Assembly: GCF_000799465.1 (NCBI RefSeq)
Contig: NZ_JUGU01000001.1
Location: 2,748,501-2,812,500, forward strand
Length of the DNA stretch: 64,000 nucleotides
From: Psychroserpens sp. Hel_I_66
GTDB lineage: Bacteria; Bacteroidota; Bacteroidia; Flavobacteriales; Flavobacteriaceae
Reading direction: 5' to 3'
Shown: positions 1-64,000 of the stretch, one piece after another
Layout of the letters: the number at the start of each line of letters is the position of its first letter
Numbering within the stretch: the first letter of the stretch is position 1
Program-made: the position numbers and the translations under genes
The notes under the pieces: generated by a model
Database searches by the model: none
What the model was told of the DNA's origin: nothing
What the model saw: only the letters and a program-made list of their open reading frames with translations

Positions 1-486
1 ATACAAAACCTTCCTTTTTTATTGACAGATACCGTTGGATTTATTAGAAAATTGCCGACTCAATTGGTAGAATCCTTTAAAAGTACTTTGGACGAAGTTA
101 GGGAAGCCGATTTATTACTGCACGTCGTAGATATCTCACATCCTAATTTTGAGGAGCATATAGAATCTGTAAACAAAATTCTTGGTGAGATCGATAGCTC
201 AGATAAGCCAACAATAATGGTATTTAATAAAATTGATGCTTATGAGGCTGAGCCCCTTGATGATGATGATTTGATCACAGAACGAACCTCGCAACATTAT
301 ACTTTAGAAGAATGGAGAAAAACTTGGATGAATCGGGTTGGAAAAAATGCACTGTTCATCTCAGCATTGAACAAAAAGAATATCGATACATTTAAAAAAC
401 GTGTTTATGACGAAGTGAGAGAGATCCATGTCACTCGTTTCCCATATAATCACTTTTTGTACCCAGATTACAATGAAGAGGAGTAA
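1..486 (+). CDS. hflX: GTPase HflX, C-terminal part (truncated by window edge)
   Basis: The reading frame is open from base 1, so only the last 161 residues are present. What is seen is the second half of a TRAFAC GTPase: a G3 switch II motif (DTVGFIRKLP), the G4 motif NKID near residue 75 and a G5-like SAL motif near residue 118, followed by a short C-terminal tail. The sequence around switch II, with LVESFKSTLDEVREADLLLHVVD just after it, is characteristic of HflX. HflX is a ribosome-binding GTPase that splits stalled or heat-inactivated 70S ribosomes in the cytoplasm; that role is family knowledge. The gene converges on the DUF3078 gene, with a shared hairpin terminator between them. The TTG at base 22 is an internal codon, not a start. 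Confidence 0.92.
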   Translation: MQNLPFLLTDTVGFIRKLPTQLVESFKSTLDEVREADLLLHVVDISHPNFEEHIESVNKILGEIDSSDKPTIMVFNKIDAYEAEPLDDDDLITERTSQHYTLEEWRKTWMNRVGKNALFISALNKKNIDTFKKRVYDEVREIHVTRFPYNHFLYPDYNEEE

Positions 487-510
487 TTTCCGAAGAAAAA
501 TAAAAAATAA

Positions 511-547
511 AAAAAGCATCTTGAAATCATCAAGATGCTTTTCTTTT
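511..547. terminator. Bidirectional intrinsic terminator between hflX and DUF3078 gene
   Basis: A 13-bp perfect stem (512-524 with 530-542) and a 5-nt loop, with a T-rich run on the plus side and A-rich on the other, lies between two convergent genes. It can stop transcription from both sides. Confidence 0.85.
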
Positions 548-564
548 TAAAGTCATAAATAGGT

Positions 565-1506
565 TTAGAACTTATAAGTCAAACCTAAAGTGTAATATGT
601 TTGTAATTCATTATCAACAGTATCAAATGTTGGCGTTTCTCCCATAAAATCTGCTGGCAATTGACCCAATGCATAACTTAAAGCTTCTTGTTTGTTACTT
701 CTTAATGCAAAATCGAAACCTACACCAATTCTTTTCCATAGCGTATAGCTGAAAGAGTTTGTCCAAGTTGCATTCGATAAATCACCACTCTTGTAACTTT
801 GAAACATAGATAGGTTGGATTTAAAACCAATCTTACCAATTTGGCGTGTATAATCGGCAACGATTTTAGCACCTAAAGAAGATTCAAAAATATTGTCATT
901 ATCTGCAAATACAAAGTTGTAGTTTAACGGGTGAACTACTACTATTAAGTTGTCGATAGGCGTCCAAGTCCCACCAATACCAACATCTAAATATCCAGGA
1001 TCGTTAAAGTTATCTAAGAGTGTTGTTCTGTATTCCACTAAACCAGAAGCTGCTAGTTTTTCGCTTAATTTTCTTCCGTATAAAGAAGAAATGTTAAAAA
1101 CGTCTGTAGTTGGTTCAAAACCATCTGAATCTAAATCTGTATCCTTATTATCTAATTTTACCCAACTTAAATTTGTATTTAATGAGTTTCTCCAAAAGAA
1201 TTTATCTTCAATTAAGTTTGCGTAACCATTTATAGTTAAACCAATATTTCCAGATGAGTTATTAGGCACACCTTGAGAATACCAGTTGTTAAAGTTTGAC
1301 AAACTACCTCCAATAACTCCAAAAGCGCCTACTCTCCATCCTGGAAGCGCGTCAATTTGAGCTTGCAATTCGTTAGCCTCAGCTTGCGCTGCATCTGCAA
1401 TTGCTTGTTTTTCCTTTTTCTGGGCCTGCAATTCTTCCTTTGTTTGGGAAAAACCGAATGCTATTGATAAAAGCAAAAATGCAGTTAAACATATGTTCTT
1501 ATTCAT
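565..1506 (-). CDS. DUF3078 domain-containing outer-membrane-type protein
   Basis: 313 residues. An N-terminal signal peptide (about 1-20, ending ...GFSQ) is followed by a short Ala/Glu/Gln/Lys-rich coiled coil (about 22-55) and then a domain rich in alternating beta strands ending in YTLGLTYKF. The terminal aromatic residue is typical of outer-membrane beta barrels. The GWRVGAFGVIGGSLSNFNNW stretch is the DUF3078 signature seen across Bacteroidota. The molecular function is unknown; location in the outer membrane is inferred. It starts with ATG, with a TATATTTG -7 box at 1542-1549 about 36 nt upstream. It is a plausible cell-envelope gene sitting next to the DUF2480 and suf genes, a neighbourhood I believe is common in flavobacteria. 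Confidence 0.85.
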   Translation of the reverse strand: MNKNICLTAFLLLSIAFGFSQTKEELQAQKKEKQAIADAAQAEANELQAQIDALPGWRVGAFGVIGGSLSNFNNWYSQGVPNNSSGNIGLTINGYANLIEDKFFWRNSLNTNLSWVKLDNKDTDLDSDGFEPTTDVFNISSLYGRKLSEKLAASGLVEYRTTLLDNFNDPGYLDVGIGGTWTPIDNLIVVVHPLNYNFVFADNDNIFESSLGAKIVADYTRQIGKIGFKSNLSMFQSYKSGDLSNATWTNSFSYTLWKRIGVGFDFALRSNKQEALSYALGQLPADFMGETPTFDTVDNELQTYYTLGLTYKF

Positions 1507-1541
1507 AATTTTAATTATTTCGGGTTTATTAATTAATCGTG

Positions 1542-1549
1542 CAAATATA
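1542..1549 (-). promoter_or_regulatory. -7 promoter element for the DUF3078 gene
   Basis: TATATTTG read on the minus strand matches the Bacteroidota -7 consensus TAnnTTTG. A TTG lies only 15 nt further upstream, shorter than the usual 17-23, so the -33 element is uncertain. Confidence 0.5.
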
Positions 1550-1656
1550 ATTCATTCATTTTTTCAAGACTAAAAATTTAAAATAAAATGTATGCTTTAT
1601 AGAGCCTCACAAAAAAGTAAGACACACATTCTCTAAAAAGTCACACGTAAAATTTT

Positions 1657-2163
1657 TTATTTTCTTTTGAATAACGGAACCGAAGAACAGGCCTCACCAT
1701 ACATTATTGATTTGGCAACAGGCTTTAACTTGCTTGATAACATAATATAAGCATTTGAAGGCACTGGTTTGTGCGCGCAGCCTTTGATGATTAACGGTTT
1801 ATCTTGATAAGGCTCAACATCTAGATTATTTATAATATCTTGATAAATTGAAGCTTCTAGAGCTTCTAAGTCTCCAATATTAACTTTTTTAGCAAATGGC
1901 TGTAGTTCTATAGTCAACAACATATAAGCCCAAGCAGGAATTATGGCATCTGAAGAGCACGTTAAGGCTACGAATTGATTATTATGTTGAGACCAATCAT
2001 AATCACTAACCAATTGTCTAAACTCTTTTTCTCTTAAAACAAAACCCTCGTATAACCAATCTTTTATATCAAAGCTCACACGTTCTCCATCTGGGTAGTA
2101 GTCTTCCAAATCAACTACCATAAGCTTACTTAATGCGACTCTATTTATTATCTCTTCTTGCAT
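1657..2163 (-). CDS. DUF2480 family protein
   Basis: 168 residues, ATG start, no signal peptide or membrane segment, so probably cytoplasmic. The N-terminus (EIINRVALSKLMVVDLEDYYP) and the central CSSDAIIPAWAYMLL segment match the DUF2480 family of Bacteroidota. A KGCAHKPVPSNAYIML segment contains a Cys-x-His pair near residues 128-130, and CSS near residue 69 adds another Cys; metal or cluster binding is conceivable but not shown. It lies 21 nt downstream of the ABC transporter gene and closes the minus-strand suf-associated gene run, suggesting a role linked to Fe-S assembly. That link is from gene order only. Confidence 0.8.
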   Translation of the reverse strand: MQEEIINRVALSKLMVVDLEDYYPDGERVSFDIKDWLYEGFVLREKEFRQLVSDYDWSQHNNQFVALTCSSDAIIPAWAYMLLTIELQPFAKKVNIGDLEALEASIYQDIINNLDVEPYQDKPLIIKGCAHKPVPSNAYIMLSSKLKPVAKSIMYGEACSSVPLFKRK

Positions 2164-2184
2164 AATACAAAATTAACTTATTTT

Positions 2185-4020
2185 TTATTGATAACCTTCT
2201 GCCTGCAAAGCAAATAACTCAGCATATAAAGAATCATTTACCATTAATTCTTCGTGTGTTCCTATTTCTAAAACTTTACCTTCTTCCAATACAAGAATTC
2301 TATCTGCTTGTCTAACGGTAGAAAATCTATGAGAAATGATGATACTCGTTTTGTTTTTGGTCAATGCAATAAATCGCTGAAAAACCTCACTTTCTGCTTT
2401 TGCATCCAACGCAGATGTTGGCTCGTCTAGTATCATTACTTCGGCATCTTTCATGTAAGCTCTTGCCAACGCTACTTTTTGCCATTGACCTCCCGACAGA
2501 TCTTGACCTTTGGCAAATCGTTTACCCAACTGTTGGTTATAGCCTTTTTTTAATTCTGAAATGACTTCACTTGCCAAGCTCAATTCCGCAGCATTTTTAA
2601 TTTTTTCAAGATTATCTATTTCATCTATTTTGCCAATGGCGATATTTTCTTTGGCAGTAAATTCATATTTGAAGAAATCCTGAAAAATCACTCCGAAAAA
2701 TTCTTGATATTCTGCTTTATTGAACCTGTTAATATTAACGCCATCCAATAGGATTTCTCCAGATGTTGGCTCGTAAAACCGAAGTAGAAGTTTGGTTAAG
2801 GTTGTTTTTCCTGCACCGTTTTGACCAACAAAAGCTAGTTTTTCTCCTGCACTTAAATTAAATGATGCTCCCTTTAAAATGTTTACATCAGATCCTGGGT
2901 AAGAAAAAAAGACGTCTTTAAATACAAAGCCCGTTTTTATCTTCGTTGGTATTGGCTGGTCTTCAATATGCTTTGGTTGTATTGAAAGATCTATAAATTC
3001 AAAATAGTCTTTTAAGTATAATGCGCTTTCTGTAATTCTGGTAAATTTAGAAAAGAAGTCTTGTAAATTTCTGGTTAACCTATTAAAAGAGCCCGATAAA
3101 AACGTAAGTTCCCCTAATGTGATCATGCCAGTTACAACTCTATAGATTATAAAAACATAAGCTCCATAATAGCTCAAAGTTCCCAATACATTAAACAAAA
3201 ATCCTAAAGCAGAACGCTTTATTGCTAGATTTTTATTGAGGTCATAATATTCTTGAGAGAGATTTTTGAAACGGTCCACAATAAAATCTGTGAGACCAAA
3301 GAGTTTAATCTCCTTTGCGGTTTCATTATTGGCTCCAATGTATCTTAGATAATCGAGTTCGCGACGTTCTGTTGTCCAACCTCTAGCAAGTGAGTATTGT
3401 CTTTGGCTAAACCAAATTTCATTTATAAATGATGGAATAATACTAATGACGAGAAGTATAATTAAATAAGGCTCAAAATAAATAAGACCAGCAACCAAGG
3501 TCGCAATAGAAATAAGACTTTGGATTTCACCAAGTGCATTAGACATTAAACCTACTCGTCCTGTGGTTTGTGTTCTTGCTCGTTCTAATTTATCGTAAAA
3601 TTCGGAATCCTCTAAAAGACTAATATCAATCTTATTGGTCTTTTTTATAATATTTACTGAAGAATTTATAGAATAGGCATCTCCCAAAAGCCCGTCTGTT
3701 AATGAGATTGCACGACTTATTAAATCTGAAAGAATAATGAGACCAAACTCTATACCTACATAAAGCCAAAGTTTAGATAGGTCTGATATATCTGCCTTTG
3801 CCTGTAATACAATCTCATCTATGATAATTTTACCAACCCATAAGATCATTACGGGTAAAACTGCAGCTATTAAACGACAAAAAGCAGATCCAAGAAAAAG
3901 CTTTTTGTTGGTGTTCCAGATTTCCTTAAAAAACCTCGGAATATAAACTAGTGCTTTAAAGGAACCTTTGAGGTTTACTTTATTGCCCTCTGTTATAGAT
4001 TTAGGTTTTTGTCTAGGCAT
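2185..4020 (-). CDS. ABC exporter, fused permease and ATPase subunits
   Basis: 611 residues, inner-membrane protein. The N-terminal half (about 20-320) holds roughly six hydrophobic helices of a type IV (ABCB-like) transmembrane domain. The C-terminal half is a complete nucleotide-binding domain: Walker A GQNGAGKTTLTK near 396, Q-loop in IFQDFFKYEFTA, signature DLSGGQWQKVALARA, Walker B VMILDEPTSALD and H-loop SHRFSTVRQ. It would work as a homodimer or with a half-transporter partner; substrate is unknown. It sits 24 nt downstream of the DUF59 gene in the same strand run, so it may be co-transcribed with the suf genes. Resemblance to Fe-S-precursor exporters cannot be judged from this sequence alone. 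Confidence 0.9.
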   Translation of the reverse strand: MPRQKPKSITEGNKVNLKGSFKALVYIPRFFKEIWNTNKKLFLGSAFCRLIAAVLPVMILWVGKIIIDEIVLQAKADISDLSKLWLYVGIEFGLIILSDLISRAISLTDGLLGDAYSINSSVNIIKKTNKIDISLLEDSEFYDKLERARTQTTGRVGLMSNALGEIQSLISIATLVAGLIYFEPYLIILLVISIIPSFINEIWFSQRQYSLARGWTTERRELDYLRYIGANNETAKEIKLFGLTDFIVDRFKNLSQEYYDLNKNLAIKRSALGFLFNVLGTLSYYGAYVFIIYRVVTGMITLGELTFLSGSFNRLTRNLQDFFSKFTRITESALYLKDYFEFIDLSIQPKHIEDQPIPTKIKTGFVFKDVFFSYPGSDVNILKGASFNLSAGEKLAFVGQNGAGKTTLTKLLLRFYEPTSGEILLDGVNINRFNKAEYQEFFGVIFQDFFKYEFTAKENIAIGKIDEIDNLEKIKNAAELSLASEVISELKKGYNQQLGKRFAKGQDLSGGQWQKVALARAYMKDAEVMILDEPTSALDAKAESEVFQRFIALTKNKTSIIISHRFSTVRQADRILVLEEGKVLEIGTHEELMVNDSLYAELFALQAEGYQ

Positions 4021-4044
4021 TAAAAATTATAATCTGAAAAATCA

Positions 4045-4371
4045 TTAAAGCATTCCCAGTTCTAATTTAGCTTCTTCACTCATTAGATCTTGCGTCCATG
4101 GTGGATCAAATGTAATCTCTACCTCAGCGTTTTTTACGTCATTAAGGGATTTTACTTTCTCTTCCACTTCTAAAGGTAAAGTTTCTGCTACTGGACAGTT
4201 TGGGGTTGTTAAGGTCATTAATATTTTTACTTCGTAATCTTCATTTACAAAGACATCGTAAATAAGACCAAGTTCGTAAATATCTACTGGGATTTCGGGA
4301 TCGTAAATAGTTTTTAAGACTCTCACTATTTTTTCACCTAAAAGGTTTGTATCTATTGCTGTATCGCTCAT
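4045..4371 (-). CDS. DUF59/MIP18 family Fe-S assembly factor (SufT-like)
   Basis: 108 residues, cytoplasmic. It has the family hallmarks DPEIPVDIYELGLIYDV (about residues 23-39), LMTLTTPNCPVAETLP with the conserved Cys near residue 60, and the C-terminal ITFDPPWTQDLMSE. MIP18/DUF59 proteins help mature Fe-S proteins; in bacteria they often sit beside suf genes. Here it lies between sufE and the ABC exporter on the same strand, which supports that role. Full length for the family. Start is ATG. The intergenic space upstream carries one copy of the TTCCGAAG word (4388-4395). Confidence 0.9.
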   Translation of the reverse strand: MSDTAIDTNLLGEKIVRVLKTIYDPEIPVDIYELGLIYDVFVNEDYEVKILMTLTTPNCPVAETLPLEVEEKVKSLNDVKNAEVEITFDPPWTQDLMSEEAKLELGML

Positions 4372-4415
4372 TGTTGTGTTTTTTATTTTCCGAAGAAAAA
4401 CTTTTGAATAGTATT

Positions 4416-4838
4416 TTAATTCAGTTGTGCTTGGTATGCGATGGCATACATTTTTATTTTTTTTATCATGCTCACCAGACCGTTAGCTCGTGTAGGTGAT
4501 AAATGTTCTTTCAAACCGATTTTATCAATAAAATCTGTATCGCTCTCAATTATTGCTTTGGGTTGTTGATTGGAAAATGCCCTGATTAAAATGGCGATAA
4601 TTCCTTTTGTGATAATCGCATCACTATCTGCTGTGAATATGACTTTATTATCATTCATCTCTGCATGCACCCAAACTTTACTTTGGCATCCTTTGATGAT
4701 ATTATCTTCGGTTTTATATTCTGGATCAATTAGAGGCAATGTCTTGCCAAGGTCAATCATATATTGATAGCGTTCTTCCCAATCTTCAAAAAATGAGAAT
4801 TCGTCTATTATTTCGTCCTGTATTTCTGTAATTGTCAT
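4416..4838 (-). CDS. sufE: SufE family cysteine desulfuration protein
   Basis: 140 residues with the ATG at 4838 (MTITEIQDEII). The active-site Cys is C51 in IIKGCQSKVWVH; SufE takes persulfide sulfur from SufS and passes it to the SufBCD scaffold in the cytoplasm. An in-frame extension to a TTG at 4910 is possible on paper, but a good promoter (TTG-N19-TATCTTTG, 4881-4910) lies inside it and would start transcription downstream of that TTG, so the ATG is preferred. Located between an unknown lipoprotein-like gene and the DUF59 gene, three genes from sufS. Length is normal for the family. Confidence 0.93.
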   Translation of the reverse strand: MTITEIQDEIIDEFSFFEDWEERYQYMIDLGKTLPLIDPEYKTEDNIIKGCQSKVWVHAEMNDNKVIFTADSDAIITKGIIAILIRAFSNQQPKAIIESDTDFIDKIGLKEHLSPTRANGLVSMIKKIKMYAIAYQAQLN

Positions 4839-4880
4839 TATCGTTCTAAACTTTTTAAACGGTTCGTTTTTCAGAAAAAA

Positions 4881-4910
4881 CAAAGATACGATATCTCTAC
4901 TGCTTCTCAA
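4881..4910 (-). promoter_or_regulatory. Promoter for sufE (internal to the suf run)
   Basis: Minus strand: -33 TTG at 4910-4908, 19-nt spacer, -7 TATCTTTG at 4888-4881. Both elements and the spacing fit the Bacteroidota consensus. It overlaps the 3' end of the upstream gene (4897-5397), giving sufE and downstream genes their own transcription start, with a leader of about 38 nt. Confidence 0.65.
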
Positions 4911-5397
4911 TCATTGTTTTAATTGATAACATCTTTTCAACTATTGGTTTAATTGATTCTGGAGGTGTACCATGATCAAAAGCAACGGTCTTATAACTAT
5001 TTTCACCATTTTCTACTTCTACAGTTGCGATTGCTGCGCCATCAAATTGGTGTTTTTTAGAAGGTGCCTTTAAGTCTGGTAATGTAGTTTCTTCCATACT
5101 CGAAATTAAACTTACTAGTTCTTCTTTTTCTTCCTTCGGAATTTTATAAGTAGTTACCGATTTCATATCTCTTTCATTTGAAAATGAGATAGAATCTCCC
5201 TGCACAGTAACGTTTAAAAAGAAACCTCTTGAAACAGCTTGATACGTAATTTTCCTATCGATTTGCATGCTTTTTTGAGACATAACTGTTGTATTGTTCC
5301 CTTCTGTTGTAGTATCTTGAGTGGCTAATTGAGCATTTTCTTTATCACATTCTTTTGCCGAAATGAGCATAATGAGTACACATATCATAAGTTTCAT
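4897..5397 (-). CDS. Unknown secreted or lipoprotein-like protein in suf region
   Basis: 166 residues, ATG start. The N-terminus (MKLMICVLIMLISAKEC) is a short hydrophobic export signal; a Cys at 17 follows it, but the -1 to -3 residues (AKE) are a poor lipobox, so lipidation is doubtful. After a Thr/Asn-rich low-complexity linker (about 25-40) comes a compact 110-residue domain with mixed beta strands, including ITYQAVSRGFFLNVTVQGDSISF and IATVEVENGENSYKTVAFDHG. I do not recognise a family. It lies between sufS and sufE on the same strand, so it may be transcribed with them; a role in Fe-S assembly would be surprising for an exported protein and is not claimed. Confidence 0.7.
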   Translation of the reverse strand: MKLMICVLIMLISAKECDKENAQLATQDTTTEGNNTTVMSQKSMQIDRKITYQAVSRGFFLNVTVQGDSISFSNERDMKSVTTYKIPKEEKEELVSLISSMEETTLPDLKAPSKKHQFDGAAIATVEVENGENSYKTVAFDHGTPPESIKPIVEKMLSIKTMIEKQ

Positions 5398-5450
5398 AAT
5401 ATTAGGTTTTAATAATTACTGTAGTAATATTACAAAAAAGAAGCCAAAGT

Positions 5451-6665
5451 TTAAGACAACATCATTTTAGCTTTCTTGACACCTTCAACCAAAGCATCAA
5501 TTTCTTCCTTTGTATTGTAAAATGCAAATGACGCTCTAACGGTTCCTGGAATTTTATAAAAATCCATAACAGGTTGTGCACAGTGGTGACCGGTTCTAAC
5601 AGCAATTCCCATTTTATCTAATATGGTGCCTATATCATAAGGATGAATACCTTTTAAATTAAAAGAAATGACCGATGTTTTTTCTTTTGCTGTTCCGTAG
5701 ATTTTTAGTCCTTCTATAGTTAATAATGCTTCTGTAGCGTACTCCAACAACTCATGCTCATATTTTGCAATGTTCTCAAAACCAATACCATTCATATAAT
5801 CTACAGCAGCGCCAAAAGCGATACCTCCACAAATATTTGGCGTACCAGCTTCAAATTTGTGTGGCAAACCAGCATAAGTTGTTTTCTCAAAACTTACTTG
5901 ATCTATCATTTCGCCACCGCCTTGGTAAGGAGGAAGTTTGTTGAGCCATTCTTCTTTTCCGTAAAGCATACCAATACCTGTTGGTCCACACATTTTGTGG
6001 GCAGAAGTGACATAAAAATCGACATCTAAATCCTGGACGTCTGTTTTTAAATGCGGACAAGATTGTGCTCCATCAACCAAAACTGCTGCACCAACTTGAT
6101 GTGCCAATGCTATCATTTTCTTGATAGGATTAATCGTTCCTAAAGCATTTGAAATATGATTGACAAACACCAATTTTGTTTTTTCTGAAAGCAATGCTTC
6201 GTAATCACTCATAATCAGTTCCCCATTTTGATTCATGGGAATGACTTTTAAAATGGCTCCTGTGCGCTCACACAACATTTGCCATGGCACAATATTGCTA
6301 TGATGTTCTAATGCAGAAACCAAGACTTCATCGCCTTTTTTTAATTCCGAAGAAAAACTACTTGCAATTAAATTGATACCGTGAGTAGTTCCCGAAGTTA
6401 ATATAATCTCATAGCTATGTTTTGCATTAAAATGCGCTTGTATTTTTAGTCTTGCAGCCTCGTATAAATCGGTAGCTTCTTGACTCAAAGTATGAACTCC
6501 TCTGTGAATATTGGCATTGTAATTTGAATAGTAATCTACAATAACATCAATCACCTGTTTTGGCGTTTGCGAGGTTGCAGCATTATCGAAATAGATTAGG
6601 GGTTTCCCGTTAACCTTTCGGTTTAGGATTGGGAAGTCTTTTCTTATTTTTTTTACGTCTATCAT
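5451..6665 (-). CDS. sufS: Cysteine desulfurase SufS
   Basis: 404 residues, cytoplasmic PLP enzyme that removes sulfur from cysteine for Fe-S cluster assembly. Seen: FDNAATSQTPKQVID at the N-terminus, SGTTHGIN, EHHSNIVPW, the Schiff-base lysine in TSAHKMCGPTG (about K224), and the catalytic Cys in TGHHCAQP (C362). The HHCAQP loop is the group II (SufS) form, which needs SufE as acceptor; sufE lies two genes downstream. The gene is separated from sufABCD by the inserted plus-strand cassette. It has its own -7 box (TAACTTTG at 6671-6678) only 5 nt before the ATG, suggesting an almost leaderless mRNA. Carries a TTCCGAAG copy at 6345. Confidence 0.96.
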   Translation of the reverse strand: MIDVKKIRKDFPILNRKVNGKPLIYFDNAATSQTPKQVIDVIVDYYSNYNANIHRGVHTLSQEATDLYEAARLKIQAHFNAKHSYEIILTSGTTHGINLIASSFSSELKKGDEVLVSALEHHSNIVPWQMLCERTGAILKVIPMNQNGELIMSDYEALLSEKTKLVFVNHISNALGTINPIKKMIALAHQVGAAVLVDGAQSCPHLKTDVQDLDVDFYVTSAHKMCGPTGIGMLYGKEEWLNKLPPYQGGGEMIDQVSFEKTTYAGLPHKFEAGTPNICGGIAFGAAVDYMNGIGFENIAKYEHELLEYATEALLTIEGLKIYGTAKEKTSVISFNLKGIHPYDIGTILDKMGIAVRTGHHCAQPVMDFYKIPGTVRASFAFYNTKEEIDALVEGVKKAKMMLS

Positions 6666-6670
6666 GATTG

Positions 6671-6678
6671 CAAAGTTA
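6671..6678 (-). promoter_or_regulatory. -7 promoter element for sufS, abutting the start codon
   Basis: TAACTTTG on the minus strand fits TAnnTTTG and ends 5 nt before the sufS ATG (6665). No clear TTTG is seen 17-23 nt upstream. If used, the transcript would begin at or within a few nt of the start codon. Confidence 0.5.
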
Positions 6679-6761
6679 CGAGATGTTTAGCTAAAATGAC
6701 ATTTAGAAATCGAAACTTATAGATATTTTAATATTTTATTAAAATACATTTAAATAAAATG

Positions 6762-6769
6762 TATATTTG
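6762..6769 (+). promoter_or_regulatory. -7 promoter element for padR cassette
   Basis: TATATTTG fits TAnnTTTG and ends 4 nt before the ATG at 6774. It lies downstream of an in-frame ATG at 6759, which argues for the 6774 start. No convincing -33 element is visible in the very AT-rich upstream DNA. Confidence 0.5.
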
Positions 6770-6773
6770 TAAA

Positions 6774-7112
6774 ATGTATAGCAAAGAACTCACAAAAGGA
6801 ACATTACAACCTATCATTTTAAAATTGATAAGTAGCAGAGATAAAATGTACGGTTATGAGATTACCCAAGAGGTCAAAAAAATGACTTTTGGGAAAATTG
6901 ATATTTCTGAAGGTGCCTTATATCCCATTCTTCATAAGCTCGAAGCCAAAGGGATACTTGAAACAGAGAAAGTTTATATAGGAAAACGCGTTAGAAAATA
7001 TTACAAGGTTACAAAAGATGGCAAAGAAAAGGTAACAGAAGTCACTAAAGAAATCAATGATTTCATGGATACTTTACATCTTATTTTTAATTCTGAAATT
7101 TTAAAATCATGA
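6774..7112 (+). CDS. PadR family transcriptional regulator
   Basis: 112 residues from the ATG at 6774 (MYSKELTKGTLQPIILKLI), the usual PadR N-terminus. An alternative ATG at 6759 lies upstream of the -7 box and is unlikely. The protein is a winged-helix DNA-binding domain: KMYGYEITQEVKKMT (recognition region), SEGALYPILHKLEAKGILE and the wing GKRVRKYYKVTKDGKE. PadR proteins are usually ligand- or stress-responsive repressors of neighbouring genes. The stop codon overlaps the next start by 4 nt (ATGA), so the two are translationally coupled. It most likely controls this four-gene cassette, perhaps its own promoter in the short divergent interval shared with sufS. Confidence 0.93.
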   Translation: MYSKELTKGTLQPIILKLISSRDKMYGYEITQEVKKMTFGKIDISEGALYPILHKLEAKGILETEKVYIGKRVRKYYKVTKDGKEKVTEVTKEINDFMDTLHLIFNSEILKS

Positions 7113-7537
7113 TACTTACAGACCGACATATAGACTTTATAGAGAATAACTTAAAACTTTATGGCGTCAAATCTCAGGGTTTAAGAGAAGATCTTTTAGA
7201 TCATATTTGCACTTATATCGAAAACAATAACTCTGAAAACTTTGATACTATATACCAAGAAGCACTTCAGAAATTTGGTGGTTATAGTAGTTTTCAAAAT
7301 TTACAGTTGGAAACCAATTATCAAAAATTCGCTAAACAGATAATAAATATTAATAGACTAAAATTTTCCTTTGGCTTTTTGGTAATTCTACTTTTAGTAA
7401 TGAGTTTGGTGTTTCAAATGATGCAATGGCCTTATGCTAATGCTTGGTTACTTGGGGCAATATTAGTTTCGGTATTGGTCATACTTCCTATTCATTTTTA
7501 TGCGAAATACAAAAAATCTATTCTTAAATTTTCTTAA
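7109..7537 (+). CDS. Small membrane protein with HAAS-like N-terminal helical domain
   Basis: 142 residues. The N-terminal half is an amphipathic helical region (HIDFIENNLKLYGV, LREDLLDHICTYIE, FDTIYQEALQKFGGYSSFQNL), resembling the DUF1700/HAAS domains that are typically encoded with PadR regulators. The C-terminal half is a two-helix membrane hairpin (about 88-132) with QWPY between the helices and an FYAKYKKS end. Coupled to padR by a 4-nt overlap. By analogy with PadR-HAAS pairs it could be a membrane partner that senses or titrates the regulator; this is inference. The WPY hairpin is repeated in the next small gene. No signal peptide. Confidence 0.75.
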   Translation: MILTDRHIDFIENNLKLYGVKSQGLREDLLDHICTYIENNNSENFDTIYQEALQKFGGYSSFQNLQLETNYQKFAKQIININRLKFSFGFLVILLLVMSLVFQMMQWPYANAWLLGAILVSVLVILPIHFYAKYKKSILKFS

Positions 7538-7549
7538 ACTTAATTTCAA

Positions 7550-7729
7550 ATGAAAAAATCATTTTACATTCTAGGGTTTATAACCTTTTTTATACTTGGT
7601 ATAGGAGCTATGTTTGAATTTCTCACTTGGCCTTACAGAGGAATTATCGTATTTGTTGGTTTCTTGTTTTTAAATTTTGGACTAATACCAACCTATTTTT
7701 ATCAAAAATATAAGCAATGCAAGGTTTGA
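7550..7729 (+). CDS. 59-residue membrane protein with WPY hairpin
   Basis: ATG at 7550, stop at 7727-7729, 59 residues. Nearly the whole protein is two transmembrane helices, ILGFITFFILGIGAMFEF and IIVFVGFLFLNFGLIP, joined by LTWPYRG and ending in TYFYQKYKQCKV. This arrangement matches the C-terminal half of the upstream 142-residue protein (FQ-MMQWPYANAW ... LPIHFYAKYKKS), so the two are probably related by duplication. It starts 12 nt after the previous stop and overlaps the start of the hydrolase gene by 13 nt, which supports it as a real, co-translated gene. Function unknown. Confidence 0.72.
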   Translation: MKKSFYILGFITFFILGIGAMFEFLTWPYRGIIVFVGFLFLNFGLIPTYFYQKYKQCKV

Positions 7730-9381
7730 AAATTTTTTGGGTTCTATTTTCTATATGTTTTAGTTTATTTACGAATGCTCAAAATAATCTAAGAAAAACC
7801 ATTGATAGTATTTTAAAAATCTATGATACTAATAATGAGCCAGGATTATCCATTCGTGTTATTAAACAAGACTCTATAGTATATTCTAAAAGCTTTGGAG
7901 TCGCGAATTTAGATTACAACATAAAAAATACAGATTCTACTATTTTTAGCTTAGGATCAATAAGTAAACAATTTACCGCAGCTGCTATTTGGTCTTTAAT
8001 TAGAGACTCTAAACTAAGTTTAGAAGATAATATCACTTCGTTTTTTCCAGATTTTCCAAACTACGGGAGACCCATAAAAATCAAACATCTACTTAACCAT
8101 TCTAGTGGTATTAGAAATTATCATACCACCATGTTTTTATCTGGTTTTGATTATAATAATGATTATTATGATAATACTTATGTCCTTAATTTAGTTAAAA
8201 GACAAAAAAATCTCAACAATCATCCTGGTGAGAAAATCATATATTCAAATACAAATTACAATCTTTTAGCTTTAATTATTGAACAGGTTTCAAACCAAAA
8301 TCTCGATGAGTATTTAAAAGATAAAATTCTTAAACCGTTAGGAATGAAGGACACTTTTGTAAGGATTTCCCATGGTACAATTGTTAAAAACAAAGCTGTT
8401 GGTTATCAAAAACAAAAAGATACTTATGTATTTAATTCATCAAATCAGTTGAGTTATGGCGCTGGAAGTATGGGAAGCCATATAAAAGATATGAATATTT
8501 GGATGAGAATGCTTAATGGAGATATCCTTGAGTTCAAAACATTAGCTCAATTTCTTAAAACAACCGAAGTACTGACCAGTAAACAAAAAGCCAAATATGC
8601 AAGAGGAATTATGGTAGACGATTACAAAGGTTATAAAACATTGAGCCATAGTGGATATGGCTTTGGAAATCAATCTCATATCATTACCGTTCCAAAAGAA
8701 AAGATTGGCATCGTAATTCTCACAAATTTGGAATCGATTAACCCAACTCCAATATCTTATGAAATTTTGGACTTGCTGCTCGTTTCCGAAGAAAACATAA
8801 AACCAAATTTGATAGAAGATAAAATTTCGTTTGAACCACAAGATTTGATACTCTTTACTGGAGATTACCGAGAAATCAACAGCGATATGACGATGCGAAT
8901 TTCCGAAGAAAACGATACGCTTAAAGCTCAAGGATCTATGGGAAATAGCAAGATACCGCTACTACAAAATAACACCAATGAATTTGTGAGACGTGATGCT
9001 CAAAATGTAAAATATAATTTTGAAAAAACATCCCATTATGATATGGTTATATCATTTGGAGGAACTCCGTTTTACTTTAAACGTGCCAACCTAATAAACA
9101 CAAATCCTGAAAATTTAATAGACTATTGTGGTGAATTTTATTCTGAAGAATTACAAACCACTTATCATTTTTATATAGACAAAGATCAATTAAAATTATC
9201 GTACAAAAATAATACAGCTATAGCCTTGTATCCTATTGAAATAGATGCATTTGGAAATAAAGACAGAACACTCTATCAGTTTGTAAAAACAAAAGACAGT
9301 TCTGAAATAACAGGAATGTTTTTATCCTGTGACGGACAAGTAAGCAACATTGAGTTTACTAAAGATCAAACCCAAGACTAA
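7717..9381 (+). CDS. Beta-lactamase-fold serine hydrolase, exported
   Basis: 554 residues with a signal peptide (about 1-21, ...SLFTNAQ). The class C beta-lactamase/DD-peptidase catalytic motifs are complete: S81-I-S-K84, Y176-S-N, and HSG near residue 311. The C-terminal 190 residues form one or two lipocalin-like beta domains, common in this family. It would act in the periplasm or on the cell surface on peptides, esters or peptidoglycan-related D-amino acid peptides; true beta-lactamase activity cannot be inferred. It is the last gene of the PadR cassette (overlaps the 59-residue gene by 13 nt) and its 3' end overlaps sufD tail-to-tail by 23 nt. Contains TTCCGAAG at 8784 and 8901. Confidence 0.88.
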   Translation: MQGLKIFWVLFSICFSLFTNAQNNLRKTIDSILKIYDTNNEPGLSIRVIKQDSIVYSKSFGVANLDYNIKNTDSTIFSLGSISKQFTAAAIWSLIRDSKLSLEDNITSFFPDFPNYGRPIKIKHLLNHSSGIRNYHTTMFLSGFDYNNDYYDNTYVLNLVKRQKNLNNHPGEKIIYSNTNYNLLALIIEQVSNQNLDEYLKDKILKPLGMKDTFVRISHGTIVKNKAVGYQKQKDTYVFNSSNQLSYGAGSMGSHIKDMNIWMRMLNGDILEFKTLAQFLKTTEVLTSKQKAKYARGIMVDDYKGYKTLSHSGYGFGNQSHIITVPKEKIGIVILTNLESINPTPISYEILDLLLVSEENIKPNLIEDKISFEPQDLILFTGDYREINSDMTMRISEENDTLKAQGSMGNSKIPLLQNNTNEFVRRDAQNVKYNFEKTSHYDMVISFGGTPFYFKRANLINTNPENLIDYCGEFYSEELQTTYHFYIDKDQLKLSYKNNTAIALYPIEIDAFGNKDRTLYQFVKTKDSSEITGMFLSCDGQVSNIEFTKDQTQD

Positions 9382-10672
9382 CACCCAATTTATTCGCAAT
9401 AATCTTTGTGATGCGTTGCTTAATTTCAGGAATTTTTACTGAATCTAAAACGTTATTACTAAACGCAAACATTAAAAGGGCTTTTGCTTCTTTTTCTGGA
9501 ATACCACGCGAGCGCATGTAAAACATAGCACTTTCGTCTAGTTGACCAATGGTACAACCGTGAGAGCATTTTACATCATCTGCAAAGATCTCTAATTGAG
9601 GCTTGCTATTTATCGAGGCTTTATCGCTTAATAAAATGTTATTATTAGATTGAAACGCATTGGTTTTTTGTGCTTCTTTGTTCACGATAACCTTACCATT
9701 GAACACACCTGTAGATTTATCTGAAAAAATACCTTTGTAATCTTGATGGCTTTCACAATTTGGCTCAATATGATGCACCAATGTATTGTGATCTACATGT
9801 TGGTTATCACCAATAATGGTCACACCATTTAAGGTAGAATCCATGTGTTGACCGTTTTGGTAGAAATTGAGATTATTTCTCGTTAATTTTCCTCCAAAAG
9901 AAAACGTATGTACAGATACATGACTTTCTCTTTTTTGATTGATACTCGTATTGTCAATTAATGAAGCAGTTTGCTTATCATTTTGAATTTTATAGTAATC
10001 TACAATCGCTCTTTTATTGGCAAATATTTCGGTAACGCTATTTGTTAAAACAGGATTATCTGTCAAACTTTGGTGACGTTCTATAATTTGCACATGTGAA
10101 TTCTCATCTACTACAATTAGGTTACGTGGTTGTAACATTAAAGCAGACTCATTTCCGGTTGAGAAATTAATGATTTGAATTGGTTTCTCTACTAGTTTGT
10201 TCTTCGGAATATGAATATATGCACCTTCTTTTGAGAATGCAGTATTTAAAGATGAAATCCCATCTTTTGAAGCCACTTTATTAAAATAGTTCTCAGTAAT
10301 AAGTTGATATTTTGGCTTGTTCAATGCAGATGACATCAAGCATACATCAATACTATCGTGTGTTGTTTGTGAAAGGTTTGAGGAGAATTTACCATCTATA
10401 AACACTAAGTTGTAGCAATCTATATCGTGGATAAAATACTTTTTTACATCTCTATACTCTATGGCGTTTTCTTGCTTCGGAAAAACACTGTAATCTGTTT
10501 TTAATAGGCTATTTAAAGATGTGTATTTCCAATTTTCATCACGCTTTGACGGAAAGCCTTGATCTTCAAAAATCTTTATCGCTTCATTACGTAAATCGTG
10601 CACAGGAGCATCTACATCTACTGTATTTTCAAAAGCCATAAATGACGATACTAATTTATCTTTTAATTCCAT
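9359..10672 (-). CDS. sufD: Fe-S cluster assembly protein SufD
   Basis: 437 residues from the ATG at 10672 (MELKDKLVSSF); an upstream in-frame TTG at 10681 is less likely. SufD is part of the SufBC2D scaffold on which clusters are built. Seen: N-terminal helical region with SKRDENWKYTSL, a long right-handed beta-helix of short strands (about 90-390), and the C-terminal signature KCSHGCTIGQLDESAMFYMRSRGIPEKEAKALL, whose Cys/His residues lie at the SufB-SufD interface. Downstream of sufC with about 140 nt of non-coding DNA between; its 3' end runs into the opposing hydrolase gene. Two minus-strand copies of the TTCCGAAG word (10202, 10475). Confidence 0.95.
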   Translation of the reverse strand: MELKDKLVSSFMAFENTVDVDAPVHDLRNEAIKIFEDQGFPSKRDENWKYTSLNSLLKTDYSVFPKQENAIEYRDVKKYFIHDIDCYNLVFIDGKFSSNLSQTTHDSIDVCLMSSALNKPKYQLITENYFNKVASKDGISSLNTAFSKEGAYIHIPKNKLVEKPIQIINFSTGNESALMLQPRNLIVVDENSHVQIIERHQSLTDNPVLTNSVTEIFANKRAIVDYYKIQNDKQTASLIDNTSINQKRESHVSVHTFSFGGKLTRNNLNFYQNGQHMDSTLNGVTIIGDNQHVDHNTLVHHIEPNCESHQDYKGIFSDKSTGVFNGKVIVNKEAQKTNAFQSNNNILLSDKASINSKPQLEIFADDVKCSHGCTIGQLDESAMFYMRSRGIPEKEAKALLMFAFSNNVLDSVKIPEIKQRITKIIANKLGVSLGFDL

Positions 10673-10812
10673 TCTTTTCAATCTTCAGTAATCAGCTTTC
10701 AGTTTTAAGTTTACTTAATCATAAACCAAAACTTTTTAAATGATTACCATTTTATTTCATTTTTTCATTGGAGTAAGCCACTGCTTACAGAAAACTAAAC
10801 ACTTTTAACTTG

Positions 10813-11565
10813 TTAAGCGTTCACTTCTTCTTTAATCCAATCGTAACCTTTTTCTTCTAGCTGATGTGCTAATTCTTTACCTCCAGATTTTACAATTTTA
10901 CCATTGTACAATACGTGAACAAAATCTGGTACGATATGATCTAACAAACGTTGATAGTGCGTTATTACAATAACAGCATTATCCTTACTTTTAAGCTTGT
11001 TAACTCCGTTTGCAACGATACGCAACGCATCAATATCAAGTCCAGAATCGGTTTCATCTAAAATTGCCAATTTTGGCTCTAACATTGCCATTTGGAAAAT
11101 TTCATTACGCTTTTTCTCTCCTCCAGAAAATCCTTGGTTAAGTGATCGGGATAAGAACTTACGGTCAATTTCTAAAAGTTCTGCTTTCTCTCTGATCATT
11201 TTTAACATATCCTTTGCGGGCATGTCTTCCAATCCTTTAGCTTTTCTAGTTTCGTTGATAGCTGTTTTCATAAAGTTAGTCACACTAACTCCTGGAATCT
11301 CTACAGGATATTGAAATGATAAGAATACACCTTTGTGTGCGCGTTCTTCCGCAGATAATTCCTCGATATCTTCTCCGTTTAAGAGAATCTGTCCTTTATC
11401 TACTTCATACTCTTCTTTCCCTGCAATAACAGATGCCAACGTACTTTTTCCAGAGCCATTAGGTCCCATGATAGCATGAACCTCTCCAGCTTTTACATTT
11501 AGGTTGATACCGTTTAAAATACTTTTATCTTCGACACTTGCGTGCAAATCTTTTATTTCTAACAT
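10813..11565 (-). CDS. sufC: Fe-S assembly ATPase SufC
   Basis: 250 residues from the ATG at 11565 (MLEIKDLHASVEDKSIL, the canonical SufC start); a longer version from a TTG at 11580 would overlap the upstream gene and is rejected. Soluble ABC-type ATPase that powers rearrangement of the SufBCD scaffold. Seen: Walker A GPNGSGKSTLAS, signature FSGGEKKRNEIFQMAML, Walker B LAILDETDSGLDIDAL and H-loop ITHYQRLL. DETDSGLDID is a SufC-specific feature. It follows the lipoprotein gene with a 1-nt gap, indicating co-transcription with sufB. Confidence 0.96.
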   Translation of the reverse strand: MLEIKDLHASVEDKSILNGINLNVKAGEVHAIMGPNGSGKSTLASVIAGKEEYEVDKGQILLNGEDIEELSAEERAHKGVFLSFQYPVEIPGVSVTNFMKTAINETRKAKGLEDMPAKDMLKMIREKAELLEIDRKFLSRSLNQGFSGGEKKRNEIFQMAMLEPKLAILDETDSGLDIDALRIVANGVNKLKSKDNAVIVITHYQRLLDHIVPDFVHVLYNGKIVKSGGKELAHQLEEKGYDWIKEEVNA

Positions 11566-11566
11566 A

Positions 11567-11992
11567 CTATTTGTTTCCAATTTTTATAACATCGTTTGCC
11601 TCTGGTTTAGGTGGCGAAACGTTTAAAATTTCTTTTATTTCTATTTTATCTTCCCAGCCTTCTTCATTAGAATCTTTTTTGAATATGCGACCTCTTACGG
11701 TAACAGGAACCATATCTGTATCCTCTTTTTTATAAGCTTTGACTTGATCTTGTAATTCATTTACTTTATCATTGAGGACCACACCAAATATTTTATTTGA
11801 TGTTTTTAAGACAGCTGCATCTGCATAATAAATAAACTCACCTTGAATGGCTATTAGACCATCGCTTTGCTTTTCAGTTTTGCCATCCTCTAAAACAGTA
11901 GTTTTGGAAGTCACATTTTCTTCAGTGGTCTTATCATTTTTACAACCTACAAGAAAGGTAAGTGTCATTAAAATTATAAATGTGTTTTTCAT
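11567..11992 (-). CDS. Lipoprotein encoded between sufB and sufC
   Basis: 141 residues. The signal peptide ends in a good lipobox, TFLVGC, with the acylated Cys at 17, followed by Lys/Asn/Asp, so it is an exported lipoprotein. After a Thr/Glu-rich linker (about 20-45), residues 48-130 (GEFIYYADAAVLKTSNKIFGV ... VPVTVRGRIFKKD ... DKIEIKEILNVSPP) look like a small OB-like beta domain, reminiscent of the C-terminal domain of NlpE-type lipoproteins; this likeness is by eye only. Its position inside an otherwise cytoplasmic Fe-S operon is odd. It directly precedes sufC (1-nt gap) and follows sufB by 86 nt. Confidence 0.78.
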   Translation of the reverse strand: MKNTFIILMTLTFLVGCKNDKTTEENVTSKTTVLEDGKTEKQSDGLIAIQGEFIYYADAAVLKTSNKIFGVVLNDKVNELQDQVKAYKKEDTDMVPVTVRGRIFKKDSNEEGWEDKIEIKEILNVSPPKPEANDVIKIGNK

Positions 11993-12078
11993 AATTATCT
12001 TCCTTAAAATTGGAAGTGCTATTTCATTAAACTTAAATCTATAAATGTTCAGATTCTTGTTTCCGAAGACATAAAAAT

Positions 12079-13527
12079 TTACCCTACAGAGCCTTCTAAA
12101 CTAATCTCCAGCAGCTTTTGTGCTTCTACAGCAAATTCCATAGGTAATTTGTTAAGTACTTCTTTACTGAATCCGTTTACGATTAAAGCGATTGCTTTTT
12201 CAGTGTCAATCCCCCTTTGATTACAATAGAAAATTTGATCTTCACCAATTTTACTGGTTGTTGCCTCGTGCTCTATTTGAGCCGATTTATTTTTTGCTTC
12301 TATATACGGGAATGTATGTGCACCACATTCATTGCCCATTAACAAACTATCACATTGTGAAAAGTTACGAGCGTTATCTGCTCGTGAGCTTATTTGCACT
12401 AACCCTCTATATGAATTTTGGGATTTTCCTGCGGAAATTCCTTTTGATATAATTGTTGATCTGGTATTTTTACCCAAGTGAATCATTTTGGTACCTGTAT
12501 CTGCCTGCTGGTGATTGTTGGTCACAGCAATTGAATAAAACTCACCTACAGAGTTATCACCTTTCAAAATACATGATGGATATTTCCAAGTAACAGCACT
12601 TCCTGTTTCTACTTGGGTCCAAGAGATTTTTGCATTTTTCTCACACAAACCTCTTTTAGTTACAAAATTGTAAACTCCGCCTTTACCTTCGGCATTTCCT
12701 GGATACCAGTTTTGAACTGTAGAGTATTTTATCTCTGCATCATCCAAAGCAATTAATTCTACTACTGCTGCGTGTAATTGATTTTCATCACGACTTGGTG
12801 CTGTACAACCTTCAAGGTAGGAGACATAACTACCTTCGTCTGCAACTACCAATGTTCTTTCAAATTGACCAGTTCCAGCTTGATTGATTCTAAAATAGGT
12901 TGAAAGCTCCATTGGGCAACGCACACCTTTTGGGATATAGCAAAAGCTACCATCACTAAAAACTGCACTGTTTAATGCAGCGTAGAAATTATCTTTCTGC
13001 GGAACAACGGTACCTAAGTGTTTTTTAACTAATTCTGGATGTTCTTTAATGGCTTCAGAAATACTCATAAAAATGATTCCCTTTTCACCTAAAGTCTTTT
13101 TAAAGGTTGTTGCTACAGAAACGGAATCTACAACGATATCCATCGCCACATTATTCATCTTTTTTTGTTCATCAACCGAAATACCCAGCTTTTTGTACAT
13201 CGCTAACAAATCTGGATCGACATCGTCTAAAGTTTTATTGGGATCTATTTTTGTGGGAGCAGAATAATAGGCAATCGCTTGAAAATCTGGTTTTTTATAT
13301 TTTACATTCGCCCATTCAGGCTCAGCCATCTCTTTCCAAGCCTTGAAAGCTTCCAATCGCCACTCTGTCATCCATTCTGGCTCTTGTTTCTTTTTGGAAA
13401 TAGCGCGAACGATGTCTTCATTTAAACCAATTGGAAATGTTTCAGATTCAATGTCAGTATAAAAACCATATTCGTACTCTTTGGTTTTTAATTCTTCCCT
13501 TAAATCATCTTCAGTATATTTTGACAT
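12079..13527 (-). CDS. sufB: Fe-S cluster scaffold protein SufB
   Basis: 482 residues, close to the normal SufB length. Core scaffold subunit on which nascent clusters assemble with SufC and SufD. Seen: N-terminal [16 protein letters not shown] and [13 protein letters not shown], then [53 protein letters not shown], the beta-helix core and the C-terminal [28 protein letters not shown]. These are diagnostic of SufB. It follows sufA by about 50 nt, so sufA-sufB-lipoprotein-sufC-sufD form one operon from a promoter at 13938-13945. Confidence 0.97.
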
Positions 13528-13577
13528 AATTGTTTTTACGTTTTAATTCCTTCTTTATTTGAAGGATTAGCAAGGAT

Positions 13578-13907
13578 TTATAGCGAGAATGATTCTCCGC
13601 AACCACAAGTTCTATTAGCATTAGGATTGTTGAAAACGAACCCTGCACCATTTAGACCTCCCGAATACTCTAAGGTAGTTCCAATAAGGTACAAAAAGCT
13701 TTTCTTATCAACAATGATTTTTACACCATTGTCTTCAAAAATCTTATCATCGTCCTTTTGCTCATTATCAAACTTTAAATCATAAGATAGACCAGAGCAT
13801 CCACCACTTTTAACACCCACTCTAACAAAGTCGGTAGTTGTGTTGAAGCCATCATCTTTCATTAATTCAATGACCTTCTTTTTAGCTGTTTCTGATACTT
13901 TTATCAT
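13578..13907 (-). CDS. sufA: A-type Fe-S carrier protein SufA/IscA
   Basis: 109 residues. The three cluster-binding cysteines of A-type carriers are present: C37 in SGGCSGLSY, and C101 and C103 in NRTCGCGESFSL. The FVFNNPNANRTCGCG ending is typical. It receives clusters from the SufBCD scaffold and delivers them to target enzymes. First gene of the suf run; the TATATTTG -7 box lies about 30 nt upstream of the ATG. Full length, no oddities. Confidence 0.96.
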   Translation of the reverse strand: MIKVSETAKKKVIELMKDDGFNTTTDFVRVGVKSGGCSGLSYDLKFDNEQKDDDKIFEDNGVKIIVDKKSFLYLIGTTLEYSGGLNGAGFVFNNPNANRTCGCGESFSL

Positions 13908-13937
13908 TTGTTATATAGATATTGTCTAAATAGATTG

Positions 13938-13945
13938 CAAATATA
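13938..13945 (-). promoter_or_regulatory. -7 promoter element for the suf operon
   Basis: TATATTTG (minus strand) fits TAnnTTTG. A TTG lies 24 nt further upstream (13972-13970), just beyond the usual spacing. Leader of about 25-30 nt before sufA. No obvious operator palindrome was recognised. Confidence 0.6.
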
Positions 13946-14066
13946 CGACATAACTATATTTTTACCATACAACATAACATTATATTAGCATATGACTCTA
14001 TAACAAATTGCAATGCCAAACGTAAAATCAGCATCAATCAAAGAAGATAATTTGTGTTATATTTTT

Positions 14067-14306
14067 TTATACTGAAATGTGCCTACGGGAATATTGGCTT
14101 TGCAAAATAAAAAGCTCTTGTAAAGCGGTTCTAATTTCTTTATTTTCAAACGGATACATGTTTAAATTTTCAAGATCGCTATCGTATTGCTTAGATTGGC
14201 ATGTCGCACAGGACAACACATGTGCTTTTTTTGCTTTTTTTGAAGTGTATTTTAAGTTATGTCCAAAAACAGAACATAACAATTTGTCGTTGATTGTCGT
14301 TTTCAT
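14067..14306 (-). CDS. Small CHCC-motif protein, paralog 1 of 4 (divergent member)
   Basis: 79 residues from the ATG at 14306; an in-frame TTG at 14318 would add four residues. It shares with three other small proteins nearby the pattern C-x4-H near the N-terminus (LCSVFGH) and a C-x2-C about 20 residues later (SCATC), a likely single zinc site. The C-terminal half (PFENKEIRTALQELFILQSQYSRR) is helical and charged, like the EIN..L..I..RR tail of the other copies. Basic, cytoplasmic, unknown function. It is divergent from thiL, upstream of it. Confidence 0.65.
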   Translation of the reverse strand: MKTTINDKLLCSVFGHNLKYTSKKAKKAHVLSCATCQSKQYDSDLENLNMYPFENKEIRTALQELFILQSQYSRRHISV

Positions 14307-14456
14307 AGTAGGTTGCAATGATTTGGGATGACTAATTTAAAATAAATTTTTAAAATTACCGACTAAATACTAATTTTTTCGCTGAAATGCATTTTCTAAT
14401 GTTTCCGAAGACCTTAAAAATAACTTAAATCAATTCTCTGCTTTAAAAAAGCTAAC

Positions 14457-14464
14457 TATTTTTG
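14457..14464 (+). promoter_or_regulatory. -7 promoter element for thiL, abutting the start codon
   Basis: TATTTTTG fits TAnnTTTG and ends 4 nt before the thiL ATG (14469), predicting a leaderless or near-leaderless mRNA. No strong -33 element identified. Confidence 0.5.
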
Positions 14465-14468
14465 CATT

Positions 14469-15521
14469 ATGATAGAAGATAAAAACCAATCACGCACCTC
14501 ATTAGATCAACTTGGAGAATTTGGTCTTATTGACCATCTTACCAAAAATTTTGATATTAAACATAAATCTACGGTCAAAGGCATTGGCGACGACGCTGCG
14601 GTGTTGGATGCTAAGTCAAAGCAAATTGTAGTAACAACAGATTTATTGGTAGAGAATGTACATTTTGACTTATCGTATGTGCCACTCAAGCATTTAGGCT
14701 ACAAGGCTGTTGTTGTAAATTTGAGCGATGTCTATGCAATGAATGCACATGCTACGCAAATCACGGTGTCTATTGCTGTATCAAATCGTTTTCCTTTAGA
14801 AGCTTTAGAAGAACTATATGCAGGAATTGAAACTGCAGCAAATATTTATAATATCGACGTTGTTGGCGGTGATACGACCTCATCAACAACGGGACTAATT
14901 ATTTCGGTTACTGCAATTGGTGAAGTTGATAAAAAGAAAGTGGTTTATAGAAATGGAGCAAAGCCGAACGATTTATTGGTGGTCACTGGAGATATTGGTG
15001 CAGCTTATATGGGATTGCAGGTTTTAGAGCGTGAAAAGGAAGTGTTTAAAGTGAATCCGCAAAGCCAACCAGATCTGGATATGTACACTTATATCATTGA
15101 GCGACAATTAAAACCAGAAGCTAGAAAGGACATCGTAGAATTACTTGAGAAATTAGATGTGCGACCAACGTCTATGATTGATATTAGCGATGGACTTTCT
15201 TCGGAAATCATCCACATCTGTAAACAAAGTGATGTAGGCGTTGAGATTTATGAAAATAAAATCCCTTTAGATCCAGAAGTGATTTCTACTTGTGAGGAAT
15301 TTAAAATAGACAGTACAACTATTGCACTAAATGGTGGTGAGGATTATGAATTGTTGATGACGGTTTCACAAAAGGATTTTCCGAAGATAAAAGGAAACCC
15401 AAACTTAACCGTTATTGGTTACATTACCGATAAATCTCGTGGTATGCACTTAATCACTCGTGGCGAACAAGCTATACCAATAATTGCAAAAGGTTGGAAT
15501 GCCTTAAATAATCAAGAATAG
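14469..15521 (+). CDS. thiL: Thiamine-monophosphate kinase
   Basis: 350 residues. Phosphorylates thiamine monophosphate to thiamine diphosphate with ATP, in the cytoplasm. Seen in order: FGLIDHLTK near the start, GIGDDAAVLD (Mg-nucleotide site, about 38-47), TTDLLVENVHFDL, GYKAVVVNLSDVYAMNA, VVGGDTTSS, VVTGDIGAAYMGLQ, MIDISDGLSSEIIHI and LNGGEDYELLMTV. All are typical of the ThiL/PurM-like fold. Monocistronic, flanked on both sides by the small CHCC genes, one of which overlaps its 3' end by 10 nt in convergent orientation. Contains TTCCGAAG words at 15199 (minus) and 15379 (plus). Confidence 0.96.
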   Translation: MIEDKNQSRTSLDQLGEFGLIDHLTKNFDIKHKSTVKGIGDDAAVLDAKSKQIVVTTDLLVENVHFDLSYVPLKHLGYKAVVVNLSDVYAMNAHATQITVSIAVSNRFPLEALEELYAGIETAANIYNIDVVGGDTTSSTTGLIISVTAIGEVDKKKVVYRNGAKPNDLLVVTGDIGAAYMGLQVLEREKEVFKVNPQSQPDLDMYTYIIERQLKPEARKDIVELLEKLDVRPTSMIDISDGLSSEIIHICKQSDVGVEIYENKIPLDPEVISTCEEFKIDSTTIALNGGEDYELLMTVSQKDFPKIKGNPNLTVIGYITDKSRGMHLITRGEQAIPIIAKGWNALNNQE

Positions 15522-15730
15522 GCATTCTTGAATTTTAATCGCCTTTTGTAAAGTCGTTTTAAAGTCTTGTTAATCTCTCTACGCTTATTTGTTAAGGGTA
15601 TCGTTTCACCTGTATCACTTGTAGTAAATTCCTTTTGGCAGTTGACGCACTCAAATTCTTTGACAACGCTTGTTACGTTTTCTTTGATAACAAGTTGATG
15701 GTTAAAAAGTTTACAGAATAAATGTTTCAA
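15512..15730 (-). CDS. Small CHCC-motif protein, paralog 2 of 4
   Basis: 72 residues, TTG start. Aligned with paralog 3 the first codons match position for position (M-K-x-L-[FY]-C), which supports the TTG; no in-frame ATG exists upstream. Motifs: C6-x4-H11 (CKLFNH), then VVKEFECVNCQKEFTTSDTGETIPLTNKR, with C-x2-C near residues 28-31, and a basic helix EINKTLKRLYKRRLKFK. The conserved HVKEY/VVKEF and TT..G...LT phrases mark the family. Likely zinc-binding and basic; function unknown. Overlaps the end of thiL by 10 nt. Confidence 0.68.
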   Translation of the reverse strand: MKHLFCKLFNHQLVIKENVTSVVKEFECVNCQKEFTTSDTGETIPLTNKRREINKTLKRLYKRRLKFKNAYS

Positions 15731-15864
15731 GACTTCATAATTTTTAGGTACGATACCATAGTACTCAAAAGCAACAAAACTTAAAAACTTATGGTGTTAA
15801 AGTTGTGCTAAGTGTATAGATTAGCAACATATGGCATGGAAATAAACCCTATTTAATATGGGAA

Positions 15865-16149
15865 TTAAGAAAAATGAGGGATGAAATTTAAAATGAATTC
15901 TTCATCTTCTATTTGGTGTTCTATTTTTTCCTGTTTGCGTTGTTCAATTCTTGATAGTCTTTTGTTGTGAATACGAGATAAGACAGAATTTATTTCTTGG
16001 AATTTTGGCGTTAATGGTATTAGATTACCATTTCCGCTTGTTGTAACTTGAGAGTTACAATGAATACATTTGTATTCTTTTACATGATAGGTGACTTTTT
16101 TTGAGACTTCGTATTGATGTCCAAAAAATGAGCAGTAGAGACTTTTCAA
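15865..16149 (-). CDS. Small CHCC-motif protein, paralog 3 of 4
   Basis: 94 residues, TTG start at 16149; an in-frame stop lies four codons upstream and no ATG is available. C6-x4-H11 (CSFFGH), HVKEYKCIHCNSQ with C-x2-C, TTSGNGNLIPLTPKFQEINSVLSRIHNKRLSR, then an acidic/basic C-terminal extension (RIEQRKQEKIEHQIEDEEF) absent from paralogs 2 and 4. Closest to paralog 4 by eye. Probably cytoplasmic and metal-binding; no recognised function. Confidence 0.7.
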   Translation of the reverse strand: MKSLYCSFFGHQYEVSKKVTYHVKEYKCIHCNSQVTTSGNGNLIPLTPKFQEINSVLSRIHNKRLSRIEQRKQEKIEHQIEDEEFILNFIPHFS

Positions 16150-16225
16150 TTTATTGCGCTATTAATTATTAATTTTAGAGGATTTCTAAATATATGAAAA
16201 TCAATTAATAACGTACGATTTTACT

Positions 16226-16495
16226 CTAGTATATCGATGAACTGAGCGTTTTGTTCTTTAAACGTGACATTCTCCTAGAATAAATGTCTTCTAAAATTCT
16301 ATTAATCTCTTGATATTTTGGTGTGAGCTCTGTAAGTTTTCCATTACTATTTGTTGTCAATTGACGCTTACAGCATTTGCATGTATATTCCTTAACATGT
16401 GATGTCACTTTTTTGGTCATTTCATAATTATGCCCAAAAATATCACAATAAAATTTTAAAGGACTTGAGGTCTTTGTGGTAGTTGGATTTTTCAT
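16226..16495 (-). CDS. Small CHCC-motif protein, paralog 4 of 4
   Basis: 89 residues, ATG start, with an extra Thr/Ser-rich N-terminus of about 11 residues before the shared core. C17-x4-H22 (CDIFGH), HVKEYTCKCCKRQ (C-x2-C), TTNSNGKLTELTPKYQEINRILEDIYSRRMSRLK. Core nearly collinear with paralog 3. Together the four genes form a local family with an invariant C-x4-H ... C-x2-C pattern, so a zinc ribbon or knuckle is likely. Located 76 nt upstream of paralog 3 on the same strand. Confidence 0.72.
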   Translation of the reverse strand: MKNPTTTKTSSPLKFYCDIFGHNYEMTKKVTSHVKEYTCKCCKRQLTTNSNGKLTELTPKYQEINRILEDIYSRRMSRLKNKTLSSSIY

Positions 16496-16561
16496 GGTTG
16501 TTAGATTTGCTAAAGCTAACTTATTAAAAAATAATCAATTAGGGTTAAAAAGATGTTATTA

Positions 16562-17332
16562 TTAGATAAAACGTAAAAATAAGTAAGTTAATTCTGATAT
16601 ATTTTCAATATAACTCATATGTCCATGTGCTATTTCCTCACATTGTATATCTGTTCCATTTGTATCACTTATTATAGCTTCACCACTAATAACGGGATCG
16701 TCCTTGGCTATTATTATTAGTTTTTTTGCTTTTAAGTCCTTTAAGAAATTAAATTTATTATCTCTAACTCGCATGCCTTCCTGAGCTGCGATATAACCTT
16801 GGAGCGGTGTTTCCAAAGCTTCTTTCAATGCAATTGCAATCTTATCTTTGTGGTTTTCCCTACTTTCCGAAGAAAATAAATTTGTAAAAGACATGCGTAC
16901 CATTTGTTCAAAATTGTTCTGGACCATTTTATTAGCTCGCTTTCTCAATGCTTTTCGCTCTTTATCGTCTGCCTCATAAGTAGAATTCATTAAACACAAA
17001 CCCAAAACCGCATTTGGATTTTTCTCTGCTACACTTAAAGCTACATATCCTCCCATTGAGTGCCCAATGAGCTTGTAGGTTTTTAACTGTAAATGTTCTA
17101 TCACTACCAATACCATATCTGCCATATCCTTCATGGTATGAATATACCCTAAGCATGGTGTTTTACCATGGCCCAAGAGATCTATTGATATTATTCTGTG
17201 ATTTGATAATAAATGAGGTTTAATATTGGACCACATTGAAGAATTTTCCAAAAAACCATGCAACAAAACGATGGCATCACCTTGACCTTCATCTTCGTAG
17301 TATACGTCAATATGTTTGTAATGTAAAATCAT
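16562..17332 (-). CDS. Alpha/beta-fold hydrolase
   Basis: 256 residues, no signal peptide, cytoplasmic. Oxyanion-hole loop LLHGFLENSSMW (about 23-34), nucleophile elbow GHSMGG (S92), an acid in IIAKDDPVI, and the catalytic His in AHGHMSYI (H238). This is the full triad of the esterase/lipase/BioH-like superfamily; substrate unknown. Its promoter (TTTG-N18-TATCTTTG, 17338-17367) overlaps that of the divergent serine hydrolase, and the -7 box lies 5 nt before the ATG. Confidence 0.88.
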   Translation of the reverse strand: MILHYKHIDVYYEDEGQGDAIVLLHGFLENSSMWSNIKPHLLSNHRIISIDLLGHGKTPCLGYIHTMKDMADMVLVVIEHLQLKTYKLIGHSMGGYVALSVAEKNPNAVLGLCLMNSTYEADDKERKALRKRANKMVQNNFEQMVRMSFTNLFSSESRENHKDKIAIALKEALETPLQGYIAAQEGMRVRDNKFNFLKDLKAKKLIIIAKDDPVISGEAIISDTNGTDIQCEEIAHGHMSYIENISELTYLFLRFI

Positions 17333-17337
17333 GTTTA

Positions 17338-17367
17338 CAAAGATACAGTTTGTCTAACGCGTGCAAA
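17338..17367 (-). promoter_or_regulatory. Promoter for alpha/beta hydrolase gene
   Basis: Minus strand: TTTG at 17367-17364, 18-nt spacer, TATCTTTG at 17345-17338, an exact match to the Bacteroidota consensus. The -7 box ends 5 nt before the ATG, so the mRNA should be leaderless or nearly so. Confidence 0.7.
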
Positions 17368-17378
17368 TAAGTATTTGC

Positions 17379-17386
17379 TATATTTG
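17379..17386 (+). promoter_or_regulatory. -7 promoter element for serine hydrolase-brnQ operon
   Basis: TATATTTG fits TAnnTTTG; a TTTG at 17349-17352 is 26 nt upstream, slightly long. This promoter faces away from, and overlaps, the one at 17338-17367. Leader about 25 nt. Confidence 0.5.
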
Positions 17387-17415
17387 ATTAATATTGAATA
17401 GCCTAAAAAATTGAT

Positions 17416-18966
17416 ATGCTCATTAAAAAACACCTCTTAATTATAGCGCTTGTTTCTTTTACAATAGCGCAATCACAGATAGCAGAAAAGGAATTAGATA
17501 ATCTCATAAAGGAAACTTTGACAACTTTTGATGTGCCAGGAATTTCTGTTGGTATCTTAAAAGATGGAGAAATTGTTTATGCCAAAGGTTATGGTGTGCG
17601 ATCAATAACCAATAAAAAGGATATGAACGAAAATACCTTAGTTGGTGTGGCTTCAAATAGTAAAGGCTTTACTTGTTTTGCATTGGCAATGATGGTAGAT
17701 GAAGGAAAACTTAATTGGGATGATAAAGTTCGTAAACATATCCCAGAATTTCAATTACACGATCCTTGGGTGACTCAAGAGTTTACTGTAAGGGATTTGG
17801 TTACTCATCGCAGTGGTATGGGATTGGGTGCTGGCGATTTAATGTTTTTTCCAGAAGGCAATGATTTTGATGTTGACGATGTAATTTCAAATGTGAAATA
17901 TTTGGAACCAGAGAGTTCTTTCCGAAGTGAATTTAAATACAACAATAATATGTTCATTATTGCTGGCGAGGTTTTAAAACGTGTTAGTGGTTTGTCTTGG
18001 GAGGAATTTATTGAGACCAAAATTATGAAACCGGTTGGGATGAACAATAGCAAAGCATCTTATGATCGTGTGACCGATAAAACAAATATCATAGATGCCC
18101 ATACTAGAGCAGATGGTGAGGTAATCCAAATTCCGCATGATTGGAGTGCAACTGCAAATCCTGCTGGTGGTATTGTGAGTAATGTTCCAGATATGCTAAC
18201 TTGGGCAGAGTTTTTAATGAATGACGCTGTTACAAAAAACGGAGAACGTTTATTGAGTGAAGCACAATTTCATGAGCTCTGGCAGTTACAGACTCCTCTA
18301 AGAGTTGGCAAAGGGGATTGGTATGACTCAAATTTTAGAGGTTATGGATTAGGCTGGTTTTTGACAGATGTAAAAGGTGGCCATAAGCAAGTTTACCATA
18401 CTGGAGGTCTATTAGGTACGGTCACCCAATTTACAATGATCCCAGATTTAGATTTAGCTATTGTGGTACTTACCAATCAAATGGTTGGCTCTGCCTTTAA
18501 TACCATCACAAATACTATAAAAGACAGCTATCTAGGTTATGAAGACCGAAATTGGCTGCAACAATATGGAGATAGAAACACAACATATATTGCCTATAAC
18601 GACAGCATCAAAAAAGCAGTATACACTAAGGTTGAAATCGTTAAAAAAGACAAATACTTACCTAAACCCTCTCAAATTACAGGAACCTACACAGACGATT
18701 GGTTTGGTAATATCACTATTTCAAACAAAGGTGACAATTACACCATAAAAAGCGAGCGCTCATCAAATCTTAAAGGCAGACTATTACCTTATAATACAAC
18801 GACGTTTGTAGCGAAATGGGATAATAGAAGTTACGATGCAGATGTTTTTGTTCATTTTTCATTCGACGAAACCGGAAATGCCACGGGAGCAACAATGAGT
18901 TACATTGCACCAATAACAGATTTTAGTTTCGATTTTCACGATCTCAATCTTAAAAAGACCAACTAA
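17416..18966 (+). CDS. Beta-lactamase-fold serine hydrolase, exported
   Basis: 516 residues, signal peptide about 1-18 (...FTIAQS). Catalytic set: S80-N-S-K83, Y175-N-N177, and HTGG near residue 328. The C-terminal 120 residues (ITGTYTDDWFGNITISNKGDNY) form a lipocalin-like DUF3471-type beta domain. Class C beta-lactamase/D-aminopeptidase superfamily; probable periplasmic or surface peptidase or esterase, exact substrate unknown. The brnQ start follows the stop codon with no gap, so they are one operon, which would fit a peptide or amino acid salvage role; that is inference. It is only moderately similar to the 7717 hydrolase. Confidence 0.88.
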   Translation: MLIKKHLLIIALVSFTIAQSQIAEKELDNLIKETLTTFDVPGISVGILKDGEIVYAKGYGVRSITNKKDMNENTLVGVASNSKGFTCFALAMMVDEGKLNWDDKVRKHIPEFQLHDPWVTQEFTVRDLVTHRSGMGLGAGDLMFFPEGNDFDVDDVISNVKYLEPESSFRSEFKYNNNMFIIAGEVLKRVSGLSWEEFIETKIMKPVGMNNSKASYDRVTDKTNIIDAHTRADGEVIQIPHDWSATANPAGGIVSNVPDMLTWAEFLMNDAVTKNGERLLSEAQFHELWQLQTPLRVGKGDWYDSNFRGYGLGWFLTDVKGGHKQVYHTGGLLGTVTQFTMIPDLDLAIVVLTNQMVGSAFNTITNTIKDSYLGYEDRNWLQQYGDRNTTYIAYNDSIKKAVYTKVEIVKKDKYLPKPSQITGTYTDDWFGNITISNKGDNYTIKSERSSNLKGRLLPYNTTTFVAKWDNRSYDADVFVHFSFDETGNATGATMSYIAPITDFSFDFHDLNLKKTN

Positions 18967-20262
18967 TTGAATTCTAAAAAAGAACTTTTCATCACTAGTT
19001 TTGGGTTATTCTCTTTATTTTTTGGGGCAGGAAACCTATTGCTACCACCACTTTTAGGCTATAATGCTGGAGAAAATTGGTTTTGGGTAGCCATTGGTTT
19101 TATGATTACTGCGGTCGTCATTCCCATTATTGGGATTTTAGCACATGCACGATTACAAGGTACCCTGTATGACTTTGGGAAAAAAGTGTCTCCAAAATTT
19201 AGTCTCATTTATTGCATTTTAATTTACGTCATTGCAGTAGCGTTGCCTTCTCCAAGAACAGCTGCTGCCACTCATGAAATCGCCATCTTTCCCGTTTTTG
19301 GCACAAGCCCGATATGGACGAGCACAGTTTATTTTTCACTCGTATTGCTTTTTGTACTCAACCGCTCAAAAATACTGGGATTCATTGGTAAATTCCTGAC
19401 ACCCTTAATTGTGATCATGTTGCTTTTAGTGATTGGCATCGGACTTTTTTCTTCGGAAATGACCACATCCACCTCACAATTTGAAACGCCAATCGTTAAA
19501 GGTATTCTCGAAGGCTATCAAACCTTTGATGCCATTGGCGCAGTCGTTGTTGGAGCAGTGATAATAATTTCAATAAATTTAAGACACAACGGAAGTTTTG
19601 AAGACAAACGAAAGCTCATCGCCAAATCTGGTTGGATTGCAGGATTTGGGTTATTTGTTATTTATACAGGATTGATTTCGGTTGGTGCTTACTACGGTTC
19701 AGAAATTAGTATCAACGAAACCTTACCAAGTGACATGCAACGTGCCAATTTACTTCGTAAAATTAATTTGTCTTCGCTTGGTGCTTTTGGTAATACCATA
19801 TTAAGCATCTTAATTTCTCTAGCGTGTTTCACGACTGCAATTGGTATTGTTGCAGGAACCGCAGATTATTTTAAGGGCTTGCTGGGTAATTCTCAACTCG
19901 TATATATTGTTACAGCAATTTTAGCCAGCTTACTTGGTGTGATCGTTGGACAATTGGATTTTAACTCTATTATTATCGTTGCAGTACCAGTACTGTTATT
20001 CATTTACCCAATAACAATCATACTTATTTTACTCAATGTGTTACCAAAACAATTTTCAACACCGTTGGTATTTAGAGCAGTTGTGATTGTAACGCTCATA
20101 TTTAGTATTCCAGATGTGATTGGTTTTATTAGACCTTCGGAAGGATTGCAAAGCATCACAAAATTCATCCCTTTAGCTCAATATAATTTGGGCTGGGTTT
20201 TGCCTTCTATAGTGACTTGTTTGGTCGTTGGGTTAATTCCAAATAAAATGCAAGAAGCCTAA
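18967..20262 (+). CDS. brnQ: Branched-chain amino acid transporter, BrnQ/LivJ type
   Basis: 431 residues, inner-membrane symporter for Leu/Ile/Val. About 12 hydrophobic helices; the N-terminus LFITSFGLFSLFFGAGNLLLPPLLG is the BrnQ signature, and LPSPRTAAATHEIA is also typical. Start is TTG immediately after the hydrolase TAA (18964-18966); no ATG is close enough to keep the conserved N-terminus, so the TTG is convincing and implies translational coupling. A hairpin terminator overlaps the stop codon. Two minus-strand TTCCGAAG words (19451, 20135). Confidence 0.93.
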   Translation: MNSKKELFITSFGLFSLFFGAGNLLLPPLLGYNAGENWFWVAIGFMITAVVIPIIGILAHARLQGTLYDFGKKVSPKFSLIYCILIYVIAVALPSPRTAAATHEIAIFPVFGTSPIWTSTVYFSLVLLFVLNRSKILGFIGKFLTPLIVIMLLLVIGIGLFSSEMTTSTSQFETPIVKGILEGYQTFDAIGAVVVGAVIIISINLRHNGSFEDKRKLIAKSGWIAGFGLFVIYTGLISVGAYYGSEISINETLPSDMQRANLLRKINLSSLGAFGNTILSILISLACFTTAIGIVAGTADYFKGLLGNSQLVYIVTAILASLLGVIVGQLDFNSIIIVAVPVLLFIYPITIILILLNVLPKQFSTPLVFRAVVIVTLIFSIPDVIGFIRPSEGLQSITKFIPLAQYNLGWVLPSIVTCLVVGLIPNKMQEA

Positions 20263-20285
20263 AAATTAATTTTAGGCTCTTTATC
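20256..20285 (+). terminator. Intrinsic terminator after brnQ
   Basis: 9-bp stem (20256-20264 with 20270-20278), 5-nt loop, followed by a T-rich stretch. The stem begins within the last codons of brnQ. Confidence 0.7.
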
Positions 20286-20304
20286 TATATTACTTTTAGG
20301 TTTA

Positions 20305-21597
20305 CTAAGAATTCATAATCTCCTCAATTTCTTCAGCTTCAATTGGGATATTACGCATTAAATTAAATGGTTCTCCTTTTTCTTGAATCACGAGATCGTC
20401 TTCTAATCGAATCCCGAAACCTTCCGCAGGAATATAAATTCCAGGTTCTACCGTGAATACGTTGTTGGCTTGCATAGGTTCGGTGAGAATTCCGTAATCA
20501 TGCGTATCTAATCCTATGTGATGAGATGTTCCGTGCATAAAATATTTCTTGTAAGCTGGCCAATCTTTATCTTCGTTTTGTACATCGGCTTTGTCTAATA
20601 ATCCAAGTCCTATTAATTCCGAAGTCATTAATTTTCCAACCTCAACGTGATACTCAGCCCAATCGGTTCCAGGCACCAACATTTTAGTGGCATCATTTTT
20701 TACACGATTCACCGCATCATAAACTTCTCGTTGACGTTTTGAAAAACGACCAGATACTGGTATGGTTCTCGTCATATCACTGGCGTAGTTTGCATATTCT
20801 GCACCTGCATCAATTAAGATGAGTTCGCCTGCTTTGCATTGTTGGTTGTTTTCTACATAATGCAACACATTGGCATTTTTACCTGATCCAATTATTGGTG
20901 TATAAGCAAATCCTTTGGAGCGGTTATTTAAAAATTCGTGCATGAATTCGGCTTCAAGATTATATTCCCACACATCTGGTTTTACAAAGTTTAGTATGCG
21001 ACGAAATCCCTTCTCTGTAATGTCACACGCTTTTTGCATTAATTCAATCTCAATTGGATCTTTTACAGAGCGTAACCTTTGTAAAATGGGGTTACTTTTT
21101 GCGACACTGTGAGCTGGATATTTATCTTTTAGCCATTTGGTAAAACGGTCTTCCCGGGTTTCAGTCTCTACAGATGCTCTGTAATGTTCGTTGGTATTTA
21201 TATAGACGGTATCGCACTGTGTCATGAGTTCAAACATGATTTTTTCCATGTCTTTGAGCCAATAGACGGTTTTGATTCCGCTAGTTTCCAGAGCTGCTTC
21301 TTTGGTTAGTTTCTCGCCTTCCCAAACTGCGATATGCTCGTTGGTTTCTTTTAAAAATAGAATTTCCCTGTGTTTTTCTTTTGGACAATCTGGGAATAAT
21401 ACCAGAATACTTTCCTCCTGATCCACTCCACTTAAATAAAAAATATCGCGATGCTGCTGAAAAGGCATTGTACTATCTGCACTTATGGGATAAATGTCGT
21501 TAGAATTGAAAACCGCTAGACTGCTAGGTTTCATTTTTGACATAAAGTTTTTGCGGTTTTTAATAAAGAGATTGCTATTGATTTTGTGATATTTCAT
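20305..21597 (-). CDS. Xaa-Pro aminopeptidase (M24B)
   Basis: 430 residues. Removes N-terminal residues ahead of proline. N-terminal creatinase-like domain (about 1-165, with QHRDIFYLSGVDQEES), then the pita-bread metallopeptidase domain. All five dinuclear metal ligands are visible: both Asp in IDAGAEYANYASDMTRT, His in GTSHHIGLDTHD, Glu in TVEPGIYIP and Glu in IRLEDDLVI. Full length for aminopeptidase P; no signal peptide, cytoplasmic. Monocistronic on the minus strand, convergent with brnQ. Contains TTCCGAAG at 20617. Confidence 0.94.
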   Translation of the reverse strand: MKYHKINSNLFIKNRKNFMSKMKPSSLAVFNSNDIYPISADSTMPFQQHRDIFYLSGVDQEESILVLFPDCPKEKHREILFLKETNEHIAVWEGEKLTKEAALETSGIKTVYWLKDMEKIMFELMTQCDTVYINTNEHYRASVETETREDRFTKWLKDKYPAHSVAKSNPILQRLRSVKDPIEIELMQKACDITEKGFRRILNFVKPDVWEYNLEAEFMHEFLNNRSKGFAYTPIIGSGKNANVLHYVENNQQCKAGELILIDAGAEYANYASDMTRTIPVSGRFSKRQREVYDAVNRVKNDATKMLVPGTDWAEYHVEVGKLMTSELIGLGLLDKADVQNEDKDWPAYKKYFMHGTSHHIGLDTHDYGILTEPMQANNVFTVEPGIYIPAEGFGIRLEDDLVIQEKGEPFNLMRNIPIEAEEIEEIMNS

Positions 21598-21752
21598 TCA
21601 GCTATTTTTAGTGTTTAATTATAGAAATTATGTTATTCAAGATTAAAAATTTTCTTTGTTTGAAGTAATTTATTATGCTTGAACTATTGATCTTATTTTA
21701 TAGTGTAAAGGTAATTAGATTAAATAATTATTTCAAATTATCGATAAATTGT

Positions 21753-21760
21753 TATATTTG
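21753..21760 (+). promoter_or_regulatory. -7 promoter element for secreted metalloprotease gene
   Basis: TATATTTG fits TAnnTTTG, 43 nt before the ATG at 21804. No TTTG found at the expected distance. Confidence 0.45.
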
Positions 21761-21803
21761 TCGGTTGAATTACACTTTTTAGACGATATTTCAAATTTAA
21801 AAT

Positions 21804-23612
21804 ATGAAAAAAATAATAAAATCTACACTGTTTTTGTCATTGTTTTTTACAATGGCATTTTCTTTAAATTCATCTGCTCAAGAGCTGATGATAGAAGTTC
21901 CTTTTGATACTCAAATTCAATCTTCCACAGAGATAATTGAAGGTAAGGTAATCTCTAAAGCATCTTTTTGGGATAATAATCACTATAATATCTATACCGT
22001 AAATACGATTGAGGTTTACAAAATTTTTAAGGGTGAAAATGTTTCAGAAACTATAGAAATAGTAACTCCGGGAGGAACGGTTGGCAATGATTCTGAAATT
22101 GTTACTCCAAGCCTTACTTTAAATATTGGCGACATTGGTATGTTCATGCTTAAAGACAATAACGTAGCCATAACAAACCAATCACCTCAAAATAAATTTA
22201 TGCCTTTTGCATCATCACAAGGTTTTTATAAATATAATTTGCTGTCAAATGAAGTTTTTAATCCCTTTGTAAACAAAAAAGGAATTACAACTTCATTTTA
22301 TAATGCTATTAAAGCAGTATCAAATACGCCTAATTTTATCAAAGTTTCAAATTTTGATGTCTTGGATATTTACAATACCAATATTGCAAACAGAAATACA
22401 ACAGGGTCAATAGAGATCACAAGTTTTGCTCCAACCATAGTAAATGGAGGTGTGAGAGATATTCTCGTAATTTCTGGTGCTGGTTTTGGAAACACTCAAG
22501 GTAACGTTAATTTTAGGGATGCTAACTCTGGAGGTTCTCAATACTACACTGCTTTAGACAGTCAAATTCAAAGCTGGAGTGATTCTCAAATTGTTTTAGA
22601 AGTGCCTTCTAGAGCAGGTACCGGAGATATTCAAGTGGTGACATCAACATCTACAACTGTAACTTCCTCCAATAATCTTACTGTTTTTTACTCTCAAATA
22701 AATCCAGGAAATGGAATAGCAGATTTTCAATCACAACATTTTGATTTAAATGGATCTGGTGGTTACACATGGCAAATGCATACAGAATTTGATAACAATA
22801 CTGCAGCAAATGCTTCTTTTGTTAGAGCTTTTGATACATGGGTTTGTAGTACAGGTATCAATTGGGAAATTGGAGCAGTTACTACAGTAGATATTATTGC
22901 AGATGATGATATAAACATTATTCGTTTTGATAATGGGTCAGAATTACCAGATGGTGTGTTAGGAAGATGTACGTCACGCTTTGGGTCATGCAATAACCCA
23001 TCATCTCCAGGAGGAATTGATATTGTAGTTACAGAATTGGATATTGTTTTTAACGATGCATTTACAGGAGATTTTTCAGTATTGTCTTGGGAGTTTGGTC
23101 CAGGAACAGCCTCTGGTTTTGAGGTCGATTTTGAAAGTGTAGCGGTACATGAATTAGGACATGGCCATCAATTGGCACACATTATCAATCCTGGTGAAGT
23201 CATGCATTTCTCAATTGCGAATGGTCAAAATAGTAGAAATTTAGGGTCTAGTGATATTGCTGGTGCTGCAGATGTAATGGACAGGAACCTCAACACTTCT
23301 GTTTGCGGTACAGATTCTATGACTGCATCAAGTTGTTCTACACTTGGGATGGATGAAGCTATCCTGGCAGAACATATTTCGATTTATCCAAATCCAGCAA
23401 AACACATTTTAAATATTGATGCAGCATCCCATTTGCGATTAGAATCTGCAATTATTTTTGATGTACAAGGAAGAAAAGTCATGGTTCGAGATTTAAATAA
23501 ATCAGACAATACTCTACATGCTATTGATGTAAGTCAATTGCAAGCAGGTGTTTACTTTATTAAAATTGGTATGGATTCTACATCAACCACAAAGAAATTT
23601 ATTGTGGAGTAA
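21804..23612 (+). CDS. Secreted metzincin-like protease with IPT/TIG domain and T9SS sorting signal
   Basis: 602 residues. Signal peptide about 1-25 (...SLNSSAQ). Residues about 205-295 form an IPT/TIG beta-sandwich (FAPTIVNGGVRDILVISGAGFG ... NNLTVFYS). The catalytic region has HELGHGHQLAH starting at H449, then VMHFS near 467 as a Met-turn: a matrixin-type zinc site, except that the usual Gly of HExxHxxGxxH is Gln. Residues 524-602 (ISIYPNPAKHILNI ... GVYFIKI) are a type A T9SS C-terminal sorting domain, so the protein is probably cell-surface or secreted. Monocistronic with a strong terminator. Substrate unknown. Confidence 0.87.
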   Translation: MKKIIKSTLFLSLFFTMAFSLNSSAQELMIEVPFDTQIQSSTEIIEGKVISKASFWDNNHYNIYTVNTIEVYKIFKGENVSETIEIVTPGGTVGNDSEIVTPSLTLNIGDIGMFMLKDNNVAITNQSPQNKFMPFASSQGFYKYNLLSNEVFNPFVNKKGITTSFYNAIKAVSNTPNFIKVSNFDVLDIYNTNIANRNTTGSIEITSFAPTIVNGGVRDILVISGAGFGNTQGNVNFRDANSGGSQYYTALDSQIQSWSDSQIVLEVPSRAGTGDIQVVTSTSTTVTSSNNLTVFYSQINPGNGIADFQSQHFDLNGSGGYTWQMHTEFDNNTAANASFVRAFDTWVCSTGINWEIGAVTTVDIIADDDINIIRFDNGSELPDGVLGRCTSRFGSCNNPSSPGGIDIVVTELDIVFNDAFTGDFSVLSWEFGPGTASGFEVDFESVAVHELGHGHQLAHIINPGEVMHFSIANGQNSRNLGSSDIAGAADVMDRNLNTSVCGTDSMTASSCSTLGMDEAILAEHISIYPNPAKHILNIDAASHLRLESAIIFDVQGRKVMVRDLNKSDNTLHAIDVSQLQAGVYFIKIGMDSTSTTKKFIVE

Positions 23613-23634
23613 CACAAAACACACATAATATTTA

Positions 23635-23669
23635 AGGCGTTCAAAATTAATTTTGAGCGCCTTTTTTTA
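23635..23669 (+). terminator. Intrinsic terminator after metalloprotease gene
   Basis: 12-bp stem with one G-T wobble (23635-23646 with 23651-23662), 4-nt loop, then seven T residues. Confidence 0.85.
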
Positions 23670-23773
23670 TTTAATCCCAACATATTGAGTTAGTTCTTTA
23701 TTTTAGGATTCAATACCCAATATTTATTACCTTTAGATTTCATTTTAAATCCATACCAATAAATCCAACCACC

Positions 23774-26611
23774 ATGTTAAAATATATCTGTTATTTTATT
23801 TTTGGAGCAACACTATTTGTTAGTGCTCAACAACCAGCAACATCATCACAAACCATTGATGATGCTCTGGCAAAAAAAGAAGAACTTGTCAAGAATTCCT
23901 TAGTTAAAAATGTAGCATTTAAAAATATAGGCCCAACCATAATGAGTGGTCGTGTGGTTGATCTGGCAGTTAATTCAGAAAATCCAACCGAGTTTTACGT
24001 GGGTTACGCTTCTGGTGGAGTTTGGCATACCAAAAATAATGGCACCACATTCTCTCCAATTTTAGATACTTCGGAAACTCAAAATGTAGGAGACATTGCT
24101 GTTGATTGGAAAACCAGAACCATTTGGGTTGGAACCGGTGAGAACAATAGTTCAAGATCGAGTTATGCAGGCATTGGGATTTTAAAATCAACAGATAATG
24201 GAGAAACCTGGCAAAATATGGGTCTCAAAGATTCCCATCATATTGGACGCATTCTCATTAATCCTAATAACCCTGACGAAGTCGTTGTTGGTGTGACGGG
24301 ACATTTATATTCTGCAAATCAAGAACGAGGGATTTATAAAACAACCGATGGCGGGAACACATGGTCACAAAAACTATTCGTTGATGACATGAGTGGGATT
24401 ATAGACGTACAAACCAACCCAAATAACTATAATTTAATGTTCGCATCGTCATGGACAAAAGATCGTAAAGCATGGAATTTTGAAGGAAATGGAACTAATT
24501 CCGCTATATACAGAAGTACAGATGCTGGAGATACTTGGACTAAGGTTTCTACGGAAAACAGCGGTTTCCCAACCGGTCAAGGCGTTGGTAGAATTGGCTT
24601 AGCGGTTTATGATGATAATGTTGTTTATGCAGTTCATGATAACCAGTTTCGCAGACCTTCCGAAGAAAAAAAAGAGAGCTCAAACGTATTGTCAAAAGAA
24701 GACTTTAAAACCATGACAGCCCAAGCATTATTGGATTTAGAGGATGACAAAATAAATACCTATTTAAAAACAAACGGTTTTCAGGAAAAATATAAAGCCG
24801 ACAATGTAAAGCAAATGGTGAGAAGCGGTAACCTAAAACCTATTGATCTTGCCAATTATCTAGAAGATGCAAATTCTATGCTTTTTGACACACCTGTTAT
24901 TGGCACCGAAGTTTATAAAAGTACAGATGGCGGAACAACGTGGAAAAAAACTCACGACGACTACCTCGACGAAATCTATTACAGTTACGGTTACTATTTT
25001 GGCCATATTTATGTGGCTCCAAATAATGCAGATAACATTTATATTTATGGAGTACCTATCGTAAAATCTAAAGATGGCGGAAAAACATTTACCTCTATTA
25101 GTGCAGAAAACGTGCATGCAGATCACCATGCACTTTGGATCAATCCAAAAAATCCAAACCATTTGATAAATGGTAACGATGGTGGTGTAAATATTACTTA
25201 CGATGATGGTGAAAATTGGATTAAAAACAACTCACCATCTGTTGGTCAATTTTATGCTATCAATGTAGATAATGAACAACCGTATAATGTCTATGGTGGT
25301 TTGCAGGATAATGGTGTTTGGAAAGGTGCTTTTGGTGCTCCAGAAGATAAATCGTGGCATCAAAGTGGTGAATACCCATGGAAGAGTATCATGGGTGGCG
25401 ACGGGATGCAAATTGAGATTGATAGTAGAAATCACAATGTGGTGTATACAGGTTTTCAATTTGGAAATTACTTTAGGCTCAATCTAGAGACCGATGAGCA
25501 AACGTACATCCAGCCAAAACATGAGTTGGGCGAAAGTCCGTATCGTTTTAACTGGCAAACACCTATTTTACTCTCTCCTCACAATCAGGATATTTTATAT
25601 TTAGGAGGAAACAAATTAATGCGTTCTATGAATCAAGGCAGCGATTTTGTTGCCATTTCAGGAGACCTCACAAATGGCGGTAAAAAAGGAAACGTTGCTT
25701 ACGGTACATTGACAACAGTTAGTGAATCTCCATTTCAATTTGGGTTGATTTATACAGGTAGTGATGATGGTTTGATTCATATCACTAATGATGGTGGTGG
25801 CAATTGGAGAAACATTTCAAACACGTTACCACAAGACCTTTGGGTAAGTCGCGTAATTGCATCCAAACATAAAAAAGAACGCGTTTATGCAACACTCAAC
25901 GGGTATCGTTGGGATGATTTTAAAGTCTATGCTTACATGAGTGATGACTATGGAAAGACATGGAAAGACATTAGCTCCAACATTCCTGCATCTCCAGTAA
26001 ACGTGATTAGAGAAGATACCGAAAATGAAAATATTCTTTATTTGGGAACAGATAATGGAGCGTATGTTTCTTTCAATAATGGCAGTACTTGGGAAGCATT
26101 CAGTAACGGGTTGCCAAATGTTGCTGTTCACGATATCGTGATCCAACCAGAAGCAAAACATCTATTACTGGGAACACATGGTCGCAGCATTTACCAAACC
26201 GAAATTGGTCCTATACAGCAAATAAATTCAAGCATGCAATCAAAAGCTGTAACGTTATTTAAAGTCAATGACGCAAGATTCTCTCCGCGCTGGGGAAGTT
26301 CATGGAGCAAATGGTTTGACGCTTATGAACCAACTGTAGATGTTACTTATTATTCTAATGTTTCCGAAGAAAAAAACATAAAGATTTATTCGGAAAGTGG
26401 AACACTTTTAAATGAGATGAAAGTTAAAGCAGATAAAGGATTTAATTACTCGAAATACGATTTAACGCTTACCGAAAAAGGCAGAAAAGCATTATTAAAA
26501 GAAAACACAAATATTGATATTAATAAGGCTAATAACGATAAATACTACTTGCCAAAAGGTAAATATTCAATTCAAATTGGTGATGAAAAAACAATGTTTG
26601 AAGTGAAATAA
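23774..26611 (+). CDS. Large exported BNR/sortilin-type beta-propeller protein
   Basis: 945 residues, signal peptide about 1-18 (...LFVSAQQ). Repeated BNR-like phrases such as STDNGETWQ, TTDGGNTWS, STDAGDTWT, STDGGTTWK, SKDGGKTF, TNDGGGNWR and SDDYGKTWK are spread over residues about 100-780, the pattern of a VPS10/sortilin-like or sialidase-type propeller. Annotations in flavobacteria often call such proteins glycosyl hydrolase, but no catalytic residues can be assigned here. The helical insert at about 295-345 (KEDFKTMTAQALLDLEDDK) splits two propeller blocks. No T9SS sorting domain; likely periplasmic or surface-exposed. Monocistronic. Confidence 0.8.
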   Translation: MLKYICYFIFGATLFVSAQQPATSSQTIDDALAKKEELVKNSLVKNVAFKNIGPTIMSGRVVDLAVNSENPTEFYVGYASGGVWHTKNNGTTFSPILDTSETQNVGDIAVDWKTRTIWVGTGENNSSRSSYAGIGILKSTDNGETWQNMGLKDSHHIGRILINPNNPDEVVVGVTGHLYSANQERGIYKTTDGGNTWSQKLFVDDMSGIIDVQTNPNNYNLMFASSWTKDRKAWNFEGNGTNSAIYRSTDAGDTWTKVSTENSGFPTGQGVGRIGLAVYDDNVVYAVHDNQFRRPSEEKKESSNVLSKEDFKTMTAQALLDLEDDKINTYLKTNGFQEKYKADNVKQMVRSGNLKPIDLANYLEDANSMLFDTPVIGTEVYKSTDGGTTWKKTHDDYLDEIYYSYGYYFGHIYVAPNNADNIYIYGVPIVKSKDGGKTFTSISAENVHADHHALWINPKNPNHLINGNDGGVNITYDDGENWIKNNSPSVGQFYAINVDNEQPYNVYGGLQDNGVWKGAFGAPEDKSWHQSGEYPWKSIMGGDGMQIEIDSRNHNVVYTGFQFGNYFRLNLETDEQTYIQPKHELGESPYRFNWQTPILLSPHNQDILYLGGNKLMRSMNQGSDFVAISGDLTNGGKKGNVAYGTLTTVSESPFQFGLIYTGSDDGLIHITNDGGGNWRNISNTLPQDLWVSRVIASKHKKERVYATLNGYRWDDFKVYAYMSDDYGKTWKDISSNIPASPVNVIREDTENENILYLGTDNGAYVSFNNGSTWEAFSNGLPNVAVHDIVIQPEAKHLLLGTHGRSIYQTEIGPIQQINSSMQSKAVTLFKVNDARFSPRWGSSWSKWFDAYEPTVDVTYYSNVSEEKNIKIYSESGTLLNEMKVKADKGFNYSKYDLTLTEKGRKALLKENTNIDINKANNDKYYLPKGKYSIQIGDEKTMFEVK

Positions 26612-26683
26612 CAATTCAAGTTAACATTTTTAGAGCTCTACAAATTAAACCCATTCTAAATAACAAATATTACAACGAAAACC

Positions 26684-26714
26684 TTGTAGAGCTTAGGCTT
26701 GCTCCTTATCTTTG
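26684..26714 (+). promoter_or_regulatory. Promoter for sdhCAB
   Basis: TTG at 26684-26686, 20-nt spacer, TATCTTTG at 26707-26714: an exact fit to the Bacteroidota consensus. Start of transcription is expected about 20 nt before the sdhC ATG. Confidence 0.7.
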
Positions 26715-26739
26715 TACATATAAACTAACTTCTTAGATA

Positions 26740-27426
26740 ATGAGCGGAATTTTAAATTCTACGATTGGAAGAAAATTTGCTATGGCACTTTCGGCACTCT
26801 TCCTGATGATTTTCTTATTACAACACTTTTCAATCAATATTTTATCTGTATTTAGTGAGGACGTTTTTAATAATGTGTCTCACTTTATGGGTACGTTTTG
26901 GTTAATTCAATTTGTGCTACAACCTATACTGATTTTAGGTGTTATTTTCCATTTCGTAATGGGATTTGTATTAGAAATCAAAAACAGAAATGCTAGAAAA
27001 ATTAGCTACGTTAAAAACAATGGTGCTGCAAATTCAACTTGGATGAGTAGAAATATGATTTGGAGCGGATTGGCAATTTTAGCATTTATTGGGCTCCATT
27101 TTTACGATTTTTGGGCTCCAGAAATCAATGTCAAATATTTTAAAGGTGATATGAGTGGCCTTTTAGATCCTGATAATGTTGATAGCGGATTTAGATACTG
27201 GGAAGAACTCCATCATAAATTTGAAGATATGTGGCGTGTTATTCTATACTGCGTTGCTTTTATATTTTTATCACTACACCTTTTACATGGGTTTAGTTCT
27301 GCATTCCAATCAACTGGAATGAACAATAAATACACAAAAGGGTTACAAGGTTTTGGAAAAGCGTATGCTATTATAATTCCAGCAGGATTTGTATTCATTG
27401 CACTATTTCACCACTTTACTCACTAA
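26740..27426 (+). CDS. sdhC: Succinate dehydrogenase cytochrome b subunit
   Basis: 228 residues with five hydrophobic helices (about 15-35, 58-80, 105-125, 160-182, 203-225). This is the single-subunit, diheme b558 type of membrane anchor used with menaquinone; candidate axial His residues occur in LLQHFSINI, IFHFVMG, ILAFIGLHFYDF and LHLLHGFSSAFQ. It anchors SdhAB to the inner membrane and passes electrons to the quinone pool. First gene of a three-gene operon; sdhA follows after 12 nt. Confidence 0.94.
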   Translation: MSGILNSTIGRKFAMALSALFLMIFLLQHFSINILSVFSEDVFNNVSHFMGTFWLIQFVLQPILILGVIFHFVMGFVLEIKNRNARKISYVKNNGAANSTWMSRNMIWSGLAILAFIGLHFYDFWAPEINVKYFKGDMSGLLDPDNVDSGFRYWEELHHKFEDMWRVILYCVAFIFLSLHLLHGFSSAFQSTGMNNKYTKGLQGFGKAYAIIIPAGFVFIALFHHFTH

Positions 27427-27438
27427 AATATATCTAAT

Positions 27439-29436
27439 ATGGCTTTAGATGCTAAAATACCAAAAGGACCACTTGCAGATAAGTGGACAAATCATAAAAA
27501 CACGATTGACCTAGTTAATCCTGCCAATAAACGTAATATTGACATTATTGTTGTTGGTACTGGTTTAGCAGGTGGCTCTGCAGCTGCAACATTAGCTGAG
27601 TTAGGCTATAATGTGAAAGCTTTCTGTTTTCAAGATTCACCTAGACGTGCACACTCAATTGCTGCGCAAGGTGGTATCAATGCTGCAAAAAACTACCAAG
27701 GTGATGGTGACTCCACTTACAGATTATTTTATGATACTGTAAAAGGTGGTGATTACCGTTCTCGTGAAGCAAATGTTTATCGTTTAGCAGAGGTGTCTGC
27801 AAATATTATTGACCAATGCGTTGCTCAAGGTGTTCCTTTTGCTCGTGAATATGGTGGATTATTGGACAATCGCTCATTTGGAGGTGTATTGGTATCACGT
27901 ACATTTTATGCAGCAGGACAAACAGGACAGCAATTACTTTTAGGTGCTTACTCTGCAATGAACCGTCAAATTGGACGCGGTAAAATTACAATGTACAACC
28001 GTCATGAGATGTTAGATGTCGTCAAGGTTGACGGAAAAGCTAGAGGAATAATCGCTAGAGATTTAGTGTCTGGTGAAATAGAACGTCACTCTGCGCACGC
28101 AGTCGTTTTAGGAACTGGAGGTTACGGTAACGTATTTTACTTATCAACCAATGCGATGGGAAGTAATGTTACCGCTGCCTGGAAAGCTCACAAACGTGGT
28201 GCTTACTTTGCAAATCCATGCTACACGCAAATTCATCCAACATGTATCCCTGTCTCTGGAGAACATCAGTCTAAATTGACATTGATGTCTGAGTCTTTAA
28301 GAAATGATGGACGTATTTGGGTTCCGAAGAAAAAAGAAGATGCTGAAGCTATTAGAGCTGGAAAATTAAAACCAACTGCACTTGCCGAACAAGATAGAGA
28401 TTACTATTTAGAGCGTCGCTATCCTGCTTTTGGTAACTTAGTACCTCGTGATGTTGCCTCTCGTGCAGCAAAAGAGCGCTGCGACGCTGGTTTTGGTGTC
28501 AATAAAACTGGTGAAGCTGTTTATCTAGATTTCGCTGCTGCTTTTATGCGCTACGGAAAAGAGCAAGCCCACGTTAAAGGTCTTGACGAAAATGATGATG
28601 CGCTTGTTAAAAAATTAGGACAGGAAATCGTGAAAACGAAATATGGAAATTTATTCCAGATGTATGAGAAAATCGTAAATCAAAACCCATACGAAACTCC
28701 TATGATGATTTACCCTGCGGTACATTACACAATGGGTGGTATTTGGGTAGATTATAACTTACAAACTACAGTTCCAGGATTGTATGCCATTGGAGAAGCT
28801 AATTTTTCAGATCATGGTGCTAACAGACTTGGTGCTTCTGCCTTAATGCAAGGACTTGCAGATGGATATTTTGTACTGCCTTACACGATTGGTGACTATT
28901 TATCCCACGATATTCGTACTGGAAAAATACCTACTGATACTAAGGAATTTGAAGAAGCTGAAAAAACTGTTGTTGATAATATCAACCACTTAATAAATAA
29001 TAAAGGAACGCATCCTGTTGATTATTTCCATAGACGTTTAGGAAAAATCATGTGGAACAAATGCGGAATGGCACGTAATGCAGAGGATTTAAAATCTGCT
29101 ATTCATGAGATTTCAGATTTAAGAGCTGAATTTTGGAAAGACGTTATGGTTCCAGGATCTGCAGATGAATTTAATGAAGAACTAGCCAAAGCTGGTCGCG
29201 TTGCAGATTTCTTAGAACTTGGAGAATTATTCGCTAAAGATGCCTTACAAAGAGAAGAATCTGCAGGAGGACATTTTAGAGATGAATATCAAACTCCAGA
29301 AGGTGAGGCAATGCGTCGTAAAGAATTTCAGTATGTTTCTGCATGGGAATATAAAGGAGAGCCAAAAGATGCTGTATTGCATAAAGAGGAACTGTCTTAC
29401 GAAAATATTGAAGTAAAAGAAAGAAGTTATAAATAA
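27439..29436 (+). CDS. sdhA: Succinate dehydrogenase flavoprotein subunit
   Basis: 665 residues, cytoplasmic face of complex II; oxidises succinate to fumarate with covalent FAD. Seen: Rossmann start [24 protein letters not shown]-attachment region [44 protein letters not shown] substrate loop ([14 protein letters not shown]), [15 protein letters not shown] and [22 protein letters not shown]. The long form with [10 protein letters not shown] is typical of the Bacteroidota/B. subtilis type. Located between sdhC and sdhB with short gaps (12 and 49 nt). Confidence 0.97.
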
Positions 29437-29485
29437 TTAGGTCTACAACTTAATTATGTATTCAAAATAAAAAAAGAACAAAGAA

Positions 29486-30247
29486 ATGGGAACAGAAAAT
29501 ATGAACCTTACATTAAAGATTTGGAGACAAAAAGGAGCCAATGACAAAGGGAAAATGGTAGACTATAGCATTAGCGATGTCTCTCCAGATATGTCTTTCT
29601 TAGAAATGCTAGACGTTCTTAATAGTGAACTCATAACCAAAGGAGAAGAACCTGTTGCATTTGATCATGATTGTCGTGAAGGTATTTGTGGTTCATGTTC
29701 ATTATATATAAATGGCGAAGCACATGGTCCTGATAGAGGTGTAACTACCTGCCAATTGCATATGCGTATGTTTAAAGATGGTGATGTTATTACCATTGAG
29801 CCTTTTAGAGCTAAGGCATTTCCTGTAATTAAAGATTTAATTGTAGATAGAAGCGCTTTTGATCGTATCCAACATGCAGGAGGATTTATTTCTGTTAATA
29901 CATCTGGTTTAACTGTAGATGCAAATGCTATCCCGGTAAACAAACACGATGCAGATGAATCATTTATGGCTGCCACGTGTATTGGTTGTGGTGCTTGTGT
30001 TGCAAGTTGTAAAAATGCCTCTGCAATGTTATTTGTAGGTGCAAAAGTATCTCAATTTGCCTTGTTACCACAAGGTCAGGTAGAGGCGACAGATCGTGTA
30101 TTGAATATGGTCAAACAAATGGATGAAGAAGGCTTTGGTAATTGTACCAATACTGGAGCTTGCGAAGTGGAATGCCCTAAAGGAATTTCTTTAGAGAATA
30201 TTGCACGTATGAATCGTGAGTATTTAGCAGCAAGTTTAAAAGGTTAA
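29486..30247 (+). CDS. sdhB: Succinate dehydrogenase iron-sulfur subunit
   Basis: 253 residues. Carries electrons from FAD to heme/quinone through three clusters, all visible: the [2Fe-2S] Cys set in [14 protein letters not shown] plus TTCQLH, the [4Fe-4S] set [11 protein letters not shown], and the [3Fe-4S] set [14 protein letters not shown] with the shared final Cys residues. Start at [13 protein letters not shown]; a second in-frame ATG five codons later (MNLTLKI) is a possible alternative. End of the sdhCAB operon, followed by a hairpin terminator. A client of the suf system encoded earlier in the window. Confidence 0.97.
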
Positions 30248-30285
30248 TATCCCAAAACAGAGAACCAAAGAAATTATAAATTTAA

Positions 30286-30318
30286 AAATCCTAAGCCACA
30301 ATGCTTGGGATTTTTTGT
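30286..30318 (+). terminator. Intrinsic terminator after sdhB
   Basis: 10-bp stem (30286-30295 with 30303-30312, one G-T pair), 7-nt loop, then a T run. Confidence 0.8.
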
Positions 30319-30341
30319 TACTTTATGTCCTAAATTTAAAT

Positions 30342-32114
30342 ATGTCTGTCGCAATAACTTATTTTAAAAAAAGCCTTGAAAATCATCAATTAGAAGTAAA
30401 GAAACTTTATAAAAAGACGACGCTTTTAAGCCTTTTAAGACTGCTTGTTTTTCTCATTACAGCAATCGCTATCTATTTTACTTTCCAAAGTTGGCAAATT
30501 GCCATTGTTATTGGTTTGTCAGGAATTTCGGTGTTTATAGTTCTACTTTCTAAATATACCAGTGTCAAAAATAAACGAACTCTTCATAAGGCACTAGCAA
30601 CAATTAATGAAGAGGAAATAAAAATTGCTTCTGGCGAATTTCAGCATAGAAAAACAGGAGATCAATTTCAAGACCCAAAGCACTTTTATAGCTTGGATAT
30701 TGATCTCTTCGGAAAAGGATCATTTTTTCAATATTTAAATAGAACAAGTACTTCGGAAGGTGAATTGCAGCTCGCAAATGCTTTAAAAGCAAATAATGTT
30801 GCCAATATAGAAGACAGGCAGGACGCGATAAAAGAATTATCAACCAAAACCGAATGGACACAATTATATGCAGCAACAGCTAGCTTAATTAAAACCCAAA
30901 CGCCTGCTCCAACAATTATAAAATGGTTAAAAACCCATAAAACGTTTATTCCAAAACAGATGTTTTTAGCTACTTGGTTATTTGCATTACTATCAATTAC
31001 ACTATTAGCCCTAGCAATTTTTGAAGTTATTGGGATTGGATTTTTTGGGTATTGGATTTTTGCAGGACTTGGCATTACAGGCATATATCTCAAAAAAATA
31101 AATGATCTCGCTTTAAATGCAGATAAAACTAAAGATACATTTAGACAATATGCATCACTGTTATTACAAATAGAAAATGAGACATTTACATCAAAATTAT
31201 TAAAAGAAAAACAGCAAAAAATAAGATCTGAAAACAAAAAGGCTTCAGAGATTTTTTCGGAATTTTCTAAACACCTAGATGCCTTGGATAACCGTAATAA
31301 TCTTATTGGTGCTCTTTTTGGGAATGGCTATTTACTTTTAGATATCAAAAACTCTTATAACGTTGAACAATGGGTTTTAAAATACGCCCACAAAGTAGAA
31401 GATTGGTTTGAAGTGGTGTCGTTTTTTGACGCATACAACAGTTTAGGTAATTATGCTTTTAACCATGAAGCCTATGTATTTCCTGAAATATCAAACGGAA
31501 AATCAACTATAAAAGCGTCTCAATTAGGACATCCACTTTTAAACCCTAAAAAAAGAGTAGATAGTGATGTCACTATCGATAATCAAGAATTCTTTATTGT
31601 AACGGGAGCTAATATGGCAGGAAAGAGTACGTTTCTTCGTACCATTTCTCTTCATATTGTAATGGCAAACGTTGGGTTGCCTGTTTGTGCAAAGTCAAGT
31701 ATCTATTCTCCTGTTAAACTTATAACGAGCATGCGTACGAGCGATTCACTCACAGATGATAGTAGTTACTTTTTTAGTGAATTAACTCGACTAAAATTCA
31801 TTGTTGATGCTATAGAAAAAGAATCTTATTTTATTATTCTTGATGAAATCTTAAAAGGTACAAACAGTACAGATAAAGCAATCGGTTCAAGAAAATTTGT
31901 AGAAAAACTAGTGGCAGGAAACGCAACCGGTATTATTGCAACTCACGATTTGAGTCTTTGTGAAATTTCCGAAGAACTTGAGGACGTCAAAAACTATTAT
32001 TTTGATGCTGAAATCGTTAACGACGAACTATATTTTGACTATAAATTCAAACAAGGTATTTGCCAAAATATGAATGCAAGCTTTTTACTGAAGAAGATGC
32101 AGATTGTGGATTAG
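30342..32114 (+). CDS. Membrane-anchored MutS-like ATPase
   Basis: 590 residues from the ATG at 30342 (MSVAITYFKK); an earlier TTG lies in the terminator T-run and is rejected. The C-terminal third is a MutS domain V ATPase: Walker A GANMAGKSTFLR (about 420), SSYFFSELTRL, Walker B FIILDEILKGTNSTD and ATHDLSLCEIS. The N-terminal part lacks the mismatch-recognition domain and instead has two hydrophobic hairpins (about 25-70 and 205-250), so the protein is predicted to sit in the inner membrane with the ATPase in the cytoplasm. It is therefore not classical MutS; its role is unknown, although it is usually labelled mismatch repair protein. Contains three TTCCGAAG words (30707, 30751, 31967). 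Confidence 0.88.
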   Translation: MSVAITYFKKSLENHQLEVKKLYKKTTLLSLLRLLVFLITAIAIYFTFQSWQIAIVIGLSGISVFIVLLSKYTSVKNKRTLHKALATINEEEIKIASGEFQHRKTGDQFQDPKHFYSLDIDLFGKGSFFQYLNRTSTSEGELQLANALKANNVANIEDRQDAIKELSTKTEWTQLYAATASLIKTQTPAPTIIKWLKTHKTFIPKQMFLATWLFALLSITLLALAIFEVIGIGFFGYWIFAGLGITGIYLKKINDLALNADKTKDTFRQYASLLLQIENETFTSKLLKEKQQKIRSENKKASEIFSEFSKHLDALDNRNNLIGALFGNGYLLLDIKNSYNVEQWVLKYAHKVEDWFEVVSFFDAYNSLGNYAFNHEAYVFPEISNGKSTIKASQLGHPLLNPKKRVDSDVTIDNQEFFIVTGANMAGKSTFLRTISLHIVMANVGLPVCAKSSIYSPVKLITSMRTSDSLTDDSSYFFSELTRLKFIVDAIEKESYFIILDEILKGTNSTDKAIGSRKFVEKLVAGNATGIIATHDLSLCEISEELEDVKNYYFDAEIVNDELYFDYKFKQGICQNMNASFLLKKMQIVD

Positions 32115-32209
32115 TAAGATAAATATCATTCAGATCAACACAAAAAAAATTTTTTGATGATTAGAATAAATAAAAATGAAATTCTTCAATTCGATCTAAA
32201 TCACAAAAA

Positions 32210-32243
32210 CAAAAAACCCATTCTAAACTAGAATGGGTTTTTA
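32210..32243. terminator. Terminator after rpmA, also downstream of mutS-like gene
   Basis: 13-bp perfect stem around the loop AAC (32226-32228), with A-run on one side and T-run on the other, usable in both directions between convergent genes. Confidence 0.85.
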
Positions 32244-32265
32244 ATACTATGGGATAAAATTCAAA

Positions 32266-32526
32266 TTATGCTTCAAAAGCATCAATAGAAACAAAAGACT
32301 TACCATCTTTTTTCTTTGTGAATCTTACTAAACCATCTACTTTAGCATGTAAAGTGTGGTCTTTTCCGCCATACACATTTTCACCTGGATGATGTGTATT
32401 ACCTCTTTGTCTTACGATAATGTTTCCTGCAACAGCAGCTTGTCCACCAAAAATCTTAACACCTAAGCGTTTTGATTCTGATTCTCTACCGTTTTTAGAA
32501 CTACCTACTCCTTTTTTATGAGCCAT
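32266..32526 (-). CDS. rpmA: 50S ribosomal protein L27
   Basis: 86 residues. N-terminus [29 protein letters not shown] is the L27 signature, with no cleavable Firmicutes-type N-terminal extension. L27 reaches the peptidyl-transferase centre. Second gene of the rplU-rpmA operon (44 nt after rplU), followed by a terminator. Full length. Confidence 0.98.
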
Positions 32527-32570
32527 TGTCTTAAGGTTTTATATTGTTAATAATTAATGTTATTGAAAAT

Positions 32571-33257
32571 TTACTTTTCAATTCCACCATCTAATCTGTC
32601 TTGTAATTCTTTTAATTCGTCCCACTTACCATCTGCAGCTAATCTAGCTTGTTTTGGCCAAGTATCTGTAACGATGTGCGCTAATCTTGAACTTTCTTCA
32701 GTAAGAATTTCACTTAATTTAGCAGCATCAGTATTTGCTACTTTTTCAAAAGTATCAATTCCTGCGTTTACTAAAGCTTCAGCAGCTTTAGGTCCTGCAC
32801 CTTCGATTTTTTTCAAATCATCAGCTTTTCCTGTTGCTTTTTTAGCAGCTGGTTTCGCTTTAGGTGTTTCCTTTTTAGCTTCTTCTTTTGATTCAGCTTT
32901 TTTAGTTTCCTTCTTAGGTTCAGCTTTTTCAGCTTTCTTTCCTCCAGAAGTAGTAATACCTTCAATAAGGATTTCAGATAAAGATTGTCTGTGTCCGTTT
33001 TTTACACGGTAACCTTTTCTTCTCTTCTTTTTGAAGACGATTACTTTGTCACCTTTAAGGTGCTTTAAGACTTTTGCACTTACAAGTGCTCCGCCTATAG
33101 CTGGGGCGCCTAAAGTAATATTGTCACCATCACCAATTAAAAGAACGTTATCGAAATCTACTTTCTTACCTTCTTCTGTTGCTAAACGGTTAACAAAAAC
33201 TTTTTGGTCTTTTTCAACTTTAAATTGATGCCCTGCTATCTCTACAATTGCGTACAT
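32571..33257 (-). CDS. rplU: 50S ribosomal protein L21 with C-terminal helix-hairpin-helix extension
   Basis: 228 residues, about twice the usual L21 length. Residues 1-103 are L21 (MYAIVEIAGHQFKVEKDQKVFV ... KKKRRKGYRVKNGHRQ). Residues 104-147 are a low-complexity Lys/Glu/Ala linker. Residues 148-228 contain a helix-hairpin-helix-like unit (LKKIEGAGPKAAEALVNAGIDTFEKVAN) and a Trp-containing helix (DTWPKQARLAADGKWDELKEL). I recall similar fusions from other flavobacteria, so this is probably not a sequencing error. The extension may bind RNA or DNA; its role is unknown. A strong promoter and a structured leader lie upstream. Confidence 0.93.
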   Translation of the reverse strand: MYAIVEIAGHQFKVEKDQKVFVNRLATEEGKKVDFDNVLLIGDGDNITLGAPAIGGALVSAKVLKHLKGDKVIVFKKKRRKGYRVKNGHRQSLSEILIEGITTSGGKKAEKAEPKKETKKAESKEEAKKETPKAKPAAKKATGKADDLKKIEGAGPKAAEALVNAGIDTFEKVANTDAAKLSEILTEESSRLAHIVTDTWPKQARLAADGKWDELKELQDRLDGGIEK

Positions 33258-33296
33258 AGCGTAACGTTTTTATTAATTATTTTGTTTAAAATAGGT

Positions 33297-33314
33297 GCTT
33301 CCTCCTTAGAAAGC
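33297..33314 (-). promoter_or_regulatory. Leader hairpin with SD-like TAAGGAGG upstream of rplU
   Basis: In the rplU 5' UTR a 6-bp stem (33314-33309 with 33302-33297, one G-T pair) presents TAAGGAGG (33308-33301) in its loop and 3' arm, about 44 nt before the ATG. This perfect Shine-Dalgarno-like octamer is too far from the start to act normally and is unusual in this phylum. Possible autoregulatory leader; function not shown. Confidence 0.35.
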
Positions 33315-33319
33315 GGGTG

Positions 33320-33351
33320 CAAATATACATCCTAATTCATTAATTTACAAA
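33320..33351 (-). promoter_or_regulatory. Promoter for rplU-rpmA
   Basis: Minus strand: TTTG at 33351-33348, 20-nt spacer, TATATTTG at 33327-33320. Perfect consensus for both elements, as expected for ribosomal protein genes. Leader about 57 nt. Confidence 0.75.
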
Positions 33352-33468
33352 CGATATATGAATTTTGAATAATAATATAATTTTTTTATGCAGAAATTTT
33401 AAAACTCGAACACTTTATCTACTTTGCATAAATATGAGAAAACAATTTTAAGATATATTTTGCACTAA

Positions 33469-33504
33469 AAACAGTAATATAAGCTATGTTATTCGCTATT
33501 TTTG
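33469..33504 (+). promoter_or_regulatory. Candidate promoter for M16 peptidase pair
   Basis: TTTG at 33469-33472, 24-nt spacer, TATTTTTG at 33497-33504. Spacing is one base beyond the usual range. It would give a leader of about 90 nt. Confidence 0.5.
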
Positions 33505-33597
33505 TGGAAATAGTGTAACTTTTTAACTAAACCGAACACTAATTTAACATTATATAAAAATTAACACAAAATCACAATTAATTAAAACAAACTCACA

Positions 33598-34932
33598 ATG
33601 AAAAATTACCTATTAATTTTAGCCTCTTTTGTGCTTGTTGGCTTCTCTGTCAATGCACAACAGGTTGAATTTGAAGAATTTGATTTAGATAACGGACTTC
33701 ACGTTATTTTACACCAAGATAATACTGCTCCTGTAGTGACCGTTGGTGTTATGTATGATGTAGGAGGAAAAGATTTGGGAGGTACTGCTGCAGCACCTCG
33801 TACTGGTTTTGCTCACTTTTTTGAGCATCTTTTATTTGAAGGTACCCAAAATATAGATCGAGGAGAATGGTTTACAATCGTATCTTCAAATGGTGGTAGC
33901 AATAATGCAAACACCTCATTGGATAGAACTTACTATTATGAAGTTTTCCCTTCTAACAATTTAGAATTAGGTCTTTGGATGGAATCTGAAAGAATGCTTC
34001 ACCCAGTTATTGACCAAGTTGGAGTAGATACTCAAAACGAAGTTGTTAAGGAAGAAAAGCGTCTAAGGTATGATAACTCCCCTTATGGACAGTTTTTATT
34101 TGCTGTGAGTGAAAATTTATTTAAAAATCACCCTTATGCAAATAAAAATATTGGAGAAATGGCAGATTTAGACGCCTCTACTTTAGAGGAATTTCAACAA
34201 TATTTTAAAGATTGGTATGGACCAAACAATGCTGCTCTGGTAATTGCTGGTGATATTGATAAGAAAGAAGCAAAAACATTAGTAAAAAAATATTTTGCAG
34301 ACATAAAGAGTAGACCAGTACCAACTAGAAATTTTGCTAAAGAAGAACCTATCACAGAAAAAATCGACGCAAAATTCTTCGATCCAAATATTCAAATCCC
34401 TGCAATTATTACAGCATATAGAACTCCTGGTTTTAAAGAAAGAGATTCTTATGTTTTGAGTATGGTATCTGCTTATTTAAGTGATGGTAAAACATCAAAA
34501 TTATACAAAAAAATAGTGGATGATAAAAAAATGGCACTTCAAGTTGGTGCTATCAACATCGATCAAATGGATTATGGTATTTATGCCATTTATGGTCTTC
34601 CATTGGGAGATACTTCTCTAGATGCTTTGCTTAAGGAGATGGATGAAGAAATTGTTAAAATGCAAAACGAGCTCATTTCAGAAAAAGATTATCAAAAACT
34701 TCAAAATAAATTTGAAAACAGATTTGTAAACTCAAACTCAAGTATTCAAGGTATTGCGAGCTCTTTGGTAACAAATTATATGCTTTATGACGATATCAAT
34801 TTAATAAATTCTGAAATTGAAATTTACCGTTCAATTACTAGACAGGAAATTCAAGATGTTGTAAAAAAATATTTGAATCCTAACCAACGTGTAGAGTTAG
34901 AATATTTACCAAAAGAGAAAACTGACAACTAA
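33598..34932 (+). CDS. M16 family zinc peptidase, exported
   Basis: 444 residues, signal peptide about 1-20 (...FSVNAQQ). The inverted zinc motif HFFEH (within RTGFAHFFEHLLFEGT, about residues 76-80) and the downstream Glu of EVVKEEKRLRYDN supply the metal ligands of the pitrilysin/M16 family. The second half is the noncatalytic M16 C-domain (PAIITAYRTPGFKERDSY). Periplasmic. It is followed after 7 nt by a second M16 gene lacking the zinc motif: the typical catalytic/noncatalytic pair of M16B heterodimers. Substrate unknown, probably unfolded peptides. Confidence 0.92.
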   Translation: MKNYLLILASFVLVGFSVNAQQVEFEEFDLDNGLHVILHQDNTAPVVTVGVMYDVGGKDLGGTAAAPRTGFAHFFEHLLFEGTQNIDRGEWFTIVSSNGGSNNANTSLDRTYYYEVFPSNNLELGLWMESERMLHPVIDQVGVDTQNEVVKEEKRLRYDNSPYGQFLFAVSENLFKNHPYANKNIGEMADLDASTLEEFQQYFKDWYGPNNAALVIAGDIDKKEAKTLVKKYFADIKSRPVPTRNFAKEEPITEKIDAKFFDPNIQIPAIITAYRTPGFKERDSYVLSMVSAYLSDGKTSKLYKKIVDDKKMALQVGAINIDQMDYGIYAIYGLPLGDTSLDALLKEMDEEIVKMQNELISEKDYQKLQNKFENRFVNSNSSIQGIASSLVTNYMLYDDINLINSEIEIYRSITRQEIQDVVKKYLNPNQRVELEYLPKEKTDN

Positions 34933-34939
34933 AAAATAA

Positions 34940-36994
34940 ATGAAAATGAAATTTAAAATATCCATATTAGTCGTAGCATTTTTAATGTCGGTTAGTGCAT
35001 TTGCACAAGTTGATCGATCTAAAATGCCCGAACCAGGTCCTGCTCCAAAAATATCACTGGAGAAGCCTCAAGAATTTGAATTAAAAAACGGACTTACTGT
35101 TCTAGTGGTAGAAAACCATAAGTTACCAAGAGTATCATACTCCTTAACAATTGATAATAAGCCAATGACTGTTGGTGATAAAGCAGGAGTTGAGAGTTTA
35201 ATTGGCGCTATGTTAGGTAACGGGACAAAAAACATTTCTAAAGATGAATTTAACGAAGAAGTAGACTTTTTAGGCGCAAATATTGGCTTTAGTTTTAGAG
35301 GAGGCTACGCAAGTTCATTATCAAAATATTCTGATCGTATCTTAGAATTAATGGCAGATGCTGCAATTAACCCTTTATTAATCGAGGAAGAATTTGAGAA
35401 AGAAAAAGCTAAACTTATAGACGGTTTAAAATCTGAAGAAAATAGCGTTGATGCAGTGGCTGGAAGAGTTGGGTCTGCTTTGGCTTATGGTAAAAATCAT
35501 CCTTATGGAGAATTTACCACAGAAGAAACTGTAAATAATGTAAGCTATGGTGATGCTGTAGCATTTTACGAAAAATATTTCAACCCTAACAACGCTTATC
35601 TAGTTGTTGTTGGAGATGTATCTTTTAAGGACGTGAAAAAGCAAATTGAAAAACATTTTTCTAAATGGGAAAAATCTGTTGGTATAGATTATACAGTTCC
35701 CGATGAAGCTCCAAATGCACAGTACACACAAATTAACTTTGTTGATATGCCAAACGCTGTACAATCTAATATCTCTTTGACAAACAATGTAGATTTAGAA
35801 ATGAAAGATGACGATTACCATTCTGTCTTAATTGCCAATAAAATTTTAGGTGGAGGCTTTAATAGCTACTTAAACATGAACCTTCGTGAAGAACATGGTT
35901 ATACCTATGGCGCAAGATCTGGAATTGGTACAGATGAATATGCATCACGTTTCACCGCAGGTGCAGCTGTTAGAAATATGGTAACAGATAGCGCAGTTGT
36001 TGAAACTTTGAAAGAAATCAACCGTATTAAAACTGAGCCTATTGAGCAAGATATGCTTAAAAACGCAAAAGCTAAATATGTTGGAGATTTTGTGTTGGCT
36101 CTAGAAAGCCCACAAACTATTGCACGTTACGCTTTAAATATTAAGCTTAATGATCTTCCAGATGATTTTTACACGACTTATTTACAAAAAATTAATGCAG
36201 TTACTGCAGATGATGTAAATCGTGTGGCCAACAAGTATTTTAAAACTGAAAACGCTCGTATCGTCGTTATTGGTAAAGGAAGCGAAGTATTAGAAAACCT
36301 TCAAAAAACAGGAATTCCTATTAAATACTACGATAAGTTTGCAGCTGAAACAGAAAAACCATCTTACGAAATTGAAATGCCAGCAGATATGGACGCTACC
36401 AAAGTAATGCAATCTTATATAGATGCCATTGGTGGAAAAGCTGCTTTAGATAAAGTAAACTCTGTTTATATGACTGCGGAAGCGGAATTACAACCTGGTG
36501 TGATGATGAACTTGGAGATGAAGAAAACATCCAAAAACCAAGCCATGTCAGAAGTGTCTGCAATGGGACAATCATTTATGAAATCTGTTGTTAATCCTGA
36601 AGGTGGATATATCGTCCAGCAAGGGCAACGTAAAGACATGACACCTGAAGAATTGAAAGATGCTAAGGTAGAATCATCTCCTTTTCCTGAAGTTAACTAT
36701 TTAAACGGTGGTGTTACTTTAGAAAAAATTGAAATGGTAGATGGTGTCAAAGCGTATAAAGTAAATGTAAGCGACAGCAAATCTTTATATTATGATGTTG
36801 AAACAGGTTTAAAAATAAAACAAGTTGAAACTAGTGAAGCAGGATCACAATCTGTATTCTATGATGAATATAAAGATGTTGGAGGTATCAAGTTTCCTTT
36901 TAAAATAGGGCAAACTGCAGGACCACGTCGCTTTGACTTTACAGTTAAATCTGTTAAAGTAAACGAAGGTGTATCTGATGCAGATTTTGACTAA
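34940..36994 (+). CDS. Noncatalytic M16 partner with C-terminal lipoprotein-sorting-like domain
   Basis: 684 residues, signal peptide about 1-22 (...SVSAFAQ). The M16 fold is present twice (FELKNGLTVLVVENHKLPRV ... and VQSNISLTNNVDLEMKDDDYHSVLIANKILGGGFNSYLNMNLREEHGYTYGARS), but the HxxEH position reads VESLIGAML, so no zinc site exists. The conserved G-Y-T-Y-G substrate-binding loop of the noncatalytic subunit is kept. Residues about 475-684 (MQSYIDAIGGKAALDKVNSVYM ... YYDVETGLKIKQVE ... VGGIKFPFKI) form an extra beta-rich LolA/outer-membrane-lipoprotein-sorting-like domain. Forms an operon and presumably a complex with the preceding peptidase. Start ATG at 34940, with a second ATG two codons later. 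Confidence 0.9.
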   Translation: MKMKFKISILVVAFLMSVSAFAQVDRSKMPEPGPAPKISLEKPQEFELKNGLTVLVVENHKLPRVSYSLTIDNKPMTVGDKAGVESLIGAMLGNGTKNISKDEFNEEVDFLGANIGFSFRGGYASSLSKYSDRILELMADAAINPLLIEEEFEKEKAKLIDGLKSEENSVDAVAGRVGSALAYGKNHPYGEFTTEETVNNVSYGDAVAFYEKYFNPNNAYLVVVGDVSFKDVKKQIEKHFSKWEKSVGIDYTVPDEAPNAQYTQINFVDMPNAVQSNISLTNNVDLEMKDDDYHSVLIANKILGGGFNSYLNMNLREEHGYTYGARSGIGTDEYASRFTAGAAVRNMVTDSAVVETLKEINRIKTEPIEQDMLKNAKAKYVGDFVLALESPQTIARYALNIKLNDLPDDFYTTYLQKINAVTADDVNRVANKYFKTENARIVVIGKGSEVLENLQKTGIPIKYYDKFAAETEKPSYEIEMPADMDATKVMQSYIDAIGGKAALDKVNSVYMTAEAELQPGVMMNLEMKKTSKNQAMSEVSAMGQSFMKSVVNPEGGYIVQQGQRKDMTPEELKDAKVESSPFPEVNYLNGGVTLEKIEMVDGVKAYKVNVSDSKSLYYDVETGLKIKQVETSEAGSQSVFYDEYKDVGGIKFPFKIGQTAGPRRFDFTVKSVKVNEGVSDADFD

Positions 36995-37013
36995 GATTCA
37001 AAACTTATAATTC

Positions 37014-37050
37014 TAAAAGCCCGAAGTAATATTATTTCGGGCTTTTTTTA
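37014..37050. terminator. Terminator shared by M16 operon and eamA gene
   Basis: A GC-rich inverted repeat (AAAGCCCGAA ... TTCGGGCTTTTTT) lies between two convergent genes. It overlaps the last bases of the minus-strand eamA-type gene. Confidence 0.8.
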
Positions 37051-37925
37051 TATCTACCCTTATTACCTAAATACACACCTACCAGTATAATGGCACTGGC
37101 CAATATTTGAAACCATCCAAATTCTTCATCATCCAGCAATCCCCAAGTTAAAGCAACAACTGGCATTAAATAGGTTACAGAAGATGCAAAAACTGGTGTT
37201 GATATCTGCACTAAAGTATTGAAGAGTACCTTGGCGAGCGCAGTTCCGAAGAAAGATAAAATGATAACATAAACCATTGACATTTTAAAGTTTGGATTGG
37301 CAAATGTTTCATCAGTAAAAAAATCACTAAATAAGAGAACTACTATCGCAGGAACTATAATACCAACATAATTTCCCGTAGCAATACTCAATGGCTTTAC
37401 ATTTTGAAGGTACTTTTTTATAATATTCACATTTAGCGCATACATGACTGTTGAGATAATTACAAAGCCAGCGTATAAATAATTTTGATTTGGATTCATT
37501 TCAGCTCCTCTCAAAATAAGGATACTTGTTCCTACAAAACCAATGATAACTCCAAATAACTGACGTTTTGTAAACCCAATCTTAAAAATGGCGAATCCTA
37601 ACAAAATGGCATTTAAAGGTACTAACGAGTTTAAAATTGAAGTAATTGCACTATCGATTTCAGTTTCTGCAATAGCAAATAAAAAAGCAGGTATAAATGA
37701 TCCTATAAATCCTGAAATCACGATCCATTTCCATTCGTTTTTTTTTATTGATTTGAGTCCTTTTAAACCCACCGAAAATAGAAAAATTCCAGTAATAATT
37801 GTTCGTAGAGCACCTAATTGATACGGTGTTAATCCTAATAGTGACTTCTTAATTAATATAAATGAACTCCCCCAAATAATAGATAGAACAAAGAGGAAAA
37901 GCCATTTCTTAGTAGTATCACTCAT
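37032..37925 (-). CDS. EamA/DMT family transporter
   Basis: 297 residues from the ATG at 37925 (MSDTTKKWLFLFVLSIIWGSSF); an in-frame extension to 37979 lacks membrane character and is not preferred. Ten hydrophobic helices arranged as two EamA repeats; the N-terminal IIWGSSFILIKKSL and C-terminal ALTWGLLDDEEFGWFQ are typical. Inner-membrane metabolite exporter or importer of unknown substrate. Divergent from the metal-binding lipoprotein gene. Contains TTCCGAAG at 37244. Confidence 0.9.
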   Translation of the reverse strand: MSDTTKKWLFLFVLSIIWGSSFILIKKSLLGLTPYQLGALRTIITGIFLFSVGLKGLKSIKKNEWKWIVISGFIGSFIPAFLFAIAETEIDSAITSILNSLVPLNAILLGFAIFKIGFTKRQLFGVIIGFVGTSILILRGAEMNPNQNYLYAGFVIISTVMYALNVNIIKKYLQNVKPLSIATGNYVGIIVPAIVVLLFSDFFTDETFANPNFKMSMVYVIILSFFGTALAKVLFNTLVQISTPVFASSVTYLMPVVALTWGLLDDEEFGWFQILASAIILVGVYLGNKGRYKKSPK

Positions 37926-38018
37926 AAGATTTCTTAAGTAATTCACAAAGTTCGTTAATTTTAATGCAATGCACATCAATATTTATTAAGTTTGTTGGTA
38001 CTATCTATAACATATACT

Positions 38019-38531
38019 ATGAAAACATTAAAGAACATATTTGCGATTGCATTGATTTCGGTTTCAATTGTTGCTTGTAAAAGCGATAAAGATCCAGAAG
38101 TTATAACTGTAGAATCTACCTCACAAATCAATACAAACGCAGCTAAAAAATTAGATCCGAATGCTACTTATGCAAAGGCGGAATTTGGTATTGAAGGAAT
38201 GACTTGTGCTATGGGTTGCGCTAAAACCATAGAAAAGAAAATGGCTAGAATGGATGGCGTAAAATCTGCTAAGGTAGATTTTGACAAACAAATAGCAATG
38301 GTTGAGTACGATGAAGCCATGGTTACTCCAAAAACTTTAGAGGAAGCTGTTTCAAAAGCGGGTGATACTTACAAAGTAAAAGACATGAAAACCGTAGAGT
38401 CTTTTTCTACGGAAAAAGAAGCTTGCAAAGCTAATTGTGATAAAGCATGTTGTGCAGAAAAATCTGAGGATTCTAAAAAAATGGCTTGTGCAGAAGATTG
38501 TAAAAAAGACTGCTGTTCTAAAAAAGCATAA
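38019..38531 (+). CDS. Lipoprotein with heavy-metal-associated domain and Cys-rich tail
   Basis: 170 residues from the ATG at 38019 (MKTLKNIFAIAL). Lipobox SIVAC with acylated C20. Residues about 53-120 form an HMA ferredoxin-like domain (AEFGIEGMTCAMGCAKTIEKK ... VDFDKQIAMVEYDE); the metal site reads C63-x3-C67 rather than the usual C-x2-C. The last 39 residues carry eight Cys in a Lys/Glu/Ala/Asp background (EACKANCDKACC ... ACAEDCKKDCC), metallothionein-like. Likely a periplasmic copper or soft-metal scavenger or chaperone; metal identity is inferred. Monocistronic, with terminator. Confidence 0.85.
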   Translation: MKTLKNIFAIALISVSIVACKSDKDPEVITVESTSQINTNAAKKLDPNATYAKAEFGIEGMTCAMGCAKTIEKKMARMDGVKSAKVDFDKQIAMVEYDEAMVTPKTLEEAVSKAGDTYKVKDMKTVESFSTEKEACKANCDKACCAEKSEDSKKMACAEDCKKDCCSKKA

Positions 38532-38552
38532 TTTTAGTTAGACAAATTTTTA

Positions 38553-38580
38553 AAAACCACTCAAATGAGTGGTTTTTTTA
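38553..38580. terminator. Terminator between HMA lipoprotein and CYTH genes
   Basis: 11-bp stem (38553-38563 with 38566-38576), 2-nt loop, followed by T residues; the minus-strand gene ends at 38578, right next to it. Confidence 0.8.
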
Positions 38581-39048
38581 GCTCCAATCTTTAAATGGAT
38601 GCTTACTTAACTGCGAGTTGTAATAACGTTTGTTACCGGTTACTTCTTCACCAAGCCAATCTGGTATTTTATAATTTTCATCCTCATGATTTAATTCAAC
38701 CTCAGCAACAATTAAACCTTTATTCTCTGCTGAAAACACATCAACCTCAAACACATGCTGTCCTATATTGACCTCGTAACGCACTTTATCAATCACACCT
38801 TTTTCACAGAGCTTTAAAAGTGATTCAGCGTCTTGTTTAGAAATTTCTTTTTCCCATTCATAACGAGACAAGCCATTCTCAGTAGATTTTCCTTTAACTG
38901 TTACGAATCCTTGGTCTCCTTTAACCCTAACTCTAACTGTTCGATCTGGATGTGTATTAAGAAAACCCTGAATAATTCGCGTATGCTTGAAGGAATCTTT
39001 TTTAAAATCTTCCGAAGTCACTAAAAATTTACGTTCTATTTCTATCAT
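38578..39048 (-). CDS. CYTH domain protein (triphosphate tunnel metalloenzyme)
   Basis: 156 residues, cytoplasmic. The N-terminal EIERKFLV (E3, E5, K7) is the defining ExExK motif of the CYTH/TTM superfamily, and alternating Arg/Lys/Glu strands (RTVRVRVKGDQGFVTVKGK, YEWEKEIS, VRYEVNIGQHVFEVDVF, LIVAEVELNHED) complete the beta tunnel. Single-domain bacterial members are usually inorganic triphosphatases; class IV adenylate cyclase is less likely. Divergent from dinB across a spacer that contains two small palindromes. Confidence 0.9.
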   Translation of the reverse strand: MIEIERKFLVTSEDFKKDSFKHTRIIQGFLNTHPDRTVRVRVKGDQGFVTVKGKSTENGLSRYEWEKEISKQDAESLLKLCEKGVIDKVRYEVNIGQHVFEVDVFSAENKGLIVAEVELNHEDENYKIPDWLGEEVTGNKRYYNSQLSKHPFKDWS

Positions 39049-39053
39049 CTTTA

Positions 39054-39130
39054 GTTCCCATTAAAGTGGGAATCTTATTTAATTAATTTCTCAATTCTCA
39101 TGAATAGAGATTCCTGCCTGCGCAGGAATC
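39054..39130. repeat. Pair of intergenic palindromes upstream of dinB
   Basis: TTCCCA-TTAAAG-TGGGAA (39054-39071) and GATTCCTGC-CTGC-GCAGGAATC (about 39109-39130) are two hairpins in the CYTH-dinB spacer. The second, GC-rich in an AT-rich gap, resembles dispersed palindromic elements I recall from flavobacterial intergenic regions. No further copy was found in this window. Confidence 0.5.
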
Positions 39131-39141
39131 AGTAAATTTAC

Positions 39142-40254
39142 ATGATGCAAAACGATTTACCAATTAGAAAGATTATTCATGTCGATATGGATGCATTTTA
39201 TGCCTCTGTAGCGCAAATGGATGATCCCAGTCTAAAAGGAAAAGCGATTGCTGTTGGCGGTGGTGGAGCTCGAGGTGTCATTAGCGCAGCCAGTTATGAA
39301 GCGAGAAAGTTTGGAGTGAAAAGCGCTATGTCTGGACGTTTGGCGATTAAATTATGTCCTCATCTTATTTTTGTAAAAACTAATTTTGATCGTTACAAAA
39401 CCATTTCTCAAAAGGTTAGAACTATCTTCTATGATTATACAGATTTGGTAGAACCCCTCTCCCTTGACGAAGCATATTTGGATGTTACTCAAAACAAAAA
39501 AGGAAATCCAAGTGCATCCTTAATTGCCCAAGAAATTAGAGCTCGTATTTTAAATGAAGTTGGTTTAACTGCTTCTGCTGGGATTTCTATCAATAAATTT
39601 ATAGCCAAAGTAGCTAGCGATTACAACAAGCCTAACGGACAAAAAACCGTGAATCCAGAAGAAGTCATTCAATTTTTAGAGGATCTCGATATTAGAAAAT
39701 TTTATGGCGTTGGTAAAGTCACCGCAGAGAAAATGTACCAAAAAGGGATTTTTACCGGTAAGGATTTAAAAGCAAAATCTTTGGAGTATCTTGATGATAA
39801 CTTCGGAAAATCGGGACGTTACTATTATCACGTTGTTCGTGGCATCCATAATAGCGAAGTCAAACCCAATCGTATTAGAAAATCGCTCGCTGCAGAACGT
39901 ACGTTTAGTGAAAATTTATCTTCGGAAATTTTTATGCTAGAAAAACTAAACCATATTGCAGAAGAGGTTGCCAAGCGACTCAGCAAAAGTAACGTCTCTG
40001 GAAAAACAGTGACGCTCAAAATAAAGTACAGTGATTTCACCTTACAAACCCGAAGCAAGACTTTACCATACTTTATAGGCGATAAAAGTATGATTCTTGA
40101 AACTGCTAAAGATTTACTGTATCAGGAAAAAATGAGTAATTCGGTACGACTATTAGGGATTTCCTTGTCTAATTTAAATACCGAAAGTTCTAAAAATAAA
40201 AAAGTTGAAAAAACGGAAAAACCTGTTAGTATGCAATTGAGGTTTGAATTTTGA
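39142..40254 (+). CDS. dinB: DNA polymerase IV (Y family)
   Basis: 370 residues. Error-prone lesion-bypass polymerase. Catalytic residues visible in VDMDAFYASVAQMDDP (metal-binding Asp, steric-gate Phe/Tyr) and SLDEAYLDVT (Asp-Glu pair); helix-hairpin-helix GVGKVTAEKMYQKGI (about 195-209), and little-finger domain with LAAERTFSEN. The C-terminal SMQLRFEF looks like a beta-clamp-binding peptide. Start ATG at 39142 (a second ATG follows immediately). Minus-strand TTCCGAAG words at 39801 and 39920. No SOS box could be assigned. Confidence 0.95.
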   Translation: MMQNDLPIRKIIHVDMDAFYASVAQMDDPSLKGKAIAVGGGGARGVISAASYEARKFGVKSAMSGRLAIKLCPHLIFVKTNFDRYKTISQKVRTIFYDYTDLVEPLSLDEAYLDVTQNKKGNPSASLIAQEIRARILNEVGLTASAGISINKFIAKVASDYNKPNGQKTVNPEEVIQFLEDLDIRKFYGVGKVTAEKMYQKGIFTGKDLKAKSLEYLDDNFGKSGRYYYHVVRGIHNSEVKPNRIRKSLAAERTFSENLSSEIFMLEKLNHIAEEVAKRLSKSNVSGKTVTLKIKYSDFTLQTRSKTLPYFIGDKSMILETAKDLLYQEKMSNSVRLLGISLSNLNTESSKNKKVEKTEKPVSMQLRFEF

Positions 40255-40357
40255 GTACATTCTAACAATTAGAAATTTAACACTAAATATATGTATTCTC
40301 TTGACTTTCTAAAATTAGTTTATTAATTTAAAGATTAGAAATAATCAATGATGATGA

Positions 40358-40846
40358 ATGGAAAATACCCTTTTAAATAGTAGCCATAGGTTTGTTAAAA
40401 ATTATTTAAGATTGTATTCTCAAAGAGAGCTAGATATTGTAGCGTTTTTTGATGACAATTTTATAGGGTTTGATGGAATTTCTACTACAATCTATAACAA
40501 ACAAAGCTGGATTAAAGCAATCGAGCATGATTTTCATGAAATAAAAAATCCTTTTGAAATTAAAATTACAGATCTTGATTCTAGATTAGATACAAATGGA
40601 TGTATTATCGTAGCTGCAGTTTCGTTGTGGTATATTCCCGTTTTTGAGAATGCGCCAGAGTTTGATAAAATACGTACAGTGTTTGTATTAAAACCTAATA
40701 ATGACACTTTTAATATTTTACATTTAAGTAATTCAATCTCATTGCTTCCTTTAAATAATGAAGACGTATATCCTACTCAACTTCTAGATTTCTTAAAAAA
40801 ATCTAAGGATGAGTTTTTTAAAATAGGTAAAATAAAAGATAAGTAG
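40358..40846 (+). CDS. Unknown protein, possibly NTF2/SnoaL-like
   Basis: 162 residues, ATG start at 40358 (nearby ATGs at 40348-40354 are in a frame that stops after ten codons). No signal peptide or membrane segment. The N-terminal half (FVKNYLRLYSQRELDIVAFFDDNFIGFDGI) looks like the helical start of a SnoaL/NTF2-like domain seen in some regulatory proteins, followed by alternating strands (IKITDLDSRL, CIIVAAVSLWYIPVF, IRTVFVLKP, TFNILHLSNSISLLP). Fold assignment is tentative and the function unknown. Isolated, between dinB and the pyk operon. Confidence 0.6.
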   Translation: MENTLLNSSHRFVKNYLRLYSQRELDIVAFFDDNFIGFDGISTTIYNKQSWIKAIEHDFHEIKNPFEIKITDLDSRLDTNGCIIVAAVSLWYIPVFENAPEFDKIRTVFVLKPNNDTFNILHLSNSISLLPLNNEDVYPTQLLDFLKKSKDEFFKIGKIKDK

Positions 40847-41015
40847 TACGTTTCTGCGTTAGCGATTACTCGTTCATTTTGTATAATCAAGAAATCTCGA
40901 TTATTAAATAATTGAGCAATTTTTTGGAACTTCTAACAGAGAGCAACTTGATTAAGTACAGCCTATTACCGGTATCACCCTAATAGTATTCTCACCACTC
41001 TAAATTATTATGTGA

Positions 41016-42458
41016 TTAAAAACTACAACTCGTAATTTCAGAAACTCTCAGGGTATTTACCATACCTTTTTCTTGAATTGGCATCGCAGCTAAACTGATG
41101 AGCATGTCGCCAACTTCGAGATAGCCTTTTTTACAAGCCATAGCGTTTACATCTTCTATTGTTTCATCTGTGCTTACAAATTTATCATAGTAAAATGCTT
41201 CAACTCCCCAAAGCAAACTCAATTGTGTTAGGATACGCTTATTTGATGTAAAAACCAATATATGCGCACTTGGTCTCCATGCTGAAATTTGAAATGCGGT
41301 ATATCCTGAATTTGTTAATGTAGAAATAGCTTTTGCATTAATATCATTAGCCATGTGCGCTGCATGATAACAAATAGACTTTGTAATGTACCTTTTGGTT
41401 TTGATATGTGGTGGTGATTGCGGTACTTTGATCAAGTCTGAATCTTCAACACTCCTGATGATATTTGCCATTTGCGTAATGACTTGTACAGGATAATTAC
41501 CAACTGAAGTCTCTCCAGAAAGCATCACTGCATCTGCACCATCCATAACAGAATTAGCTACATCATTAACCTCTGCACGTGTTGGCGTTAAGCTTGTAAT
41601 CATTGTTTCCATCATTTGGGTTGCAATAATTACTGGTATTCTAGCTCTTTTGGCTCTTAAGACTAATTGCTTTTGAACAAGTGGCACTTCTTCCGCAGGA
41701 ATTTCTACACCTAAATCTCCACGAGCTACCATCAATCCATCACAATATGCAACGATCTTATCAATATTTTCTACAGCTTCTGGTTTTTCAATTTTTGCAA
41801 TAATCGGGATTTTATGGTCGCTATGTTTTGTGATCAATTCTTCAAGTTGCATTAAATCTTCTGCATGACGTACAAAAGACAATGCCATCCAATCTACTTT
41901 TAAGCTACATGCGAAAATGGCATCTTCAATGTCTTTCTCGGTTAAAGCTGGTTGTGAAATATTTGTATTTGGAAGGTTCACTCCTTTTTTAGAACGTAAA
42001 GGTCCACCTTGAATGACACGTGCTTTGACTTCAGATTTTTTGTCTGTAGAAACGACTTCAAAAATTAACTTTCCGTCATCTAGTAAAATTCGTTCTCCTG
42101 CCTGTGCGTCTTGTGGGAAATTATCATACGTCATGTAGACTCGTTCTTTTGTGCCTTCAAAACGTTTTCCTGTAGCAAAAATGATTTCATCACCTTCATT
42201 AACAATAACCTCTCCTTTCATTACTCCAACTCTTAATTTTGGTCCTTGGAGATCTGCAAGTATTGATGCATTGAAGCCAAATTCTTCATTTAGGTCTCTA
42301 ATCATTTTTACACGCTCTTCTACATCTTTATAGTCTGCATGGGAGAAATTGATTCTAAATACATTTACGCCTTCTTCAAGCATGCCCTTAAGTACTTCTT
42401 TTGTACTTGTTGCAGGTCCTAAGGTGGCAACTATTTTGGTTTTTTTTCTACGTAGCAT
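41016..42458 (-). CDS. pyk: Pyruvate kinase
   Basis: 480 residues. Last step of glycolysis: phosphoenolpyruvate plus ADP to pyruvate plus ATP. Seen: KTKIVATLGPATS at the N-terminus, INFSHADY, IIAKIEKPEAVENID with the catalytic Lys, GLMVARGDLGVEIP, the MDGADAVMLSGETSVGNYP loop and a C-terminal regulatory domain (about 355-480) ending in NTLRVSEI. Overlaps the upstream IPExxxVDY gene by one base (TAATG), so the two are translationally coupled. Full length. Confidence 0.97.
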   Translation of the reverse strand: MLRRKKTKIVATLGPATSTKEVLKGMLEEGVNVFRINFSHADYKDVEERVKMIRDLNEEFGFNASILADLQGPKLRVGVMKGEVIVNEGDEIIFATGKRFEGTKERVYMTYDNFPQDAQAGERILLDDGKLIFEVVSTDKKSEVKARVIQGGPLRSKKGVNLPNTNISQPALTEKDIEDAIFACSLKVDWMALSFVRHAEDLMQLEELITKHSDHKIPIIAKIEKPEAVENIDKIVAYCDGLMVARGDLGVEIPAEEVPLVQKQLVLRAKRARIPVIIATQMMETMITSLTPTRAEVNDVANSVMDGADAVMLSGETSVGNYPVQVITQMANIIRSVEDSDLIKVPQSPPHIKTKRYITKSICYHAAHMANDINAKAISTLTNSGYTAFQISAWRPSAHILVFTSNKRILTQLSLLWGVEAFYYDKFVSTDETIEDVNAMACKKGYLEVGDMLISLAAMPIQEKGMVNTLRVSEITSCSF

Positions 42459-42940
42459 TAGTTAAAAATTAAGTGATCTTTAGATTTTATTTTTTCAATA
42501 TCTACACTGTAAGTTGTTATTACTTGAGGTATAGATTGTATTCTATTTAATATTATTTTTTCGTTAAAGTTTCTCTGTTCATTAGAAACTTTAATAAGAT
42601 AATCTACTGTTTTAAGTTCTGGAAGTAAATTAACTGTTCTTGTTACTGTTGTTGAGTTCTCAAATAATGAACCCGAACTTTGAAGTGTTGCCTCATCTTT
42701 TTTACAAATATTGGATACGAGGTTCCAAACAGTATCTAATTTTTTATTTTCCCATTCGTAAATTGAAAAGGAGGCATCAAAATAATTATAGTCTAAATCT
42801 TGGAGCTTTCGTTGTAACTTTAAATCTAAATATTTATTTAAAAGATAAGCTAAACGAAAATCTTCTAATCTGCAATGTATCGCAATTAGCGAATAAGAAG
42901 CATCATAAAAATCGTCAACGAGTAACTTGTGTAATGCCAT
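42458..42940 (-). CDS. IPExxxVDY family protein
   Basis: 160 residues, cytoplasmic. The family-defining motif appears as LLPELKTVDYLIKV near residues 113-126. The N-terminus MALHKLLVDDFYDASYSLIAIHC and the DYNYFDASFSIYEWEN segment are also typical. Function unknown. In Bacteroidota this gene is often next to pyruvate kinase, as here (1-nt overlap with pyk), so a role coupled to pyk expression or activity is possible but unproven. Confidence 0.88.
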   Translation of the reverse strand: MALHKLLVDDFYDASYSLIAIHCRLEDFRLAYLLNKYLDLKLQRKLQDLDYNYFDASFSIYEWENKKLDTVWNLVSNICKKDEATLQSSGSLFENSTTVTRTVNLLPELKTVDYLIKVSNEQRNFNEKIILNRIQSIPQVITTYSVDIEKIKSKDHLIFN

Positions 42941-43072
42941 AATTAATCAACTACAAGTTGTAAATATAGCATAATATAGCTATTTAATTGTGAAGTTTAT
43001 ATTAATCTTACTCTACTAAAACTGCGAAAACGTTGTAGTTAACAAGTATTGGCTTGGGTAAAATAATATCCT

Positions 43073-43816
43073 TTAGATGGCTTTGCTTATTTCATTCTGA
43101 AACACAAAAAAAGCACGCTTTGAAGCTTTCTCTTCTGCTTTCTTTTTGGAAGTTGCTCTAGCTTTGGCGATAATTTTATGATCAATCGATAATTTAACTG
43201 AGAAATGTTTTAAGTCGTCATTACCAGTGTCTTCATAAACATTATAATCAAAAATTTTCTTTTCTTTTTGGCACCATTCTATCAACAAACTTTTGTAACT
43301 AATTACTCGACCTTCTAAAGTTTCAATGTCAACATGAGGTTTTATGACACGTTTATGGATAAAAGTTTCGCAACATTTATAACCTTTGTCTAGATAAATC
43401 GCACCAACTAAGGCCTCAAAAAGGTTACCATGAATATTGTTTCCGAAGTTAGATTTAGGAATTTTACTTTCTACCAAATCTATTAATTTTAATTCTTTCC
43501 CTAATTCATTGAGATGCTCCCTACTTACCACTTTAGAACGCATTTTGGTTAGATAACCTTCATCGCCATGAGGGACTTCTTCAAAAAGATAAGCTGCAAT
43601 AACCGCACTAAGCATAGCATCTCCAACAAATTCTAAACGCTCATAATTAAGAGCATTACCCTTTTCGTCTTTAATATTCATAGATCTGTGCGTAAAAGCT
43701 TTTATGTATAAGGACTTATTTTTTACCTTATAACCAACGATCTTGTTGAGTATTAAAAAAAAATTCCCGTCTTTATCAGAACGGGAACTTTTTAATATGT
43801 TACGAATGAAGCTCAT
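43073..43816 (-). CDS. rnc: Ribonuclease III
   Basis: 247 residues. Double-strand RNA endonuclease for rRNA and mRNA processing. Catalytic domain with the signature NYERLEFVGDAMLS (about 57-70) and the second acidic cluster in GNLFEALVGAIYLDKG; dsRNA-binding domain from about 170 (SYKSLLIEWCQKEKK ... KKKAEEKASKRAFFVF). Follows fabF by 7 nt; acpP-fabF-rnc form one operon, an arrangement widespread in bacteria. Confidence 0.96.
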   Translation of the reverse strand: MSFIRNILKSSRSDKDGNFFLILNKIVGYKVKNKSLYIKAFTHRSMNIKDEKGNALNYERLEFVGDAMLSAVIAAYLFEEVPHGDEGYLTKMRSKVVSREHLNELGKELKLIDLVESKIPKSNFGNNIHGNLFEALVGAIYLDKGYKCCETFIHKRVIKPHVDIETLEGRVISYKSLLIEWCQKEKKIFDYNVYEDTGNDDLKHFSVKLSIDHKIIAKARATSKKKAEEKASKRAFFVFQNEISKAI

Positions 43817-43823
43817 TCGAGAT

Positions 43824-45074
43824 TTAATCTATTTTTTTAAACACTATGCATGCGTTGTGACCGCCAAATCCAAACGTATTACTCATAGCTACTTTAACAT
43901 CTCTCTTTTGTGCTTTATTTAACGTTAAATTGAGATTAGAATCAATATTTTCATCAACAACCTCGTGATTTATTGTTGGAGGCACTATACCATGTTCCAT
44001 TGCCAAGATAGATGCAATGGCTTCAATAGCTCCCGCAGCTCCCAATAAATGTCCAGTCATAGACTTTGTAGAGTTGATGTTTATATGTTTTGCATGATCT
44101 CCAAACACTTCAGAAATCGCTTTAAGTTCAGCAACATCTCCTAGAGGTGTTGATGTACCATGCGTGTTGATATGATCAACTTCTTCAGGTTTGATACCAG
44201 CATTATCCAAACAATTTTTCATTACCGCAATAACACCTATGCCATCTGGATGTGGTGCGGTCATGTGATGTGCATCAGACGATAAACCGCCTCCTAACAC
44301 TTCAGCATAAATTTTAGCTCCTCTTGCTTTTGCATGCTCATATTCTTCAAGAATAATTGCTCCTGCTCCTTCTCCTAAGACAAAACCGTCTCTGGTTGCA
44401 TCAAAAGGTCTAGAAGCTGTTTTTGGGCTTTCATTTCTTGTGGAAAGTGCATGCATGGCATTAAAACCACCCATTCCTGCAATGGTTACTGCTGCCTCAC
44501 TTCCGCCCGTTACAATGACATCACAATGACCCAAACGAATCATATTTAATGAATCAAACATAGCATTGGCAGAGGATGCACACGCAGATACTGTTGTGTA
44601 ATTAGGTCCCATAAATCCATGCTTAATAGAGATGTTTCCTGGCGCAATATCTGCAATCATTTTTGGGATAAAGAAAGGGTTAAATCTTGGTGTACCATCT
44701 CCAGATGCAAAGTTTAAAACTTCCTCTTGAAATGTTTCTAGACCTCCAATTCCTGCTCCCCAAATAACGCCAACTCGTAATTTATTTATTTTTTCTAGAT
44801 CTAGCTTAGAATCTACGATAGCCTCATCTGAGGCTACCATAGCATACTGTGCAAATCTATCCATTTTACGAGCCTCTTTTCTATCAAAAAAATCGGTAGC
44901 GTTAAAGTTTTTTAATTCGCAAGCGAACTTTGTTTTGAACTTTTCAGTATCAAAATACGTTATTGGAGCAGCTCCACTTTTGCCACTTATTAATGCATCC
45001 CAATATTCATCTTTGGTATTGCCAATAGGTGTAAGTGCGCCTAGACCAGTAACTACAACTCGCTTTAATTCCAT
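43824..45074 (-). CDS. fabF: 3-oxoacyl-ACP synthase II
   Basis: 416 residues. Condensing enzyme that extends acyl-ACP with malonyl-ACP in fatty acid synthesis. Catalytic triad Cys-His-His in VSACASSANAMFDSL (about C164), NTHGTSTPLGD and STKSMTGHLLGAAGAIE, with the active-site Lys in the last motif. N-terminal RVVVTGLGALTPIGNT is standard. Located 15 nt after acpP, its substrate carrier, and 7 nt before rnc. Confidence 0.97.
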   Translation of the reverse strand: MELKRVVVTGLGALTPIGNTKDEYWDALISGKSGAAPITYFDTEKFKTKFACELKNFNATDFFDRKEARKMDRFAQYAMVASDEAIVDSKLDLEKINKLRVGVIWGAGIGGLETFQEEVLNFASGDGTPRFNPFFIPKMIADIAPGNISIKHGFMGPNYTTVSACASSANAMFDSLNMIRLGHCDVIVTGGSEAAVTIAGMGGFNAMHALSTRNESPKTASRPFDATRDGFVLGEGAGAIILEEYEHAKARGAKIYAEVLGGGLSSDAHHMTAPHPDGIGVIAVMKNCLDNAGIKPEEVDHINTHGTSTPLGDVAELKAISEVFGDHAKHININSTKSMTGHLLGAAGAIEAIASILAMEHGIVPPTINHEVVDENIDSNLNLTLNKAQKRDVKVAMSNTFGFGGHNACIVFKKID

Positions 45075-45089
45075 AAAAATTTTATTGAA

Positions 45090-45323
45090 TTATTTTGCTT
45101 TTTCTATATAAGAGATCGCTTGACCAACTGTTGCGATATTTTCAGCTTGGTCGTCTGGGATTTGAATATCAAATTCTTTTTCAAATTCCATGATTAACTC
45201 GACAGTGTCTAATGAATCTGCTCCTAAATCGTTAGTGAAGCTCGCTTCAGTTACAACTTCGTTTTCATCAACTCCTAACTTGTCTACGATAATCGCTTTT
45301 ACTCTTGATGCAATGTCTGACAT
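45090..45323 (-). CDS. acpP: Acyl carrier protein
   Basis: 77 residues, acidic helical protein. The phosphopantetheine attachment Ser lies in [15 protein letters not shown] (about S37). Carries growing acyl chains for FabF and others. First gene of acpP-fabF-rnc, with a TATTTTTG -7 box about 32 nt upstream. Confidence 0.97.
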
Positions 45324-45354
45324 AATTTTTTAATTTTAAGTTTTAATTAGGTCG

Positions 45355-45362
45355 CAAAAATA
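45355..45362 (-). promoter_or_regulatory. -7 promoter element for acpP-fabF-rnc
   Basis: TATTTTTG (minus strand) fits TAnnTTTG, about 32 nt before the acpP ATG. A TTG lies 14 nt upstream, too close for a standard -33 element. Confidence 0.45.
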
Positions 45363-45508
45363 AAAAAACTTTATTTCAATACACACCTTTAGTTTAAAAA
45401 TGTGATGGTAATTTAGTAAAATTACTTTGAAGATTTTATGTTTTACGTTCTAATTGTTAATTATTATTCTTTTTTTTGTTTTGAATAACACTAACTTTTT
45501 GTCTGTAA

Positions 45509-46075
45509 ATGAAACGTATTGTAATTTTTGCGTCCGGAAGTGGCACTAATGCTGAAAATTTAATTAAGTTTTTTCACAACAGAGAATATGCTTCTGTCAT
45601 TCAGGTGCTTACTAACAATCCTCATGCCAAAGTTTTGGATCGTGCCAAAAAACTTGATGTTAGTGCACTATCATTCAACAAAATAGCATTCAGCAAAACC
45701 GATGAAGTTTTAAATGTACTTCGGAATTCAAAACCCGACCTTATTATCCTAGCTGGTTTTTTATGGATGTTTCCGAAGCATATTTTAAACGAATTTCCTA
45801 CAAAGGTGATTAACATCCATCCTGCGCTTTTACCAAAATATGGCGGAAAAGGCATGTATGGCATGCATGTTCATGAAGCTGTCGTTGCGAATAAAGAGAC
45901 CGAAACTGGGATTACCATACATTACGTCAACGAACATTACGATGAAGGTGCTATTATTTTTCAGGCGAAATGTGCTGTGCTCGAAACCGATTCTGCCCAA
46001 GATGTTGCAGATAAGGTTCATGAATTAGAGATGGAACATTTTCCTAAGGTGGTTGATAAACTTTTAAATGAGTAA
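45509..46075 (+). CDS. purN: Phosphoribosylglycinamide formyltransferase (PurN type)
   Basis: 188 residues. Third step of purine synthesis, transferring a formyl group from 10-formyl-THF to GAR. Seen: IVIFASGSGTNAENLIKFF at the N-terminus, LAGFLWMFPKHIL, the catalytic Asn/His in NIHPALLPKYGGKGMYG, and the Asp in HYVNEHYDEGAII. The 3' end overlaps the RNase H gene by 8 nt. With purF at 47781 this places two purine genes close together. Two TTCCGAAG words in opposite orientation (45719, 45771) occur within 60 bp. Confidence 0.95.
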   Translation: MKRIVIFASGSGTNAENLIKFFHNREYASVIQVLTNNPHAKVLDRAKKLDVSALSFNKIAFSKTDEVLNVLRNSKPDLIILAGFLWMFPKHILNEFPTKVINIHPALLPKYGGKGMYGMHVHEAVVANKETETGITIHYVNEHYDEGAIIFQAKCAVLETDSAQDVADKVHELEMEHFPKVVDKLLNE

Positions 46076-46709
46076 AAAAAAGAAAAAATACTACACCGTT
46101 TGGAAAGGTCATCACACAGGTGTATTTGAATCTTGGAACGACTGCAAAGCTCAAATCAAAAATTATGAGGGTGCCCAATACAAATCCTTCGCAACGTTTG
46201 ATGCTGCTAAAAAAGCTCTAAAAGGAAACTACTTTGATTATATAGGTAAGAGCATATCTTTTAATAGTGAGCTCACTGCAGAACAACTTAAAAAGATAGG
46301 CAAGCCCAATTACAATTCCATTGCTGTTGATGCTGCATCTTCTGGCAATCCTGGTATCATGGAGTATCGTGGTGTCGACACCAAGTCTAAAAAACAACTA
46401 TTTATACAAGGCCCTTTTGCTGAAGGCACCAATAATATTGGCGAGTTTCTAGCTTTGGTTCACGGTTTAGGCTTTCTAAAAAGACACAACAGCGATCGCA
46501 TCATCTATACAGACTCTAAAACCGCAATGAGCTGGGTACGAAAAAAAACATGCAATTCTAAACTTAATCGCAATGCTAAAAACAAACCCGTATATGATTT
46601 GGTTGATCGCGCTGTGCAATGGCTAAAAGAGAACGATTATACTACGACTATTGTAAAATGGGAAACTAAAGCCTGGGGAGAAATTCCTGCAGATTTTGGG
46701 CGCAAATAA
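46068..46709 (+). CDS. Ribonuclease H with N-terminal viroplasmin domain
   Basis: 213 residues. N-terminal domain (about 1-52, KKKKYYTVWKGHHTGVFESWNDCKAQIKNYEGAQYKSF) is the viroplasmin/caulimovirus VI-type RNA-DNA hybrid-binding fold. The RNase H1 domain follows, with catalytic acids in SIAVDAASSGNPG (Asp), NIGEFLALVHGL (Glu) and IIYTDSKTAMSWV (Asp); the final acid may be the Asp in AWGEIPADFGRK. Degrades RNA in RNA-DNA hybrids. Overlaps purN by 8 nt, so translationally coupled. Confidence 0.92.
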   Translation: MSKKKKKYYTVWKGHHTGVFESWNDCKAQIKNYEGAQYKSFATFDAAKKALKGNYFDYIGKSISFNSELTAEQLKKIGKPNYNSIAVDAASSGNPGIMEYRGVDTKSKKQLFIQGPFAEGTNNIGEFLALVHGLGFLKRHNSDRIIYTDSKTAMSWVRKKTCNSKLNRNAKNKPVYDLVDRAVQWLKENDYTTTIVKWETKAWGEIPADFGRK

Positions 46710-46735
46710 ATTCGCATTTTAGTTCTTAAAAACCT

Positions 46736-46743
46736 TATATTTG
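46736..46743 (+). promoter_or_regulatory. -7 promoter element for PfkB kinase gene
   Basis: TATATTTG fits TAnnTTTG, 20 nt before the ATG. No -33 element at standard spacing. Confidence 0.45.
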
Positions 46744-46763
46744 CAGCAAATTTTAAACGCTTT

Positions 46764-47690
46764 ATGAGCAAATTAGTGATAGTTGGTACAGTGGCTTTTG
46801 ATGCTATTGAAACACCATTTGGAAAAACAGACAAGATTCTTGGAGGAGCAGCAACCTATATTGGTTTATCTGCTTCAAATTTTAATGTAGATGCAGCAGC
46901 AGTATCTGTTGTGGGTGGCGATTTTCCGCAGAAATATTTAGACCTTTTATCTGATAGAAATGTGAATACAGACGGTATTGAAATCGTAAAAGACGGTAAG
47001 ACTTTTTTTTGGAGCGGGAAATACCATAACGATATGAATTCTCGTGATACTTTAGTTACAGAGTTAAATGTTTTAGAGCATTTTAACCCTGTTGTCCCTC
47101 AAGACTACAAAGAAGCTGAAGTTGTAATGCTTGGCAATTTACACCCAATGGTTCAACAAGGTGTATTAGACCAAATGGCGAAAAAGCCAAAACTGGCTAT
47201 TTTAGATACCATGAATTTTTGGATGGATATTGCTTTAGAAGATTTATTGTCGGTAATTAAAAATGTAGATGTTATTACCATTAATGATGAAGAGGCAAGA
47301 CAATTAACCGGAGAATATTCCCTTGTTGTTGCTGCACGAAAAATTCATGAAATGGGCCCTAAATATGTAGTGATCAAAAAAGGGGAACATGGCGCATTAT
47401 TGTTTCATAACGAACATATGTTTTATGCACCTGCTTTACCCTTAGAGGAAGTCTTTGATCCAACCGGAGCAGGTGACACATTTGCTGGAGGTTTTGCTGG
47501 TTATTTAGCAAAGACCGAAGATTATAGTTTTGAGAATATGAAAAATGCGGTCATCTATGGATCTACACTGGCGAGTTTCTGTGTAGAGAAATTTGGCACA
47601 GAGCGCATGCAAAATTTGACTCAAAAGGATATTGAACACCGATTAAAAGAATTTAAAAAAATCACTCAATTTAATATTGAATTATCATAA
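46764..47690 (+). CDS. PfkB family sugar or nucleoside kinase
   Basis: 308 residues, cytoplasmic ribokinase-like fold. Seen: N-terminal LVIVGTVAFDAIETPFG, the GGAATYIGLSAS substrate loop, and the C-terminal PfkB signature DPTGAGDTFAGGFAGYL with the catalytic Asp (about D233). The exact substrate is unknown; nucleoside or sugar are both possible. Downstream of purN/rnh with its own -7 box, followed by a strong terminator before purF. Confidence 0.9.
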   Translation: MSKLVIVGTVAFDAIETPFGKTDKILGGAATYIGLSASNFNVDAAAVSVVGGDFPQKYLDLLSDRNVNTDGIEIVKDGKTFFWSGKYHNDMNSRDTLVTELNVLEHFNPVVPQDYKEAEVVMLGNLHPMVQQGVLDQMAKKPKLAILDTMNFWMDIALEDLLSVIKNVDVITINDEEARQLTGEYSLVVAARKIHEMGPKYVVIKKGEHGALLFHNEHMFYAPALPLEEVFDPTGAGDTFAGGFAGYLAKTEDYSFENMKNAVIYGSTLASFCVEKFGTERMQNLTQKDIEHRLKEFKKITQFNIELS

Positions 47691-47693
47691 ACC

Positions 47694-47722
47694 AACGCGC
47701 TCAAAATTGAGCGCGTTTTTTT
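47694..47722 (+). terminator. Intrinsic terminator after PfkB kinase gene
   Basis: 11-bp GC-rich stem (47694-47704 with 47707-47717), tiny loop, seven-T run. Confidence 0.9.
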
Positions 47723-47743
47723 ATTCTGAATTTGGTTCAGAAT
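47723..47743. promoter_or_regulatory. Perfect inverted repeat upstream of purF
   Basis: ATTCTGAA-TTTGG-TTCAGAAT, an 8-bp perfect palindrome with a 5-nt spacer, lies 3 nt upstream of the purF -7 box. Its position suggests an operator for a dimeric repressor; a second terminator arm is less likely because no T-run follows. Confidence 0.4.
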
Positions 47744-47746
47744 CTT

Positions 47747-47754
47747 TAATTTTG
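47747..47754 (+). promoter_or_regulatory. -7 promoter element for purF
   Basis: TAATTTTG fits TAnnTTTG, 26 nt before the purF ATG. The TTTG at 47731-47734 is only 12 nt upstream, too close for the -33 element. Confidence 0.4.
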
Positions 47755-47780
47755 AAAGACTTAAAAATAACAACACAACA

Positions 47781-49679
47781 ATGAGCGATGCTTTAAAACA
47801 TGAATGCGGAATCGCACTCATAAGACTCAAAAAACCTTTAGAGTTCTATAAAGAAAAATACGGAAGCGCATTTTATGGCGTAAATAAAATGTATCTCATG
47901 ATGGAAAAGCAGCACAATCGCGGACAAGATGGTGCTGGTTTTGCAAGTATTAAATTAGATACCAAGCCTGGTGAACGTTACATAAGTCGTGTGCGTTCAA
48001 TTGCACAACAACCAATTCAAGATATTTTTGCACAAATAAATGAACGCATAAATGAAGAGTTAACTGAGCACCCAGAATATCAAGATAACGTAGCGCTCCA
48101 AAAACAACATGTACCATATATTGGAGAACTTTTTTTAGGTCACGTACGCTATGGTACCTTCGGAAAAAACAGTGTAGAGAGTGTCCATCCTTTTTTGAGG
48201 CAAAATAACTGGATGCATAGAAACCTTATTGTTGCAGGTAACTTTAACATGACCAATGTCAACCAACTATTTGATGGATTGGTGACATTGGGACAACATC
48301 CCAAAGAAAGGGCAGATACCATTACCATAATGGAAAAAATTGGCCACTTTCTAGATGACGCTGTCGCAAAAATCTACAAGAAATTAAAAAAAGAAGGATA
48401 TAGTAAAAATGAATGTTCTCCATTAATTGCAGACCGTTTAAATGTTTCTAAAATATTAAAGAAAGCATCTAAAAACTGGGATGGCGGATATGCAATGGCA
48501 GGACTTTTAGGTCATGGGGACTCTTTTGTTTTAAGAGATCCGTCGGGAATTAGACCAGCTTATTACTATGAAGATGATGAAATTGTCGTTGTAGCTTCAG
48601 AGCGTCCTGTGATTCAAACTGTTTTTAATGTTGATTTTGATGATGTTAAGGAATTGGCACCTGGTCATGCTATTATTACAAAAAAATCTGGCAAGGTACA
48701 TATAGAGCAAATTATTGAACCTCTAGAGCGCAAAGCATGTTCATTTGAGCGTATTTATTTTTCTCGAGGCAGTGATGCAGAAATCTATCAAGAACGTAAA
48801 AATCTAGGTAAATTACTAATGCCAAAAGTACTTGAGGCTATTGATGGAGACACCAAAAACACGGTGTTTTCCTATATTCCCAATACTGCGGAAACGTCTT
48901 TCTTCGGAATGATAGAAACCGTAGAAAAACATTTAAACGAGCGTAAAACACAAGCTATTTTGAACGGTGGCGGAAAGCTTTCCGCAGAAAAAGTCACCGA
49001 AATACTATCTGAAAGACCTCGTATTGAAAAAATAGCAATCAAAGATGTTAAGCTTAGAACCTTTATTACAGAAGATAGTAGTCGTGACGACTTAGTAGCT
49101 CACGTTTATGATGTCACTTACGGTGTTATCAAACCAACAGATAATTTGGTGATTATTGACGATAGTATTGTAAGAGGTACAACACTTAAAATGAGTATTG
49201 TTAAAATGATGGATCGCCTCAACCCTAAACAAATAGTTGTTGTTTCCTCTGCACCTCAAATTCGATATCCAGATTGTTACGGTATTGATATGGCAAATCT
49301 TGAAAGCTTGATTGCTTTTAGGGCTATGCTAGAATTATTGAGAGAAAATGGCAAATATCATTTAGTCGAGGATGTTTATCACAAATGCAAAGCTCAATTA
49401 GAATTAAAAGATAAAGAGGTTAAGAATTTTGTGAAAGATTTATACAGCCAATTTACTGCAGATGAAATTTCTGATAAAATTGCTGAACTTATTTCTGATC
49501 CCTCTGTAAAAGCTAAAGTAAAAACGATCTTTCAACCTATTGAGAATTTACATAAGGCTTGTCCTAAAAATTTAGGAGATTGGTACTTTACGGGAAATTA
49601 CCCTACGCCAGGAGGTAATCGCGTGGTTAACAGAGCATTTGTAAACTTTTATGAAGGTAATAAGGAAAGAGCATACTAG
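47781..49679 (+). CDS. purF: Amidophosphoribosyltransferase
   Basis: 632 residues, longer than the common 470-510 residue PurF. First step of purine synthesis: PRPP plus glutamine to phosphoribosylamine. N-terminal class II glutaminase: the nucleophile is C9 in KHECGIALI after a short propeptide, with HNRGQDGAGF and GHVRYGTFGKNS. PRPP site VIIDDSIVRGTTLK near residue 456, and QIRYPDCYGIDM later. The extra C-terminal stretch (about 550-632, DLYSQFTADEISDKIAELIS ... WYFTGNYPTPGGNRVVNRAFVNF) includes the GNYPTPGG loop. No iron-sulfur cysteines of the B. subtilis type were identified. Two minus-strand TTCCGAAG words (48158, 48902). Confidence 0.93.
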   Translation: MSDALKHECGIALIRLKKPLEFYKEKYGSAFYGVNKMYLMMEKQHNRGQDGAGFASIKLDTKPGERYISRVRSIAQQPIQDIFAQINERINEELTEHPEYQDNVALQKQHVPYIGELFLGHVRYGTFGKNSVESVHPFLRQNNWMHRNLIVAGNFNMTNVNQLFDGLVTLGQHPKERADTITIMEKIGHFLDDAVAKIYKKLKKEGYSKNECSPLIADRLNVSKILKKASKNWDGGYAMAGLLGHGDSFVLRDPSGIRPAYYYEDDEIVVVASERPVIQTVFNVDFDDVKELAPGHAIITKKSGKVHIEQIIEPLERKACSFERIYFSRGSDAEIYQERKNLGKLLMPKVLEAIDGDTKNTVFSYIPNTAETSFFGMIETVEKHLNERKTQAILNGGGKLSAEKVTEILSERPRIEKIAIKDVKLRTFITEDSSRDDLVAHVYDVTYGVIKPTDNLVIIDDSIVRGTTLKMSIVKMMDRLNPKQIVVVSSAPQIRYPDCYGIDMANLESLIAFRAMLELLRENGKYHLVEDVYHKCKAQLELKDKEVKNFVKDLYSQFTADEISDKIAELISDPSVKAKVKTIFQPIENLHKACPKNLGDWYFTGNYPTPGGNRVVNRAFVNFYEGNKERAY

Positions 49680-49791
49680 ATAACATACTGAAATATGGCA
49701 CTTTATCCTAAAAAAATTGACATTTAACGGATAAAACTGCATTTCATCTAATATTTAATAACGTTTATCTAAATAACGCATACATTGGACT

Positions 49792-49866
49792 CACCATAAC
49801 ATAAGTAGGTTAAGTTCATGGTAGATTTGGGGCAAAAAAAGGTGAACTTCTGTTCACCTTTTTTTA
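49792..49866 (+). ncRNA. Probable small non-coding RNA, copy 1
   Basis: About 75 nt. A conserved 48-nt body (49792-49840) folds as ACCATAAC pairing with GTT-C-ATGGT (8 bp with one bulge) around a 13-nt loop, then a GATTTGGGGC linker, then a terminator hairpin (49841-49847 with 49852-49858, loop TTCT) and seven T. A weak -7-like TACATTGG (49781-49788) sits 3 nt before the body. A second copy 255 nt downstream has the same body but a different terminator stem that still pairs. Family unknown to me; comparison with Rfam flavobacterial motifs such as Flavo-1 would be the first check. Confidence 0.65.
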
Positions 49867-50035
49867 TGGGCATAAATCAAGCTCTTATTCGATTTACATG
49901 ACAGCTATGGGATCTCAAATTTTATCCTAGACATTTTATAAAATGTATATTATCTAAAGAATACGCGCTTTTTCCCGTTTAAGCCAATTTATTCGTCGTT
50001 TGTCTAAAAAATAATCTTTTAATTAAAACTGCTGT

Positions 50036-50043
50036 TATATTTG
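50036..50043 (+). promoter_or_regulatory. -7 promoter element for small RNA copy 2
   Basis: TATATTTG fits TAnnTTTG and lies exactly as far from the repeated body as the TACATTGG box does in copy 1 (3 nt). Confidence 0.5.
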
Positions 50044-50046
50044 TTT

Positions 50047-50119
50047 CACCATAACATAAGTAGGTTAAGTTTATGGTAGATTTGGGGCAAAAAAGTCGGA
50101 CTCTCGTCCGGCTTTTTTC
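50047..50119 (+). ncRNA. Probable small non-coding RNA, copy 2
   Basis: About 73 nt. Body 50047-50094 matches copy 1 except for one C-to-T change in the hairpin bulge region and one fewer A. Its terminator stem (50094-50101 with 50106-50113, loop TCTC) has a different sequence from copy 1 but pairs over 8 positions (one G-T), so structure rather than sequence is kept. Good -7 box upstream. No start codon plus ORF of useful length in the body, so it is not a peptide gene. Confidence 0.68.
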
Positions 50120-50157
50120 ATTTTAAGCTAAACTCATTTTCTTTTTTCCGAAGTAAA

Positions 50158-50186
50158 AAAAAAGCAAACCCAATGGATTTGCTTTC
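50158..50186 (-). terminator. Intrinsic terminator after sodA
   Basis: Read on the minus strand, a 10-bp stem (AAGCAAATCC with GGGTTTGCTT, one U-G pair) with a 3-nt loop is followed by a long T run. It lies about 80 nt beyond the sodA stop. Confidence 0.8.
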
Positions 50187-50268
50187 TATATTGATAATGT
50201 TCACAAGATTTAGCTTTGTCACTTTGACTGCTAGTCGCAGTCGAACTCTGCAATCTTGATAGTATTAT

Positions 50269-50877
50269 TTACTTTGCTTCTGCGTAACGACGCTCAACTT
50301 CATTCCAATTGATCACTTTAAAGAAAGCATCAATATAGTCTGGTCTTCTGTTTTGGTAGTTTAAATAGTATGCGTGTTCCCAAACATCCAGTCCTAAAAT
50401 TGGTGTACCTTCACAACCAACTCCTGGCATTAATGGATTGTCTTGGTTTGGTGTTGAGCAAACTTCAACTTTTCCGCCTTTATGGACGCATAACCAAGCC
50501 CAACCTGATCCAAACTGAGTTGCTGCTGCTTTACTGAAAGCTTCCATAAATGCATCTTTAGATCCAAATGCTTTTTCAATAGCATCTTTTAAATCTCCAG
50601 ATAAATTTCCTCTTCCTTCTGGATTCATCACTTCCCAAAATAAGGAGTGATTGTAAAATCCGCCACCATTATTTCTAACTGCTTTATTATCCATGTCTAA
50701 ATTTGACAGGATATTTTCAATAGTTTTTCCTTCGTGATCGGTTCCTTTGATGGCATCATTAAGTTTATTTGTATAACCTTGGTGATGTTTTGTATGATGT
50801 ATTTCCATTGTACGAGCATCAATATGTGGTTCTAATGCATCGTATGCGTATTTTAATTTCGGTAATTCGAAAGCCAT
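50269..50877 (-). CDS. sodA: Superoxide dismutase, probably Mn type
   Basis: 202 residues, no signal peptide, cytoplasmic. Metal ligands: His in [13 protein letters not shown], His in NHSLFWEVM, and Asp/His in [19 protein letters not shown]. The Gly before the second His region ([11 protein letters not shown]) and Gln in TPNQDNPLM are the Mn-type residues, whereas Fe-type enzymes have Gln and Ala/Gly at these places, so Mn is more likely. Monocistronic, -7 box TAAATTTG at 50915-50922, terminator downstream. Confidence 0.93.
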
Positions 50878-50914
50878 AGTATTATTGGTTTTTGTTGTTA
50901 ATAATTTATTCTCT

Positions 50915-50922
50915 CAAATTTA
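50915..50922 (-). promoter_or_regulatory. -7 promoter element for sodA
   Basis: TAAATTTG on the minus strand fits TAnnTTTG, 37 nt before the ATG. -33 element unclear. Confidence 0.45.
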
Positions 50923-51087
50923 AGCATAATACAGCGTAATTGAAAATTATAAAGCCCACAGGTACCAATACTTATGAAAATTTTAACGTTATCAAACATT
51001 TTATGGTGCGTATTTTTTCTTCGGAAAATTTATTGGCAAAATACCGATAAGATAAATGGGTTTTTTATCTTGTATGAAAATTTATAA

Positions 51088-54000
51088 GTGAGTTCATCTT
51101 CTGCTTTTACGATTTACAATGCTTCTGCTGGAAGCGGGAAAACCTATACACTAGTCCAGGATTATCTCAAGATTTTGTTTACTTCTAAAAGTAAGTTGGC
51201 GTTTAGAAATATCTTGGCACTTACGTTTACCAATAAAGCGGTTGGGGAAATGAAAGAGCGTATTATTGATATGTTCAAGATATTTTCCGAAGAAAAAATA
51301 TTGGACACACCAAACGATATGTTCAAAGAACTGTCGAGTGATTTAAATCTATCTCCAAAGGAGCTTCAAGAAAAGTCAAAACTGCTTTTAGAAACGATTA
51401 TTCATAACTATGCTGCCTTTGACATTTCTACAATAGATAAATTTAACCATAGGCTTATTAGAACTTTTGCTTATGATCTTAAACTACCTATAAATTTTGA
51501 GGTAGAATTAGATACTGCAACCATACTCGCAAAAGCAGTTGACAAACTCATTGACAGAGCTGGAAGTGATGAGCAGCTCACTAAAGTATTGGTGGATTTT
51601 GCCATCGAAAAAACCGACGATAATAAAAGTTGGGATATTTCATTCGATTTTAACGCTATTGCACAATTGCTAGTGAATGAAAATGACATGCATTATCTAG
51701 ATTTGCTCAAGAATAAAACACTGCAAGACTTTAAGGCGCTTAAAAATAATCTGCTTACACAAAAAAACGTACTTGAAAAACAAATTATTGATGTCGCTAA
51801 CGGTGTTCTCGATATAATAGAAAATGCTCAATTGGAGCACAGTGATTTTTCAAGCAGTTACTTGCCAAAACATTTTATAAAGCTTTCAATAGCAGATTTT
51901 AATGTAGCCTTATCTAATAAATGGCAAACAGACCTGTTAGAAGGTGGCTCAATTTATCCAAAACGCGTCTCTGCAGATGTTGAAGCCACAATAGATAATT
52001 TGCGACCTCAATTAATAGAGGCTTTTCAAATTTCTAAAATAGCCATATTTAGGATTAAATTCCTTTTAAATGCGTTAAAAAATATCACGCCACTATCTGT
52101 TTTGAGTGCTATAGGCAAAACACTTCAGGATATAAAGGACGAGGATGATATTTTGTTGATTTCAGAGTTTAACGCTATCATCAATACCGAAATAAAATCA
52201 CAACCAGCGCCATACATCTATGAACGTATTGGAGAAAAATTTAAACATTATTTTATTGACGAGTTTCAGGATACTTCTAGCTTACAATGGGAAAATCTCA
52301 TTCCGTTAATAAATAATATCGTTTCTGGAGAAAATTTAAAAGGAGAAACTGGTACTGCGATGTTGGTTGGCGATGCCAAACAGGCTATTTACAGATGGCG
52401 TGGTGGAAGAGCAGAGCAGTTTATAGAATTATACAATGAGAATTCTACTCCATTCTCAATATCTCAAAATGTTAAAAACCTTCCTCATAATTATCGTAGT
52501 CATTCAACCATAGTAGAATTCAATAATACCTTTTTTAATCATATTGCAGATGTTTCATTTTCTAATGCGCAACATCAACATATATTTAAAAATGCTGTAC
52601 AACAGCAAATCATTGATAAAACGGGTTATGTAGAATTATCTTTTTTAGAAACCAAAGATCAGGACAGAGATCAATTGCAATGTGAGGCGGTTTTAGGTGC
52701 TATTACAAAAGCACAAGAGAATGGTTTCAAAAATAGGGATATTTGCGTAATCGTTAGAAAAAAGAAAGAAGGTTTCGCCGTAGCAGAATTTTTGACCAAT
52801 CTAAATATTGATATTATTTCTTCGGAAAGCTTACTCATAAAGAATGCTCCCGAAGTCCAGTTCATCAATCAACTCATCACCTTAACCTTACAGCCAGAAA
52901 ATAATGAAGTTAAAATTCATCTTTTAAATTTTATAGCAGATAGCAATTCAAATATCAACGATAACCATGAATTTTTTGAGAACCTCATTCATTTAAAAAG
53001 CAATCGGTTTTTTGAAAAACTAAATACATTTGGGTACCATTTTAATTTCCATGAGTTTTTACAGCTCCCAATCTATGAGGCGATAGAAAGTATTATAAGG
53101 GGTTATAATTTGAACAATAACTCAAATGCTTACCTCCAATTTTATTTGGACGAAGTTTTTGACTATTCGCAAAAATACAATGCAAGTTTTCAAGGCTTAT
53201 TGGCCTATTGGGAGCAAAAGAAAGACAAATTAAGCATTGTATCTCCATCCAATAAAGATGCCATAGAGATTATGACGATCCATAAATCTAAAGGTTTGGA
53301 ATTTCCGGTGGTTATTTTCCCGTATGCTAATCAAGACATTTATTTTGATATGAATCCGAAGGTTTGGTTTCCTGTAGATGAAAAGAAATTTAATGGCTTT
53401 TCCCATTTATACATCAATCTAAATAAAGATCTAGAATCGTTTAATGAATTAGGTGAAGAGGTCTATTCTGAATATCGCTCACAATTAGAATTAGATAGTT
53501 TGAACTTGTTATACGTAGTTTTAACCAGAGCAATTGAACAGTTGTATATCATTTCAGAATACGATGTAGAGCGAAAAAACGAAAGCGAAAAAATGACGCT
53601 TTATTCGGGATTGTTTATCAACTATCTAAAAGCTATTGAGAAATGGAGTGATAATGTTCTAACGTACCGTTTTGGTGAGAGCGGTAGAACTTCCGAAGAA
53701 AAAATAAATAAAGAACAAAAAATTAATATCGAACAACAAAAGCTCATCTCCACAAAAAAGGAGGAACATAATCTCAATATCATCACAAGTTCTGGCTATT
53801 TATGGGATACAGACCAGGAAAAGGCCATTGAGCACGGTGATTTGGTACATGAAATTATGGCTCATATATCAACTTTAGACGATGTGGATTTTGCACTTGA
53901 ACATTTTCTAAGTTCTGGAACTATCAATACTGAACAATTTGAGGACTTAAAAACCATAATACATCGCATTGTAAATCACAAAGACCTTAAACCCTATTTT

Positions 54001-54249
54001 GATCAAAACCTCACGATATACAATGAGCGGGATGTCATTTCAAAAAATGGCAGAATATACAGACCAGATAGAATTGTAGTAGACTCAAATAATCAAGCAA
54101 CAATTATAGATTACAAAACAGGTTTACAAGATTCCAAACATCGTGAACAGCTATTTGACTACCAATATATTTTGGAAGAAATGAATTTTAACGTTGTTAG
54201 AAAAGTTCTAATTTATATAAACGACGACATTGTGATAAAAGAATTTTAA
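51088..54249 (+). CDS. AddA/RecB-like UvrD helicase with C-terminal nuclease domain
   Basis: 1053 residues, GTG start; the ATG at 51074 is out of frame and stops after five codons. Superfamily 1A helicase: Walker [19 protein letters not shown] (about 9), motif Ia [17 protein letters not shown], Walker [18 protein letters not shown] (about 392), [30 protein letters not shown], and motif [16 protein letters not shown]. The C-terminal part (about 900-1053) has a PD-(D/E)XK RecB nuclease core: [29 protein letters not shown]. This is the AddA half of a break-repair helicase-nuclease; the AddB-like half is at 57025, with kbl and ompA between them. Contains three TTCCGAAG words (51285, 52820, 53691) and one just upstream (51019). 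Confidence 0.9.
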
Positions 54250-54254
54250 ATTTG
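54247..54254 (+). promoter_or_regulatory. -7 promoter element for kbl, overlapping the addA-like stop codon
   Basis: TAAATTTG fits TAnnTTTG; its TAA is the stop codon of the preceding gene. A TTG lies 14 nt upstream, too close for a standard -33. Confidence 0.4.
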
Positions 54255-54271
54255 TAAAAAACACTTATAGT

Positions 54272-55465
54272 ATGTACGGAAAAATCCAACAACATTTACA
54301 AAACGAAATCGAATCTATAAAAAATGATGGGCTTTTTAAGGAAGAGCGAATCATCACTTCTCCACAAGGCGCAGAAATAACTTTGAATACAGGACAGAAA
54401 GTTTTAAATTTTTGTGCAAATAACTATCTGGGGCTATCCTCACATCCAGATGTTGTACAGGCAGCAAAAGACGCTATGGACACGCATGGATTTGGAATGT
54501 CTTCTGTACGTTTTATCTGCGGAACACAAGATATTCATAAAGAACTCGAACAAAAAATTGCCGATTTCTACGGAACAGAAGACACCATTTTATATGCTGC
54601 AGCTTTTGATGCAAATGGAGGTGTTTTTGAGCCACTTTTAGGCAAGGAAGATGCCATAATTTCAGATTCTTTAAATCACGCATCCATTATTGACGGTGTT
54701 CGCTTGTGCAAAGCAGCACGTTATCGTTATAACAATAACGACATGAAGGATCTAGAAGAACAGCTAATTGCTGCAAACGACAATGGTGCACGCTTTAAGA
54801 TTATCGTAACAGATGGTGTATTTTCTATGGATGGTTTAGTCGCTCCATTAGATAAAATATGTGATTTAGCAGATAAATATGATGCATTGGTCATGATTGA
54901 CGAATGTCACGCAACTGGTTTTATTGGTGAGACCGGTAGAGGGACCTTAGAAGAAAAAGGTGTTTTAGGTCGAATAGACATTATTACCGGAACATTAGGA
55001 AAAGCAATGGGTGGCGCAATGGGTGGTTACACAACCGCTAAAAAAGAAGTGATAGAAATATTAAGACAACGGTCAAGACCTTATCTGTTTTCAAATTCTT
55101 TGGCTCCAGCAATTGTAGGAGCGTCTATAAAAGTTTTTGATATGCTTGCAAATGACACATCATTGAGAGATACATTAGAAAGCAATACAAAGTATTTCAA
55201 AAAAGGAATGATGGATGCTGGATTTGATATTATTGATGGCGATTCTGCTATAGTCCCAGTAATGCTTTATGATGCGAAATTATCTCAAACCATGGCAAAA
55301 ATGCTATTAAAAGAGGGTATTTATGTCATAGGATTCTTTTTCCCTGTAGTTCCTAAAGAGAAGGCTAGAATACGTGTTCAGCTATCTGCTGCGCACACAA
55401 AATCTCATTTAGATAAGGCAATAGCTGCTTTTATCAAGGTAGGAAAAGAACTGGATGTTATTTAA
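54272..55465 (+). CDS. kbl: Glycine C-acetyltransferase (2-amino-3-ketobutyrate CoA ligase)
   Basis: 397 residues. PLP enzyme of threonine catabolism, converting 2-amino-3-oxobutyrate plus CoA to glycine and acetyl-CoA. Seen: [68 protein letters not shown], and the PLP Lys in [17 protein letters not shown] (about K242). No threonine dehydrogenase gene is next to it. Located 22 nt after the helicase gene with its own -7 box. Confidence 0.95.
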
Positions 55466-55522
55466 AATTATTCCAAACTCCCTATTTTTAGTACAAATAG
55501 GCAATATTTTTATATATTTGTC

Positions 55523-55553
55523 TTTGTTAATAAAATTTAACAACTTACTTTTG
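55523..55553 (+). promoter_or_regulatory. Promoter for ompA-type gene
   Basis: TTTG at 55523-55526, 19-nt spacer, TACTTTTG at 55546-55553, matching the Bacteroidota consensus, with a leader of about 34 nt. A further TATATTTG at 55513-55520 could be a second start. Confidence 0.65.
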
Positions 55554-55591
55554 CCTTTAATTAACACTTAAAAATTAAAATTATTTAGAAT

Positions 55592-56956
55592 ATGAAAAAT
55601 CTTAGCAGATTATTTTTCGCTTTGTTGCTAGTATTAAGCTTCAATGCAAATGCACAAGATGAAAACAATCCTTGGAAGATTGGAATTGGTGCTAATGCAG
55701 TTGATCTTTATCCTGTTGGAGAAACAGCTCCACGTGGTGAGTATTTTGATGAATTCTTCAATGCTGAAGATCACTGGAATATGTTACCATCGTTGTCTTC
55801 TCTTTCTGTATCGAGATACTTAAGTGATGGTTTTACTTTCACTGCTGCAGGAACTATTAACGAAATTGACAAGATTGGCGATTCAAGTGCTGATGATTTA
55901 TCTTACTACGCTTTAGATGGTACTGTATCTTACAGCTTTAGAGATTTAATCAATGGTCCTGGTGGCTGGGCTGACCCTTACTTAGGAGTTGGTGGTGGTT
56001 ACACTTGGGTTGATGATATTGGTGCAGGTACTTTAAATGGTACTTTTGGGATCAACTTTTGGTTCTCTGACAATATCGGTCTTACTGCTCAAACTTCATA
56101 TAAGCATGCTTTTGAAGATTATCTTCCTAAGCACTGGCAACATACTGTTGGTTTAGCTATCAAATTTGGTGGTAAAGACACAGATGGTGACGGTATATAC
56201 GATAAAGATGATGCTTGTCCAGATGTTCCTGGTTTAGAAGCTTTCAACGGATGTCCAGATTCTGATAACGATGGTATCGAAGATTCTAAAGATGATTGTC
56301 CTAACCAAGCTGGTTTAGCTGAGTTTAACGGTTGTCCTGATGGAGATAGCGATGGTGTTGCTGACAAGGATGACGATTGTCCTACAGTTGCTGGTTTAAA
56401 AGCTTTAAACGGTTGTCCTGATGCTGATGGTGATGGTGTTGCTGATAAAGATGATGAGTGTCCTAATGAAAAAGGTCCTTCTGCTAACAAAGGATGTCCT
56501 TGGCCAGATACAGATGGTGACGGTATCTTAGATAAAGATGATAAATGTCCTAACGAAGCTGGTACTGTTGCTAACAACGGTTGCCCTGAAGTTAAGCCAA
56601 CTGAAGAAGTAATGAAGCAATTAAACGAGTATGCTAGAACTATTTTATTTGATACTGGTAAAGCTTCAATCAAAAAAGAATCTGACGAAGTATTAGCTGC
56701 AATGATAGCTATCTTTAAAGAATACCCACAAGCAAACTTCTCTATTGATGGTCATACTGATAGTGTAGGTTCTGAAAAGACTAATCAATTATTATCTGAA
56801 AGAAGAGCTAACTCTGTTATGGATCATTTGGTTGCAAATGGAATCAACCCAGACAGATTAACTGCTAAGGGTTACGGTGAAGAGTTTCCTATCGCTTCTA
56901 ATAACACTAGAAACGGAAGAAAAAATAATAGACGTGTTGAAGTAAAACTTAAATAA
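55592..56956 (+). CDS. OmpA family outer-membrane protein with thrombospondin type 3 repeats
   Basis: 454 residues, signal peptide about 1-21 (...FNANAQ). Residues about 22-190 form an eight-strand OmpA-like barrel. Residues 192-335 contain about five calcium-binding thrombospondin type 3 repeats (D-x-D-x-D-G-x-x-D-x-x-D-x-C-P pattern), each with two Cys. The C-terminal peptidoglycan-binding OmpA domain follows ([18 protein letters not shown] ... [14 protein letters not shown] ... [14 protein letters not shown] ... NRRVEVKLK). Links outer membrane to cell wall. Higher GC at third positions and synonymous repeats suggest high expression; own promoter and strong terminator. Confidence 0.94.
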
Positions 56957-56982
56957 GTTATACTTACAATCATAATTAATAG

Positions 56983-57013
56983 AAAAAACGCTCCGAATAT
57001 CGGAGCGTTTTTT
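56983..57013 (+). terminator. Intrinsic terminator after ompA-type gene
   Basis: Perfect 13-bp stem around a 3-nt loop (ATA), with GC-rich core ACGCTCCGA/TCGGAGCGT and a T-run; 11 nt before the next start codon. Confidence 0.9.
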
Positions 57014-57024
57014 ATTTTTATAGA

Positions 57025-59787
57025 ATGAGAACATTTATAGATGAAGTCATTTTAGATTTACTAGAAAAAGAAATTGATATTTCTAAACTTACATTTGTTC
57101 TCCCAAGTAGACGTGCTGGTACTTTTTTGAAAAAAAGTATTTCAAAACATGTCAATAAAACATTATTCGCTCCAACCATAGTTTCGATAGAAGAATTTGT
57201 TGAAACACTCTCAGACTTTCAGTACGCCACAAATGCAGAGCTTCTTTTTGAGTTTTACGATGTATATCTTAAAATTACACCAAAATCTAATATTGAGCCT
57301 TTCGATAAGTTTTCTAAATGGGCACAAATATTATTACAGGATTTTAACGAATTAGACCGCTATCTAATTGAATCGAATAAAGTATTTGATTATTTAACTG
57401 CTATTAAAAAAATTGAAAACCAACATTGGTCTCTAGACGAAGAACCTACTCAGTATATTAAAAATTATCTGGAATTCTGGAATCGACTAAAAACTTATTA
57501 CAGCAACTTTAAAGAACAACTTGTAATAAAGAAGAAAGCCTATCAAGGCTTTATTTACAAAGAAGCTGTTAATAATATTGAACAGTACATTGCCCTCAAT
57601 ACTCACAATAAGTATGTATTCGTAGGTTTTAACGCTCTCAATAAAGCTGAAGAAATTATCATACAAGAATTATTGCAACAAGACCTAGCAATGATTTATT
57701 GGGATATTGATAAGGTATTTATTGAAAATCCTATTCATGATGCTGGCTTATTTACAAGAGCACATAAAAATTCTTGGACTTATTTTAAAAAGAATGAGTT
57801 TGATTGGATAAGAGAAAACTATTCCAAAGAAAAGAATATCCAAATCATTGGAGCTCCAAAAAACATTACCCAAATCAAGTATGTTGGTGAGATTTTGGAA
57901 AACATCTATGCAGAAAATAATAATCTTCAAGATACTGCAATAGTACTTGGTGATGAGACCTTATTAATCCCCTTACTTAATTCTATTCCCAACTCTATTA
58001 AAGCCATTAATATTACTATGGGTTTGCCTTTAAAATCCATACCTCTTGCTTCATTATTTGAGAGTCTTTTTAATGTCAACAAATCACTAAATCAAAACTA
58101 TTATTATAAAGATATTGTTAGTCTATTATCCAATTCATTTATAAAGCACCTATTTGATTCACAACATCATAATGGTGCAGAATTTCTAATAAATCACATT
58201 CAAACCAACAACATTGTTTATTTAAATTGTGAACAAATTAAAAATATTGTAGATAGTAATCATGAACTTTTAGAAATTATATTTGGCAATTGGGAAGATA
58301 ACCCTAAAAAAGCTTTAAAAAACTGCTCGAAACTAATCTATAGAATTAAGAACAAATTAGAAAAGGACAAAACCACTAACCACCTTTCATTAGAATATCT
58401 ATTTCGTTTCAATCAAATTTTTAACACCCTAGAAACACTAAATAGTTCATTCTCCCACATCAACTCTATTGCAACACTTTTTAGCCTGTACAGAGAACTA
58501 ATTAAAAGTGAAACATTAGATTTCAAAGGAGAGCCCTTGAGAGGTTTACAAATCATGGGTATGCTAGAATCCCGTGTTCTGGATTTTGAGACTGTAATTA
58601 TTACATCTGTAAACGAAGGTATTTTACCAGCAGGTAAAAGTCATAATTCTTTTATTCCGTTTGATGTCAAAGTTGAAAACAACCTACCAACTTATAAAGA
58701 GAAAGATGCGGTGTACACCTATCATTTCTACAGATTATTACAACGTGCTAAAAAAGCCTTCATATTATACAATACAGAACCAGATGTGCTAAACGGTGGT
58801 GAAAAAAGTAGATTTATTACCCAATTAGAAATCGAGAACATTCATAATATTCAGCATAAAATTGTTTCTGCTCATGTGCCTTCTTATGAGCAGAATTTAA
58901 AAGAAATAATAAAGACGCCTAATATTATTGAAACACTAAATGTTTTAGGTCAAAAAGGGTTTTCGCCTTCCGCATTAACCAACTATATGAGAAATCCCAT
59001 TGATTTTTATTATGAGAAAATTTTGGGCATAAAAAAATTTGAAGATGTAGAAGAAAGCGTAGCCTATAACACACTGGGAACAGTCATTCACAATACATTG
59101 GAAGATTTCTACAAACCTTTGGAAAATCAATTCCTAACCGTTGATTCTTTAAAACAGATGATTACCAATGTTGATGATAAAGTGTCCCATCATTTTAATC
59201 AAGAATTTAAAGAAGGTGATATCACAAGAGGCAAGAACCTCATCATTTTTGAAATTGCAAAACGATATGTTTCAAATTTTTTAAATCTTGAAATAAAAGA
59301 TTTAAAACAAGGAAATACCATCAAGATCATTGCTATCGAAACAAAAAACACAGTTCCAATTTACATAGAATCATTATCAAGAACCATTCATTTAACCGGT
59401 AAAGTTGATCGTGTAGATAACTATAATGGGACTGTTAGAATTATTGACTACAAAACAGGAAAAGTAGAGTCAAACAAAGTAGAAATCGTAGATTGGGAAG
59501 ACTTAACTACAGACTATGAGAAGTACAGCAAAAGTTTTCAAATACTTATGTATGCTTACATGATGCAAAAAGAGAACAAAATAAGCTTACCTGTTGAGGC
59601 AGGAATTATATCATTTAAAAACTTAAATGCTGGATTGTTAAAATTCGCAACCAAACCTTCTTCAAGAAGTCAATCAAAGGATTTTTTAATTACTTCGGAA
59701 ACATTAAGCGCATTTGAAATTGAGCTCAAAAAATTAATAACCGAAATCTTTAATAAAGACATCAACTTCAAAGAAAAAGAAATTTAA
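57025..59787 (+). CDS. AddB-like PD-(D/E)XK nuclease/inactivated helicase
   Basis: 920 residues, cytoplasmic. N-terminus LTFVLPSRRAGTFLKKSIS resembles the UvrD-like start of AddB but lacks a classical Walker A. Middle: LRGLQIMGMLESRVLDFETVIITSVNEGILPAGK (about 510-543). C-terminal nuclease (about 655-890): FSPSALTNYMRNPIDFYYEKILGIK, LGTVIHNTLEDFY, LTGKVDRVDNYNGTVRIIDYKTGK (catalytic Asp and D-Y-K). The four iron-sulfur Cys of Bacillus AddB are not seen around the nuclease domain. Likely partner of the AddA-like protein at 51088. Starts 11 nt after the ompA terminator, so its promoter is unclear, perhaps terminator read-through. One TTCCGAAG word near the 3' end (59693). Confidence 0.82.
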   Translation: MRTFIDEVILDLLEKEIDISKLTFVLPSRRAGTFLKKSISKHVNKTLFAPTIVSIEEFVETLSDFQYATNAELLFEFYDVYLKITPKSNIEPFDKFSKWAQILLQDFNELDRYLIESNKVFDYLTAIKKIENQHWSLDEEPTQYIKNYLEFWNRLKTYYSNFKEQLVIKKKAYQGFIYKEAVNNIEQYIALNTHNKYVFVGFNALNKAEEIIIQELLQQDLAMIYWDIDKVFIENPIHDAGLFTRAHKNSWTYFKKNEFDWIRENYSKEKNIQIIGAPKNITQIKYVGEILENIYAENNNLQDTAIVLGDETLLIPLLNSIPNSIKAINITMGLPLKSIPLASLFESLFNVNKSLNQNYYYKDIVSLLSNSFIKHLFDSQHHNGAEFLINHIQTNNIVYLNCEQIKNIVDSNHELLEIIFGNWEDNPKKALKNCSKLIYRIKNKLEKDKTTNHLSLEYLFRFNQIFNTLETLNSSFSHINSIATLFSLYRELIKSETLDFKGEPLRGLQIMGMLESRVLDFETVIITSVNEGILPAGKSHNSFIPFDVKVENNLPTYKEKDAVYTYHFYRLLQRAKKAFILYNTEPDVLNGGEKSRFITQLEIENIHNIQHKIVSAHVPSYEQNLKEIIKTPNIIETLNVLGQKGFSPSALTNYMRNPIDFYYEKILGIKKFEDVEESVAYNTLGTVIHNTLEDFYKPLENQFLTVDSLKQMITNVDDKVSHHFNQEFKEGDITRGKNLIIFEIAKRYVSNFLNLEIKDLKQGNTIKIIAIETKNTVPIYIESLSRTIHLTGKVDRVDNYNGTVRIIDYKTGKVESNKVEIVDWEDLTTDYEKYSKSFQILMYAYMMQKENKISLPVEAGIISFKNLNAGLLKFATKPSSRSQSKDFLITSETLSAFEIELKKLITEIFNKDINFKEKEI

Positions 59788-59788
59788 T

Positions 59789-60631
59789 ATGGTTATCAAA
59801 AATCAAGTTTTAGACAGAACCCCTAAAAAACCAATAGTTTGGGATGCTTTTTTCAATGAAAACGGAACGCAAAAACCACTAGTTATATTCTGTCATGGCT
59901 ATAAGGGTTTTAAAGATTGGGGAACTTGGGACCTCGTTGCCAGTTCATTTAGTGAAAATAATCACTTTTTTGTGAAATTCAATTTTTCCCATAATGGTGG
60001 CACAGTAGAAAATCCTATTGATTTTCCAGATTTAAATGCCTTTGCAGAAAATAATTACACTAAAGAACTTGATGATTTAGATGAAATGTTAAACCATCTG
60101 CTTTCCGAAGAATTTAAACATAAAAATGAAATTGATACCACAAATGTAACCTTAATTGGGCACTCTCGAGGTGGTGGTATCGCTATCATAAAAACAAATG
60201 AAGACGAGCGTATCTCAAGATTAATTACTTGGGCCAGTATAAGTGATTTTGGAGAAAGGGCTTCAACAACTGGCGAATTAGAACAATGGCGAAAAGATGG
60301 TGTCAAATATGTTTTAAACGGAAGGACAAAACAAAAAATGCCACATAATTTTCAGTTTTATGAAGATTTTAAAGCCAATGAAAAACGGTTGCACATAGAA
60401 CCTGCAATAAAAAACATTAAGGTCCCTGTGATGATTATTCATGCTTTAGAAGATCCTTCAGTTTCATATTCTGAAGCAGAAGATCTATATTCTTGGAATC
60501 ATGACAACGTACTCGTTACCATAAATAATTCAGACCACGTATTTGGATCTCGTCACCCATGGGATGACTCTAAATTGCCAAAAGCACTTAACAATGTTGT
60601 TGAAAAAAGTATCGGGTTTATAAATAATTAA
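59789..60631 (+). CDS. Alpha/beta-fold hydrolase
   Basis: 280 residues, ATG at 59789, one base after the previous stop, so co-transcribed with the AddB-like gene. Seen: oxyanion region VIFCHGYKGFKDWGTWDLV (about 32-50), nucleophile elbow GHSRGGG (S126), acid in ALEDPSVSY and catalytic His in NNSDHVFGSRHPW. Dienelactone-hydrolase/S9-like esterase family; substrate unknown. No signal peptide. The 3' end overlaps the opposing kinase gene by 4 nt. Confidence 0.87.
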   Translation: MVIKNQVLDRTPKKPIVWDAFFNENGTQKPLVIFCHGYKGFKDWGTWDLVASSFSENNHFFVKFNFSHNGGTVENPIDFPDLNAFAENNYTKELDDLDEMLNHLLSEEFKHKNEIDTTNVTLIGHSRGGGIAIIKTNEDERISRLITWASISDFGERASTTGELEQWRKDGVKYVLNGRTKQKMPHNFQFYEDFKANEKRLHIEPAIKNIKVPVMIIHALEDPSVSYSEAEDLYSWNHDNVLVTINNSDHVFGSRHPWDDSKLPKALNNVVEKSIGFINN

Positions 60632-62988
60632 GCGATTTTAAGGTGTTGTTTGCTTTGACATTCGTCTATCTTTTTGAAGAGTAATTCTTTATTAACCGGT
60701 TTGGTCATATAATCGTTCATTCCTAATCCTAAAACTCTTTGCCTTGTTTCCTGCATGGCATCTGCAGTTACAGCGATAATTGGGATACCTCCAATTTCTA
60801 AGCCTAATTGACCACTTCTTATAATTTTTGTTGCTTCGTAGCCATCCATAATTGGCATTTGAAGATCCATTAAAATAATGTCATACACATCATTTTTTAA
60901 GGCGTCAAGTGCTTCTTGACCATTATCAACAATTGCAAAACTGATATGGGATGAGCTGCTCAACAATTTTCTCATAACCATTTGATTGAGTTTATTATCT
61001 TCTACAACTAAAACATGTTGTGGGTTTGATTGCGTTTGAATATCATCATTTGTTGGTGCATCAGCTTTAGGTATATATTCTAATGGCAACTCAATAAATA
61101 CATCTGTACCTTTTTCCTCTTGACTCTCTAAATTTATGGTCCCTCCAAAAAGCCCGACTAAGTGATTAACAATAGTTAACCCTAAACCAATCCCGCCAAA
61201 TTTACGTTTATGGTTTAATTTCATTTGGTTAAAACTATCAAACATGCTTCTTCTACGTTCTGTATCTATACCAACGCCAGAATCTGATATTTGTAAAGAA
61301 AAACGAGAGATATTATTAGGCTGTGTAAAACATTTCAACTTGAATTTCACATAACCTTCCTCTGTAAATTTAACTGCATTGCCCAACACATTATTAATAA
61401 TCTGCATAAAACGCTCTGCATCACCAATAACTTTTGTTGGAATTTCATGATCCATTTCAAAACTATATGCCAACCCTTTATTTTCAGCTTCAACCTTCCA
61501 GTTATTACTTATCTGACGAATTGCTATAGATGGGTTAAATTCTTCATGTTTCAACTCCAGTTCATTTTTTTGAATATTCTCAAAATCTAAAATATCATTT
61601 ACGTTACTCAGTAGACTTAACGATGCATTCTTAATGATTTCATATTGTTTTCTTGATTCAACGGTGTTATTTTGATCTTTTATTTCTAACTCAGCAATAC
61701 CCATTATTGCGTTTATTGGAGTTCGTAGTTCATGACTAATATTGGACATAAAATAGGTTTTAAGCTCACTTATTTCTTCAGATTTGTAAAGTGCCTCATT
61801 CTGTGATTTTTCCTTTTCAAGACGTAAGTTTCTAATAAGGTTCGTCATTGAAAGCGATAAAAATATAACCTCAAATCCAGAACCAAATTTAGCGCTGTTT
61901 AGCGTATAAAAATTATTTGGAAGTAAGCTTAAATTGTTCATTACAAAACCACAAAGCCCAACAACGAGAAAGAATATTCCGAAGGAAAAATAAGGATCAA
62001 TTGACATCCTCTTAAACCGCAATGTAAATACTGTAGACAAAATAAGTATTAAGCTCAAAAGACCATTAAGATTACTTATTGGATAAACCAATTCTAGTGT
62101 TTTTGGACTTATAAAAATCATCACAAAAAGAACACCAATAACTAAATATATAGCATTGTAAAACTTTTTGAAACTAGCCAGTCTTTCATTAACTTTTAAA
62201 AAGTATTCGCAGTATTTAAGCAAAAAGAAATTAGAAAACAAAGCAGCAATTAAAACAGTTCTGCCATTTAAATAACCACCATCTGGCAGTATATATTGAT
62301 GTATAAATCCATCTAGCGCAGCTTGCATTAAACCAATAGAAAAGACATAGATCCCATAATACAAAAATGTTTTTTCTTTTAGACTTGTGTAGAAAAACAG
62401 GTAAATGATAGCAGCTAAAGACAATAGACCATAGAACAAGCCTAAAAACAGTTGTTGCCTATAATTCATCTCCCAAAATGAAGTCTCGCTATAAAGGTTG
62501 AGAGGCATATTTATAGTTTCGCCATCACTGTTTAAGTGTAAATAGATTTGATGGGTTGAGTTGGCGGGCAACTCTAATTTAAAAATCGTGGCCCTATGGT
62601 TTAATTGACGTTCTTTAAATGGAATTTGATCTCCACTTTTTGCTGTAGTTATCCCTTCTTCGGAAATTTGATACATCAAAGCAATATCTGTAATAGGTCT
62701 AGCGGTCTCTAGATAATACGTTTTTTGAATATCATCTGAATTTTCCAACTTAAAACGTACCCAAAAGTTATCTGTTGTAAAACCAACACTATGGTTTTCA
62801 GACTCTAGGTTTTCATACTCGATGTCAGGGTTTGTTAAGATGGATTCCAGACCAAATGTTTCTTTGCCAACATTAGCAAATTCAGCATACTCAAAGAGCT
62901 TGCCTTTACTAGTTTCTGGATTATAAGTTACGTCTTGAGCATATAAACTCAAGCCTAAAAAAAGGGTAAATAGTAGTGTTAGTTTCAC
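60628..62988 (-). CDS. Hybrid sensor histidine kinase with 7TMR-DISM sensor and receiver domain
   Basis: 786 residues, GTG start at 62988 (an ATG just upstream is out of frame and stops after four codons). Signal peptide about 1-17; periplasmic DISMED2-type beta domain (about 20-170, with FWVRFKLEN and YYLETARPITDIALMYQ); seven-helix membrane region (about 175-385). Cytoplasmic part: H-box NISHELRTPINAIMG (His about 418), N-box NVLGNAVKFTEEG, G1 ISDSGVGID, G2 GGIGLGLTIV, then a C-terminal receiver with phospho-Asp in IILMDLQMPIMDG (about D706) and conserved Lys in MTKPVNKELL. No DNA-binding domain, so it needs a partner, not seen here. Ligand unknown, possibly a carbohydrate. Confidence 0.92.
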   Translation of the reverse strand: MKLTLLFTLFLGLSLYAQDVTYNPETSKGKLFEYAEFANVGKETFGLESILTNPDIEYENLESENHSVGFTTDNFWVRFKLENSDDIQKTYYLETARPITDIALMYQISEEGITTAKSGDQIPFKERQLNHRATIFKLELPANSTHQIYLHLNSDGETINMPLNLYSETSFWEMNYRQQLFLGLFYGLLSLAAIIYLFFYTSLKEKTFLYYGIYVFSIGLMQAALDGFIHQYILPDGGYLNGRTVLIAALFSNFFLLKYCEYFLKVNERLASFKKFYNAIYLVIGVLFVMIFISPKTLELVYPISNLNGLLSLILILSTVFTLRFKRMSIDPYFSFGIFFLVVGLCGFVMNNLSLLPNNFYTLNSAKFGSGFEVIFLSLSMTNLIRNLRLEKEKSQNEALYKSEEISELKTYFMSNISHELRTPINAIMGIAELEIKDQNNTVESRKQYEIIKNASLSLLSNVNDILDFENIQKNELELKHEEFNPSIAIRQISNNWKVEAENKGLAYSFEMDHEIPTKVIGDAERFMQIINNVLGNAVKFTEEGYVKFKLKCFTQPNNISRFSLQISDSGVGIDTERRRSMFDSFNQMKLNHKRKFGGIGLGLTIVNHLVGLFGGTINLESQEEKGTDVFIELPLEYIPKADAPTNDDIQTQSNPQHVLVVEDNKLNQMVMRKLLSSSSHISFAIVDNGQEALDALKNDVYDIILMDLQMPIMDGYEATKIIRSGQLGLEIGGIPIIAVTADAMQETRQRVLGLGMNDYMTKPVNKELLFKKIDECQSKQHLKIA

Positions 62989-63141
62989 GTTTGGGGCATT
63001 TAACTCAATGAAACTTACGAAATTCTAACGTTTGTGGATTTTAATTTTCAAAATATTCGACGAAATGCATCTTTCATAAAAATTGAAAAACAATCTAGAA
63101 GTCTATGACTTTAAATAATTTAAAAATTTTAAACGCATGTT

Positions 63142-63939
63142 TTACTTCAATCCGCTTAGAACTAAAACAGGTAAACTAGAACTGTGAAAATCCTTTTTTA
63201 GTATGGTGTTACTTTCCCAAAGTTTAGTAAAAAAACCTCTTTTACGTCTTACTACACACAACAAATCGGGCTTGTTCTCTTTGTGGTGTTCAAGAACTCC
63301 TTGAAACGTTGTTGGGTTTTCAGAATAAGTTGTATTTGTAATTAATGAAGCCAGATCCTCACCAACGTTAAAATCGTTTTCGTTGTGAAATGGTGTCTTT
63401 ACCAATAATAAATTTACAATAGATTTAAATTGATCCTTAATAGATTTTAAAGGATCAAGTGCATCTTCATTTTTAATAATTGCAGATTTTAAAGCAATCA
63501 AAATGTAAATAATTGGCCTGTAAGCATAACCTTCTGGCACTATTAAAGAGGGGATGTTGGTTTGCTTAATAATTTTACCAGAAGTTTTACCTAAATAAAC
63601 CTCATCTTTTATAGAATTTGTTCTTGGCTCAAGCAAAATTAAATCGACATCCAACGCCTTGCAAGCCAACTCTAAAGTATCTACTAATTTCCCTTTAAAG
63701 GTTTTAACTACAACCTCAACACCTTTGGTATCAATTTTAGCAACATGGTTCTTTAAAAAGGTTAAGCTTTCACGTTCTAAAATATGGTCCACTTTTATCA
63801 TAGTGCCAGCTTTTGTATAGACATTATAAATTTGAACCACATAAAGTTTTGCGCCAAAAGCTCTTGCAAAATCAACAGCATATTGTAAATGGCTCTCTGC
63901 GTTTTTAGATGATCCAACTGGGACGAGAATAGACTTCAT
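63142..63939 (-). CDS. Universal stress protein (UspA family)
   Basis: 265 residues from the ATG at 63939 (MKSILVPVGSSKNAES); a TTG two codons earlier is not preferred. N-terminal half is a standard UspA fold (residues 1-140: ILVP start, HILERESLTFLKNHVAK, LILLEPRTNS and a VYLGKTSGKIIKQTNIPSLIVPEG loop that resembles the nucleotide-binding G-x2-G-x9-G(S/T) pattern). The second half is a degenerate Usp domain ending LPVLVLSGL. Cytoplasmic stress-related protein. Divergent from whatever lies past 64000; -7 box at 63978-63985. Confidence 0.88.
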   Translation of the reverse strand: MKSILVPVGSSKNAESHLQYAVDFARAFGAKLYVVQIYNVYTKAGTMIKVDHILERESLTFLKNHVAKIDTKGVEVVVKTFKGKLVDTLELACKALDVDLILLEPRTNSIKDEVYLGKTSGKIIKQTNIPSLIVPEGYAYRPIIYILIALKSAIIKNEDALDPLKSIKDQFKSIVNLLLVKTPFHNENDFNVGEDLASLITNTTYSENPTTFQGVLEHHKENKPDLLCVVRRKRGFFTKLWESNTILKKDFHSSSLPVLVLSGLK

Positions 63940-63977
63940 AATCAAATATTTAAAAGTAACTTTGTGTAAATATTTCG

Positions 63978-63985
63978 CAAAGGTA
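63978..63985 (-). promoter_or_regulatory. -7 promoter element for universal stress protein gene
   Basis: TACCTTTG (minus strand) fits TAnnTTTG, 38 nt before the ATG. The -33 position lies at or beyond the window end. Confidence 0.5.
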
Positions 63986-64000
63986 ACTATTATAATGATA

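Follow-up and report, generated by a model that had tools for sequence, protein, structure and literature searches.

Uptake sequences appear in our literature searches for two unrelated families only, Neisseriaceae and Pasteurellaceae. The DUS of Neisseriaceae is present in many copies, with variants around a constant core, and its reader is a minor pilin, the ComP receptor. The USS of Haemophilus and the Pasteurellaceae has a non-palindromic core of ~9 bp, occurs in more than 1000 copies with the two strands alike, and is flanked on one side by an A/T-rich stretch, with relatives carrying different types. The core, AAGTGCGGT, and its two types are given in a published account (PMC12616744). 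Natural transformation of Riemerella anatipestifer involves ComEC, DprA, ComF and RecA, together with barrel, DUF5689, HHH and DUF1343 proteins (PMC8459023). In a report on Riemerella columbina, own DNA competes more than other DNA in transformation; among the words listed from an uncorrected k-mer count are A/T-rich ones, whose role the authors left open (PMC7965970). Riemerella is not known to have an established uptake sequence.

The word described here from the marine flavobacterium Psychroserpens, TTCCGAAG, shares with the USS a short non-palindromic core, a copy number above 1000, even strands, an A/T-rich stretch on one side and relatives that differ in type. With the DUS it shares its abundance and a core that stays constant among the variants, here TTCCG[ACT]AG. 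It differs from the USS in phylum and sequence and in belonging to a genome without an above-threshold type IV pilus ATPase, and from the DUS, whose reader is a pilin, in that its role in uptake is putative. Compared with Riemerella anatipestifer, the Psychroserpens genome has ComEC and the barrel and DUF5689 operon in common. We propose that TTCCGAAG is probably the core of a DNA-uptake sequence that is kept by biased self-DNA uptake. An uptake-sequence-like role fits the genomic signatures of the word: it shows no strand skew, occurs in all contexts, carries an A-rich flank, is retained at its sites, and has a patchy distribution with changed preferences.

Abundance and placement of the word

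The window, which is the whole 64-kb stretch of DNA analysed, contains 42 exact copies of TTCCGAAG on both strands, from position 488 to 62665, exactly the number counted in the original prediction, while 100 dinucleotide shuffles of the window gave a mean of 1.24 and a maximum of 5 copies. Counting TTCCGCAG and TTCCGTAG as variants raises the total to 58 TTCCGHAG sites. TTCCGAAG has the highest z among 8-mers in the window and ranks first among 30,270 8-mer pairs in 484 kb of the Psychroserpens genome. The excess is not limited to the window: the 3.84-Mb genome has 2174 copies (1089 + 1085 by strand), ~30 times the chance level, versus 118 (62 + 56) for the reversed word, used as a control.

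Scored as exact matches and placed by our own ORF set, 16 copies in the window are sense to genes, at 8784–8791, 8901–8908, 15379–15386, 17920–17927, 24658–24665, 26362–26369, 28322–28329, 31967–31974, 45771–45778, 51285–51292, 53691–53698 and 60103–60110 on the plus strand and at 5134–5141, 10202–10209, 10475–10482 and 62658–62665 on the minus strand. Twenty are antisense, at 6345–6352, 16865–16872, 20617–20624, 37244–37251, 39010–39017, 43441–43448 and 61977–61984 (plus) and at 15199–15206, 19451–19458, 20135–20142, 24069–24076, 30707–30714, 30751–30758, 39801–39808, 39920–39927, 45719–45726, 48158–48165, 48902–48909, 52820–52827 and 59693–59700 (minus). The remaining six are intergenic, at 488–495, 4388–4395, 12061–12068, 14403–14410 and 50146–50153 (plus) and at 51019–51026 (minus). 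The split is the same as that predicted originally.

The excess also survives codon correction, so that the outcomes named in the original prediction as refuting it did not occur. In 410 kb of sampled genes, TTCCGAAG occurs 219 times versus 11.2 times after synonymous shuffling, a 19.5-fold excess, and the highest count in 60 shuffles is 24. Between genes, 40 copies are found versus 1.3 expected (32-fold). Neither codon usage nor base composition nor a family of dispersed repeats is therefore at all likely to explain the excess: codons make a mild contribution, the 11.2 copies expected in genes, but the intergenic excess is at least as strong as the genic one, and the conservation of the flank ends by about +16, which argues against a repeat family.

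We found no preference for intergenic DNA, since 40 of the 259 sampled copies lie in the 15.4% of DNA between genes, in proportion to its length. In addition, 8 of 239 gaps between copies are shorter than 60 bp, and gaps shorter than 100 bp are as frequent as expected (0.054 observed versus 0.052). These observations bear on the idea that TTCCGAAG is bound across the chromosome by a factor that serves the nucleoid, segregation or the termination of transcription, as might be supposed from copies lying chromosome-wide on both strands. Such a factor is improbable given the proportional intergenic share, the spacing, and an orientation that is independent of replication arm; furthermore, a patchy gain between related genera would be hard to square with a housekeeping factor.

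Strand balance and the comparison with Chi

Known Chi words are biased towards the leading strand, and a large codon-corrected excess and an A-rich flank are atypical of them. TTCCGAAG resembles the Chi words of E. coli and B. subtilis in being short, over-represented and non-palindromic, and differs in having no strand skew and a larger codon-corrected excess. A Chi-like recombination hotspot read by AddAB would be enriched for the protection that it gives to chromosome ends in repair; a short, non-palindromic, highly over-represented word is of the size expected from known Chi words, and the window itself encodes both an AddA-like protein (51088–54249) and an AddB-like protein (57025–59787). 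Tests on two-arc splits, which address the strand bias raised by the original prediction, revealed no replication-strand skew among the 259 sampled copies, as no split tried departs from chance (P 0.58), and the strands are even genome-wide. AddB is present in 80 of 80 genomes, word-rich or word-poor, although its specificity may have changed. A Chi role for TTCCGAAG is unlikely because the word has no leading-strand skew and AddB is present regardless of the word; the 19.5-fold excess and the A-rich flank are likewise not typical of Chi. Of the two analogies drawn originally, the genomic signatures fit the one to uptake sequences, and the one to Chi is disfavoured, so that the original interpretation is supported in part. 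The family named there, Flavobacteriaceae, is correct, the genus being Psychroserpens.

Core, variants and flank of the motif

The flank of TTCCGAAG has T at −1 and A at +8 to +10, in agreement with the consensus proposed before, and conservation is not seen past about +16. The extended motif reads YTTCCG[A/C/T]AG-N-AA, followed by an A-rich tail. Specifically, core position +5 is A, C, T and G in 259, 88, 62 and 11 copies, respectively, and these variants are 31-, 14-, 9- and 2.5-fold over a Markov model in the own genome, G being hardly accepted. AA at positions +9/+10 accompanies A, C and T at +5 in fractions of 0.52, 0.42 and 0.42 of copies, over a background of 0.13, and does not go with TTCTGAAG, TTCGGAAG or TCCCGAAG (0.07, 0.11 and 0.04) in the same genome. 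Near variants in this genome show a graded excess, in which the core and the looser flank go together. TTCAGAAG is not enriched there, yet bears the AA flank in 0.23 of its 22 copies.

Another explanation is maintenance by an orphan DNA methyltransferase or by repair bias, as proposed for the cyanobacterial HIP1 palindrome, which has a very high density as well. The excess of HIP-type words is similar or higher, GGCGATCGCC being counted 5648 times versus 5 in one report (PMC1939737), and HIP1 is linked to a methyltransferase in another (PMC4390886). However, TTCCGAAG is non-palindromic, its flank is asymmetric and A-rich, and no methyltransferase is tied to it, which leaves this explanation with little plausibility.

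The motif appears to vary among relatives. At 20 loci of congeners, TTCCGTAG is enriched (39 vs 6.3) but lacks the AA flank (0.05). In five other genera, compared on 100 kb per genome, the core is enriched 7- to 11-fold in genes and the AA flank is enriched as well (0.25–0.40 vs 0.10–0.14); in other genera, TTCAGAAG also bears the AA flank.

A putative uptake code and its candidate machinery

All 23 Psychroserpens genomes lie above their own control, 11 of 23 at 3-fold or more. An excess of at least 3-fold together with at least 400 copies is seen in 27 of 299 genomes of the family, but in none of the 126 genomes from elsewhere in the order. Across the family the distribution is graded and patchy, with preferences altered between genera. 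When the own genome is aligned with seven relatives having more than 800 copies, its sites are retained in 31 of 71 alignments, versus 16 of 114 with 13 other relatives (Fisher P 1e-5); for reference, comparable 8-mers are retained in 2161 of 17,325 cases. Positions are thus kept in word-rich relatives, a point on which the original prediction had sought a check.

In the proposed uptake mechanism, host cells would be competent, and competent cells of Psychroserpens and of a number of related genera would be better at binding and importing word-bearing fragments than others. Recombination bringing in such a fragment would fix one more copy, and repeated fixation would let the word accumulate by molecular drive, so that biased uptake would maintain it. 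The outer-membrane step would run through the flavobacterial machine described in Riemerella, not through a type IV pilus.

The word is set apart from the type IV pilus-based DUS and USS systems because the own genome has just one sub-threshold match to the pilus ATPase (PF00437; 19.3 bits, below the 24.9-bit cut-off). Matches to the pilus/T2SS ATPase with E <1e-100 show no link with the word: 8 of 31 word-rich genomes have one, as do 13 of the 49 others. Riemerella-type parts, in turn, are present in the own genome, namely ComEC and the barrel and DUF5689 operon, which lies some 16 kb to the left of the window and whose homologues Riemerella requires for transformation. ComEC is found in all 31 word-rich genomes tested and is equally common without the word (48 of 49 other genomes); 0 of 11 good genomes without ComEC are word-rich, a result often expected by chance. 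DUF5689, present in 31 of 31 word-rich and 47 of 49 other genomes, does not fit as the reader, as it does not track the word and sister word-bearing species carry different DUF5689 types. The barrel is perhaps the reader, a candidate that tracks the word no better than the species tree does: of the 22 word-rich genomes placed on the tree, 21 have barrels of one clade, and the barrel clade can differ between word-bearing sister species.

More broadly, it is slightly more likely than not that Bacteroidota have a self-DNA uptake code of their own, with TTCCGHAG/TTCMGAAG dialects and an A-rich tail. Several genera of marine Flavobacteriaceae would share it, and its reader would be a non-pilus outer-membrane DNA importer, perhaps the barrel. 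If so, no earlier uptake sequence would be known outside the Neisseriaceae and Pasteurellaceae, and such codes, each with its own receptor, would have independent origins. Adding a third case, from a different phylum and from a genome without an above-threshold pilus ATPase, would point to convergent evolution of self-DNA codes. It would also open a way into the flavobacterial transformation machine, of which little is known, and placing the motif on donor DNA would be a practical route for transforming marine flavobacteria.

Scarcity of the word in foreign DNA was seen in two islands, both picked for being poor in it: of 21 sampled 20-kb stretches, the sole one with no copy is an SspBCD defence island, and the one with the next lowest count, 3 copies, carries a restriction-modification-like locus.

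Abundance and sequence context of the word

The 42 copies of TTCCGAAG that the original prediction counted on both strands of the window were all recovered. In 100 dinucleotide shuffles the mean is 1.24 copies, never exceeding 5, and by z score TTCCGAAG is the top 8-mer of the window. With our own ORF set (at least 80 codons), the copies are again 16 sense, 20 antisense and 6 intergenic. The excess also proved to be genome-wide, as claimed: the Hel_I_66 genome, one contig of 3,842,990 bp in which the window spans 2,748,501–2,812,500, has 1089 forward and 1085 reverse copies, versus 62 and 56 of the control, the same word read backwards. In a 484-kb sample of this genome, comprising the window and 21 sampled 20-kb stretches, TTCCGAAG ranks first among 30,270 8-mer pairs, with 259 copies versus 8.3 expected from a second-order Markov model. 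The expectation rises to 14, 50 and 143 under orders 3, 4 and 5, in our opinion because these models learn TTCCGAAG itself.

Codon usage does not account for the excess, in line with the original prediction. Specifically, 60 rounds of synonymous-codon shuffling over the sample's 372 ORFs gave an expectation of 11.2 copies in genes and a maximum of 24, versus 219 found. Between genes there are 40 copies versus 1.3 expected. Intergenic DNA contributes 15.4% of the sampled sequence and an equal share, 15.4%, of the copies, indicating that copies scale with DNA length. The two strands carry 127 and 132 of the 259 sampled copies, which show no replication-strand skew: among all two-arc splits of the 22 sampled places, with at least 6 places per arc, the largest imbalance is 31 of 259, versus a mean of 33 in 300 random-strand trials (P = 0.58).

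Numbering the first T of the motif as 0, position +5 tolerates A, C or T in the sample; TTCCGAAG, TTCCGCAG, TTCCGTAG and TTCCGGAG occur 259, 88, 62 and 11 times, 31-, 14-, 9- and 2.5-fold over expectation. Position −1 is T (0.61) or C, and A occurs at +8, +9 and +10 with frequencies of 0.57, 0.71 and 0.73, the A-rich flank fading out by about +16. In Hel_I_66, AA at +9/+10 follows 52%, 42% and 42% of TTCCGAAG, TTCCGCAG and TTCCGTAG copies, versus 13% of positions generally, and 7%, 11% and 4% of TTCTGAAG, TTCGGAAG and TCCCGAAG copies. TTCAGAAG is not enriched in this genome, yet has AA there in 23% of its 22 copies. We read core and flank as a single recognised element, YTTCCGHAGNAA. Counter to this, TTCCGTAG has the AA flank in just 5% of 39 copies at 21 congener loci, although these loci are mostly syntenic, so that common gene sequence may contribute to the low share. 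The build resembles that of the Haemophilus uptake sequence, with a GC-bearing core and an A-rich stretch on one side.

Distribution and retention among relatives

All 23 Psychroserpens genomes exceed the reversed-word control, from 1.1-fold (G014) to 18-fold (Hel_I_66), and 11 of them do so at least 3-fold; the word-survey counts for Psychroserpens luteolus XSD401 are 288/284 and 97/107. As we read the table, 27 of 299 genomes sampled from the family, in 18 genera, combine an excess of 3-fold or more with at least 400 copies of TTCCGAAG. The highest count is 2678 versus 245 (G299), and many other genomes fall below the control. Of the 80 named loci, 42 were looked up in this respect; among these, an excess of at least 3-fold is found in Salinimicrobium catena, Altibacter lentus, Aequorivita vladivostokensis and UBA3356. 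Of 156 genomes surveyed across the order, 30 belong to the family; among the 126 that do not, none has an excess of at least 3-fold with at least 50 copies. Closest to that level is one family, f4, which includes several genomes with a mild excess that reaches 2.9-fold relative to the reversed word, before codon correction.

The word-rich state is largely inherited, with a few gains or losses. When 40 chosen genomes (22 word-rich, 14 word-poor, 4 between) are placed on an rpoB tree, the word-rich label needs 5 changes, versus 13.5 when shuffled. Separately, an 11.6-kb metagenome-assembled contig filed as Dokdonia has four sites of a different, palindromic word, GCTTTCGCGAAAGC, which may be HIP-like.

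In five genomes of other genera, sampled at 100 kb apiece, TTCCGAAG stands at 7 to 11 times the expected count within genes and at 7 to 18 times between them, and ranks first among 8-mers in four and second in one. In word-poor genomes, sampled at nine loci that all come from the surroundings of DUF5689, it shows no excess (4 copies versus 3.9 expected). The AA flank follows TTCCGAAG at 0.25–0.40 in the five genomes, versus 0.10–0.14. Which variants are tolerated differs in part from Hel_I_66: TTCAGAAG is 2- to 4-fold above codon expectation and has the AA flank in four of the five (0.32–0.48). Neither TTCCGCAG nor TTCCGTAG exceeds 5 copies in G299 or G061, but both are flanked in G262. From these small samples, we read dialects around TTCCGAAG.

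Part of the window around sdhA was aligned with 20 of 22 congeners (G011 and G017 left out). The word sites of Hel_I_66 remain identical in 31 of 71 comparisons with the seven relatives that have more than 800 copies, versus 16 of 114 comparisons with the remaining 13 (Fisher P = 1e-5). The background, for CG-containing 8-mers with four G/C, is 2161 of 17,325 (12.5%; 7–20% by relative). Sites are thus kept where TTCCGAAG is abundant and fall to background elsewhere.

Putative uptake machinery and a candidate reader

In Riemerella anatipestifer, transformation depends on ComEC, DprA, ComF and RecA, and on four further proteins that have no counterpart in known machines; two of the four, a predicted outer-membrane barrel and a DUF5689 protein, are encoded in one operon (PMC8459023). 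In Hel_I_66 the homologous operon is found some 16 kb to the left of the window (genome 2,728,489–2,732,831; 6489–10831 of sampled stretch L177). It encodes a 950-aa barrel-like protein with a CarboxypepD_reg domain and a 477-aa DUF5689 protein, the C-terminal half of which is predicted to form a MAM/adhesin-like jelly roll. In each of the 40 genomes read, the two genes occur on one stretch. Sister species carry highly dissimilar types of the DUF5689 partner, as though swapped between lineages. ComEC is encoded at 3,708,133–3,708,942, and AddA-like (UvrD helicase and PDDEXK) and AddB-like (PDDEXK) proteins at window positions 51088–54249 and 57025–59787, with an aminotransferase gene and an OmpA-domain gene between them.

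We surveyed 31 word-rich and 49 other genomes, with G277 in place of G263 in the AddB search. ComEC is present in 31 of 31 and 48 of 49, DUF5689 in 31 of 31 and 47 of 49, AddB in all of both, and a pilus/T2SS ATPase with E < 1e-100 in 8 of 31 and 13 of 49. The machine is therefore general, unlike the word, to which the pilus ATPase shows no link. DUF5689 phylogeny fails to track the word (11 label changes versus 13.4 shuffled). The barrel tree needs 6 changes, about as good as rpoB, and unites all word-rich genomes but one, G003, in a single clade (21 of 22). If the G003 barrel was recently swapped in, the barrel could still be the reader.

Equal use of both strands, drive-like abundance whatever the context, a core with its flank, retention, patchiness with shifting preferences and the predicted competence machine together favour an uptake sequence over the other sorts of abundant word considered. 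The element probably works like known uptake sequences. The latter operate with type IV pili; no pilus/T2SS ATPase with E < 1e-100 was found in Hel_I_66, and we therefore do not file the word under the Neisseriaceae or Pasteurellaceae systems, the only families for which the relevant excerpt of a 2025 paper (PMC12616744) names uptake sequences. The only flavobacterial attempt found in the literature is a raw k-mer ranking, with A/T-rich words in the available portion of its table (PMC7965970).

Placement along the chromosome

Copies of TTCCGAAG per 20 kb have a mean of 10.3 and a variance of 20.6, a spread wider than Poisson. The lowest of the 21 stretches are L020 (genome 3,470,001–3,490,000), with zero copies, and L012, with three. 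L020 has an SspBCD-type defence island at 2876–9855 (SspB, SspC, SspD and an MzaB-like protein), and L012 a DrmMII-like cytosine methylase adjoining a restriction-like ATPase. Both stretches, picked for study as word-poor, look acquired.

Adjacent copies have opposite orientation in 144 of 238 pairs in the 484-kb sample (P = 0.0014); elsewhere the alternation is weak (183 of 337 pairs in other genomes, P = 0.13). The repair-like genes of the window (MutS-like, DinB-like and AddAB-like; 30315–32114, 39142–40254, 51088–54249 and 57025–59787) hold 9 copies versus 5.0 expected (P = 0.07), recalling the repair-gene bias reported for the uptake sequences of Neisseriaceae.
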